Shown: in pieces, positions 1 to 38,736 of the stretch | How positions within the stretch are numbered: position 1 is the first letter of the stretch | How the letters are laid out: each line of letters opens with the position of its first letter | Position numbers and translations under genes: made by a program | Notes under the pieces: generated by a model | Told to the model about the DNA's origin: nothing | Database searches by the model: none | What the model saw: the letters and a program-made list of their open reading frames with translations, nothing else | Assembly: GCA_934668765.1 (NCBI GenBank) | Contig: CAKUOH010000021.1 | Span: 1-38,736 of the forward strand | DNA: 38,736 bases | Source of the DNA: an uncultured Helicobacteraceae bacterium | Lineage (GTDB): Bacteria; Campylobacterota; Campylobacteria; Campylobacterales; Helicobacteraceae | Reading direction: 5' to 3'

Positions 1-53
1 TGTTTGAAAATTTATCTAAAATTTAGCAAAAATCTTGCAAAACAGCACCTTGT

Positions 54-78
54 AAAAGCCTTTATACTAGGCTTTTTC
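54..78 (+). terminator. Possible intrinsic terminator near the left edge
   Basis: Seven-base inverted repeat AAAAGCC / GGCTTTT around a nine-base loop, followed by a short T run on the plus strand. It could end a gene lying left of the window. The stem is AT-rich, so the call is modest. Confidence 0.4.
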
Positions 79-550
79 AAAATTTAATTTGCTATAAATT
101 TTACTCACATAAAGATATTTCAAATTTCATTTGCCTTATCTCACTCCTCCTTATAAAATTCAGCTATTTTCTCGCAAATATAAGCTATTTGCTCGTTTGT
201 AAGCTGTGGTTGGCGCATTTTACGATTATGATTGTAATTGCCCTATTTTACATAGTGGGTGACATTTTATTTTTTAGTGTTGAGTGCTTTGTCTAGCTAC
301 TAATGCTATAAAGTCGCAATAATATGATTTTATATGTTTTTAAAAAGCATTACGATTCGTAGCACATAATTTTTCTAAATTGATGGCAAGATCCACTTTG
401 CAACGATTTTTTACTCTTGTATCTATCAAATCGCCATTAGTGCAGTGATTATCATAAATGCCATTGTGCTAGGGTGTGAATGCAGTGATGAAATAAAAAA
501 GAGAGGCGAATCCGTAAAGATTTACACAAATCTCACGAATCGCTACCACT
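79..550 (-). pseudogene. Non-coding stretch with degraded coding remnants
   Basis: No intact gene of normal size is visible in roughly the first 700 bases. Two short minus-strand open stretches look coding-like. One (141-218, extending upstream in frame without a start) ends in a helix resembling the C-terminal tail of DegT/DnrJ-type aminotransferases, with the residues LTNEQIAYICEKI. The other (340-468) encodes about 43 residues that I do not recognise. Both are bounded by stops and could be leftovers of one decayed gene. The resemblance is from memory and weak. Confidence 0.2.
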
Positions 551-552
551 TT

Positions 553-642
553 GTCATTGCGATGGCGATAGCTAAAAGCGATACATTTTTATTTATTTTG
601 TGTAGATTGCCACGAATCTGCTATCGCGATTCTCGTAATGAC
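553..642 (-). repeat. Hairpin repeat (one half copy, one full copy)
   Basis: A half copy starts GTCATTGCGA at 553. A full copy in reverse orientation spans 605-642; read on the minus strand it has arms GTCATTACGAG and CGTGGCAATC around a core GAATC ... GATTC. Confidence 0.7.
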
Positions 643-709
643 TGATTATTTATAGCTAAAAATGCACCCAATCTAAATTGCGCCCCACGCAAAAGATACA
701 AATGCGCTT

Positions 710-2260
710 TTACCTTGCCCACTCTGTGGCGCGTATTTCGCGAATCACGCTTACTTTTATTTCGCCCGGATATTGCAAATTTAGCTCGATTTCTTTGGCG
801 ATATTTCGTGCAATTACCACTGCTTCGCTGTCATTTACTTTATCGCTTTGCACGATTACGCGAATCTCCCGCCCCGCGTTGATTGCGTAAGCTTGTTTCA
901 CGCCAAGCTCTTTTAGCGCGATATTTTCCAAGCTCTGCACTCGTTTTAAGAAATTTTCTAGCACTTCGCGTCTAGCCCCCGGACGCGCACTTGAAATGGC
1001 ATCTGCTGCACAAACTGCGGCTGCCTCGATACTTTTTGCTTCCTCATTGCCGTGATGAGCCAAAATCGCATTTATAACCACAGGGTGTTCTTTAAATTTT
1101 CGTGCCAAATCATAGCCGATTGAGATGTGATTCCCGCCCATTTCGTGGGTTAGCGACTTGCCTATATCGTGTAAAAGCCCTGCGCGTTTTGCTAAAGCCT
1201 CATCGCCATCTAACTCACTAGCGATTAGCCCCGATAAATGCGCCACCTCGATAGAGTGCAAAAGCGCGTTTTGCCCGAAACTTGCGCGATATTTCATCTT
1301 GCCGATGAGCTTTTTTAGCTCCGCGCTTACATATCCTAGCCCCAAATCAAGCACCACGCTTTCCCCCTCGCTTAAAATCGTCTGCTCCATTTCGCTTTCG
1401 CATTTGTGGTAAATTTCCTCGATTTTTGCGGGGTGAATCCGCCCATCTTCAATCAGCAAATTTAGCGTTTTTAGTGCAATCGCACGGCGATAGAGATTAA
1501 AACTGCTTAAAGTTATCGTATTTGGCGTATCGTCAATCAGCACATCAACGCCCGTTATCATTTCAAGCGTCCGTATATTGCGCCCGTCCTTGCCTATTAT
1601 GCGCCCTTTCATCTCATCATCGGGCAAAGTAACGATATTTATAAGATTTTCCGCACTGTATTCCCCTGCGTAGCGTGAAGTGGCAAGGGCGATGATATAT
1701 TTTGCCCTGCGCTCGGCATCCTCTTTTGCCTCTTGCTCATATCTGCGAATCAAATTTGCCTTTTCTTTTTTGAGATTTTCCTCTAATTCGCCTAGCAAAA
1801 TCGCCTTTGCCTCGTTTTTTGATAGCGAAGTGTAATTTGTAAGGGTGCAAATCAGCTCATCGCGCTTGTTTTCATACTGCTCTTTTAGCGAATCTGCCAC
1901 CATTTGCGACTTTATAATGGCATTTTTTTTCTGTGCTAAATGCCTTTCTTGCTCATCGATTCGACTAAATTGCTGTTTTATTGAAATCTCTTTTTTCTCT
2001 AACTCCAAAGCCTTTTTGTTGTATAAATCAAGCAATTTGCGCTCTTCAATCTCATATCTTTTTTGCAATTCAATTTCTTGCTCTTTTAGCTTGATTTGGC
2101 TATTTTGGTAGTTTATCTCTGCTTCTTTTTCAATCGCATTTGCTTTGATTCGCGCTTGTTCTATGGCAAGATTTGCGCCTTTTGTGTATAATTTTCGCGC
2201 GAGATAAAATGAAAGGACGCAAGAAATTACCACGCTTAACCCAACTGCTATGAAAATCAT
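710..2260 (-). CDS. rny: Ribonuclease Y (membrane-anchored endoribonuclease)
   Basis: RNase Y is a membrane-bound endoribonuclease that initiates mRNA decay. The 516-residue protein has the full family architecture. There is an N-terminal transmembrane segment (about 2-20), then a long Glu/Lys/Gln-rich coiled coil (about 30-190), then a KH RNA-binding domain with the GxxG-type loop GRIIGKDGRNIR at 219-230. The HD phosphohydrolase domain follows, with H335 in LLHSIEVAHL and the metal-binding pair H364-D365 in LLHDIGKS. Length matches the family. The start ATG at 2258-2260 leaves the membrane anchor intact. The upstream cyclo-ligase frame runs into this gene by 131 bases, probably after a frameshift, so the two were likely translationally coupled. 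The same two genes are neighbours in Campylobacter jejuni as I recall. The identification is secure. Confidence 0.95.
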   Translation of the reverse strand: MIFIAVGLSVVISCVLSFYLARKLYTKGANLAIEQARIKANAIEKEAEINYQNSQIKLKEQEIELQKRYEIEERKLLDLYNKKALELEKKEISIKQQFSRIDEQERHLAQKKNAIIKSQMVADSLKEQYENKRDELICTLTNYTSLSKNEAKAILLGELEENLKKEKANLIRRYEQEAKEDAERRAKYIIALATSRYAGEYSAENLINIVTLPDDEMKGRIIGKDGRNIRTLEMITGVDVLIDDTPNTITLSSFNLYRRAIALKTLNLLIEDGRIHPAKIEEIYHKCESEMEQTILSEGESVVLDLGLGYVSAELKKLIGKMKYRASFGQNALLHSIEVAHLSGLIASELDGDEALAKRAGLLHDIGKSLTHEMGGNHISIGYDLARKFKEHPVVINAILAHHGNEEAKSIEAAAVCAADAISSARPGARREVLENFLKRVQSLENIALKELGVKQAYAINAGREIRVIVQSDKVNDSEAVVIARNIAKEIELNLQYPGEIKVSVIREIRATEWAR

Positions 2261-2879
2261 ATTTACTGCCCCTTGTAGCGACTAAATAATCGCCTTTAAT
2301 GTCGTAATTTTCGCTGATTTTAGCATTTGAAAAATGCAAGATTCGGCTCACAAAAATAATTCGTGGCATTTTTTTTATATTGCTTTTTTGCCACGAATTA
2401 CACAAAAATCGCCCAAAAAATCTATCAAACATTCCTTTGCCAAAACCGATTCGTCTAAATGCGCAATCTACGCCCAAAATAGGCACGATTGCAATGTCAA
2501 TCTTATCAAAATAAACAAAATTAGAATTTTTTGATTCAAAAATATTAAATTTATTTTTTGCCAAAGGCAAACGAAATGGCACGATTTTAAAAGCTTGGTT
2601 CGCCTCCGCACCATTTTGCAAAACAAATGGCAGGAATATTTTAATATTTTTTTGCTTTTTTAGCGCAAAAATCAGCGGAAAAATATCAACTTCTAAATGC
2701 AAAGGCGCGTAAAGTAAAAGATTTTTGGGCTTTTTGGGCGATTTTGCAAATTCGCTTTTGATGATTTTTTGCAAAAGCGTGTTTATTTTTTTATCCCTAA
2801 ATCGCTCTTTTTGTTTGTTTAGATTCGATAGATTTGCCCTTGCCAACGCACGAAAATCACTTTTTAAATCGCCACTCAT
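2130..2879 (-). CDS. 5-formyltetrahydrofolate cyclo-ligase family protein, with read-through tail
   Basis: The family converts 5-formyl-THF to 5,10-methenyl-THF with ATP. The diagnostic C-terminal nucleotide/folate segment is visible at about residues 136-155 (GVDCAFRRIGFGKGMFDRFF), matching the family pattern of a conserved Phe, a GxGKGxxDRF loop and neighbouring basic residues. The N-terminus is Lys/Arg-rich, as is usual. Homology appears to end near residue 204 (DYLVATRG). The last 45 residues are basic, show no family pattern, and overlap the start of rny. One extra G in the GGGG run at 2269-2272 (read on the minus strand) would give ATRGQ followed by TAA, two bases before the rny ATG. 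The annotated end is therefore probably a frameshift product. It diverges from the pgbA-like gene across a 60-base gap. Confidence 0.75.
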   Translation of the reverse strand: MSGDLKSDFRALARANLSNLNKQKERFRDKKINTLLQKIIKSEFAKSPKKPKNLLLYAPLHLEVDIFPLIFALKKQKNIKIFLPFVLQNGAEANQAFKIVPFRLPLAKNKFNIFESKNSNFVYFDKIDIAIVPILGVDCAFRRIGFGKGMFDRFFGRFLCNSWQKSNIKKMPRIIFVSRILHFSNAKISENYDIKGDYLVATRGSKYDFHSSWVKRGNFLRPFILSRAKIIHKRRKSCHRTSANQSKCD

Positions 2880-2906
2880 ATTCTAAAAGTCCCAAAAGTT
2901 TTCTGC

Positions 2907-2912
2907 TATAAT
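2907..2912 (+). promoter_or_regulatory. -10 box for the pgbA-like/glcD pair
   Basis: A perfect TATAAT (2907-2912) lies 27 bases before the ATG at 2940, with an AAGGA ribosome-binding site at 2928-2932. It sits in the 60-base divergent gap with the cyclo-ligase gene. No clear -35 box is visible, which is normal for Campylobacterota housekeeping promoters. Confidence 0.6.
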
Positions 2913-2939
2913 AGCGACTTTATTTTTAAGGATTCGCAA

Positions 2940-3773
2940 ATGAGACAAAAAATGCTATTATTTTTGGGCGTTTTCGCGCTTTTGGGCGCGAATCTAAATT
3001 CGTTATTTGGGGCAGATTCAAGTGCATTTTCTCGCAATATCATAAGCCTAAAAGTGCCAAAGCAAGATAATTTTACCAGCATAAAAATCCCCGCAATGGA
3101 CTTACAGGTAGGCGATAGTGGCATAATTAGCCGTGAAATAAATGGCAATGAATTTATCATCGCAGAAGCGCAAGTCGCAGAGATTACGGAGGGCGTGGCT
3201 GTTGTGAGTGTGAGTGAATTTAGTCAAATGCGCGAAAAATACTTACCAAAACCCAAAGCACAAGTAGCAGAGGGCGATAAAATCACATTTCGCATTCTAT
3301 ATGACAAGGCATTGCTAATTGCGCCCAATCAAAGCGCGTATCAAGGAATCGCCGATAATTTTAAAAATATTGATTTTTTGCATAGCGACATTTTTGCGAC
3401 ATTTTTGGCAAAAGAGGGCGAAAATATGCCTAAAATCGCGGATTTTGCGAAGTTTTGCGCGAAGTTTGATTTGGGGCTTGTCTTTGTGGCGTTGCAAAAT
3501 CGCGTGGAAATTTTGAATTGCGCAAGTTTTAAGATTTTGGATTCAAAGGCTTTGAATCTAGCGGATTTAAGTGTGAATCTGCCCTTTTTCACGCGCATAA
3601 GCAATGAAACGATTAAAGAGATTTTCAATGAGAAAAAATTTGAGCCGTATTTTGCGTATTTTGAAAATTTAATAAAATCACAAAATCCGCAAGATTCATC
3701 ATTGCAAGGCGAAGATTCGCCTAATAAATCCACAGATTTAACCAAATCAAGTGCCAAATCCACCACAAAATAG
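2940..3773 (+). CDS. PgbA/PgbB-like exported protein (plasminogen-binding family N-domain)
   Basis: The 277-residue protein has a signal peptide (about 1-25, cleavage likely near LFGA-D). Its N-terminal domain, with the motifs VGDSGIISREI and FIIAEAQV, resembles the domain shared by H. pylori PgbA and PgbB. The C-terminal 30 residues are Ser/Thr/Lys-rich and low in complexity. In H. pylori the pgbA gene (HP0508) lies directly beside glcD (HP0509), and the same neighbour follows here nine bases downstream, which supports the family call. In H. pylori these proteins bind host plasminogen at the surface. Whether this shorter protein does so is inference, because the Lys-rich C-terminal repeats credited with binding are largely absent. 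Confidence 0.7.
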   Translation: MRQKMLLFLGVFALLGANLNSLFGADSSAFSRNIISLKVPKQDNFTSIKIPAMDLQVGDSGIISREINGNEFIIAEAQVAEITEGVAVVSVSEFSQMREKYLPKPKAQVAEGDKITFRILYDKALLIAPNQSAYQGIADNFKNIDFLHSDIFATFLAKEGENMPKIADFAKFCAKFDLGLVFVALQNRVEILNCASFKILDSKALNLADLSVNLPFFTRISNETIKEIFNEKKFEPYFAYFENLIKSQNPQDSSLQGEDSPNKSTDLTKSSAKSTTK

Positions 3774-3782
3774 GGAGTAAAA

Positions 3783-5153
3783 ATGACATTTAAAGATTTA
3801 AAAAATATCGTAGGCGATGGCGATTATTTTGATGATAGCGCACATTTGAATGCCTACTGCTATGACGCTACAAGGGAGCGATACAAGCCTGATTGCGTGG
3901 TATTTCCGCGCGATGAAGCCGAAGTTAGCAAGATTTTGAAATTTTGCAATGACAATAAAATCGCCGTTACGCCACGGGGCGCAGGGAGCGGATTCACAGG
4001 CGGAGCATTGCCAAAAAATGGTGGCGTGGTAATGGCTATGGAAAAATATTTCAATCAAATTTTAGAGATTGACAAAAAAAATATGTGCGTCCGCGTCCAG
4101 CCTGCCGTGATAAACAAACATTTGCAAGAAGCCGTAGAGCGCGAGGGCTTATTCTATCCGCCAGACCCTGCAAGTGAGAGTTACAGCACCATAGGTGGCA
4201 ATGTAAGTGAGAATGCAGGTGGAATGCGCGCCGCAAAATACGGCATTACCAAAGATTTTGTCCTTGCGCTCCGCGCCGTGTTGCCAAATGGTGATATTAT
4301 CCGCGCAGGGAAAAAGACGATAAAAGATGTCGCGGGATTTAATGTCGCAGGGATTTTAATCGCAAGTGAGGGCAGTTTGGCGGTTATTACAGAAATCACG
4401 CTAAAACTGCTCTCCAAACCAAAACTCAAAAAAACCGCGCTTGGCATTTTTAGCGATATAAATAGCGCGATGGAGGCGGTTTATCAAACGATGTCAAGCG
4501 GAATTGTGCCTGTGGCGATGGAATTTTTGGATAATTTAAGCATTCGCGCTGTGGAGGAAAAATTCAAAAAAGGACTGCCTATGGAGGCTGGGGCGATTCT
4601 CATCACGCAAGTAGACGGCGCACTAGAAGCCGAAATCGCATATCAATTAGAGGGGATTGAGCGCGTATTTAAGCAAAATGGTTGCGTGGAGTTTAAAATC
4701 GCGCAAAATGAAGCACAGGAAGCGGATTTGTGGTTTGCTAGGCGTAATGTTAGCCAAAGTATCAATATTTATGGCACAAAAAAGCTAAATGAGGATATAA
4801 CCGTCCCACGCTCTGCCTTGCCCGAACTTTTGGCGCGTATCGCTGAGATTTCTAAAAAATATGGCGTTACAACGCCTTGTTTTGGGCACACGGGGGATGG
4901 CAATGTGCATACAAATGTAATGGTAAATGGCGCAGATGAAAATGAAGTAAAGCGCGGATATGAGGCGATTACAGAGATTTTCAAAGTCGCTGTTGAGCTA
5001 GGCGGGACACTTAGCGGAGAGCACGGAATTGGCATTTCTAAAGCTCCGTTTATGAATCTAGCTTTTAGCGAGGCGGAGATGAATTTGTTTCGTGCGATAA
5101 AAAGGGCGTTTGACCCAAATAATATTTTGAACCCTAACAAAATGGGGTTATAA
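3783..5153 (+). CDS. glcD: GlcD-type FAD-linked glycolate/lactate oxidase subunit
   Basis: This is a 456-residue FAD-dependent 2-hydroxyacid dehydrogenase. The PCMH-type FAD-binding domain occupies about 35-215, with TPRGAGSGFTGGAL binding the pyrophosphate and SYSTIGGNVSENAGG contacting the flavin. The C-terminal FAD-oxidase domain carries CFGHTGDGNVHTN and GTLSGEHGIGISK, and the protein ends with the typical DPNNILNPNKM. A good ribosome-binding site (GGGAG) precedes the ATG, nine bases after the upstream gene, so the two form an operon. No GlcE or GlcF partner lies next to it in this window. It probably oxidises glycolate or D-lactate and feeds electrons to the quinone pool; the exact substrate cannot be read from sequence. 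Confidence 0.9.
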   Translation: MTFKDLKNIVGDGDYFDDSAHLNAYCYDATRERYKPDCVVFPRDEAEVSKILKFCNDNKIAVTPRGAGSGFTGGALPKNGGVVMAMEKYFNQILEIDKKNMCVRVQPAVINKHLQEAVEREGLFYPPDPASESYSTIGGNVSENAGGMRAAKYGITKDFVLALRAVLPNGDIIRAGKKTIKDVAGFNVAGILIASEGSLAVITEITLKLLSKPKLKKTALGIFSDINSAMEAVYQTMSSGIVPVAMEFLDNLSIRAVEEKFKKGLPMEAGAILITQVDGALEAEIAYQLEGIERVFKQNGCVEFKIAQNEAQEADLWFARRNVSQSINIYGTKKLNEDITVPRSALPELLARIAEISKKYGVTTPCFGHTGDGNVHTNVMVNGADENEVKRGYEAITEIFKVAVELGGTLSGEHGIGISKAPFMNLAFSEAEMNLFRAIKRAFDPNNILNPNKMGL

Positions 5154-5186
5154 AAAATGGGCATAGCGTTTGCAATGACGAATCGT

Positions 5187-5265
5187 GGATTGCCACGAAT
5201 CGCTTCGCGATTCTCGCAATGACGGCGTGGGATTTGTCATTGCTATCGCAATTTCTCGCAATGAC
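5187..5265. repeat. Hairpin repeat copies after glcD
   Basis: Copy 5187-5223 (minus orientation) has a perfect core stem GAATCGC gaa GCGATTC between the conserved arms. A compact copy at 5236-5265 has GTCATTGC at one end and GCAATGAC at the other. Confidence 0.75.
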
Positions 5266-5300
5266 GGGCGGGAGTGGTTTGCCACAAGCAATCTAAATCA

Positions 5301-5555
5301 CTACTTTTGACTTGGATTTCCTACTTCCACCTTATCTTTGATTTTATCAAAGAGTTTATCGCCTATACCTTTGATATTTTTCAAATCCTCTGGCTTTGTG
5401 AATGGTGTTTTTTCGCGATATTTGATGATTTCCTCTGCTTTTTTATCGCCGATTCCATCCAAACTCATCAGCTCTTTTTTAGTCGCTGTGTTTAGATTTA
5501 CCGCGCCAAATGCGAAACTTACAAAAAACAATAATGCAAAAAATAACCTTTTCAT
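5301..5555 (-). CDS. ComEA-like helix-hairpin-helix DNA-binding protein, copy 1
   Basis: This 84-residue exported protein has a signal peptide (about 1-18, ending AFGA) and a single helix-hairpin-helix domain, with motifs LNTATKKELMSLDGIGDKKA and IKGIGDKLFDKI. Length and layout match C. jejuni Cj0011c, a small periplasmic DNA-binding protein that contributes to natural transformation, so a role in DNA uptake is likely. The coding sequence differs from the copy at 34474-34728 at only about six of 255 bases, five of them silent; the single replacement is Phe11 versus Leu11. A TACAAT -10 box lies at 5591-5596. The gene stands alone between repeat clusters. Confidence 0.85.
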   Translation of the reverse strand: MKRLFFALLFFVSFAFGAVNLNTATKKELMSLDGIGDKKAEEIIKYREKTPFTKPEDLKNIKGIGDKLFDKIKDKVEVGNPSQK

Positions 5556-5590
5556 AATGCAGTCCTTTAATTTGAGATTTAAAAAGCGGG

Positions 5591-5596
5591 ATTGTA
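5591..5596 (-). promoter_or_regulatory. -10 box of comEA copy 1
   Basis: TACAAT on the minus strand, 35 bases before the ATG. An AAAGGA ribosome-binding site lies between them. Confidence 0.5.
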
Positions 5597-5740
5597 GCAG
5601 GTTTGCTATGAAGAATCAATAAAAATCAAATAAAAAAATTTCGCTATTTAAAGCAAAATAAAGAATTTAGAAAAATAAAAATACATTTTTTTGTTATTGT
5701 GAGAATTTGCGTTAGCAGAAGAGTTTCGCATTTGATTCCC

Positions 5741-5774
5741 CCCCCTCCCTTGCGGAGGGGGCTAGGGGGCGGGT
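5741..5774 (-). repeat. GC-rich repeat, copy 1
   Basis: Read on the minus strand the element is ACCCGCCCCC, a short spacer, then CCCCCTCCGCAAGGGAGGG. The second part is itself an inverted repeat (CCCTCC gcaa GGGAGG). It is strikingly GC-rich against the AT-rich background. Other copies are at 5929-5963 and 13829-13863. Confidence 0.75.
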
Positions 5775-5783
5775 AATCACTCC

Positions 5784-5910
5784 GTCATTGCGAAAAAATG
5801 AGCGTAAGCGAATTTTTGTGGCAATCCACACAAAAAATAGGTTGCTTTGCCTTGCTATCGCAAGGACTCGCAATGACAAATCGCTGTGAATTGCTTCGAC
5901 TCGTAATGAC
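5784..5910. repeat. Three hairpin repeats between GC-rich copies
   Basis: Copy 5784-5828 has an AAAAAT / ATTTTT core. Copy 5840-5877 (minus) has CCTTGC gata GCAAGG. Copy 5889-5910 (minus) has no core at all: the two arms GTCATTACGAG and TCGAAGCAATT abut. Confidence 0.75.
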
Positions 5911-5928
5911 GGGAATTTTGAGGATTTT

Positions 5929-5963
5929 ACCCACCCCCTTAATCCCCCTCCGCAAGGGAGGGG
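5929..5963 (+). repeat. GC-rich repeat, copy 2
   Basis: ACCCACCCCC, spacer TTAAT, then CCCCCTCCGCAAGGGAGGGG. It is inverted relative to copy 1, so the pair brackets the hairpin repeats at 5784-5910. Confidence 0.75.
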
Positions 5964-5998
5964 AACAATAAAATTTGGATTACTAAAGAAACTTCGTT

Positions 5999-6034
5999 TT
6001 GCCACGAATCTACTATCGCGATTCTCGCAATGAC
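5999..6034 (-). repeat. Hairpin repeat
   Basis: Minus-orientation copy with arms GTCATTGCGAG and CGTGGCAA around GAATC ... GATTC. Together with the elements from 5556 onward it accounts for most of the gap between comEA and the lipoprotein gene. I see no further gene there. Confidence 0.7.
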
Positions 6035-6149
6035 AATAGGATTGGGGATTACTTCGGACATTCGCCATCTCAATGACGGCAGGGTTTTAAATCTAAAATT
6101 TTCCAACAAAATTGTCATATTTTTTTCAAAATTTAAGCAGATTTTAAGC

Positions 6150-6167
6150 GGGGGGGGGGATTATAAT
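6150..6167 (+). promoter_or_regulatory. Promoter with a G10 tract in the spacer, upstream of the lipoprotein gene
   Basis: A run of ten G (6150-6159) ends two bases before a perfect TATAAT (6162-6167). The lipoprotein ATG follows at 6210. The tract falls within the -35/-10 spacer, so slippage would change spacing and promoter strength. Confidence 0.6.
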
Positions 6168-6209
6168 TTCATTTGTCTTTTTAGACTAAATTTTTTAAAA
6201 GGAACTTCA

Positions 6210-6665
6210 ATGTTAGGTAAGATTTTAGGTGCATTATGTGCTTTTATGGCGATTTTTATGGTGGGTTGTAGCTTTTTTGGCGGTGGCGATGATGAATCAA
6301 AGCCACTATATCAGCCAAAACAGCTAGATGCACAGGCGAAAGGCATCACTGTCGCCAAAAGCACACCATATAATTGCAAGATTTTAGGTGAGGTAGAGGG
6401 CAAAGACTATGCCACAGGCAAAAGAGGCGCGACAAAAGAGTCCATAAGGGAGGGCGCGGTAAATGATGTGCGCAATCAAGCAGCCCAAGTCGCAGGAAAA
6501 GGCACAAGGGCGATGGTAGCGATTACCAAAGAAGTGAGCGAATGCGAAGTTAGCGTGGGCTTTATGCCAAAAACCGTTAGTTGCAGTAATATCCCAAGCA
6601 ACGCCACGAATCCTAAACCGATTTCATATCGAATCTCCGCGCAAGTCTATGACTGCGGAAAGTAG
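6210..6665 (+). CDS. DUF4156-like lipoprotein
   Basis: The ATG at 6210 has an AAAAGGAA ribosome-binding site and gives a 151-residue lipoprotein. Its signal peptide ends in the lipobox MVG-C20, followed by a Gly/Asp-rich linker. The mature domain has CKILGEVEGKDY, a region resembling GAVNDVRNQAAQ and a C-terminal YRISAQVYDC. This pattern recalls DUF4156/RcsF-type small lipoproteins, in which cysteines form disulfides; four Cys besides C20 are present. The frame stays open upstream to about 6030, but that part is repeat-derived and lacks a start signal. The cellular role is unknown. It probably sits in the outer membrane, since no Asp follows Cys20. Expression may be phase-variable through the adjacent G10 tract. 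Confidence 0.75.
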   Translation: MLGKILGALCAFMAIFMVGCSFFGGGDDESKPLYQPKQLDAQAKGITVAKSTPYNCKILGEVEGKDYATGKRGATKESIREGAVNDVRNQAAQVAGKGTRAMVAITKEVSECEVSVGFMPKTVSCSNIPSNATNPKPISYRISAQVYDCGK

Positions 6666-6681
6666 AATTAAAGATTTGTTT

Positions 6682-7121
6682 TGATTGCTAGGGTGAATCG
6701 CAGATTTGCCTTGCAATCTCTGCCTTCGTAGCAGATTCGTGGCAATCCACAAAGAAAAAATCAGTCATTATGAGAAGTGAATTGATAACCAAGTTATGCG
6801 GAATCTAAAAAATCACATTTTTTAGATTAGCGTTAAATTGTCGTCATTGCGAGGCAGTTTGAGCGATAGCGAAAACAACGAAGCGATATGTTTCAGCGAC
6901 TTACGAATCGCTTGAGAATTTCTTGTTTTAGGCGAATCTAAATGCAAAAATTTAATTGATTTATTGTTCTATCATTGATTTTTTATTTTTTAAAATCGTA
7001 TGATTTGGATTGTTTCGATTCGGCGTTGCCGAATCCTGTAATGGCAGACGGAGACGCTATTCGCACGATTTGTCTCACAATGACGAATTATTAAGATTGA
7101 TTCGTGCAACGAATCACAATC
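6682..7121. repeat. Gap filled by degenerate and intact hairpin repeats
   Basis: The roughly 610 bases between the lipoprotein gene and porB hold no gene I can support. Repeat-like pieces lie at 6682-6748 and 6843-6890. An excellent copy lies at 7007-7046 (minus) with the eight-base core GATTCGGC aac GCCGAATC. A separate palindrome at 7095-7121 has halves GATTCGT / ACGAATC. Confidence 0.6.
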
Positions 7122-7276
7122 GAAGTAATAGCGGTGTGGCTTCTTGCGTTAGGTGCGCTTGTCAAGCGAAATAGGACTTGAGCATCAATGGTTGCTTTGA
7201 CACTCGCATTTGTATAAAAACAATGCGCAAAGATTGCCCAAAAACAAATTGTATCCACGCAAAAAGACACTCAATC

Positions 7277-8221
7277 TTATACTTTCGCCTCTTCGCGTCT
7301 TTGCAAATATTCCCATTTCGCATCGACATCTTTTTGAATCGCTTCGATTATATGCTCATTTTCTTTTTTAAATAGATGCTTGAATCGTCCCTGTGCAGCG
7401 AGATAATCACGCACGGGCAAAATATTTTTCGGACGATAAGTTATATGCAATTCGTGCCCATCAATGATTTCAAATAGCGGAAATACAAGCGAATCCACCG
7501 CCAAATCGCTAACCTCAACGGTCTTGTCAGAATTAAACCTCCACTCAGTCGTGCAGGCACTCATCGCGTTTATAAAAGTCGGTCCGTCCGTATCAATGGC
7601 GCGTTTGATTTTTTTATTCATATCTTTCCATTTATTTGGGGCGACTTGCGCGACATAGGGCGCACCGTGCGCTGCCATAATGGATAGCAAGTCCTTTTTC
7701 TTTTCCTTTTTGCCATAGCTCACATCGCCAGCAGGAGAAGTCGAAGTGCTTGAACCTAGCGGAGTTGAGCCACTGCGCTGTCCGCCTGTGTTTGCATAGA
7801 CTTCGTTATCAAGGCAAATGTAGGTTATATCGTGTCCGCGCTCAAAGCACCCGCTAATCCACTGAAATCCTATGTCATAGGTGCTTCCATCGCCACCAAA
7901 TGCGACAAATTTGGGCTTTTGTCCTGTATATCTACCCTTTCTAGCGAGTGCTTTATACATTGCCTCTGCCCCAGCCACCGCTGTGCTACCATTTTCAAAG
8001 CCGATATGAATCCAAGGCACATTCCAGCTTGTATAAGGGTATACCGCCGTTGAAACCTCCAAGCACCCTGTCGAAGTGCCAAGTAAAAGTGGCGCGTCAG
8101 TGGCATTTAGCACTTCACGCACAATCATTCCGTGCGCACAGCCCGGACAAAGTAAATGCGAACCCTCAAATCGCTCCGCCACATTTGAAAATTGCTTTAA
8201 ATTTTTAATCTCTCTTGTCAT
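7277..8221 (-). CDS. porB: Pyruvate:ferredoxin (flavodoxin) oxidoreductase beta subunit
   Basis: This 314-residue thiamine-diphosphate-binding subunit decarboxylates pyruvate to acetyl-CoA in the four-subunit Por complex. Visible features are the CPGCAHG cysteine pair near the N-terminus (iron-sulfur ligands), the TPP/Mg motif GDGSTYDIG, and the downstream NEVYANTGGQRS segment typical of PFOR beta chains. It is the last gene of a minus-strand operon ordered gamma, delta, alpha, beta, the order known from H. pylori (HP1108-HP1111). The ATG at 8221 has a GGGGGA ribosome-binding site. In H. pylori the electrons pass to flavodoxin rather than ferredoxin. The enzyme is oxygen-sensitive, which fits a microaerophile. 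Confidence 0.95.
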   Translation of the reverse strand: MTREIKNLKQFSNVAERFEGSHLLCPGCAHGMIVREVLNATDAPLLLGTSTGCLEVSTAVYPYTSWNVPWIHIGFENGSTAVAGAEAMYKALARKGRYTGQKPKFVAFGGDGSTYDIGFQWISGCFERGHDITYICLDNEVYANTGGQRSGSTPLGSSTSTSPAGDVSYGKKEKKKDLLSIMAAHGAPYVAQVAPNKWKDMNKKIKRAIDTDGPTFINAMSACTTEWRFNSDKTVEVSDLAVDSLVFPLFEIIDGHELHITYRPKNILPVRDYLAAQGRFKHLFKKENEHIIEAIQKDVDAKWEYLQRREEAKV

Positions 8222-8232
8222 TTTATCCCCCT

Positions 8233-9456
8233 TTAATTAAATCCCATTTTTTTGCCACGAAGCCCGATAAATTGCTGTGTTGGGTGCGTTAGCTTTCCTG
8301 CCTTTGCATTTGCGCTTAATTCACTATACACTTCCTGCAAATGCTTTTGCGTCAAATCCCTGCCACCAAGTCCATAGATATAGTTTGAAATAATGGGGCG
8401 TTTGCTAGAATCCGCACCATAAACTGCCGCTGAAACTTCATTAAATAGCATTCCCATTGCACCAGCAGGGAGACTTCTATCTAGCACAGCGATTGCCTTT
8501 GCATTTTTTAGCACATTGCCTAGCTCAGTATATGGGAAAGGGCGCAGAGTGCGAATCGAAGCCACGCCTGTCTTAAGCCCATTTTTTCGCATAATGCCAC
8601 TTGCTACACGCGCAGATTCGACACTTGTCCCTAACGCTACAATGATTAGCTCTGCGTCATCGCAGTCATAGCTTTCCACTAAATTATATTTGCGCCCTGT
8701 GAGTTTCGCAAAATCCGCAAACACTTCGCTAATCACAGGTGCGGAGTTCATTATCGCATTATGCAACTGCGCTTTGTGTTCAAAATGCCAATCTTCCTCC
8801 GTCTGTGAGCCGTAAGTAACAGGCTTACTAAAATCCAACATTGCGTTATGTGGCTTGTAATCGCCTATGAATCTATATGCTTCTTCATCGCTTAATGGTG
8901 CGACATTTTGCGCGGTGTGAGAGCAGATAAATCCATCTTGATTCACAATCACAGGCACACGCACACGCAAATCTTCGGCGATTTTAAAGCCCATTAAGTT
9001 AAAGTCATAAGCCTCTTGTGGATTGTAAGTGCAGAGATTTATCCAGCCCGTATCACGGCTTAAATACATATCGCTGTGGTCGCCATTGACATTTAGCGGA
9101 GAAGCAAGAGCGCGATTTACCAAATTTAGCAAGATAGGTAATCGCATACCCGAAGCCTGATAAAGCACCTCAACCATTAGCGCGAATCCTTGCGAACTCG
9201 TAGCAGTCGCCACACGCCCACCAGCTGCCGCTGCACCCACGCACCCGCTCATCGCGGCGTGTTCGGATTCAACCATTACAAATTCGCCATCAATATAGCC
9301 ATTACTCACAAAACTACCATAATTTTGCACAATAGGCGTGGAAGGCGTGATAGGATAAGCTGCTACGACATCAATTTGCGCTTGACGCATCGCTTGAGAT
9401 GCAGCCATATTGCCGTCCCATACTTCGATTTTTTGCAAGTTCATAGTCTTTGCCAT
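8233..9456 (-). CDS. porA: Pyruvate:ferredoxin (flavodoxin) oxidoreductase alpha subunit
   Basis: The 407-residue alpha chain contains the pyrimidine-binding TPP domain in its N-terminal half, with the conserved AAYPITPSTPIVQ and VESEHAAMSGCVGAAAAGGR. A transketolase-C-like domain follows, with VALGTSVESAR and GVASIRTLRPFP. It forms the active site together with PorB. The start overlaps the last base of the delta-subunit gene, and a GGGGGC ribosome-binding site lies just upstream, indicating tight coupling. Length is typical of the split Por family. No abnormality is seen. Confidence 0.95.
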   Translation of the reverse strand: MAKTMNLQKIEVWDGNMAASQAMRQAQIDVVAAYPITPSTPIVQNYGSFVSNGYIDGEFVMVESEHAAMSGCVGAAAAGGRVATATSSQGFALMVEVLYQASGMRLPILLNLVNRALASPLNVNGDHSDMYLSRDTGWINLCTYNPQEAYDFNLMGFKIAEDLRVRVPVIVNQDGFICSHTAQNVAPLSDEEAYRFIGDYKPHNAMLDFSKPVTYGSQTEEDWHFEHKAQLHNAIMNSAPVISEVFADFAKLTGRKYNLVESYDCDDAELIIVALGTSVESARVASGIMRKNGLKTGVASIRTLRPFPYTELGNVLKNAKAIAVLDRSLPAGAMGMLFNEVSAAVYGADSSKRPIISNYIYGLGGRDLTQKHLQEVYSELSANAKAGKLTHPTQQFIGLRGKKMGFN

Positions 9457-9857
9457 TATTCGCCCCCTTTATTTTTAGCTTGTTTTTCAGGCCATTTTTT
9501 TAGCACTTCATCATTATCCTCAATGTCATTATACATTAGCAAGGATTTTGGATTGCTAGGACACACGCTTGAGCAAACACCACAACCCTTGCAATGCACA
9601 TAATCCACGCCTTGCAGTTTGTCATTTCGCGCGATAATAGAGCTATCAGGGCAATACAACCAGCAATTAAAGCAATTTATGCAATGCTCCGCGTTAAACA
9701 CGGGCTTTTCTACACGCCAATGCGCTACACTTGCGGTGTATGAGTTGTTTTGCGTGTAGTTTCTATCCTCTTGTTGTTTATTGATATTATCGCTTTCATC
9801 GGCAAATGGAAATAGCACCGAGCCGATTTCAAATTCATTCCAACCTTTATGCTCCAT
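9456..9857 (-). CDS. porD: Pyruvate:ferredoxin (flavodoxin) oxidoreductase delta subunit (2x[4Fe-4S])
   Basis: The 133-residue polyferredoxin subunit carries two CxxCxxCxxxC clusters: C59INCFNCWLYC69 followed by P, and a second in HCKGCGVCSSVCPSNP. These pass electrons from the TPP site to the external acceptor. The N-terminal 50 residues are an extension before the clusters, as in other Campylobacterota PorD. A strong GGAGG ribosome-binding site precedes the ATG. It lies 10 bases after porC and overlaps porA by one base. Confidence 0.93.
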   Translation of the reverse strand: MEHKGWNEFEIGSVLFPFADESDNINKQQEDRNYTQNNSYTASVAHWRVEKPVFNAEHCINCFNCWLYCPDSSIIARNDKLQGVDYVHCKGCGVCSSVCPSNPKSLLMYNDIEDNDEVLKKWPEKQAKNKGGE

Positions 9858-9867
9858 TTTTTCCTCC

Positions 9868-10428
9868 TTATTTCACTTCGTTATATGCGCGAGTTATCGC
9901 TTCCATATTCTTATCAATTACCGCCTGTGGCAGCTTTTTGCCAAGCACTTTCTTAAAAGATTCCTTAAAAAAGTCCAGCTCCAAGATTCCGCTAACTTTC
10001 ATCAAAGCCCCTAGCATAGGCGCATTTGGGATAGGTTTGCCAAGTGTCTCTTGTGAGATTTTTATGCAATCTAGCACAAAAATTTCTTTGCCTTTTAGCT
10101 CAGGCTTTTTAGCCACTAGCTCATCTTTGCTTAAATGCGTGGTGATAATGTATTTTGTGCTATCTTTTTCAAACTCACAAATATCGGTAATAAAAGTAAG
10201 TCCCGGGTCGATTACCAGCACGAAGTCGGGATTCATAAACTTTTCGTGATTTAAAATCGCGTTATCATCGATTCTATTATACGCTGTCATCGCCGCACCG
10301 CGTTTCGCTGAACCATAAAACGCAAAGGCTTGGACTTGTTTGCCTGTCTGTGAAATCACATCTGCCAAACCTTTCGCGCCCGTTACCGCGCCCTGTCCAG
10401 CGCGAGAATGCCATCTAATTTCTAACAT
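9868..10428 (-). CDS. porC: Pyruvate:ferredoxin (flavodoxin) oxidoreductase gamma subunit
   Basis: The frame is open from 10500, but the ATG at 10426-10428 is preferred: it has an AAGGGAGA ribosome-binding site and yields MLEIRWHSRAGQGAVTGAKG, the usual N-terminus of the family. The protein is then 186 residues, typical for the gamma subunit. The GxGGQG-like motif RAGQGAVTGAK and the YGSAKRGAAMTAYNRI segment are characteristic. It is the first gene of the por operon. Upstream lies one copy of a 33-base direct repeat (10513-10545) on the opposite strand. Confidence 0.93.
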   Translation of the reverse strand: MLEIRWHSRAGQGAVTGAKGLADVISQTGKQVQAFAFYGSAKRGAAMTAYNRIDDNAILNHEKFMNPDFVLVIDPGLTFITDICEFEKDSTKYIITTHLSKDELVAKKPELKGKEIFVLDCIKISQETLGKPIPNAPMLGALMKVSGILELDFFKESFKKVLGKKLPQAVIDKNMEAITRAYNEVK

Positions 10429-10512
10429 ATTATCTCCCTTTGAGTTGAAATTGAAATGCGATTGTATAATTTTGCCACTTAAAATTTGATTTTTAGGCAT
10501 TAAGTTTGGTGT

Positions 10513-10545
10513 GCTTTGTGTTAAAATGTCGCATTTGGAAATTTT
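10513..10545 (+). repeat. 33-base direct repeat, copy 1
   Basis: An exact match to 11389-11421, containing TTAAAATG (a possible -10 box) and ending CATTTGGAAATTTT. The two copies flank the segment holding the PH-domain gene. Confidence 0.85.
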
Positions 10546-10568
10546 GGTAGTGAATCGTGTGGCGAATT

Positions 10569-10807
10569 GTCATTGCGATGCTTTGAAAAAGCCGAAGCGT
10601 CTGTGCGAAGCACCAACCCACACTTGCAAATCCACGATTTATTTATAGATTGCCACAAAAATTCGCTACGCTCATTTTTTCGCAATGACAAATCCCACGC
10701 CATCATTGCGAGTCCTTGCGATAGCAAGGCGAAGCAATCTATTTATGATTTTTGCGGATTTATTTTTGGATTGCCACGATTTGGCAAATCCAAAATCTTG
10801 CAATGAC
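10569..10807. repeat. Cluster of four hairpin repeats in the porC/PH-gene gap
   Basis: Copies lie at 10569-10612 (degenerate), 10648-10689 (minus, AAAAAT/ATTTTT core), 10702-10740 (core CCTTGC gata GCAAGG) and 10768-10807 (minus, partly degenerate). No gene is supported in this 400-base gap. The frames that are open here are translations of repeats. Confidence 0.75.
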
Positions 10808-10834
10808 GATAAGGTATATGTGGATTGTTTTATA

Positions 10835-11272
10835 TTATTTTTGTTTTTCGTGGGTTTCTAGCCATTGTCGCCTAAATTCTAATGGCGAATCGATGAATTG
10901 TATAGGCGATGCGCTACCTGCGCCTACTATCGTTATATCGCCATAATTTAAAATCCTACCTATTATGGATTGATTTACCATTATGCTTTCAACCTTGCCA
11001 TTTAGCATTTCTATCGTTTCACGCTTGATTAGCCCATATTTTGCTATGGTAAATTTGTCTGTTATGTAAAGATCACTAGAAAAAGCATAGATGAGATTTT
11101 TGACTAGTAGCACTACTCCCACCGCCAAAACAACCGCGCCCAAAAAGCCCGATGCCAAAAATAGCACCAAACCAAATATTGCCACGAGGCTAGGCACTGC
11201 ATAAGACCAAATACTAATCTTTGCGCGATAAACCACGCTATCTCCGCCTGTTTGCTCACTATACGCTGCCAT
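10835..11272 (-). CDS. Membrane protein with bacterial PH (bPH2/DUF304-like) domain
   Basis: This 145-residue protein has two closely spaced hydrophobic segments (about residues 26-45 and 46-62), followed by a small beta-rich domain. The motif pattern is SSDLYITDKFTIAKYGLIKR, then ETIEMLNGKVESIMVNQSIIGRIL and YGDITIVG. This is the usual layout of YdbS/YdbT-type bacterial pleckstrin-homology proteins, whose cellular role is poorly defined. The ATG has an AAGGAGAA ribosome-binding site. A nine-G tract directly abuts its -10 box, so expression may switch. The gene is isolated between two 33-base direct repeats and may be a mobile or duplicated insertion. The fold assignment is good; function is unknown. 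Confidence 0.75.
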   Translation of the reverse strand: MAAYSEQTGGDSVVYRAKISIWSYAVPSLVAIFGLVLFLASGFLGAVVLAVGVVLLVKNLIYAFSSDLYITDKFTIAKYGLIKRETIEMLNGKVESIMVNQSIIGRILNYGDITIVGAGSASPIQFIDSPLEFRRQWLETHEKQK

Positions 11273-11306
11273 TTTTTCTCCTTGTAAATAAAATTTGTAA
11301 AAATGT

Positions 11307-11321
11307 ATTTTACCCCCCCCC
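11307..11321 (-). promoter_or_regulatory. Promoter with a G9 tract abutting the -10 box, upstream of the PH-domain gene
   Basis: On the minus strand nine G (11313-11321) run straight into TAAAAT (11307-11312), 34 bases before the ATG. The arrangement is the same as at 6150-6167. Confidence 0.6.
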
Positions 11322-11388
11322 TATTTTAATTTTAGCTTAAAAAAATATCTTTTTTGCAAGTTTTGACAAATTTTTAGTAACTAAATGC

Positions 11389-11421
11389 GCTTTGTGTTAA
11401 AATGTCGCATTTGGAAATTTT
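11389..11421 (+). repeat. 33-base direct repeat, copy 2 (hydrolase promoter region)
   Basis: Identical to 10513-10545. Here its TTAAAATG lies about 40 bases before the hydrolase ATG, so it is a plausible promoter. Confidence 0.85.
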
Positions 11422-11438
11422 TATGATGGAGTTTGGCA

Positions 11439-12572
11439 ATGGGCGAAAAGATTTTATGTGAATCCTGCGTTTTGGATTCAAATGGACTAGCGATTCATTA
11501 TGATATTTATTTGGATTCTGGGCTTCAATCATCGCAATATAGGGGCGTGGTGCAAATCGCACACGGAATGATAGAGCATCGCGCAAAATACAAGGCAATC
11601 GCGGAGTTTTTGGCAAAAAATGGCTTTATCGTGGCGATAAATGACCATCGCGGACACGGAGATTCGGTGAATTGTGAGCCACCATTGCAAAAATCTACGC
11701 AGGATTTAAGCAAATCTATGCAGGATTCAAAGTTAGATTCGCGCGAATCTAATATAGATTGCCACGATTCGCCTACCGACAAATCTCGCAATAACAGCGT
11801 AGATTTGCCAAAAAAAGATTCGCTCCAAAATAGCGATAAAATCTATCTTGGCGAAATGGGCGCAAACGGCTTTGAAACCGCACTAGATGATATGCACAAC
11901 CTACATTTAGCCCTAAAATCCCGCTTTAAACCCAAAAAATTTATCCTAATTGGGCATTCTATGGGCTCACTTCTATCACGCCGATTTTTGCAGGAATATG
12001 AGAGTTGCCTAGATATGCTTGTGCTTTGCGGGACGCCAAAGCCAGAGCCTTTCATCAATGTCGGCATTGCGTTTTTAAAAATCTTGCGCTTTTTTGGGCT
12101 AAAAAATATCGCAAGGGACTTTGCAAATAAATTTTCACTTCTTTCATTCAACGCAAAATACGCAAAAATCGATAATTTAGCGGACGGACAAAATAGCGGG
12201 ACATTTTGGATAAACCGCGATACTGCGGAGCTCAAACGCAAACTAGGCGATTACAAGCAGAATTTTACCTTTAGCATCGATAGCTTTATCAATCTTTTTG
12301 CGGGATTGCGCCGTGTTTTTAGCCCATATCCGCGCAAGGTAGCAAATCCTAGCTACGAATCGCGCTTACCGATTTTAATGATAAGTGGCGAAGATGACGC
12401 GTGCGGTGGCTTTGGCAAAGGTGCGATTTGCGCCTTTAAGCACATAGTGGCGCAAGGCTATGGCAACGCAAGGCTTATTCTTTACGCAAACGCCCGCCAC
12501 GAGCTATTTTTGGAGCTAAATAAAGATGAGGTTTTTAGCGATATTTTGAGTTTTATAAAGCGCAATCTATGA
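11439..12572 (+). CDS. Alpha/beta hydrolase, monoacylglycerol-lipase-like, with an inserted repeat segment
   Basis: The ATG at 11439 is chosen over TTG at 11433 because GGAG (11428-11431) is correctly spaced; this gives 377 residues. Family features are HGMIEHRAKY (oxyanion region), DHRGHGDS, the nucleophile elbow GHSMGS, the acid ISGEDDACG and the catalytic His in NARHELFLELN. Together these match lysophospholipase/monoglyceride-lipase type hydrolases. Between DHRGHGDS and GEMGANGF lies an unusual Ser/Asp/Lys-rich insert of about 55 residues. Part of it (11757-11795) is a degenerate hairpin repeat read in frame. The family cap domain begins just after, so the insert may be tolerated as a surface loop. 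The stop overlaps the ligase start (ATGA), so the two are coupled. Confidence 0.85.
   Translation: MGEKILCESCVLDSNGLAIHYDIYLDSGLQSSQYRGVVQIAHGMIEHRAKYKAIAEFLAKNGFIVAINDHRGHGDSVNCEPPLQKSTQDLSKSMQDSKLDSRESNIDCHDSPTDKSRNNSVDLPKKDSLQNSDKIYLGEMGANGFETALDDMHNLHLALKSRFKPKKFILIGHSMGSLLSRRFLQEYESCLDMLVLCGTPKPEPFINVGIAFLKILRFFGLKNIARDFANKFSLLSFNAKYAKIDNLADGQNSGTFWINRDTAELKRKLGDYKQNFTFSIDSFINLFAGLRRVFSPYPRKVANPSYESRLPILMISGEDDACGGFGKGAICAFKHIVAQGYGNARLILYANARHELFLELNKDEVFSDILSFIKRNL
11757..11795 (-). repeat. Degenerate hairpin repeat inside the hydrolase coding sequence
   Basis: On the minus strand the arms read GTTATTGCGAG and CGTGGCAATC, with a partly paired core. It lies entirely in frame within codons 107-119 of the hydrolase gene. 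Confidence 0.65.
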
Positions 12573-13423
12573 AAGCAATTTTTACGCTGTGTGTGGTTTT
12601 AGCGTGGATTTTTGCGCTTGATTTTAGGGACTCAAATCTAACTTTTAAAAATTTAGATTCGCCTGAATCTATCGCAGAAAATATCGAATCTTACGCCATA
12701 AGCGAGAAATTTGATGGCGTTCGCGGGATTTGGGACGGCAAAGAAATGTTTAGCAAAAATGGGAAAAAATTAGCGATTCCGCCTTGTTTTGCAGAAAAAC
12801 TTGCGATTTTGGAGCTAAAAGATGGCGAGTTTGTGGAGGGTGAGCTTTGGGCAGATTATGGGAAATTCGCGGAAGTTAGTAGTTTGGCTAGGCGCAAAAA
12901 TCCTACTTGCGCAGAGTTTGAGAGTGTAAAGTATTTGATTTTTAATGCGCAGTTTAATGAATCAAGCGATTTTTTGGCGAATCTATCAAAGATTCAAAGT
13001 ATTTTAGAGTCGCATAAAACGCCACAAATTAGGACAATAACACAACATAAATTTAGTAGCTCAAAAGAGTTGCAGGATTTTTTTGACGCAGTAGTCGCCA
13101 AAGGTGGCGAGGGAGTGATTTTACGCGATTCACACACTGCTTTTAAGCTAAAAGCACAGCACGATGCCGAGTGCAAAATCATTGATTACACGCGTGGTAA
13201 AGGGCGTTTGGGCGGTAAAGTAGGCGCAATTGTGTGCGAATCGTTGGCAGATAAAAATGCGGGGATTAAAAATGGCATAATCTTTCGCATAGGCAGTGGA
13301 TTGAGCGATGAAATGCGCACCAATCCGCCCAAAATAGGCACGATTATCACATATAAATTTAGTGGCGTTAGCAAAAATAGTGTGCCACTTCATACGCGAT
13401 TTTGGCGCGTGTATGGGGAGTAA
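12569..13423 (+). CDS. Exported ATP-dependent DNA ligase (LigE-type)
   Basis: The 284-residue minimal ATP-dependent DNA ligase carries motif I E46-KFDGVRGIWDG, with adenylated Lys47 and Arg52, and then the EGELW motif. GGEGVILRD and the Lys-rich ECKIIDYTRGKGRLGGKVGA region (motifs IV-V) follow, then a short OB-fold. An N-terminal hydrophobic segment (about 3-17) looks like a signal peptide. Small exported ligases of this type occur in Haemophilus, Neisseria and Campylobacter and are proposed to repair DNA in the periplasm during uptake. It overlaps the hydrolase stop by four bases. In a window that also holds two comEA-like genes, a link to natural transformation is reasonable inference. Confidence 0.85.
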   Translation: MKAIFTLCVVLAWIFALDFRDSNLTFKNLDSPESIAENIESYAISEKFDGVRGIWDGKEMFSKNGKKLAIPPCFAEKLAILELKDGEFVEGELWADYGKFAEVSSLARRKNPTCAEFESVKYLIFNAQFNESSDFLANLSKIQSILESHKTPQIRTITQHKFSSSKELQDFFDAVVAKGGEGVILRDSHTAFKLKAQHDAECKIIDYTRGKGRLGGKVGAIVCESLADKNAGIKNGIIFRIGSGLSDEMRTNPPKIGTIITYKFSGVSKNSVPLHTRFWRVYGE

Positions 13424-13631
13424 CAGCAAATCCAACCTATTTTACGAAATACCTACAAAAACTTCACAAATTTATCAAATTTGTAGATGGGTTTTTGGTT
13501 TTCGTATCAAAGATTGCTCCGCAGATGAGGCAATAAAAAAGGCTGGGATTAAACAAGTGCAAACAATTAACTATGATTTCTTTCACTCGGGTTTTTATAA
13601 TTCACAAACTATCTCTGTGCGCGGGAAATAA
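13413..13631 (+). pseudogene. Truncated TRL-like protein remnant
   Basis: The frame from ATG 13413 encodes 72 residues ending before 13631. The part ICRWVFGFRIKDCSADEAIKKAGIKQVQTINYDFF follows the rhythm of TRL-like small lipoproteins: Cys and a hydrophobic stretch, then a D-A-A-x-KAGI helix, then V/I-x-Y and a final strand. The family's signal peptide and lipobox are missing, there is no ribosome-binding site, and the start overlaps the ligase gene by 11 bases. I read it as the 3' remnant of a deleted gene; a real small protein is less likely. Confidence 0.4.
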
Positions 13632-13672
13632 AATTTAGATAGTAAAAAAGTTTAATGGCTTTGTAATTCGCA

Positions 13673-14296
13673 CTATTTTGGCGCGAATCTAAAATAAAAA
13701 ATTCCCGTCATTGCGAGGCGTTGCGACAGCAAGGGCGAAGCAATCCACAAATTTTTGTCATTGCGAGAATCGCGCAGTGATTCGTGGCAATCCAAATGTG
13801 AAAATTGTGTGTTATTTTGAGTGTTAAACCCACCCCCCTTTGTCCCCCTCCGCAAGGGAGGGGTTAGAAATTTTACGATCCCCCCGTTTTTAAGATAGCC
13901 TTTAAGCATTGCATTTAGCGATTGATTATCTGTCTTTGCCTTTTGCAAAATCGATTTTAGTGTCTCAATCGTTTTGGGTGAGACATATTCTAGTAAATCG
14001 ATAATTTCAGCGTATTTTTCTATATCATTGCGATAAAGTTTTTGCAAAATCTTTTTGCTTTTAGATTCGCTAGAAAATAGCTCTTGCTCGTAGATATTAA
14101 GTGCTTCTGCGATATATGGGAGCAAATCCGCCTTTAACTCAATGCTGCCATTTAGATAGGCATAAATGCTTGATTCACTAGGAATCTCGCTTGTTTTGGC
14201 GGCGCGGTATTCAAGCGCAATAATACGATTTGCAAGCTCACGCTTTGTCATATTTTTTGCCTTTAAGGTGGCGTTGATTTGCTCTAAAATGCTCAT
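13673..14296 (-). CDS. XRE-family helix-turn-helix regulator with repeat-derived C-terminal tail
   Basis: Residues 1-75 form an XRE/Cro-type DNA-binding domain. The MTKRELANRI helix pair and the SESSIYAYLNGS recognition region are followed by the usual hydrophobic closure, with an insertion between the two helices. Residues 75-140 are helical, perhaps for dimerisation. From about residue 140 the protein is the translation of one GC-rich repeat (13829-13863) and two hairpin repeats (13707-13794), giving a tail with no family character. The original stop was presumably lost when the repeats arrived. It diverges from the nuclease-like gene across 123 bases, so it probably represses that gene and itself. 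Confidence 0.65.
   Translation of the reverse strand: MSILEQINATLKAKNMTKRELANRIIALEYRAAKTSEIPSESSIYAYLNGSIELKADLLPYIAEALNIYEQELFSSESKSKKILQKLYRNDIEKYAEIIDLLEYVSPKTIETLKSILQKAKTDNQSLNAMLKGYLKNGGIVKFLTPPLRRGTKGGGFNTQNNTQFSHLDCHESLRDSRNDKNLWIASPLLSQRLAMTGIFYFRFAPK
13707..13794 (+). repeat. Two hairpin repeats in the 3' end of the XRE gene
   Basis: Copy 13707-13747 ends in the CGAAGCAATCC arm type. Copy 13757-13794 ends in the CGTGGCAATCC type. Both lie inside the reading frame of the regulator. Confidence 0.75.
13829..13863 (+). repeat. GC-rich repeat, copy 3
   Basis: Same orientation and structure as 5929-5963, with ACCCACCCCC followed by CCCCCTCCGCAAGGGAGGGG. It is read in frame in the XRE gene, encoding PPLRRGTKGGG. 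Confidence 0.75.
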
Positions 14297-14339
14297 AATT
14301 TTGCCTGTTTGGTGATTTACTATAAAAGCGTAATTATAA

Positions 14340-14419
14340 AATCTAAAATTAGTGATTAAAGGTAATTTAATTATAGTTAAAATATAATTTTGGACTATTT
14401 TTTAAATTAAGGGGACAAA
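14340..14419 (+). promoter_or_regulatory. Divergent promoter/operator region
   Basis: Very AT-rich DNA with the inverted repeat AAATTA ... TAATTT (about 14346-14370) and a TATAAT about 30 bases before the nuclease ATG. A GGGGA ribosome-binding site precedes 14420. It is the natural place for the XRE protein to bind; this is inferred from layout only. Confidence 0.4.
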
Positions 14420-15520
14420 ATGTCGCAAGATTCGCAAGGATTATTAGAAAAGTTAAAAGAGTTAGCAGAGAAAGTCGCAAAAGACAAGGCAAATATCAAA
14501 AACGAAGCGCAAACGCGCACAGGATTCGTAAATCCATTTTTAAAGGCTTTGGACTACAAATTAGATGATATTCGTATAATTGTGCCTGAATACGATGTGG
14601 GCGACAACAAAGACAAAAAGGTAGATTATGCGATTTTGCGAAACGGCAAACCGCTTGTGCTGATTGAAATAAAGCACCATCAAGAAGACTTGAATAAACA
14701 TACAAATCAATTAAAAAATTACTTTGCATTGTGTGCTGATTGTAGCTTTGCGATTTTGACTAATGGCTTGGAGTATCGATTTTTTAGCAATACGGAAAAA
14801 TTAAGGACTATGGATTCAGAGCCATTTATGGTGCTAAATCTTGAATCTACGCCTTTGGAATCTAGCCTAACTAACGAAAAATTAGAGATTTTAGAGCTTT
14901 TTAAACAAGCAAAATTATCAAGCAATCTTGCTAAGATTCGCACTAAGGCAAAGGCAATGTTAGAAAAAAACGCACAAAATGCGCTATGTGCGGATATAAA
15001 AGAATTTTTAGCAAAAGAGATAAATAAGCCTAGCGATGAGTTTGTGGGCTTTGTGCTAGATAAAAAATTCAAAGGCAGAAACACCGCACAAAAGATAAAG
15101 GAATTTCGGGCACATATAATCCGTGCGTGTAGCGAACTAATAAGCGATAAAGTCGATGAAAAAATTGCACAAAAAGAAGCACAAAATACCGAATCACAAG
15201 GCGATAGCAAGGAATTAAGCGAAGATGAGATTGGGGCATTTTATATCGTGCGCGGGATTTTAATGGAAAACCCAAAGGCAACCTTGCAAAATATCGTGCC
15301 ACGCGGGACGGCAAAGGCAAAGTATTTCTCCGCACTTTTGGAGGACAACAAAAATAAATGGATTTGCAGAATTTACCTTAAACACATAAACGATAAATAT
15401 TTGGCAGTCCCTGATAAGCGCGACAGCACGAAAGAACTGCGCTTTGAGATAAATAATCTTAGGGACATTTATAAATACAAAAACGAATTGTTAGAATCGC
15501 TAAAAATGCGATTGAAATAG
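14420..15520 (+). CDS. Stand-alone HsdR-N-type restriction nuclease-like protein
   Basis: The 366-residue protein has an N-terminal domain like the type I restriction subunit R nuclease. NEAQTRTGFVNPFLKALDY provides the first acidic helix. The PD-(D/E)XK core has D69 in KVDYAIL and E83-I-K85 in VLIEIKHH, and QLKNYF lies in the following helix. There is no helicase domain, which a true HsdR (about 1000 residues) would have. The C-terminal 100 residues contain KYFSALLEDNKNKWICRIYL, a small domain often seen in short HsdR-N-like proteins of phages and islands. No HsdM or HsdS lies nearby. Together with the divergent XRE regulator it looks like an independent nuclease unit, possibly defensive. 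Function is inference. Confidence 0.7.
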   Translation: MSQDSQGLLEKLKELAEKVAKDKANIKNEAQTRTGFVNPFLKALDYKLDDIRIIVPEYDVGDNKDKKVDYAILRNGKPLVLIEIKHHQEDLNKHTNQLKNYFALCADCSFAILTNGLEYRFFSNTEKLRTMDSEPFMVLNLESTPLESSLTNEKLEILELFKQAKLSSNLAKIRTKAKAMLEKNAQNALCADIKEFLAKEINKPSDEFVGFVLDKKFKGRNTAQKIKEFRAHIIRACSELISDKVDEKIAQKEAQNTESQGDSKELSEDEIGAFYIVRGILMENPKATLQNIVPRGTAKAKYFSALLEDNKNKWICRIYLKHINDKYLAVPDKRDSTKELRFEINNLRDIYKYKNELLESLKMRLK

Positions 15521-15542
15521 GGGCGAATCTTACCATTGAATC

Positions 15543-15855
15543 GTCATTGCGAGGGCGAATCGTAGATTTGCACAAAGCAATCCAAACAAAATCGTGCCAC
15601 ACGCCGCCATTGCGAGACTTGCTTGTAAGTCGTGGCAATCCAAAGGGCGCGAATCTAAAAGAAAATGAAAATAATGCCCCAAAAGCGAATCAATAAATTA
15701 TTTGCATTTAAAATCCCACAAATTCGCCCAAAGTAAGCAATTCTCATTTGATTTAAAAGTCATTAGTGGATTGTTTCGATTCGCGTTGCAAATCTCGCAA
15801 TGACGGGAGAATGGATTTTTGGATTGCTTCGGCTTTTTCAAAGCCTCGCAATGAC
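15543..15855. repeat. Four hairpin repeats in the gap after the nuclease gene
   Basis: 15543-15583 has core GCGAATC gta GATTTGC. 15606-15642 has GACTT ... AAGTC. 15768-15804 (minus) has GATTTGC aac GCGAATC. 15821-15855 (minus) has GGCTT tgaaa AAGCC. The first and third are near mirror images of the same stem. No gene is supported between 15521 and 15981. Confidence 0.8.
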
Positions 15856-15981
15856 GATAGCTTACACGAATCTACCATAATTTTCACACATAATTTCTCT
15901 CTTACCATTTTAAAAGGACAAAAAGTTGTCCCATTTTTTGATAAAATACGATTTGTATTTTTAAAAAAATGGAGGCAAAAA

Positions 15982-16722
15982 ATGAAAAATACAAAAGATT
16001 CACAAAATACATTTAAAATTGATTCGGCATTTGGCGCGTTGCAAGAGATTTTATATCAAGCAAAAATGCAGGACTTGGCGAGTCTGGCGCAGTTTTTTGG
16101 CTATGTGAAAATGGAGCGGTGTGAGCAAATCATAGCACGATTTTTGAGTGCGAAAACCCTGCGCGAGTGGCTCAAAATGGGGCATTACGATATGGTGCAT
16201 AGTAGCATTAGCTTTTTGGCAAAATGCGAGATGTTTGTGAATCCTGCGATTTTACGCGCCGAGATTGGCTTGGCTATGGCTGAAAATGAACGCGAAAACT
16301 TGCTAAATAAAGGATATATCCGCATAAAGACGGACTTTCGGCGACTTTCACAGCCCATTTTTGCACTAGCTTGGACGCAAAGCTGCCTTTATCTGCCTGT
16401 GCGCGCGGATAAAGATTGGATATATTTGAGCGATGATGAGCTATTAGCGCGGACGCAAAATCGCCTTGTAGCGCACTTTGTGAAGTGTAGTGGGCGCATT
16501 AGTGGCACTTGGGAGAGTAATATCACAGGCTATGAAATGGTGCTAAATGGGCGTAAAATCGACTTTGATACAAGCGGAGAGATTATCGCTGATTCGGCGA
16601 ATCCTAGTGCGAATCAAAGTGCAATTCCAAAAGACTCTGCGCCACAGATTAGCCTAAAAGTCGGCAAAACGGACATTACAAATCTTTTTAGATTTAAAGA
16701 AATAAACGGAGGCGGACAATGA
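15982..16722 (+). CDS. Unrecognised island protein
   Basis: The ATG at 15982 has a strong GGAGG ribosome-binding site and gives 246 residues. The frame is open further upstream, but that part is repeat sequence. The protein is soluble, with a helical N-terminal half (QEILYQAKMQDLASLAQFF, then repeated Lys/Arg-rich helices). The C-terminal third is beta-rich, with YLPVRADKDWIYLSDDELLA and KCSGRISGTWESNITGYE, and includes a short Asn/Ser/Ala-rich stretch. I recognise no family and see no catalytic motif. A TAAAAT -10 candidate lies about 35 bases upstream. Its stop overlaps an ATG (16719) with its own ribosome-binding site, so it was coupled to the next gene. Confidence 0.6.
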   Translation: MKNTKDSQNTFKIDSAFGALQEILYQAKMQDLASLAQFFGYVKMERCEQIIARFLSAKTLREWLKMGHYDMVHSSISFLAKCEMFVNPAILRAEIGLAMAENERENLLNKGYIRIKTDFRRLSQPIFALAWTQSCLYLPVRADKDWIYLSDDELLARTQNRLVAHFVKCSGRISGTWESNITGYEMVLNGRKIDFDTSGEIIADSANPSANQSAIPKDSAPQISLKVGKTDITNLFRFKEINGGGQ

Positions 16723-16776
16723 AAACAATGAAAAACCGCGCAGGATTGCCTAAAATATGATTGCCTAAAAGCCGTT

Positions 16777-17595
16777 TTGGGAGTTCGCATTTCCACCTAT
16801 TCACAGGCGCAATATGTCTATGGCATCCTGCGTAGTGTGGGAGTTAGCAGGGCGTTGCGCTTTGAAACTGCGCCAACGCTCACACAAACGCTATGCAATG
16901 TGCGCGAAGCAATCCGCACTCATCACGCAAAACTATGCAAAATAGGGCGCAGTGGCTTTGTGAAAGGCTATGAGCTGCATTTGCGATTGCTTGGCGAGAA
17001 TGTGCTATTTTTCGACACACAGGGCAATGAGCTAGATGATGACATTAACGAAATGCCTTATTATAATTTTAGTTTTGAGACGCTTTTTGGGGGTGTGGAT
17101 TCGTTTTTATGCCCGAATCTACCGCCAAATGCGAAGCGAAAATATATCCCGCGTGATGATGACTATCGCAAATGGCGCAGTAGTGGTGTGAAAATGGGCG
17201 CAATAAGCGTTACGCCAAAAGATGATAAGCCCTTGCGGAGCATTCTAAAAGCAAATGATAAAATCCGCTATGTCCTTGTAAATGGGCGTTTGAATGATGA
17301 GTGCGAGATTAGCTACCTAATCTATGCGCTTTGCAATGCGATGAATCTGTGTGAATTTTTATGTGATTTGGTGGCGCGATTCGCTCAAAAATATGTCCTT
17401 TATAGTGCGAATGGTGCGGATTTTGAGCGCGTGTATATGTCGGGGATTTTGCCAAATGAAAATTTATTTTGCGCGAATGTGTGGGATAAAAACGGCAATT
17501 TTAGCGCGAAAGATTATGAGCGGTTAAGGGCACATTTTGGGGATAAAAGTGCGGATTATAAAGTGGAGCATTTTGCGGGTAGATTTGGTGGATAA
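16777..17595 (+). CDS. Unrecognised island protein, probably frameshifted at its start
   Basis: The frame is open from 16732 to 17595. The only start inside it near the 5' end is TTG 16777, which has no ribosome-binding site and gives 272 residues. The well-placed ATG at 16719 (GGAGG at 16708-16712, overlapping the previous stop) is in another frame and stops after 13 codons. Removing one A from the A5 run at 16731-16735 would join them, giving MKTMKTAQDCLKYDCLKAVLG before the present start. The protein has no recognised domain. It has a run of short aromatic/hydrophobic segments, a conserved-looking NFSFETLFGGVDSF and a Cys-rich ISYLIYALCNAMNLCEFLCD helix. Probably a broken or slippage-regulated partner of the preceding gene. 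Confidence 0.5.
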   Translation: MGVRISTYSQAQYVYGILRSVGVSRALRFETAPTLTQTLCNVREAIRTHHAKLCKIGRSGFVKGYELHLRLLGENVLFFDTQGNELDDDINEMPYYNFSFETLFGGVDSFLCPNLPPNAKRKYIPRDDDYRKWRSSGVKMGAISVTPKDDKPLRSILKANDKIRYVLVNGRLNDECEISYLIYALCNAMNLCEFLCDLVARFAQKYVLYSANGADFERVYMSGILPNENLFCANVWDKNGNFSAKDYERLRAHFGDKSADYKVEHFAGRFGG

Positions 17596-17732
17596 ATGTT
17601 TGGGATTTGCTAGATTTGTGCGAATCTAATAATGTGAATCTATGCCAAATTGCACTAAAAATCAAAAATGCGGACAAGAATCTGTCCATTTTTTAGGCGA
17701 TAATCATAGCATTCAAATAAATGGGGGTAAAA

Positions 17733-18326
17733 ATGATATTTGACTTTTTAAAAAAGCGCAGGGCGCGAATCGAAGCAAAAAAGGAATCGTTGAAATTGCT
17801 AGATGAAAATACTGCAAAGATTGTGGCAAATCTAATCCGCATCGCCGTCATTGAGCGCGACAAAGAAGCAAGATTCGCCGTGTGGGAGAGTGAAATCGTA
17901 GCGTAGCTAAATGAGATTTATTCAAAATGCGAAAATCTAAATAGCAGCATTTCGCCCACTTCATATACAAGAAAACGACTGCGATTCAAAGACTATGTCT
18001 ATGTTTTAAGATACTTGCGAATTGGCGCAAAGCACGAGTTAGAAAACGAGGGCTTGGAAAATACTTGGGAGAGTGTGAATTTAGATGGGCTTACAATCAA
18101 AGAGCAAAGAGAGAAAATCCTAGCAATGTATCGCATAAAACCCAAAGAGATAAAGATTAGAAAATGGGAGCACAAAGAGTTGCACGAAGTCATATACAAC
18201 CTGCTAAAATAGGAATTTAAAGAGATGGTAAATGGCTATGGATTCTATTTTGGAATAGATGGCAAAAATCCATACTACCAAAAAATATTAGGCAATTCGA
18301 CAAATTTAATACGCGATAAACTATAA
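17733..18326 (+). pseudogene. Unrecognised gene interrupted by two in-frame TAG codons
   Basis: One continuous frame starts at ATG 17733 (GGGGG upstream) and ends with TAA at 18324-18326. It is broken only by TAG at 17904-17906 and TAG at 18210-18212; there is no frameshift in 198 codons. The first piece is a basic helix (FLKKRRARIEAKKESLKLL). The middle piece has RLRFKDYVYVLRYLRIGAKH and IRKWEHKELHEVIYNLLK. The last piece is EFKEMVNGYGFYFGIDGKN and further. Composition and codon use look the same on all three sides of the stops. I do not recognise the family. TAG is an ordinary stop for other genes here, so genome-wide recoding is ruled out and a recent pseudogene is the simplest reading. 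Confidence 0.55.
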
Positions 18327-18351
18327 TTTCGCTTTAATTTTAAATTAAAAA

Positions 18352-18867
18352 ATGATAGATTTACCAAAATTTTCATTACGAATCGAAGGACAAGGCGAGT
18401 ATTTGCAAGGCGCAAAATTCGCGTGGATATATAGCGTAAGGGGATTTGATGAAAATAAAAAATGCAAAGATTGTTTTAAACCTAAAAAAGAAGTAATCAC
18501 AGCATTTCACAAAAAAGTCAAAATAGGCAAAGAATATCCATTTAACGCCGATAACACCAAAGTGCCGATAAATCCAAAAATCAAAGGACACAATGGCGAA
18601 GTTCCACATTATTTGTGTATTGATTCCACAAATGGCAAAGATTATTTACATATTGGATTTATTTTTAAGCAAGGTAGCGAGATTTGGGGTAATTTCAAAG
18701 GGCAAACTATCATTATCAAAAATGCAAAAAACTTGCATTTTGATTTTAATACAATCGGTGGTGTTGGCGATAGCGTAGTGCGGAGAAAATATTCACATTT
18801 AGATGATTGCTTTACCGAATGCAGAAACTTTTGGTTTGGTGCGTATTTTTATGGCGATAAAATTTAA
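18352..18867 (+). CDS. Unrecognised small island protein
   Basis: This 171-residue soluble protein has Lys-rich, beta-type patterning (KFSLRIEGQGEY, KFAWIYSVRG, HYLCIDSTNG, KDYLHIGFIF) and ends with FWFGAYFYGDKI. One CKDC pair (residues about 37-40) is present. No signal peptide or membrane segment is seen. The ribosome-binding site is weak. The gene follows the TAG-interrupted gene by 25 bases and may share its transcript. I recognise no family. Confidence 0.5.
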   Translation: MIDLPKFSLRIEGQGEYLQGAKFAWIYSVRGFDENKKCKDCFKPKKEVITAFHKKVKIGKEYPFNADNTKVPINPKIKGHNGEVPHYLCIDSTNGKDYLHIGFIFKQGSEIWGNFKGQTIIIKNAKNLHFDFNTIGGVGDSVVRRKYSHLDDCFTECRNFWFGAYFYGDKI

Positions 18868-18898
18868 ATTCGCATAAGATTCAAAAAGTCGCCGATTT

Positions 18899-19002
18899 GG
18901 ATTGCTTGTTTTCACAAGGACTCGTAATGACAGAGTGGTGCGAATCTTGCATTTGATTCGTCATTTGCTTTGGCGAATCGCAGATTTACGCAAAGCAATC
19001 CA
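18899..19002. repeat. Two hairpin repeats before the DUF2779 gene
   Basis: 18899-18931 (minus) has core CTTGT gaaa ACAAG. 18960-19002 is degenerate, with GCGAATC ... GATTTaCGC. Confidence 0.7.
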
Positions 19003-19036
19003 AAGGGCGCGAATCTAATATTTTAAAAGGGCTAAA

Positions 19037-20530
19037 ATGAATCTCTCCAAATCACAATATTTGCGCGGCATCCAGTGCGAAAAGTCGCTGTGGCTTTATA
19101 AATATAAGCGCGAATTGCAAGATAGCCTGAGCTGTTCGCAGTTAGCAAGGTTTGGCAGTGGCGTTCGCGTGGGCACACTCGCGCTAAAACTATTTGATTG
19201 CAAGGATAAAATCGACTTTGATTCAAGTGATTTCACGCAAAAAATCGCCCAGACAGATTCGCTACTAAAAAATGGCGCAAAATCAATAGCAGAGGCGACT
19301 TTCGCGCACAATGGCATTTTGGCGATGATAGACATTTTGCAAATCACAGAGCAAGGGTTAATTATCAACGAAGTCAAAAGCAGCACTAGCATAAAGCCCG
19401 TGCATATCGATGATTTGGCGATTCAATACTTTGTGCTGTCAAATGCGGTGCGACAAATCGGGCTTAAAGTCATAGGCGCAAATTTGGTGCATATAAATAG
19501 GGATTATACAAGGCAGGGCGATTTGGAGCTAGAAAAGCTTTTTTGCAAAGTCGATTGCATTGAGTTAGTGATTGCAAAGCAAAGCGAAGTGGAGCAAAAT
19601 CTCACGCGTTTTTCGCAAATCTTAAATGATAGCGCAAATCCGCCACAAATCGCCATTGATTCGCATTGCGATAATCCATATCCTTGCGATTTTAAGGGCG
19701 TTTGCTTTGGTGCGATTCCAAAAGAAAATAGCGTTTTTAATATCGCGCGCCTTGATTCGCGCAAAAAATTCGCGCTCTATCATAGCGACATTGTAGATTT
19801 TAGCGATATACGGGATTTTAGCGCGTTTAATGACAAGCAGCGATTGCAGATTGAGTGCGCTTTGGAGCGCAAAGTGCATATCGACAAGGACGCAATTAAA
19901 GCCTTTTTAGCCACACTGCGCTATCCTATCTATCATTTGGATTTTGAGAGTTTCACGGAAGCCGTGCCTAGCTTTGATGGTGAGCATCCGTATATGCAAG
20001 TGCCATTTCAATACTCTTTGCATATCGATTATGGCGATTCGCGCTTGGAGCACATAGAGTTTTTGGCGGATTGTGAAGGCGACCCGCGTGGTGCTTTGGC
20101 AAAGTCGCTAGTGGAAAATATCCCGCAAGGTGCGTTTATTTTGGCGTATAATGCGAGTTTTGAAAAGGGTGTGATGAAACATTTAGGATTGATTTTCCCA
20201 CAATATGCGGAGATTTTGGATGGATTTGTCGCAAATACGGCGGATTTGATGATACCATTTGCGCAAAAATCCTACTATCACTACGATATGCAAGGCAGTT
20301 ATTCGATAAAGGCGGTGCTTCCTGCGCTTGTGCCAGAAATGGAGTGCGCGTATAAGGATTTGGATTTGATTCACAATGGAGGCGAGGCAATGGAGGTTTT
20401 CCCCAAATTGCGATTTATGGATAAATCCACACGCGAATCCTACCGCAACGCGCTTTTGGCATACTGCAAATTAGATACTTTGGCGATGGTAAAGGTAGTG
20501 GAGAAACTAAAAGAAATAGCAGATTTGTAA
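19037..20530 (+). CDS. DUF2779 protein: Cas4-like nuclease fused to DnaQ-like exonuclease
   Basis: The 497-residue protein combines two nuclease modules. Residues 1-230 resemble Cas4/AddB-type PD-(D/E)XK nucleases: Cys14 near the N-terminus (GIQCEKSLWLYKY), D99 in AMIDIL, E112-V-K114 in INEVKSST, and a trailing C211-x5-C217-x5-C223 group. These four cysteines would bind an iron-sulfur cluster. Residues 290-497 resemble a DEDD 3'-5' exonuclease, with YHLDFESF (D302, E304), AYNASFEKGVMKHL and YCKLDTLAMVKV. This architecture is DUF2779 (PF11074), of unknown biological role; DNA-end processing or defence is plausible. It has an AAAAGGG ribosome-binding site. It stands alone at the right end of the accessory island, with no cas1 or cas2 nearby. 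Confidence 0.8.
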   Translation: MNLSKSQYLRGIQCEKSLWLYKYKRELQDSLSCSQLARFGSGVRVGTLALKLFDCKDKIDFDSSDFTQKIAQTDSLLKNGAKSIAEATFAHNGILAMIDILQITEQGLIINEVKSSTSIKPVHIDDLAIQYFVLSNAVRQIGLKVIGANLVHINRDYTRQGDLELEKLFCKVDCIELVIAKQSEVEQNLTRFSQILNDSANPPQIAIDSHCDNPYPCDFKGVCFGAIPKENSVFNIARLDSRKKFALYHSDIVDFSDIRDFSAFNDKQRLQIECALERKVHIDKDAIKAFLATLRYPIYHLDFESFTEAVPSFDGEHPYMQVPFQYSLHIDYGDSRLEHIEFLADCEGDPRGALAKSLVENIPQGAFILAYNASFEKGVMKHLGLIFPQYAEILDGFVANTADLMIPFAQKSYYHYDMQGSYSIKAVLPALVPEMECAYKDLDLIHNGGEAMEVFPKLRFMDKSTRESYRNALLAYCKLDTLAMVKVVEKLKEIADL

Positions 20531-20553
20531 GGGCAAATCAAATATAAAACGCC

Positions 20554-20824
20554 GTCATACTGAGATTATCACACAACAAAGCAATCCATAAATCCCATAG
20601 ATTCTTCGCTACGCACAAAGTGCTACGCTCAGAATGACAAAATGGTGGATAATTCGTCATTGCGAAAAATGAGCATAAGCGAATTTTTGTGGCAATCCAC
20701 ACAAAAAATAGATTGCTTCGCCTTGCTATCGCAATGACTTGCAATGACGATTCGGCGTGGATTACTAAAAAAACTGCGCTTTGCTTGTTTTGCCACGACT
20801 TGCATTCGCAACTCTCACAATGAC
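20554..20824. repeat. Cluster of hairpin repeats, including an arm variant
   Basis: Copies are at 20656-20698 (AAAAAT/ATTTTT core), 20711-20748 (minus) and 20789-20824 (minus). At 20599-20638 (minus) the arms are GTCATTCTGAG and CGAAGAATCT with core GCAC ttt GTGC, so the outer stem changes from ATTGC/GCAAT to ATTCT/AGAAT. A degenerate piece lies at 20554-20587. No gene is supported between 20531 and 20869. Confidence 0.75.
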
Positions 20825-20869
20825 GAATTTTCAAAGATTCACGCAAATACGCGCAAAAGACAAACGCAC

Positions 20870-22288
20870 TTATAGCACCCTAAATTCATCGGGGTGGTCT
20901 AGCGCATATTTAAATTTCTCCATATCCACGCGCCTATCCCAAATACTTACCATTACGCACGCTACGACATTGCCACAGAGATTGCCTACGCTTCGCATTT
21001 CGCTTAAAAATTTATCGATGCCTAAAATCGCAGCCACGGTTACAGCGGGGATTAGGTGCGAACCATCGCCTGTGGTAAGGGCAGATAGCGTCCCAGCTAA
21101 CACGATAAATCCACTTCCTGTTACACCCACCGCGCCTTTGGAGCTTATCATTAGGATGATAATTAGCGTGATAGTCTGCTCAATGGTTATGGGAATATCA
21201 AATGCCTGTGATAGGAAAATCACCGCCAAACTCAAATAAATATTTGTCGCATCTAAATTAAAGCTATATCCCACAGGCACGATTAGCCCGACACTTGCCT
21301 TTTGAATCCCAGCCTTTTCTAGCTTTCGCATTAGCGGAGCAAGTGCGGTTTCACTCGAACTCGTGGCAAAAACCACCAGCACTTCCCTATAAACAAAGCG
21401 CATTAGTTTAAAAATATTGATTTTGCCAAGCAGACAGATTAGCCCAAGCACGATAAAAATAAATGCCAAAACCGCCGCTGCCATAGTGAGTAGCAACTGC
21501 GCCATTCCGCTAATGGACGCAAATCCAAACTTTGCGATTAAAAATGCCATCGCCCCAAATGTCGCTAATGGCGAATACCAAATAAGAATCGTTAGCACTT
21601 TGAAAAATGCTTCTTGAATCGACTCTAAATATTTCAACGCATTGTTTTTAAAATTTGGGCTTGTAAAGCTCAATATTATTGCCACGCATAACGCCATAAC
21701 AAGCACTTGCAAGATTCGCCCCTCCACAAATGGCGTAATAGGGTCGTGCGGAATGGCGGATTTTAGGATATGGATAATCTCTCCGCTTGGCGTGTGTGGC
21801 ATTTCTGCGCCTTGTGCGATATATCCTGCCACATCGCCTGAATCTAGCGATTCGACTTTCAAGTGCATTCCGTGTCCGGGCTTTATCACTTCGCCAAAAA
21901 CTACGCCTATTACAAGCGCAAATGTGCTAACGACTTCAAAATAAATTAGCGTTTTTAGTCCAAGAGAGCCTAGCGTTTTTAAATCTTCAAGTCGCACGAT
22001 TCCTGTGATAATCGTCAAAAATATAATAGGTCCCATTAAGAGTTTTAGCCCTTTGATAAATGGGTCAATCGTATATGCCTTGCTTGCCACGCTAAAATTA
22101 TGAAAAAATGTTATGATAGCGTTATTACTCGCACCTTCAGCAGAGTCATAAAAGCTCCCCGCGCTTCCAAATACAATGCCTAAAAATAGCCCTACAAATA
22201 CCCAAAATACAAGCGACTTTGTGATTTTTTTATCTACTTGCTTTTTTTTGTAGCCTTTTATCTCTACTTTTTTCGTCCTATCCGCCAT
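20870..22288 (-). CDS. Dicarboxylate/amino acid:cation symporter (SDF/DAACS family)
   Basis: This 472-residue inner-membrane transporter has about eight hydrophobic helices plus two re-entrant loops. The first re-entrant signature is ATSSSETALAPLMRKLEKAG (serine-rich hairpin). VGYSFNLDATNIYLSLAVIF is the TM7 motif; the usual NLDGT is NLDAT here. A second hairpin follows near ISSKGAVGVTGSGFIVLAGTL, then DKFLSEMRSVGNLCGN in TM8, with the cation/substrate residues. The family imports C4-dicarboxylates, glutamate or aspartate with Na+ or H+. Substrate is not certain; the TM8 sequence lacks an obvious Arg-D-NTGN glutamate pattern. It is transcribed alone; a TATAAT candidate lies about 60 bases upstream on the minus strand. 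Confidence 0.9.
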   Translation of the reverse strand: MADRTKKVEIKGYKKKQVDKKITKSLVFWVFVGLFLGIVFGSAGSFYDSAEGASNNAIITFFHNFSVASKAYTIDPFIKGLKLLMGPIIFLTIITGIVRLEDLKTLGSLGLKTLIYFEVVSTFALVIGVVFGEVIKPGHGMHLKVESLDSGDVAGYIAQGAEMPHTPSGEIIHILKSAIPHDPITPFVEGRILQVLVMALCVAIILSFTSPNFKNNALKYLESIQEAFFKVLTILIWYSPLATFGAMAFLIAKFGFASISGMAQLLLTMAAAVLAFIFIVLGLICLLGKINIFKLMRFVYREVLVVFATSSSETALAPLMRKLEKAGIQKASVGLIVPVGYSFNLDATNIYLSLAVIFLSQAFDIPITIEQTITLIIILMISSKGAVGVTGSGFIVLAGTLSALTTGDGSHLIPAVTVAAILGIDKFLSEMRSVGNLCGNVVACVMVSIWDRRVDMEKFKYALDHPDEFRVL

Positions 22289-22380
22289 TACACACGCCCT
22301 TAGTGATGATATTTTGCACTGCTATATATGAAAATCAAATTAAAATTATAGAATGTTTTTGCGAAAATATTACAAAAATT

Positions 22381-22422
22381 GTGATTTTTAGCGCAAAAAG
22401 CGCGAGGCTTTTGCAAAATCAC
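22381..22422 (-). terminator. Possible terminator after the outer-membrane protein gene
   Basis: Inverted repeat GTGATTTT ... AAAATCAC enclosing a second GC-rich stem, followed on the minus strand by a T-rich stretch (AATTTTTG). It lies about 25 bases after the stop codon of the barrel gene. Confidence 0.4.
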
Positions 22423-22446
22423 ATCAAGCAAATGCCACAATGAAAT

Positions 22447-23547
22447 TTAAAACATATACGAATATCGTAGCCACGCGTCCATATTAGTTGTAAAGTTGCT
22501 ATTTTTGATAGTATTATTGGCACCATTAGATTCAACCCTTACAAATGGATAGTTTCGCACAAAAAGCTCTAACCTATGATTTGTCCCTAAAATCGTGTGG
22601 ATTCCATAATTCACCACCAAACCTATCATATGCAAACTTTTCCAAGTTACTTCAGTCCCATCGTCTTTTTTACCTGAGCCACCTTTATAAAATATATATC
22701 CTGCGCCAAGTCCAAAGAAAAATCCTAGCGTCTCAGTTTGATTGCGTCCCATACTGCCTTCCAAATAAAAGTCAATATTGCCTAACGCTTTCCAAAGGTT
22801 ATTATCCGCTTTAATCGTTTCGCTACCCACTCTTGCTAGAATTATACCCTTGCCTAAATTGTAGTCAAATTCGCCATAAGCGCGAATCCCGCTATATTCA
22901 TTAAATGCTAATTGGTATCCAGCAAATCCGCCGACACCTATACCCATTACGCTCATTCCATCGCCTAAAAAGCTACCTGCAAACGCACCTGCAAGTCCCT
23001 TTAAAGTCGTATCAGAAAAGCCCATTCCAAGCCCAAAAAATAGCCCACTTCTGCGCCTTTGCAAACTTTTTGCATATTCTGCTTCGCGCTCTGCTTGTCG
23101 TTTGCGAATCTCTTCTTTTCTAGCGATTTCTTTCTCTGTGTAATGCCAACGCGTAATGTCGCTTGTATCATCATTGCCCTCATAATCAGAGCTTAATCCT
23201 AGCTCACTATCATCAGTGCTATCGCTTGTGGTTTCTTCTGTGTATTCCTCGCCATCATCGACATATTCCGTGTCCTCATCACTAGCAAATTCTATATCAT
23301 CAAGTGGCTCTAATTGCGCTTCATCGGTAGAATCGTTGCTTGTGCTGCTTGTGCTTGCTGTGTTTGCTGTGCTTTCTGTGCTTGTGGCTGTCGCGCTATC
23401 ATCGGTGTATTCTTCGGTAGAATCACTCGCGCTTCCTGCGTTATCTTCGTATTCCTCAATATACTCAATTTCTTCCTCATCTTGCGCTACGGCTTGTGAT
23501 AATGTAAATCCAAAGCCTAAAAGCAGTATCAACGCTATTTTTCTCAT
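22447..23547 (-). CDS. Outer-membrane beta-barrel protein with acidic Ser/Thr-rich N-terminal region
   Basis: The ATG at 23545-23547 is preferred over the longer frame because it begins a clear signal peptide (MRKIALILLLGFGF ... AVA-Q) and has GGAG upstream; length is 366 residues. Residues 22-135 are extremely rich in Asp, Glu, Ser and Thr with few hydrophobics, probably a disordered surface or periplasmic region. A basic helix (about 140-165) leads into a barrel of alternating strands. The protein ends WLRYSYMF; a terminal Phe is the outer-membrane assembly signal. The Gly-rich SGLFFGLGMGF start of the barrel recalls Helicobacter Hop/Hof-like proteins. Part of the Ser/Thr region is encoded by a degenerate TGTGCTTG-like tandem sequence (about 23337-23395). 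Exact family and ligand are unknown. Confidence 0.7.
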   Translation of the reverse strand: MRKIALILLLGFGFTLSQAVAQDEEEIEYIEEYEDNAGSASDSTEEYTDDSATATSTESTANTASTSSTSNDSTDEAQLEPLDDIEFASDEDTEYVDDGEEYTEETTSDSTDDSELGLSSDYEGNDDTSDITRWHYTEKEIARKEEIRKRQAEREAEYAKSLQRRRSGLFFGLGMGFSDTTLKGLAGAFAGSFLGDGMSVMGIGVGGFAGYQLAFNEYSGIRAYGEFDYNLGKGIILARVGSETIKADNNLWKALGNIDFYLEGSMGRNQTETLGFFFGLGAGYIFYKGGSGKKDDGTEVTWKSLHMIGLVVNYGIHTILGTNHRLELFVRNYPFVRVESNGANNTIKNSNFTTNMDAWLRYSYMF

Positions 23548-23839
23548 ACCAAAAAAGCTCCACGATGTAATAATGTAATTTTGATTTAGGTAATATCGAA
23601 AATAAAGTGTGAATTTAAAATAATTTTGCGCTAAAAAATAGCATTTATTTGGCAAAATCTATGTGATTCGCACATATAAATCCAAATCAAATTTTAAATT
23701 AACATAAGCAAACTTTAATCCACTTTTAAATCCACTAATCTAAAATCTAACGCAGTGCATTTTGCAAAATATTGCAAATCCAAACAAAATTTTGATATTT
23801 TTTGGCTAAAATCTGCGCTTTTTAAAATAAAGGATTTAC

Positions 23840-24721
23840 TTGCAGGACATTTCAAACACACTAAATCACCTAGCAATCATAATGGACGGCAACGGCAGAT
23901 GGGCTAAAAATCGCTCCTTGCCACGCACAGATGGGCATAAAGAGGGCGCAAACGCCGTGCGCGAGATTACTAAATGGTGTGCGAAAAATCACATACAATT
24001 TCTAACGCTCTATGCCTTTTCTACGGAGAATTGGCTGCGTCCAAAAAAGGAAGTGGATTTTTTGATGAGATTGCTTGAAAAATATTTAAAAAACGAAGAG
24101 CGCACTTATAGCGACAATAATATCCGCTTTAAGGCAATCGGCGATATTAGCGCGTTTTCGCCAAAACTGCGAGATTTGATTGTGAAATTAGAATCAAAAA
24201 CGGCGCAAAATACCGCGCTGACACAGATTTTAGCACTAAATTATGGCGCGAAAGATGAAGCCGCAAGGGCGATAATGAAAATGATAGATTCGCGTAAAGC
24301 CCACGAATCCGCCACGCCGTCATTGCGAGATTTGGCAACGCCAAATCGTGGCAATCAAAAACTTAATGAATTATCATTGCAAGATTTAGCGAGTGTCCAA
24401 TCGTGGCAATTCGCAGAATTTGCGAACGAAGTGAAGCAACCATCCACAAAAAAATCGCCCAAATCTAGCGCAGATTCGCAAAAATCCAAAGCCGATATTC
24501 TAGCCGAGTTTGAATCCGCCCTAGATACCGCAAATATCCCACCTGTGGATTTGCTAATCCGCACAGGTGGGGAAATGCGCCTATCAAATTTTTTGCTTTA
24601 TCAGTGCGCTTATGCAGAGCTTTATTTTTCAAAGACTTTATTCCCAGACTTTAAAGTAGCGGAGTTAGAGCGAATCATAGCGGATTTTAAATCGCGCCAT
24701 AGGCGATTTGGCGAAGTTTAG
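23840..24721 (+). CDS. uppS: Undecaprenyl diphosphate synthase carrying an in-frame repeat insertion
   Basis: This cis-prenyltransferase makes the C55 lipid carrier for peptidoglycan and LPS. A TTG start (AAAGGA upstream) gives 293 residues; bacterial UppS is usually 230-250. All family motifs are present: MDGNGRWAK (Asp16), HKEGANAVREI, FSTENWLRPKKEV, NYGAKDEAARA, IRTGGEMRLSNFLLYQ and RHRRFGEV. The excess lies between NYGAKDEAARAIMKMIDS and PPVDLLIRTGGE (about residues 150-230). It contains one excellent and one degenerate hairpin repeat translated in frame (SLRDLATPNRGNQ and LSLQDLASVQSW). All catalytic motifs survive, so the enzyme is probably active. The normal substrate-binding helices near that position must accommodate the insert. 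Confidence 0.92.
   Translation: MQDISNTLNHLAIIMDGNGRWAKNRSLPRTDGHKEGANAVREITKWCAKNHIQFLTLYAFSTENWLRPKKEVDFLMRLLEKYLKNEERTYSDNNIRFKAIGDISAFSPKLRDLIVKLESKTAQNTALTQILALNYGAKDEAARAIMKMIDSRKAHESATPSLRDLATPNRGNQKLNELSLQDLASVQSWQFAEFANEVKQPSTKKSPKSSADSQKSKADILAEFESALDTANIPPVDLLIRTGGEMRLSNFLLYQCAYAELYFSKTLFPDFKVAELERIIADFKSRHRRFGEV
24319..24447 (+). repeat. Hairpin repeats inside uppS
   Basis: 24319-24357 has intact arms and a perfect eight-base core GATTTGGC aac GCCAAATC. 24373-24410 is degenerate, and 24412-24447 is a third partial piece ending GTGAAGCAACC. All lie in the uppS frame (about codons 160-203). Confidence 0.85.
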
Positions 24722-24842
24722 AAGCGCGATTTAAAAGCGTGGTTTCAAAGCAAAACTCAAAAATTTTTACCAAAATCGCGCTTATTTTTCGCTAGAATCC
24801 AAACTTTATTTTTATGAATCCAAAAAATCAAAAAGGCAATTT

Positions 24843-27644
24843 ATGGAGAAAAATTACAAAGATACGCTAAATCTAGCCGAATCACCCTTTGCAATGCGGG
24901 GCAATCTCCCTACAAATGAACCCAAAGTCTATGCAAAATGGCGTGAGTGTGATTCATTCGCACTTATGGGAGCAAAGCGTGAAGATTCGCCTAAATCTTT
25001 CACACTGCACGATGGACCACCCTATGCAAACGGGCATTTACACATAGGACACGCGCTAAATAAGATTTTAAAAGACATTGTTGTGAAATATCATTATTTT
25101 CAAGGGGAGTGCGTTTTTTATACGCCGGGCTGGGATTGCCACGGATTGCCTATCGAGCAGCAAGTCGAAGTGGCACTTGGCAAGGACAAAAAAGATACTA
25201 TGCCCAAAAAAGAGATTCGCGCTCTTTGCAGGGAGCACGCTAAAAAATTTGTGGCGATTCAAAGCGATGAGTTTCAAAATTTTGGTGTGCTTGGGGATTT
25301 TAAAAATCCTTACAAAACGATGGATTTTGGCTTTGAAGCGGATATTTATAAATGTCTTTGTGCGATTGCAAGGCAGGGACTTTTAAGCGAACGAAGTAAG
25401 CCTATTTATTGGAGCTGGGCGTGTAAAACGGCATTAGCGGACGCAGAAGTCGAATATAAGGACAAAGTTTCAGATTCGATTTTCGTGGCATTTGAGATGA
25501 GTGATTCGGCGAAAGATAAGTTGGGTGCGTCAAATGCAAAGGCGGTGATTTGGACTACTACGCCTTGGACGCTCCCTGCAAATCAAGCAATCGCGCTAAA
25601 TCCAAATGAATCGTATGCGCTTACAGAAGAGGGCTACATTTTTGCTAAAAAACTGCTAGAAAATATGGTAAAAGAGGGCATTACGAAGGGCAAAATTGTG
25701 CGTGAGTTTGAATCGCAATTTTTAAGCGGAGAGAGTGCGATAAATCCGCTAAATGGACGCGAATCCAAAATCATCTTTGGCGATTTTGTGGCTATGGATA
25801 ATGGTAGCGGACTCGTGCATTCTGCGCCCGGACACGGCGAAGATGATTATTTCGTATGTCGCAAATTTGGCATTGAAGAAGTGCTAATGCCTGTTGATGA
25901 TAAAGGTTGCTTTGATGAAAATTTGGCGAAATTTGGGCTTTTAAAGGCGGAAGTCGTGGGCGAATTTGTAGGAATGCACATTTTTAAGGCGCAACCAAAA
26001 ATATTAGAATTGCTTGGCGAAAACCTACTAAAACACAGCAAAATCACGCATTCATATCCGCATTGTTGGCGTTCGCACGAGCCTGTGATTTACCGCGCGA
26101 CAAAGCAGTGGTTTATTTTGATGGATAAGCCATTTTTTGAGGGCAAAACTCTGCGCCAAATAGCATTAGAAGAAATCGAAAAAATCAATTTTTATCCAAA
26201 GTCTGGTTACAATCGCTTAAAGTCGATGATTGAAAATCGCCCTGATTGGTGCATTTCTAGGCAAAGAGATTGGGGAGTGCCACTAGCATTTTTTAGGGAT
26301 AAAAAAAGCGGCGAAATCGTGCTAGATTCGCGAATCCTTACATTTTTAGCCGAATCATTTGAGAGAGAGGGCTGTGATATTTGGTGGAGCAAAAAAGTCG
26401 TGGATTTGCTCCCACCACTTTTGCGAGATAGGGCAGATGAATTAGAAAAATGCGACAATATTTTAGATGTGTGGTTTGATAGCGGAAGCACTTGGAGCGC
26501 AGTTTTGGCAGGTGCAAATGAGAATGAAAGCACAAATCCGCCACCACCAAAATATAATGCAGGAAACTACCCTGCTGATATGTATTTGGAGGGCAGCGAC
26601 CAGCATAGAGGTTGGTTTCAAAGCTCTTTGCTAATCTCTTGTGCGATAAATCACAAAGCACCCTTTAAAAGCATTTTGACACACGGATTTACCGTTGATG
26701 ACAATGGCGAAAAGATGAGCAAATCAAAGGGCAATGTAGTCGCCCCCGAATCTGTGCTAAAAGAATATGGTAGCGAGATTTTGCGCTTGTGGGTGGCGTT
26801 AAGCGATTATCAAGGCGATTTGAAAATCTCTAAAAATATCTTAAAGCAAATCGCCGAGCAGTATCGCAAGATTCGCAATTCACTGCGCTTTATCCTTGCA
26901 AATACGAATGATTTGGCGCAAATTGATTTAAGCGCACTTGGCGAAATCGACAAGTGGATTTTAAATGAAGCGCAAAAAACGCTAGTTGAAGCAAACGCGC
27001 TTTTTAGCGAGTATGAGTTTTCAAAGGCTTTTAGCGTGGTTATGAGCTTTATGGCAAATGAATTAAGCGGGATTTATTTTGATTTGACAAAGGATATTTT
27101 ATACTGCGATGGCAAGGATTCAAAGGCGCGAGTGGGGATTCAAAGTGCGCTTTGTATCATTGCGCAAAAATTATTTGCGTTTTTTGCGCCTGTGCTGACT
27201 TACACGATAAATGAAGCGATTGAATGCGCAAATCCCGCGTTAAAAGGCGATTTGCAAAGTGTATTTGATTGCAAATATGACGATGCCTTTGAATCTTATG
27301 CTTTGAGTGCGGACTTCGCGCTTTTGCTAAAAATACGCGAATCCTTTGGCATAGAAATCGACAAACTTAAAAAAGACAAAGTCATAAAATCCGCGTTAGA
27401 GTTAGAAATCAGCGTGGAATCTAGCGCGAAAATAGATAGCGAAATTTTGGCAAATCTCTTAATTGTAAGTGGCGCGAAAGAGCGCGTAGAAAATCCGCTT
27501 TTTAGCATTGAAATAGACGGCGTGAGTGTAAAAATCGCCAAAGCCACCGCATATAAATGCGAACGGTGTTGGCGATATTTGGCAGAAAATGAGGGCGCAA
27601 TATGTGAGCGGTGCGAAAGAGTGGTGGGCGATTTGCCACTCTAA
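24843..27644 (+). CDS. ileS: Isoleucyl-tRNA synthetase
   Basis: The 933-residue class I synthetase charges tRNA-Ile. HIGH motif at 67-70 (GHLHIGHALNK), the editing domain in the middle (TTTPWTLPANQAIALNP; GLVHSAPGHGEDDY), the WCISRQRDWGVP region, and KMSKS at 624-628. A C-terminal zinc finger C906xxC909 ... C921xxC924 completes the bacterial type. Length is normal. The promoter candidate TAGAAT lies about 50 bases before the ATG. The next gene starts 31 bases after the stop. No oddities. Confidence 0.97.
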   Translation: MEKNYKDTLNLAESPFAMRGNLPTNEPKVYAKWRECDSFALMGAKREDSPKSFTLHDGPPYANGHLHIGHALNKILKDIVVKYHYFQGECVFYTPGWDCHGLPIEQQVEVALGKDKKDTMPKKEIRALCREHAKKFVAIQSDEFQNFGVLGDFKNPYKTMDFGFEADIYKCLCAIARQGLLSERSKPIYWSWACKTALADAEVEYKDKVSDSIFVAFEMSDSAKDKLGASNAKAVIWTTTPWTLPANQAIALNPNESYALTEEGYIFAKKLLENMVKEGITKGKIVREFESQFLSGESAINPLNGRESKIIFGDFVAMDNGSGLVHSAPGHGEDDYFVCRKFGIEEVLMPVDDKGCFDENLAKFGLLKAEVVGEFVGMHIFKAQPKILELLGENLLKHSKITHSYPHCWRSHEPVIYRATKQWFILMDKPFFEGKTLRQIALEEIEKINFYPKSGYNRLKSMIENRPDWCISRQRDWGVPLAFFRDKKSGEIVLDSRILTFLAESFEREGCDIWWSKKVVDLLPPLLRDRADELEKCDNILDVWFDSGSTWSAVLAGANENESTNPPPPKYNAGNYPADMYLEGSDQHRGWFQSSLLISCAINHKAPFKSILTHGFTVDDNGEKMSKSKGNVVAPESVLKEYGSEILRLWVALSDYQGDLKISKNILKQIAEQYRKIRNSLRFILANTNDLAQIDLSALGEIDKWILNEAQKTLVEANALFSEYEFSKAFSVVMSFMANELSGIYFDLTKDILYCDGKDSKARVGIQSALCIIAQKLFAFFAPVLTYTINEAIECANPALKGDLQSVFDCKYDDAFESYALSADFALLLKIRESFGIEIDKLKKDKVIKSALELEISVESSAKIDSEILANLLIVSGAKERVENPLFSIEIDGVSVKIAKATAYKCERCWRYLAENEGAICERCERVVGDLPL

Positions 27645-27675
27645 AAATACATTGTGTAGATTAAAGGATGGCGAT

Positions 27676-28167
27676 TTGGATAATAAAGCTAGACATTATG
27701 ATTTATTGCTAATTAGCGTGGATTCGCCCATAATGCTAGGCATTTATAGGGACAAAAATCTACTACAATCTTTTGCCAAAGATGGCAAATTTAGCGACAC
27801 TTTGCCAAATCTTTTTAGCGAGATTTTTCGTGATATGGGCGAAGATTTTGATATTTACTATGCGAATGGACCGGGCAATTTTAGCGCAATCAAACTTACG
27901 CATATTTTTCTGCAAAGTCTTGTAATTGCGCGAAATAATGTGAATCAAAAGCACAAAATACGCCTTTTTTGCGCAGATTCATTTCACTTTAGCAAGAGCG
28001 AGTTTATAAACGCATACAGCAAGATTCATTTTTGCAAAAAAGACGGCGAGATTCACACCACCACGCTTGAATCTAAATGGCAAAATTCATTTGCGCTCCC
28101 ACAAAAGCTAGATTTACAAATTTTTAGCGATAAATGCGAACCGCTATATATTATCCCTGCGGTGTGA
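27676..28167 (+). CDS. tsaB: TsaB-like tRNA threonylcarbamoyladenosine biosynthesis protein
   Basis: TTG 27676 with AAAGGA upstream is preferred; an upstream extension would overlap ileS. The 163-residue protein keeps the N-terminal ASKHA half of TsaB: LLISVDSPIMLGIY at the start, then the diagnostic ANGPGNFSAIKLTHIFLQSL, equivalent to GPGSFTGLRxG. TsaB scaffolds TsaD and TsaE in making t6A on tRNAs that read ANN codons. It is shorter than E. coli TsaB (231 residues) and lacks much of the second half, as I recall for other Campylobacterota. It sits just after ileS, and this fits a translation-related function. Confidence 0.7.
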   Translation: MDNKARHYDLLLISVDSPIMLGIYRDKNLLQSFAKDGKFSDTLPNLFSEIFRDMGEDFDIYYANGPGNFSAIKLTHIFLQSLVIARNNVNQKHKIRLFCADSFHFSKSEFINAYSKIHFCKKDGEIHTTTLESKWQNSFALPQKLDLQIFSDKCEPLYIIPAV

Positions 28168-28195
28168 TTGGCATAAATCTCACTTAAGGCATACT

Positions 28196-28924
28196 ATGAA
28201 AACACTAGATGAAATTTATCAGTTTTTAGATACGCTATCCCCTTTTGATAGTCAAGAATCTTGGGATAATAGCGGAATCTTACTAGGTAAAAACGGCGCA
28301 AAAATAAAAGAAATCTTTGTTGCATTAGAAGCGACAAAGGAAATCGCGCAAAACCTCCCGTGCGATTCGCTTTTAATCACGCACCACCCGCTAATTTTTA
28401 AGCCACTAAAAAATTTAAGAGCAGATTTTTATCCAAATAATATTTTGGAGATTTTGATTCGCAAAAATATCACACTTATTGCGATGCACACGAACTTTGA
28501 TTTAAGTCATTTAAATAAATCTTTTGTGCGCAATGTGCTTGGATTTAAAAAATTTTCGCAAGATAGATTCATTATCAAAGTGCCATTTAATGCGAGTTTT
28601 GCGGAGCTTTTGAGATTAATTCAAGCCAAAATTCCGCAATCTGCACTAAAAATCACGCAATCAAGCGACTTTGTAGAAAATCTAATCATTGTTTGTGGCG
28701 CAGGGTGCGGGGCGATTAACGATGAAGTTTTATGCGAAAATGACTGCATTATCACAGGCGATGTGAAATATCACGATGCGATGAGATTTTTAAGCCTAAA
28801 AGTATCCATCATCGATGTTGGACATTACCACAGTGAGCGGCATTTTGGCGCAATTTTGCAAAAAAATTTGAAAAAAATTGACTATAACGCTATAATTTGC
28901 GATTCAAAAAATCCATTTAGTTAA
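28196..28924 (+). CDS. NIF3/DUF34-family metal-binding protein
   Basis: This 242-residue member of the NIF3-like (DUF34) family, annotated variously as GTP cyclohydrolase I type 2 homolog, is of debated function. Metal-binding motifs are present: SWDNSGILLG, LLITHHPLIFKPLKNL (His pair), MHTNFDLS and, near the C-terminus, ITGDVKYHDAM and DVGHYHSERHF. It corresponds to HP0959 in the H. pylori block and is followed by the HP0958-like gene 16 bases later, so the two are co-transcribed. Confidence 0.88.
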   Translation: MKTLDEIYQFLDTLSPFDSQESWDNSGILLGKNGAKIKEIFVALEATKEIAQNLPCDSLLITHHPLIFKPLKNLRADFYPNNILEILIRKNITLIAMHTNFDLSHLNKSFVRNVLGFKKFSQDRFIIKVPFNASFAELLRLIQAKIPQSALKITQSSDFVENLIIVCGAGCGAINDEVLCENDCIITGDVKYHDAMRFLSLKVSIIDVGHYHSERHFGAILQKNLKKIDYNAIICDSKNPFS

Positions 28925-28940
28925 ATTTAAGGACAGCACG

Positions 28941-29858
28941 ATGAATAATGATTTGCTAAATCTTATCAAAATATCAGAAATTGACAAAAAAGCCTCCGCC
29001 AAAGAGCCAGAAATCGCCGCGATTGAAGAGGAACTAGAATCCAAAGTGCGTGAGCTAAATAGCTTAGAGTGGGATTTAGAAGAGATTCGCAATGATATTA
29101 AAAAATCGCGCATAGAGATTGCAAATAGCGAGTTATCCATTGCCGAAAATAATGAGAAAATTGCGCAATTAGAGAAAAAAATGGCGGTGGCAAAAAGTGA
29201 GCGCGAACTCCGCGCACTAGATGCGGAAAATGGCATTTCAAAGGAAAAAATCACCTTTGCAAACCAAATCATCGCCGATTTGGAGGCAAAAATCGCTAAT
29301 TTCAAAGAAAAAGAAAACGAGATTGCAACAAAAATGAGCGAGTTAGGAGAGATTATCAAAGAGACGCAAGTTAGCGTGAATGGGCGTGTGGGCGTGATTC
29401 AAGAGGAGCTAAAAAGCATTTTTGATGAAAAAGAAGTCATCGCCAAAAATATCGATAATAAAATCATCATTTTTTATGAGAAGATTCGCAAATGGGCAAA
29501 AGATAGTAGCATCGTGCCTATCAAAAAACAAGCGTGTAGCGGGTGCTTTATCCGCATAAATGATAGGATTTTCGTGGATTTAATCAACGCAGACGCCATT
29601 ACAACTTGCCCACACTGCGGACGAATCTTGTATTTGGATAAGGCTGAAATGGGGGCGATGAAAGAAGCGAAAGAAAATGAAAAAGTTGCCAAAAGCACGA
29701 CAAAAGCTACCAAAGATTCAAACTCCAAAAGTGCGAAAACTGCCACCAAAAAAGCCAAATCTACCACAAGCAAAGCCACCGCAAAAACTACTAGCGCAAA
29801 AAGCACAAAATCCACTAAATCCACCGCGCCCAAAAAAGACGCAAAGGCAAAAAAATAG
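28941..29858 (+). CDS. HP0958-like coiled-coil zinc-ribbon protein with Lys/Ala/Thr-rich tail
   Basis: In H. pylori, HP0958 stabilises sigma-54 (RpoN) and binds flaA mRNA, so it controls flagellar genes. This 305-residue protein has the same plan: a long antiparallel coiled coil (residues 10-180, Glu/Lys/Leu heptads), then a zinc ribbon (ACSGCFIRIN ... TTCPHCGRILY). Beyond residue about 243 it carries a 60-residue tail made almost only of Lys, Ala, Ser and Thr, like histone H1 C-termini. H. pylori HP0958 is about 254 residues, so the tail is extra. The tail could add RNA or DNA affinity. An AAGGA ribosome-binding site precedes the ATG. Confidence 0.85.
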   Translation: MNNDLLNLIKISEIDKKASAKEPEIAAIEEELESKVRELNSLEWDLEEIRNDIKKSRIEIANSELSIAENNEKIAQLEKKMAVAKSERELRALDAENGISKEKITFANQIIADLEAKIANFKEKENEIATKMSELGEIIKETQVSVNGRVGVIQEELKSIFDEKEVIAKNIDNKIIIFYEKIRKWAKDSSIVPIKKQACSGCFIRINDRIFVDLINADAITTCPHCGRILYLDKAEMGAMKEAKENEKVAKSTTKATKDSNSKSAKTATKKAKSTTSKATAKTTSAKSTKSTKSTAPKKDAKAKK

Positions 29859-29885
29859 CGCGAAAGTAACATTCGTTTATAAATA

Positions 29886-31211
29886 ATGGCTAAAATGGGA
29901 TTAAAGGCGTTTGCGTGTTGCTACTTCGTGCTTATGCTCTTCGCTTACATTTTAATGCTCCCTATTTTGTGCTTTTTTAGCGCATTTAAGCCTAAATATC
30001 GGCATTCAATCCCAGCGCGATTTTTTTTGTGGAAAAATCATTTTAAACATTTTGGCGACTTTGAATCGGCAAATTTCACGCCAGAAGTGTGGATTCACGC
30101 TTGCTCTTTGGGCGAAATAAATTCGCTTCAAACCATTTTAAGCGAATCTCAAAAAAATCTTTTGATTACCACCACCACAAACACGGGATTTAAACGCGCA
30201 AATGAGATATTTTTAAAGCATCCAAGCGTGGCAATACGCTACTTGCCTTTTGAGATTTTTATCCCATTTGTTATGCCAAAAAACCTAAAAAAGCTCATAG
30301 TTTTGGAAGCGGAGCTGTGGTTTATGTTATTTTTTTGTGCTAAAAAACGCGGAGCACACACAACCTTGCTAAATGCGCGAATAAGCACGAAATCCTACCC
30401 AAAATATAAGAAAAACGCGTGGTTTTATAGGCGACTTTTTATCTGTGTGGATAGCGTTTTATGTCAGCAGGACGCAGATAGGGAGCGATTAAGTGAGCTT
30501 GGGGCGCAAAATATCGAGCCTATCGGCAATATCAAGGCACTAATTAAGCCAAATATTACAAAAAATCTACCACGATTTGAGATTGAATCACCCCAAAAGG
30601 CAAAAACAAAAAGCACAAAAAGCACAAAGGATTCACGCAAATCGCACGAATCTATGGCAGTTTCAAAGGATTCGCACACCAAAAAATCCACGCTAATTGT
30701 TGCAGCTAGCACTCACAAAGGCGAAGAAGAGCTGATTTTACGCGCTTTTAAGGCGCATTTTATGGATTCGCCCTTTCATCGACTAATCATCGCACCGCGC
30801 CACCCCGAGCGATTTGGCGAAGTTTGGGAAATCATAAAGGCGCATAATATAAGCGCGATAAAATACAGCGAAAATGGCACAAGTTACGAATCTAGCGTGA
30901 TTTTGCTTGATGTGTTGGGCGAGTTAATCAATGTCTATGCAATCGCGGATTGCGTGATTTTGGGCGGTAGCTTTGTAAAAAAAGGTGGGCATAATCCGCT
31001 TGAATGCGCACATTTCGGCGTGAAGCTAATCACGGGCGAACACATTTTTAATCAATTTGCGCTTTTTGAGCTAATAAAAAATTATAAGATTGTCAAAAAT
31101 GACGAACTCATCGTGGTTTTGGGCGATTTGGCAAATCTCCCAAAAAGCAAAATCAAAGATTCGGCAATAAATGCAATGCAACGAAAAATTAGCGAAATTT
31201 TCGCAAATTAG
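29886..31211 (+). CDS. waaA: 3-deoxy-D-manno-octulosonic acid (KDO) transferase
   Basis: The GT-B glycosyltransferase adds KDO to lipid A. An N-terminal membrane anchor (about 8-30) precedes the first domain with EVWIHACSLGEINS (catalytic Glu) and TTTTNTGFKRA. The second domain has AASTHKGEEELIL, IIAPRHPERFGEV and ILGGSFVKKGGHNPLECAHFG, all diagnostic. A Lys/Ser/Thr-rich stretch of about 35 residues (about 232-266) is inserted at the interdomain linker, giving 441 residues where around 390-425 is usual. It corresponds to HP0957 in the same gene order. Start ATG 29886, or 29895 three codons later; the ribosome-binding site is weak. Confidence 0.93.
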   Translation: MAKMGLKAFACCYFVLMLFAYILMLPILCFFSAFKPKYRHSIPARFFLWKNHFKHFGDFESANFTPEVWIHACSLGEINSLQTILSESQKNLLITTTTNTGFKRANEIFLKHPSVAIRYLPFEIFIPFVMPKNLKKLIVLEAELWFMLFFCAKKRGAHTTLLNARISTKSYPKYKKNAWFYRRLFICVDSVLCQQDADRERLSELGAQNIEPIGNIKALIKPNITKNLPRFEIESPQKAKTKSTKSTKDSRKSHESMAVSKDSHTKKSTLIVAASTHKGEEELILRAFKAHFMDSPFHRLIIAPRHPERFGEVWEIIKAHNISAIKYSENGTSYESSVILLDVLGELINVYAIADCVILGGSFVKKGGHNPLECAHFGVKLITGEHIFNQFALFELIKNYKIVKNDELIVVLGDLANLPKSKIKDSAINAMQRKISEIFAN

Positions 31212-31220
31212 GGCATTTTA

Positions 31221-31952
31221 GTGGAAAAAGCATATAAGATTCTAGCAATGCAGCGCAATATTTCTAATAGAGAAGCAAAAAGTCTGCTAGATAGCGGACT
31301 AGTGCAAAGCGGTGGCAATAAGATTCGCGCTAGTGATATGATAAGCCAAAAAACCACGCTAAAAATCCTTGAAGTGGGCGAAATAGAAGTTATTTTTAGA
31401 GATGAAAATATTTTGGCGATAAATAAACCACCCGCGCTTGATTGTGGTATGCTAGAAAAAAAATTTAGCGATTTTGCCTTGCTTCATCGCCTTGATAAGC
31501 CTACAAGTGGCGTGATTTTACTTGCAAAAAAGGATAGCGATTTTTATGCAAAAGCACTAGCAGAGTTTAAAAATCGCGCCGTTTATAAGGAATATTTGGC
31601 GTTAGTTAGCGGAATTGTAGCAGAGCCACAAATCATCGATAAGCCCATATACACGGCAAAAAATCACTACGCTAAAAGTAGCATTGACTTTAAACGCGGT
31701 AAAAGCGCGATAAGCGAGATTGCGCCACTAAAAATTCTTGGCAAAAAGACGCTTCTAAAAGTTGTCATAAAAACAGGGCGAACGCATCAGATTCGCATCC
31801 ACCTGCAAAGCATAAAGCACCCTATTTTAGGCGATAATATCTATGGTGGCGAATCTTTTAAGCGACTTATGCTACATTCTTATAAAATCAAAATTTTTGA
31901 TTATGAGTTTTGTGCGCAAGGGGGGAATTTTTGGAAATTTTTACAAGGCTAG
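31221..31952 (+). CDS. RluA-family pseudouridine synthase
   Basis: GTG start, 243 residues. An N-terminal S4-like segment (NISNREAKSLLDSGLV) precedes the catalytic domain with LLHRLDKPTSGVILLAKK (catalytic Asp92), YKEYLALVSG and KTGRTHQIRIHLQSIKHPILGD. The family isomerises specific uridines in rRNA or tRNA; the exact target cannot be read here. It follows waaA by nine bases and matches HP0956 in position. Its end overlaps the next start by about 22 bases. Confidence 0.9.
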   Translation: MEKAYKILAMQRNISNREAKSLLDSGLVQSGGNKIRASDMISQKTTLKILEVGEIEVIFRDENILAINKPPALDCGMLEKKFSDFALLHRLDKPTSGVILLAKKDSDFYAKALAEFKNRAVYKEYLALVSGIVAEPQIIDKPIYTAKNHYAKSSIDFKRGKSAISEIAPLKILGKKTLLKVVIKTGRTHQIRIHLQSIKHPILGDNIYGGESFKRLMLHSYKIKIFDYEFCAQGGNFWKFLQG

Positions 31953-32239
31953 TTAAAGGTGGCAAAGAAGTCATCATCGATGGCAAATTGCGCAATTATG
32001 ACGAATACATCGAAATCAAAAACCAAATCAAAGATGAAATCATAGATTCCACGCTCACGCTATATTTCATAAATAGCGTGGTGGTGGATTCGTATCTCTT
32101 GGGATTTATCTTAAATTTGAAAGAAAATAGTGGCGTAAAAATCAATATAATAGTGGCTAATTCACGGCTATATGAGTTTTTACAAAATATTGATTTTAAC
32201 AAGTTTTTTGATATAAAAATTAAGGAATATGTCGAGTGA
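31931..32239 (+). CDS. STAS-like small protein
   Basis: TTG 31931 with AAGGGGGG just upstream gives 102 residues beginning MEIFTRLVKGGKEVIIDGKL. The pattern of strands and helices (VIIDGKL, STLTLYFINSVVVDSYLLGFILNL, KINIIVANSRLYEFLQNIDF) is that of a STAS domain, as in anti-sigma-factor antagonists; the usual phosphorylatable Ser sits in the NSVVVDS region. It overlaps the pseudouridine synthase at its start and the lgt GTG at its stop by four bases, so translation of all three is coupled. The partner is unknown. Confidence 0.55.
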   Translation: MEIFTRLVKGGKEVIIDGKLRNYDEYIEIKNQIKDEIIDSTLTLYFINSVVVDSYLLGFILNLKENSGVKINIIVANSRLYEFLQNIDFNKFFDIKIKEYVE

Positions 32240-33057
32240 ATAGCTGGAATCTTATCTACCAAAATTTCGATAGAGTTGCATTTAGCATTGGTGGCGTGAA
32301 TGTCTATTGGTATGGATTAGCCTACGCAGGTGCGCTAATCATCGGGCTAATTGCTGTGCAGTTTTTTATCAAAAAGGACAAATATCCCATTTCTCCAAAA
32401 TTGCTTGAATCTTTTTTTATATATGCGGAAGTAGGAATCATTTTGGGCGCAAGAGTGGGCTATATTTTGATTTATGATACGCATACAAGCTACTATCTAG
32501 CGCACCCGTGGGAGATTTTTAATCCATTTAGAGATGGCAAATTTGTCGGCATTAGTGGTATGAGCTATCACGGCGCGGTTGTGGGCTTTATCATAGGCTC
32601 ATATCTTTGTGCGTGGCGCAATAAGGCGAGTTTTTTAATGCTTATGGATTCAGCGGCGATTGCTTTGCCTTTGGGCTATATTTTGGGGCGAATCGGCAAT
32701 TTTTTAAATCACGAGTTAATCGGCAGAGAGACAAATCTTGCCATAGGCATTTTGGTGGGCGATAAACTTGTGCATCCAAGTCAGCTCTATGAGGCATTTT
32801 TGGAAGGGTTTTGCGTGTTTGTGATACTATATTTGATTCGGCGCAAACTTCGCTTTCAAGGCGAACTCATCGGCTTTTATATGCTATTTTATTCAATCGC
32901 TAGATTTATTTGCGAATTTTTTAGAGAAGCGGACGCGCAAATGGGATATTTTTATGGCATAAGCGCGGGACAGATTCTATCTTTAATCACGCTATTTGTG
33001 GCAGTGGGCTTTATCATCGCCGTGCGAAAACGCGCTATTAAAAAACTACAACTATAA
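32236..33057 (+). CDS. lgt: Prolipoprotein diacylglyceryl transferase
   Basis: The 273-residue inner-membrane enzyme transfers diacylglycerol from phosphatidylglycerol to the lipobox Cys of prolipoproteins. Seven hydrophobic segments are visible. Conserved motifs are GARVGYIL, GMSYHGAVVG and the Lgt signature GRIGNFLNHELIGRET, followed by HPSQLYEA and ICEFFREADAQMG. GTG start overlapping the previous stop. It corresponds to HP0955. Its substrates would include the lipoprotein at 6210-6665. Confidence 0.95.
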   Translation: MNSWNLIYQNFDRVAFSIGGVNVYWYGLAYAGALIIGLIAVQFFIKKDKYPISPKLLESFFIYAEVGIILGARVGYILIYDTHTSYYLAHPWEIFNPFRDGKFVGISGMSYHGAVVGFIIGSYLCAWRNKASFLMLMDSAAIALPLGYILGRIGNFLNHELIGRETNLAIGILVGDKLVHPSQLYEAFLEGFCVFVILYLIRRKLRFQGELIGFYMLFYSIARFICEFFREADAQMGYFYGISAGQILSLITLFVAVGFIIAVRKRAIKKLQL

Positions 33058-33068
33058 AGGACAAAAAT

Positions 33069-34262
33069 ATGATATTTTTAAGCATTATTTTTATTAGCTT
33101 TTACACACTTCCTATTTGCATTATTGCAATGCTACAAATAGCGCATATAAAGGCGCAAAATAAAGTTGCAATTCTAAATGAAAGCGATTTTGAAATCGCT
33201 AAAAATTACGCGCTAACTATGCAAATTTATAGTATTATTGAAGCGATTTTTACGGGAATTATCTTTATTTTTTGGGCGAATCTTGGGCTAAATTTACTGC
33301 TAGATTTGTTAGGCGTGGCAAATCTTAAAGATAGTGCGTTATTTGGCGCGATTTTTGTCGTGGCATTTTTGGCAATAAACTCCATTTTTTCGCTCCCACT
33401 TGACGCCTACAAAAGCCTAGTTATCGATAAAGCCTTTGGTTTTAGCAAAATGAGCGCACCATTATTTGCGCTAGATTCGCTAAAATCCTTTGTGATGACG
33501 CTAATTTTTGGCTTTGCAATCGCATTTGCGCTAGTGTGGCTAATCGAAAATATCGCTCTATGGTGGATTTGGGGCTTTGTGCTAATGCTTTTTATCGCGC
33601 TAGGCGCAAATATCATCTATCCGCTAATCATCGCGCCCATTTTCAATAAATTCACACCACTAAATGATGAAGCCTTAAAATCCCGCATAGAAGCGATAAT
33701 GCAGCGTGTGGGATTCAAAGCAAACGGCATTTTTGTGATGGACGCAAGCAAGCGCGATGGGCGACTAAACGCCTATTTTGGCGGGTTTGGCAAGGCAAAG
33801 CGCGTGGTGCTATTTGACACGCTACTTTCAAAAGTATCGCAAGATGAGCTTTTGGCGATTTTGGGACACGAGCTAGGACATTTCAAGCATAAGGACTTGC
33901 TAAAAAATATCGCAATTATGAGTGTGGTGCTATTTGCGCTATTTTTTATCGCTGGGAATCTCCCGCAGTGGCTTTTTGAGAGCTTTGAATGTGGCAAAAA
34001 TGGTGCGCTCACGCTTTGTGTGCTAATTTTGATTGCGAATCTAATCTCATTTTATTTTATGCCAATCATTAACTTTTTTTCGCGCAAAGCGGAGTATAAG
34101 GCAGATGAATTTGGCGCAAATCTCACAAATAAGGCGCACTTGCGCAATGCTTTGATGAAGCTAGTTAGCGAAAATAAGGCTTTTCCGTATTCTCACAAAG
34201 CATTTATCTTTTTCTATATGAGCCACCCACCGCTAATTGAGCGATTAAAGGCGTTGGAGTAA
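33069..34262 (+). CDS. M48-family (Ste24-like) membrane metalloprotease
   Basis: The 397-residue intramembrane protease has about six hydrophobic segments and the zinc motif H267ELGH271 (ILGHELGHFKHKD). The third zinc-ligand region is SRKAEYKADEFGA, and the C-terminal MSHPPLIERLKAL ends M48A enzymes. This is the CAAX-protease/Ste24 subfamily, larger than HtpX (about 300). H. pylori has a related protein. It may take part in membrane protein quality control. An AAAGGA site precedes the ATG, 11 bases after lgt, so it is probably the last gene of this operon. Confidence 0.88.
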   Translation: MIFLSIIFISFYTLPICIIAMLQIAHIKAQNKVAILNESDFEIAKNYALTMQIYSIIEAIFTGIIFIFWANLGLNLLLDLLGVANLKDSALFGAIFVVAFLAINSIFSLPLDAYKSLVIDKAFGFSKMSAPLFALDSLKSFVMTLIFGFAIAFALVWLIENIALWWIWGFVLMLFIALGANIIYPLIIAPIFNKFTPLNDEALKSRIEAIMQRVGFKANGIFVMDASKRDGRLNAYFGGFGKAKRVVLFDTLLSKVSQDELLAILGHELGHFKHKDLLKNIAIMSVVLFALFFIAGNLPQWLFESFECGKNGALTLCVLILIANLISFYFMPIINFFSRKAEYKADEFGANLTNKAHLRNALMKLVSENKAFPYSHKAFIFFYMSHPPLIERLKALE

Positions 34263-34408
34263 AAAATACGCGACTATTTATTCTTGGGTAAATTTGTGTT
34301 GTCATAGCACAAAATTTCACTTATTTCGTGCCAAAACAACACAAAGCACTACTGCAATTCTTCATTTTGCTTAAAAATAGCGAAATTTTTTATTTTATTT
34401 GACTCTTA

Positions 34409-34438
34409 ATTGATTATTCGTAATCAATCTGCTACAAT
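34409..34438 (+). promoter_or_regulatory. Palindrome and -10 box of comEA copy 2
   Basis: A perfect palindrome ATTGATTATTCGTAATCAAT (34409-34428) ends four bases before TACAAT (34433-34438). It covers the spacer/-35 region and is absent from copy 1, so it may be an operator specific to this copy. Confidence 0.5.
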
Positions 34439-34473
34439 CCCACCTTTTAAATCTCAACTTAAAGGACTGCATT

Positions 34474-34728
34474 ATGAAAAGGTTATTTTTTGCATTATTG
34501 TTTTTGGTAAGTTTCGCATTTGGCGCGGTAAATCTAAACACAGCGACTAAAAAAGAGCTGATGAGTTTAGATGGAATCGGCGATAAAAAAGCAGAGGAGA
34601 TCATCAAATATCGCGAAAAAACTCCATTCACAAAGCCAGAAGATTTGAAAAATATCAAAGGCATAGGCGATAAACTCTTTGATAAAATCAAAGATAAGGT
34701 GGAAGTAGGAAATCCAAGTCAAAAGTAG
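34474..34728 (+). CDS. ComEA-like helix-hairpin-helix DNA-binding protein, copy 2
   Basis: Same 84-residue exported helix-hairpin-helix protein as 5301-5555 except Leu11 in the signal peptide in place of Phe. The mature proteins are identical. The AAAGGA ribosome-binding site is conserved; the promoter region differs by the added palindrome just upstream of the -10 box. The near-identity of the coding parts with diverged upstream DNA suggests recent gene conversion or strong selection. Likely role: periplasmic DNA binding during natural transformation. Confidence 0.85.
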   Translation: MKRLFFALLFLVSFAFGAVNLNTATKKELMSLDGIGDKKAEEIIKYREKTPFTKPEDLKNIKGIGDKLFDKIKDKVEVGNPSQK

Positions 34729-34751
34729 TGATTTAGGTTTATGGGCGGATT

Positions 34752-34896
34752 TGCGATTTGCTAAGACTTGCCTTTTAGGTAAGTTCGTGGGTTTTTGCTG
34801 TGCAATCTGCTAGGTCAAGCACGAAACTGCGAAATAAGGCTCTATAAAGCAGTTGAGTGTGCAAAATCCCACGAAATTACCAAAGAGACAATCGCA
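34752..34896. ncRNA. Candidate structured RNA or long-stem element between comEA and hcp
   Basis: Long-range pairing is evident. TTCGTGGG (34784-34791) pairs with CCCACGAA (34868-34875); it is extended inward by TTTTGC/GCAAAA and outward by GGTAA/TTACC, about 19 pairs with two single mismatches. Inside are possible hairpins GTGC/GCAC and ACTGC/GCAGT, giving a three-way junction. TGCGAT/ATCGCA (34752-34757, 34891-34896) could close the whole. It lies between two convergent genes. I recognise no known RNA family, and the strand is undecided. Confidence 0.35.
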
Positions 34897-34898
34897 CT

Positions 34899-35783
34899 TT
34901 AAGGTGCGCGGAAAATTTTGCGATTTAAATATTTATAATTCACACACGCGCCATTTAGTCCCCTATCACACGCGATTCCATACAACTCCAATGCCCTTTC
35001 ATAATTCTGCCTAACGCCACTACCATTTTCATACATCACGCCAAGATTATTGCACGAGCTTAGGACACCGCCTTCACACGCGATATTTAGGTATTTCACG
35101 GCGTTAAAGCTACTGCGTGGTGCGCCGTGTTTGCCTGACGCATAAAGATAGCCCAAATTCGCACAGCCGATTAAATCGCCCTGATTACACGCCACGAAGT
35201 TCAAATCTACCAAGCCTAGTTTGTCCTTATTTAGCCCAAAGATATTATATGTATTGCTTAAAAGCCCCAAATTATAGCACCCAAGCGCACTACCAGAATC
35301 GCAAGCGAATTTATAGTATTGCAGACTTTTGAAATAGTCCTTTTTCACGCCAATGCCATTTGCAAACATATAGCCCAAATTGTTACAAGCAAACACATCG
35401 CCACCACTGCAACCTACCATATATAACTCACTTGCCATAAGCTTGTCTTGCGGGATTTCCGTGCTTCCGTTATCATAAATGGACGCTAGATTTGAGCAAG
35501 CAAGGGCATTTCCGCCACTGCAAGATTTGCGATAATATTGCAATGCCTTTTGATTGTCGCCATTTGTGCCAATCGCATACATATACATTAGCCCAAGCCC
35601 TAGACAGCCATCTGAATCGCCCACTTCATCACAGGCTTTTTGAAAGAGATGAAACGCTTCTGCGTAATTGCCTTTTTGTGCTAGTGCAATAGCTGCGTTT
35701 GTCGCGCTACTAACGGCAAAAAGCGGCGTGATTCCTACCAATCCAAGCACAAATACCACGATAAAAATGCGTAAATTTTTCAC
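34899..35783 (-). CDS. Sel1-repeat cysteine-rich protein (Hcp family)
   Basis: The 294-residue secreted protein has a signal peptide (about 1-23) and about seven Sel1-like (TPR-related) repeats of about 36 residues. Each has a Cys pair eight residues apart, as in ACDEVGDSDGCLGLG, SCSGGNALACSNLA and ACDSGSALGCYNLG. The disulfide-stapled helical pairs are characteristic of Helicobacter cysteine-rich proteins, some of which bind beta-lactams or provoke host responses. The gene is convergent with comEA copy 2. A second Sel1 protein ends at the right edge of the window. Confidence 0.88.
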   Translation of the reverse strand: MKNLRIFIVVFVLGLVGITPLFAVSSATNAAIALAQKGNYAEAFHLFQKACDEVGDSDGCLGLGLMYMYAIGTNGDNQKALQYYRKSCSGGNALACSNLASIYDNGSTEIPQDKLMASELYMVGCSGGDVFACNNLGYMFANGIGVKKDYFKSLQYYKFACDSGSALGCYNLGLLSNTYNIFGLNKDKLGLVDLNFVACNQGDLIGCANLGYLYASGKHGAPRSSFNAVKYLNIACEGGVLSSCNNLGVMYENGSGVRQNYERALELYGIACDRGLNGACVNYKYLNRKIFRAP

Positions 35784-35928
35784 TGCTTCACTCCCAAATG
35801 TTAAGATTCGTCATATTTTTTAAGCAAAAATAATGCCAAAGATATTTGGGTTATAAATCCAAAAGATAGATTAAAAAATGTAGATTAAATTTTGCAAAGC
35901 ATATCAAAGCAGTGAAAGCATTAAAGCC

Positions 35929-35960
35929 TTCAAGGCAGATTCGCACGAATCTACCTTGAA
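35929..35960 (-). terminator. Palindrome downstream of nrfA, possible terminator
   Basis: Thirty-two-base near-perfect inverted repeat with halves TTCAAGG-AGATTCG and CGAATCT-CCTTGAA, seven bases after the nrfA stop. There is no long T run, so it may act as an mRNA-stabilising 3' hairpin instead. Confidence 0.45.
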
Positions 35961-35966
35961 TCATAG

Positions 35967-37790
35967 TTATTTCGTAACTATTTTACTATCGATTTTTTGA
36001 TAGTTGTAGGGCTTGTTGTTTTTGTCAAGATCAAGTGCAGATGCAGGTGGATTGCCGTTGATTTCGGTATGCTCGTAATATCTAGTTCCAGCCTTTTTGC
36101 CATTGACATCGACTTTATAGCGAATATCGCCCGGATTTAGCTTTTGAATCTCTTCAAATGTCGCCTCGCTTGGCTTATAAGCTATATTGTATTGTTTTGC
36201 GATGAGAGCAAGTTCAGTTTGCCCTTTTCTAGCCATTTCTACGGCTTGAAGTAGCATTCTACTTGCTTCGCGTGGATTATGGAATCCTGTGGAATTTTCC
36301 GCACCTACGAAGTCGCCTCTCATTTGCCCTCGTCTATGCAATTCAAGCACATCTTTTAAAATCGCATTGATTTGCTCATCGTTTTTGCCTTGTTTGCCTA
36401 GCTCATCGCGGATTTTTTTAATATCCCATATTAGGCTAACTGTCGCATATTCCGCACTTCGCAAGTCAAATGCCACAGATTTTTGAATGTCAGCAATCTG
36501 CGCTTTTAGGTATTCCTCGCTTTGATTATGGCAGGTTTTGCACGAACTATTTACATCAAACAAAGGCGAAGTTATGTTGTGTTGAGTTACTTTTTTCGCG
36601 CCTTTGCGAATGTATGGCATATGACAATCCGCACAAGATACGCCATTTGCCGCGTGAACGCTTCCGCTATACATTTCGTATTCGGGGTGTTGGATTTTTA
36701 GCATAGGTGCTTTTGTGATTTTGTGCGACCAATCGAATTTAAACGCCTTGCCACCCTCTAAATTTCGCGCTTTGTCATAATGCTCATCAAACATTTCGAT
36801 TCTAAATGGTTTGCCCTTTTCCCACGAACTCCAAGGATAGATTAGCTCCAAGCCATCGACTTCGATTTCGGTAGGTTTATTGCCATCTCTCCACGAATCA
36901 AACTCATCGTAAGTTTTTTGAGTGCCATTCCACCATTTTTTGCTTGAATCTTGAGCGGTTGATTCACCTATAACTTTAACTTTTGTGCCTGTTGGCTTGA
37001 AATAATACTCTACATGGCATTGTGCGCACACCAAAGTTCTCATCTCATTTCTATCTGCTTTTACGCCTTGCACAGGGTCTTTTTCATATCCGCGAAGGAC
37101 AAGCGAATTGATAAGTCCGGGACGAGAGATTCGCAAACTCATATCCGTAGGATTGTGGCAGTCTGCGCAAGTTACGCCCATTCGTTTTCCGCCGTGTGGT
37201 CCGCTATGCTCTTTACTATTTTCGGCTATGCCATTAACCGCTGGGACGGTTTTAATCATAGTCCAATATTTGGTAGAGTTAAACGCTACCCAATCGCCTT
37301 TTGCAGTGTTTTTAAGTAGCCAAGGTGTCCAGCCACTATGGCAGTTCATACACGCAGTCGGTTGTCCGCCAAAACCAGCAAAGCCGTGCGAATTTAAGAA
37401 ATCTTTGTTATTCCTTGCTGTATCCATTTGATCAACTTGAATCCAAAAGTGTCCACGCTCTTCGTTCGCATCAATGCTAAATGGATACCCCGCCCAAAGC
37501 TGTGTGAGCTGTGGATAGCGAATGAGTTTGCTATATGCTAGATTCCCGCCAAACTCTGTTTCTTTTGGCTTTTCTTTTTCGACAATCAAATACATATCCA
37601 AATAATCAGGGTAGTTTTTGCCCCAAAAATCAAATGTAGGATTATCATCGCTTAACTCTACAACGCTTTTTGGCGATACCGCCAATTCCTCCGCCTTTTT
37701 ACCGCCAATACTTGTAGCTAACATTACCAAGGCTATGCCTATAATGACCGCAATCACAAGTATAGCAGGTAAAGTATATGATTTTTTCAT
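35967..37790 (-). CDS. nrfA: Ammonia-forming cytochrome c nitrite reductase
   Basis: The periplasmic pentahaem enzyme reduces nitrite to ammonium with six electrons. The 607-residue protein has an N-terminal signal anchor (about 8-27) and five haem motifs: C147MNCH, C208ADCH, C255AQCH, C386ADCH and C417KTCH. The first, normally CXXCK in E. coli and Wolinella, is CXXCH, as I recall for Campylobacter jejuni NrfA; the special NrfEFG-type lyase for CXXCK should then not be needed. Length (about 610) also matches Campylobacter. It lies 22 bases after nrfH with an AGGAGGA site. It permits nitrite respiration and detoxification under oxygen limitation. Confidence 0.95.
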   Translation of the reverse strand: MKKSYTLPAILVIAVIIGIALVMLATSIGGKKAEELAVSPKSVVELSDDNPTFDFWGKNYPDYLDMYLIVEKEKPKETEFGGNLAYSKLIRYPQLTQLWAGYPFSIDANEERGHFWIQVDQMDTARNNKDFLNSHGFAGFGGQPTACMNCHSGWTPWLLKNTAKGDWVAFNSTKYWTMIKTVPAVNGIAENSKEHSGPHGGKRMGVTCADCHNPTDMSLRISRPGLINSLVLRGYEKDPVQGVKADRNEMRTLVCAQCHVEYYFKPTGTKVKVIGESTAQDSSKKWWNGTQKTYDEFDSWRDGNKPTEIEVDGLELIYPWSSWEKGKPFRIEMFDEHYDKARNLEGGKAFKFDWSHKITKAPMLKIQHPEYEMYSGSVHAANGVSCADCHMPYIRKGAKKVTQHNITSPLFDVNSSCKTCHNQSEEYLKAQIADIQKSVAFDLRSAEYATVSLIWDIKKIRDELGKQGKNDEQINAILKDVLELHRRGQMRGDFVGAENSTGFHNPREASRMLLQAVEMARKGQTELALIAKQYNIAYKPSEATFEEIQKLNPGDIRYKVDVNGKKAGTRYYEHTEINGNPPASALDLDKNNKPYNYQKIDSKIVTK

Positions 37791-37812
37791 CTTTATATTC
37801 CTCCTTTAAGAT

Positions 37813-38295
37813 TTAGAAATTTCTCAAATGCCCAATATTCTTGTGGCACGAAACGCAGCTCAATGATTTATCATAGTTATGGATTTTCGCCGTAGTTGGA
37901 TTCACGACATTACTAGACAAGTTTGCGTGGCAACGGATACAATTATCCTGCACCACGACTTTTGTCTTTTTAGTAGGCGTGAAATTTGTCGGCAAATCTT
38001 TTAATGTGAAGGCATACGCGTGATTAAAGCCACTTTGGGCTTTCATACTCCATTTTGCAGCAAAGCCTTCAGGGATATGACAATCATTACACGAAGCGTG
38101 ATTTTTGTGGCTACTCACGCTCCAATCCTTATAAACCTCATTCATCACATGGCAGTTATTACAAGCCTTTGAATCATCGCTAAAATAGGAAAATCCATTC
38201 GCATACCAAAATGTGAATGCTCCCGCTCCAAAGACGAATCCAATGGCTATGATAACCGCAAGCGTAAGAAGAGGAATAGGTTTTTTATTATTCAT
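37813..38295 (-). CDS. nrfH: Cytochrome c nitrite reductase small subunit (quinol dehydrogenase)
   Basis: This 160-residue NapC/NirT-family protein passes electrons from menaquinol to NrfA. One N-terminal membrane helix (about 8-30) is followed by four haem motifs: C45NNCH with Met51 close behind (the unusual CXXCHxM ligation of NrfH), C69NDCH, C119IRCH and C147VSCH. A GGGGGA site precedes the ATG. It is the first gene of the nrfHA operon, headed by an FNR-type site at 38374-38387. Confidence 0.95.
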   Translation of the reverse strand: MNNKKPIPLLTLAVIIAIGFVFGAGAFTFWYANGFSYFSDDSKACNNCHVMNEVYKDWSVSSHKNHASCNDCHIPEGFAAKWSMKAQSGFNHAYAFTLKDLPTNFTPTKKTKVVVQDNCIRCHANLSSNVVNPTTAKIHNYDKSLSCVSCHKNIGHLRNF

Positions 38296-38345
38296 TCCAA
38301 GAATATCCCCCTTTTAATTTTAGAAAAATTTGCAAAATGCTTGGA

Positions 38346-38387
38346 ATTCTAACAAAATTTTTTCTAAAAAAATTTGACTTATATCAA
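38346..38387 (-). promoter_or_regulatory. nrfHA promoter with a CRP/FNR-type operator
   Basis: TTGACTTATATCAA (38374-38387) matches the FNR consensus TTGAT-N4-ATCAA in all but one position. A -10 box TAGAAT on the minus strand (38346-38351) predicts transcription from about 38339, placing the site centre at about -41.5, the classic class II activation position. Confidence 0.65.
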
Positions 38388-38544
38388 GTTTTTAATATTT
38401 TATTAAGATTTTTTTGATGTTTTATAGAAAATATAAATCTTGATTCGTGGATTTGTTGCTAAATTGTGATGCGAGTCGTAGATTTGCATTTTTTGCCTAT
38501 CATTTGCAAGATTCTAGCAATGCCAAAATCGTGTTTCGTTTTTT

Positions 38545-38640
38545 GTCATTGCGAGAAATCTACATTAGCAGATTCGTGGCAATCTATTTTTTAGATTTAT
38601 AAATTGCTTATGTGATTCTACCAAATCGACTCGCAATGAC
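38545..38640. repeat. Two hairpin repeats upstream of nrfHA
   Basis: 38545-38585 has core AATCT ... AGATT between the standard arms. 38601-38640 (minus) is degenerate. They fill the gap between the nrf promoter and the truncated Sel1 gene. Confidence 0.7.
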
Positions 38641-38653
38641 TTAAAAACTACAA

Positions 38654-38736
38654 TCATTGCATACCATTATACAAATTACACGCGCCTTGATGCCCTAAAT
38701 CACAAGCCTTGCCATAATAGCTCTTTTGCCTTTGTT
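38654..38736 (-). CDS. Sel1-repeat protein, 3' end only
   Basis: The last 83 bases encode on the minus strand a C-terminus reading KSYYGKACDLGHQGACNLYNGMQ and a TGA stop. The YYGKACDLGHQGACNLY part is one Sel1/Hcp repeat with its Cys pair, so this is the end of a second cysteine-rich Sel1 protein that runs off the window. Confidence 0.7.
   Translation of the reverse strand, partial: QRQKSYYGKACDLGHQGACNLYNGMQ

Follow-up and report, generated by a model that had tools for sequence, protein, structure and literature searches.

Among the closest described systems are the CGTC-tagged REPs, a superfamily that includes RPE-4 and RPE-6 of Rickettsia and dRS3 of Neisseria (Di Nocera, De Gregorio and Rocco 2013, PMC3733652). 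Its members have stems of 8–9 bp and loops of 4–5 nt (Table 1, PMC3733652); the available text of the paper states that no transposase gene was found flanked by CGTC repeats, reports the lack of a dedicated transposase, leaves their spread and diversification open, and does not mention Helicobacter in its main part (PMC3733652). In REPINs, compensatory changes are described as common on either side of the hairpin of the intervening sequence (Bertels and Rainey 2011, PMC3116915). A literature search with the arm sequences gave no title on the subject, and among the papers listed by further searches on related repeats no title dealt with the present family in Helicobacter or with core exchange.

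Hairpin repeats in the window

The window, a stretch of 38,736 nucleotides from an uncultured Helicobacteraceae bacterium, carries hairpins built on a common scaffold: an unpaired CGTC or TGTC tag, an outer stem of ATTGC and GCAAT, a GA/GNR internal loop with a G-C closing pair, and a CCA-like tail. The 3' arm is CGTGGC or CGCGGC in type A and CGAAGC in type B, and a frequent layout is an inverted dimer of one type-A and one type-B hairpin, with a spacing typical of the species. The copies discussed here are as follows.

604..642, minus strand: type A hairpin, 3' arm CGTGGCAATC, core AATCGCGATAGCAGATT
5187..5223, minus strand: type A hairpin, core AATCGCGAAGCGATT
5237..5265, minus strand: degenerate hairpin copy
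5784..5827, plus strand: type A hairpin forming an inverted dimer with 5839-5877 at a spacing of 12, tags outside
5839..5877, minus strand: type B-like half (3' arm CAAAGCAACC) of the dimer with 5784-5827
5888..5910, minus strand: short degenerate copy
5997..6034, minus strand: type A hairpin, degenerate 3' arm, core AATCGCGATAGTAGATT
10647..10689, minus strand: type A hairpin and near-copy of 5784-5827; tags inside in its pair with 10702
10702..10740, plus strand: type B hairpin, core TCCTTGCGATAGCAAGG
10768..10807, minus strand: type A hairpin
11756..11795, minus strand: type A hairpin, one mismatch in the 5' arm
13707..13746, plus strand: type B hairpin
13757..13793, plus strand: type A hairpin
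15543..15583, plus strand: hairpin with 3' arm CAAAGCAATC
15606..15641, plus strand: type A hairpin, core ACTTGCTTGTAAGT
15768..15804, minus strand: type B hairpin, degenerate 3' arm
15821..15855, minus strand: type B hairpin, core GCTTTGAAAAAGC
18899..18931, minus strand: hairpin with a short 3' arm
20656..20698, plus strand: type A hairpin of a dimer that repeats 5784-5877 in the same order and at the same spacing of 12
20710..20748, minus strand: type B half of the dimer with 20656-20698
23840..24721, plus strand: uppS-like reading frame, 293 aa, carrying the in-frame repeat
24319..24356, plus strand: type A hairpin within the uppS reading frame, encoding SLRDLATPNRGN
24374..24383, plus strand: second, degenerate 5' arm in uppS, coding for the start of the SLQDL stretch
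38545..38585, plus strand: type A hairpin, core AAATCTACATTAGCAGATT; dimer with 38601-38640
38601..38640, minus strand: partner of 38545-38585, core and 3' arm degenerate

With at most one mismatch, the 5' arm GTCATTGCGAG matches the window 29 times against 0.62 expected, a count reached in none of 100 shuffles of the window. Two-armed matches (at most one mismatch per arm) number 24 at 23 places, 20710–20738 and 20710–20748 being a single element counted twice; the match given as 5977–6034 is lengthened by a chance 3' arm, the real, degenerate one lying at 5997–6006. The more than 25 copies of the initial annotation are therefore reached only when degenerate or one-armed copies are included. 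The cores that it quoted at 5187, 10702, 15821, 18899, 24319 and 38545 are present exactly as given, and that at 7007 lies within a degenerate copy; its central observation, a hairpin family with variable yet self-complementary cores, is confirmed by these arm counts and by the comparison of core pairing with shuffles below.

In the window, the arm's GTC is preceded by C or T in 21 of the 24 two-armed matches and by A in three, and most copies have CCA or CTA tails. Pairs lying within 120 bp of each other in six genome sets comprise 113 with tags outside, 48 with tags inside and 34 head-to-tail; tags-outside dimers are the commonest in Helicobacter rodentium (G082), G117, G059, G119 and G120, and not in the window, which has 4, 1 and 6 pairs, respectively. 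The parts examined yielded 51 distinct cores in H. rodentium, 59 in G117 and 54 in G059.

One window copy was followed up as a coding repeat: that at 24319–24356 is in frame and stop-free within a protein gene, the uppS-like frame, which matches NCBIfam PRK14833 in two stretches. An UppS alignment covered 49 of 120 listed relatives, including 29 of the 31 top-ranked. Among these 29 close relatives, four lack the segment between the two 5' arms, three of them with the junction SLRDL-ASVQSWQ, a loss of the kind that recombination at the arms would produce. In 25 of the 29, the peptide DLATPN encoded by the core differs by no more than one residue, and replacement is thus not fast.

Core pairing and the folding strand

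The cores pair much better than their shuffles: in the 22 distinct cores of the window the longest stem averages 4.55 bp, compared with 2.79 bp after shuffling (sd 0.16; maximum 3.18 in 200 shuffles). Across 181 distinct cores, pooled from six genome sets with no pairing filter applied, the two halves of a core pair at 72.5% of positions, against 34.6% when a 5' half is matched to the 3' half of a different core of equal length; these counts, like the mismatch counts below, cover N-free cores of 9–27 nt whose 3' arm starts with CG or TG (CG only in one earlier count). Covariation, proposed as a check in the initial annotation, scores 0.511 in ten 36-nt type-A hairpins with distinct cores against 0.102 in shuffled ones (sd 0.037), a value reached by none of 500 shuffles.

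The mismatches that interrupt the stems are unevenly distributed between the strands. After removal of cores less than 60% paired (137 of 181 retained), cluster votes gave A.G 21 versus C.T 4 (p 0.0009) and G.T 29 versus A.C 9 (p 0.0017). Each type read on its own top strand, with 3' arms of the listed A and B forms, has A.G over C.T at 15 to 4 in type A and 6 to 0 in type B; for type B only, G.T versus A.C is 5 to 3 and not significant. Folding energies were taken from the core alone because the whole-hairpin comparison is confounded by the arms, the shuffled-core control (RNA parameters only) being likewise biased. For 179 cores, the top strand is the more stable in 97 versus 25, with 57 equal, under RNA parameters, and in 94 versus 13, with 72 equal, under DNA parameters. 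The strand-specific non-Watson-Crick pairs point to selection on the folding of one strand. Of 21 stem differences within core classes that involve two changes, seven have both changes in one base pair, and in five of the seven one Watson-Crick pair is replaced by another.

Apparent replacement of cores between copies

Conserved arms together with conserved flanks or spacer carry unrelated self-complementary cores, cores are found again on other scaffolds, and cores change both by compensatory steps and by wholesale replacement. Across all sets, the two 40-nt flanks are each at least 75% identical in 82 same-genome pairs, of which 35 share the core, 13 are intermediate and 34 have unrelated cores; the pairs are not independent, the thresholds were chosen after examples had been viewed, and the comparison covers N-free cores of at least 5–6 nt with N-free flanks complete within the contig. 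The 34 comprise 24 pairs in G117, 5 of 28 in G059 and 5 of 7 in G062; four of them include a core less than 60% paired, at least one from a mis-assigned 3' arm. Flank-similar pairs have the same core in H. rodentium (2, none different) and in the window (3, none different), and none were found in G058, G119 and G120. G117 is a draft of short contigs with runs of N, in which misassembly at repeats is possible; the replacement cases of G059 and G062 lie on contigs of about 2 Mb.

In G117, 36 inverted dimers combine 23 distinct B cores with 25 distinct A cores, and all 36 combinations differ. Two spacer families (12 and 11 dimers) have arms 0.87–1.00 and spacers 0.81–0.83 identical, a likeness partly built in by allowing at most one mismatch per arm and joining families at 75% spacer identity, with core identities of 0.55–0.62 against all-pairs backgrounds of 0.57 and 0.60, and all 23 core combinations differ. 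Their outer flanks are only 0.48–0.53 identical, and the dimers are therefore dispersed units, not segmental duplications. On a 2.08-Mb contig of G059, two loci (L238 and L239) have about 220 bp with three hairpins in common, and only the middle core differs wholesale; in the six tags-inside pairs of this genome, the B core is near-constant and five of the six A cores are variants of one type. In G062, a single right flank with its arms occurs in eight copies with six different cores. CATTCGCTAGAATG is found in hairpins of both types, so that a core is not necessarily tied to one form of the 3' arm.

When pairs were picked by their outer flanks only, core identity was 0.57 versus a background of 0.58 in G117 (34 pairs), 0.76 versus 0.48 in G059 (21 pairs), 0.89 in G058 with G062 (3), 0.71 in G119 (3) and 0.80 in G082 (1); G120 gave no such pair. 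The 137 paired distinct cores form 54 clusters and in G117 are unlinked from the scaffold, a picture at odds with a few fixed core classes spread by simple copying, the finding that was to have counted against the initial reading. That reading, which is partly supported, had posed selected structure and joint rewriting of both halves as alternatives, and there is evidence for both: strand-specific mismatches and compensatory steps within core classes for the former, and whole cores that differ where arms and flanks or spacer are alike for the latter, seen in relatives and not in the window itself. Exchange was not directly observed, and no pair of the strains compared had one orthologous core replaced with both flanks intact; in the best case, G058 versus G060, the left flank changes along with the core. 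Such comparisons (G117/G120/G119; G058/G060/G062) were mostly unalignable because intergenic regions turn over too fast, and many of the genomes searched are partial or drafts, parts of each being analysed.

Proposed exchange of hairpin tips

The repeats probably consist of a non-autonomous, REPIN-like scaffold on which template switching or short-tract conversion, bounded by the arms, exchanges the tips. They would be mobile elements related to CGTC-tagged REPs, in which the core, that is, the hairpin tip, may take any sequence provided that it folds in the strand reading GTCATTGCGAG. Cores may be exchanged as units between copies, each exchange starting and finishing in the 10–11-nt arms, because replication would stall or leave gaps at the single-stranded tip of the hairpin; non-folding cores would then be removed by selection, folding presumably being needed for the spread of the element or for its tolerance. 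Gene conversion was reportedly proposed for REP evolution by Higgins and colleagues in 1988. A stronger version, which we regard as doubtful, makes the tips genuine cassettes: an activity, either dedicated or recruited, would act on the single-stranded hairpin within the limits set by the tag, the GA internal loop and the arms, and would replace the tip with one copied from another repeat. If so, the genome would keep a combinatorial population of scaffolds and tips, and the repeat would be a modular mobile element with a conservation pattern opposite to that of REPINs and with no Y1 transposase.

Distribution, candidate enzymes and other explanations

The repeat has a patchy distribution: it occurs in 40 of the 121 Helicobacteraceae genomes and in 72 of the 397 Campylobacterota genomes searched. 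Two Methylosinus plasmid records match a type-B hairpin at 35 of 35 bases, and plasmids of Methylocystis, Novosphingobium, Legionella and Halomonas match it more loosely, in agreement with the statement in the initial annotation that similar arms occur in unrelated bacteria; megablast of window positions 1–25000 against plasmids gave no match. The reverse transcriptase family PF00078 is found in 5 of the 11 richest genomes and 9 of the 110 others (p 0.003), an observation kept as a curiosity because 6 of the 11 have no match, the lengths vary, and G058 and G062 are related. SbcCD cutting at the hairpin followed by gap repair is not favoured, since none of the 121 Helicobacteraceae has SbcD above the cut-off (8 of 14 controls do), weak matches below it occurring in 38 of the 121.

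It is rather unlikely that a Y1 HUH transposase (TnpA-REP/RAYT or an IS200/IS605 enzyme) excises and re-inserts whole hairpin monomers, other monomers re-entering the joint, which would make the arms seem constant and the cores variable. Such enzymes are described as using REP-like palindromes, inverted dimers and a fold specific to one strand (PMC8266576, PMC6006769), and PF01797 matches occur in two repeat-bearing genomes, G116 and G119. Yet PF01797 has no match in 10 of the 11 Helicobacteraceae genomes that carry at least 40 copies, among them G059 and G062, with main contigs of more than 2 Mb; G014, with 23 Y1 matches, has no repeat; and the available text of the CGTC study likewise reports no transposase gene flanked by the repeats (Di Nocera 2013, PMC3733652). 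The anti-correlation of PF01797 with at least 40 copies is not significant (Fisher p 0.46); with any copy, matches are found in 2 of 40 genomes with the repeat versus 27 of 81 without (p 0.0005). The suggested link to TnpA-REP is thus unsupported: as mobiliser the enzyme is rejected for most repeat-rich genomes, and as disperser it is unlikely.

Improbable, too, is that the hairpins act in RNA, in termination or mRNA stability, selection on the RNA fold keeping drifting cores paired with no exchange mechanism. The excess of G.T over A.C on one strand is in line with this, as is the position of many copies between tandem or convergent genes, which in H. rodentium flank 37 and 33 of 84, respectively (crude reading frames). 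Between tandem genes, however, 67 copies are sense and 55 antisense, with no orientation bias; the halves of a dimer lie on opposite strands, yet each type favours its own top strand (A.G versus C.T); an Rfam 15 scan of the window gave no match above the gathering threshold; and drift would not yield unrelated cores in scaffolds otherwise at least 81% identical.

There is little likelihood that copies alike in their flanks but not in their cores arose when different hairpins inserted independently at a single preferred target within older, larger repeats. G058, G060 and G062 do have intergenic regions built as mosaics of modules, and in G060 several short intergenic sites seem to be empty; against this, none of 40 flank pairs has an unoccupied version (the loci covering parts of genomes), and the conserved part in G117 is the inter-hairpin spacer, which belongs to the element and not to a target.

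Quasi-palindrome correction is an intrastrand template switch in which one half is copied onto the other. Acting alone, it would preserve complementarity with neither selection nor a repeat-specific protein, but it is very improbable, as it predicts no strand bias (observed: A.G 21 versus C.T 4, G.T 29 versus A.C 9) and cannot import a core already present elsewhere in the genome.

Significance and comparison with known systems

The family is a concrete, testable case in which a hairpin can alter its sequence and yet keep its shape. The data separate slow compensatory drift from whole-tip replacement, indicate the folding strand of the repeats, and speak against the expected enzyme family in most Helicobacteraceae rich in the repeat; tip exchange between strains can be sought directly in G117 and in G059 and G062, both of which have a contig of more than 2 Mb.

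By tag, first stem pairs, tail and dimer layout as described in the text of that study, the repeats fit the CGTC-tagged REP superfamily. Both have an unpaired CGTC/TGTC tag, AT first stem pairs, a CCA-like tail, a predominance of inverted dimers whose tags lie outside and whose halves are often unlike, intragenic copies and no associated transposase, as far as the available text goes (PMC3733652). In contrast to the 8–9-bp stem given there, the hairpins here are longer: an outer stem of 5 bp is followed by an internal GA loop and then by an apical stem of variable length. Those of the window do not show a stem of 8–9 bp with a loop of 4–5 nt, and the repeats are therefore treated as a related variant that stands outside the superfamily's four families. 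Like Rickettsia palindromic elements by description, the uppS hairpin at 24319–24356 is in-frame and stop-free within a protein gene, whereas the host here belongs to Helicobacteraceae and the placeable copies of relatives lie mostly outside long reading frames. Unlike REPs associated with RAYTs, whose tag is GTAG, these repeats carry CGTC or TGTC and in 10 of 11 repeat-rich relatives are not accompanied by a Y1 transposase. With REPINs, as described in PMC3116915, they have in common inverted dimers dispersed as units; in REPINs the REP ends are conserved and the intervening sequence varies, whereas in G117 it is the spacer and arms that are kept and the tips that vary.

Hairpin repeats in the window and beyond

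The genes of the window are typical of Helicobacteraceae, among them those for RNase Y, PorABC, IleS and NrfH; PorA is 86–87% identical to its counterparts in three uncultured Helicobacteraceae, and the top matches of IleS in a set of 121 genomes from the H. cinaedi (G009) family reach 64–65%, which places the window in a species outside that set. The hairpin repeats reported in the initial annotation are present between these genes and sometimes within them, with 29 matches to the 5' arm against 0.62 expected and 24 two-armed matches at 23 places. Each hairpin comprises a tag (CGTC or TGTC), an outer stem (ATTGC/GCAAT), an internal loop in which GA faces GTG, GCG or GAA, an invariant G-C pair followed by a variable core, and a tail that is mostly CCA or CTA. 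We distinguish type A, whose 3' arm is CGTGGC or CGCGGC, from type B, whose 3' arm is CGAAGC.

Four relatives (G117, G119, G120, and G059) have parallel families that keep the tag and GA loop but carry the outer stems ATTCT, ATGTT, ATATT, and ATACT, that is, with TCT, GTT, ATT, or ACT replacing TGC (0–1 matches in a random control). The outer stem itself is therefore one class among several; ATCGC was also seen, in a further relative, G062. The repeat pattern is found in 40 of the 121 Helicobacteraceae genomes, at 1 to 314 copies each, and in 72 of 397 sampled Campylobacterota, at up to 666 copies. A type-B sequence is also carried by plasmids from Methylosinus, where 35 of 35 bases match, and from Methylocystis, Novosphingobium, Legionella, and Halomonas, in all by 9 of 72,556 plasmid records, as well as by 2 of 50,697 phage records.

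Self-complementarity of the cores

The cores were initially described as variable yet self-complementary, and this holds in each of six sets, one being the window and the others drawn from portions of five related genomes, where the mean longest core stem exceeds the largest value from 200 shuffles.

Mean longest core stem, followed by the shuffle maximum
Window: 4.55; 3.18
H. rodentium (G082): 4.35; 2.71
G117: 3.36; 2.64
G059: 4.06; 2.80
G120 (8 distinct cores): 3.62; 3.12
G119: 3.30; 2.78

Pairing is copy-specific, as a core half pairs with its own other half at 72.5% and with a half of another core at 34.6%. Covariation was likewise borne out: in ten type-A hairpins of 36 nt, no two sharing a core, 21 cells changed on both sides against 6.1 expected, a result matched by 0 of 500 shuffles.

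The mismatches that remain are distributed unevenly between the strands. When 137 distinct paired cores are grouped into 54 clusters with votes by cluster, the strand reading GTCATTGCGAG has 21 votes for A.G mismatches versus 4 for the complementary C.T, and 29 for G.T versus 9 for A.C. The bias is seen in type A alone (15 versus 4 and 24 versus 7) and, for A.G versus C.T, in type B alone (6 versus 0), where G.T versus A.C (5 versus 3) is not significant. The recurring A.G pairs are presumably sheared tandem pairs. Predicted stability of the core alone, over 179 distinct cores, is higher for the GTCATTGCGAG strand in 97, lower in 25, and equal in 57 with RNA parameters, and higher in 94, lower in 13, and equal in 72 with DNA parameters. 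Because neither a double-stranded palindrome nor a purely mutational process that copies one half to the opposite half predicts a strand bias, selection most likely acts on single-strand folding of the hairpin. Orientation to adjacent tandem genes is even (67 sense and 55 antisense, from crude reading frames), which would make a function at the DNA level likelier than one in RNA.

Dimers

Most neighboring hairpins in the six sets form inverted pairs whose tags lie outside (113), followed by tags inside (48) and head-to-tail (34); the window has 4, 1, and 6, respectively. In five of the six sets the commonest arm combination joins a type A to a type B, among the six most frequent combinations listed for each, and the arm combinations of the window's four tags-outside dimers are all unlike. 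Spacing is characteristic of the species: 26 and 41 nt in G117, 25–26 nt in most dimers of G119, 35–38 nt in G120, 48–61 nt in 14 of 20 in H. rodentium, and 12 nt for two dimers in the window. One pair of hairpins recurs in the window as follows:

5784–5877, dimer, first copy
20656–20748, the same dimer, second copy
10647–10740, the same two hairpins with tags inside

How the cores change

The initial annotation asked whether cores change by compensatory steps or by wholesale replacement, and both were found. Steps are seen in related, non-independent pairs of cores: those differing at one position comprise 38 loop and 21 stem changes, and 7 of 21 two-position stem differences affect both partners of a single base pair, 5 of these swapping a Watson-Crick pair for a different one. 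Replacement is seen in 82 same-genome pairs whose 40-nt flanks are both at least 75% identical, of which 35 have the same core, 13 an intermediate one, and 34 unrelated cores; 4 of these 34 include one core less than 60% paired. The clearest case is a pair of G059 loci (L238 and L239) in which about 220 bp with three hairpins are near-identical and the middle core alone is swapped. In G062, one right flank with its arms bears six different cores in eight copies.

G117 has two dimer families, of 12 and 11 members, with common arms and spacers, in which both cores vary at background level, core combinations are all different (12/12 and 11/11), and outer flanks are unrelated; how alike the arms are follows in part from the search pattern, and how alike the spacers are from the 75% family threshold, while cores and outer flanks are free. 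The scaffold is therefore a dispersed unit, and the tips are unlinked from it. Some cores, such as AGGCGCTAGCCT and CGAGTGTAACGAG, recur on both G117 scaffolds, and the CATTCGCTAGAATG core occurs in A as well as B hairpins. For 40 flank pairs, no unoccupied counterpart turned up among the loci examined. The 3' arm variant correlates with core class in G117 (0.84 versus 0.61 shuffled; 0.87 versus 0.77 for CGTG and CGCG only, with 54 of 2000 shuffles as high), and thus exchange is mostly within type. Tip exchange as the mechanism behind core replacement is supported but unproven.

Several observations speak against replacement. Flank-alike pairs have the same core in all cases in the window (0 different, 3 same) and in H. 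rodentium (0 different, 2 same), and none were obtained from G058, G119, or G120. When pairs are picked on outer flanks only, core identity is at background in G117, a fragmented draft genome (0.57 versus 0.58), and above it in G059 (0.76 versus 0.48); values for G058 with G062 (0.89, 3 pairs), G119 (0.71, 3 pairs), and H. rodentium (0.80, 1 pair) are also not at background.

A further observation concerns uppS, which contains an in-frame hairpin:

24319–24356, hairpin in uppS, translated as SLRDLATPNRGN

The insertion is retained by 25 of 29 close UppS relatives, in which the stretch encoded by the core differs by no more than one residue, so these relatives diverge faster than cores are replaced. 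The other four have lost it, three with the junction exactly at the arm-coded SLRDL, which is common to the hairpin arm and a second, degenerate arm; arms can therefore act as recombination points. UppS relatives range from 238 to 304 aa; close ones carry SLRDLATPNRGN, and others a different type-B-like peptide (SLRGDSPKQSIN in the relative P0036, and variants). The UppS loop (window 24319–24420; aligned relatives P0001–P0061) is a hotspot for insertions that keep the frame and apparently stem from repeats, as judged from the protein sequences.

Other features accompany the repeats in relatives. Intergenic regions of G058, G060, and G062 (loci L308, L340, and L341) contain long poly-G or poly-C runs of unequal length and several further repeat modules; some orthologous sites are near-empty in G060. 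In G062, a run of copies appears twice on C1 (about 1954–13193 and 56088–67327), each copy being displaced by the same 54,134 bases, which suggests a large duplication, either genuine or introduced by the assembly.

Candidate enzymes

The Y1 profile PF01797, the one profile used, matches 29 of the 121 Helicobacteraceae genomes, 2 of 40 repeat carriers, and 1 of the 11 genomes with at least 40 copies, counts that refer to relatives of the window's genome; among those 11, this is absence and not a significant anti-correlation (p = 0.46). An HUH enzyme unrecognized by PF01797 may move the repeat. SbcD is above its curated cut-off in none of the 121 genomes, 38 of which give weak matches that fall short of it; Helicobacteraceae may thus lack the hairpin nuclease SbcCD, which may let hairpins persist. 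Reverse-transcriptase matches occur in 5 of the 11 repeat-rich and 9 of the 110 other genomes (p = 0.003, kinship ignored).

Comparison with known systems

Two known systems resemble the repeat. CGTC-tagged REPs, as described in the published text, share with the window family the tag, a stem starting with AT, a CCA tail, inverted dimers of unlike halves, copies within genes, and the lack of a transposase, but their stems of 8–9 bp and loops of 4–5 nt are not matched by it (PMC3733652). REPINs likewise show compensatory changes, in their case within the intervening sequence, and keep their ends conserved, a pattern reversed in G117 (PMC3116915). The repeat is therefore best regarded as a variant form of an established class of repeat.
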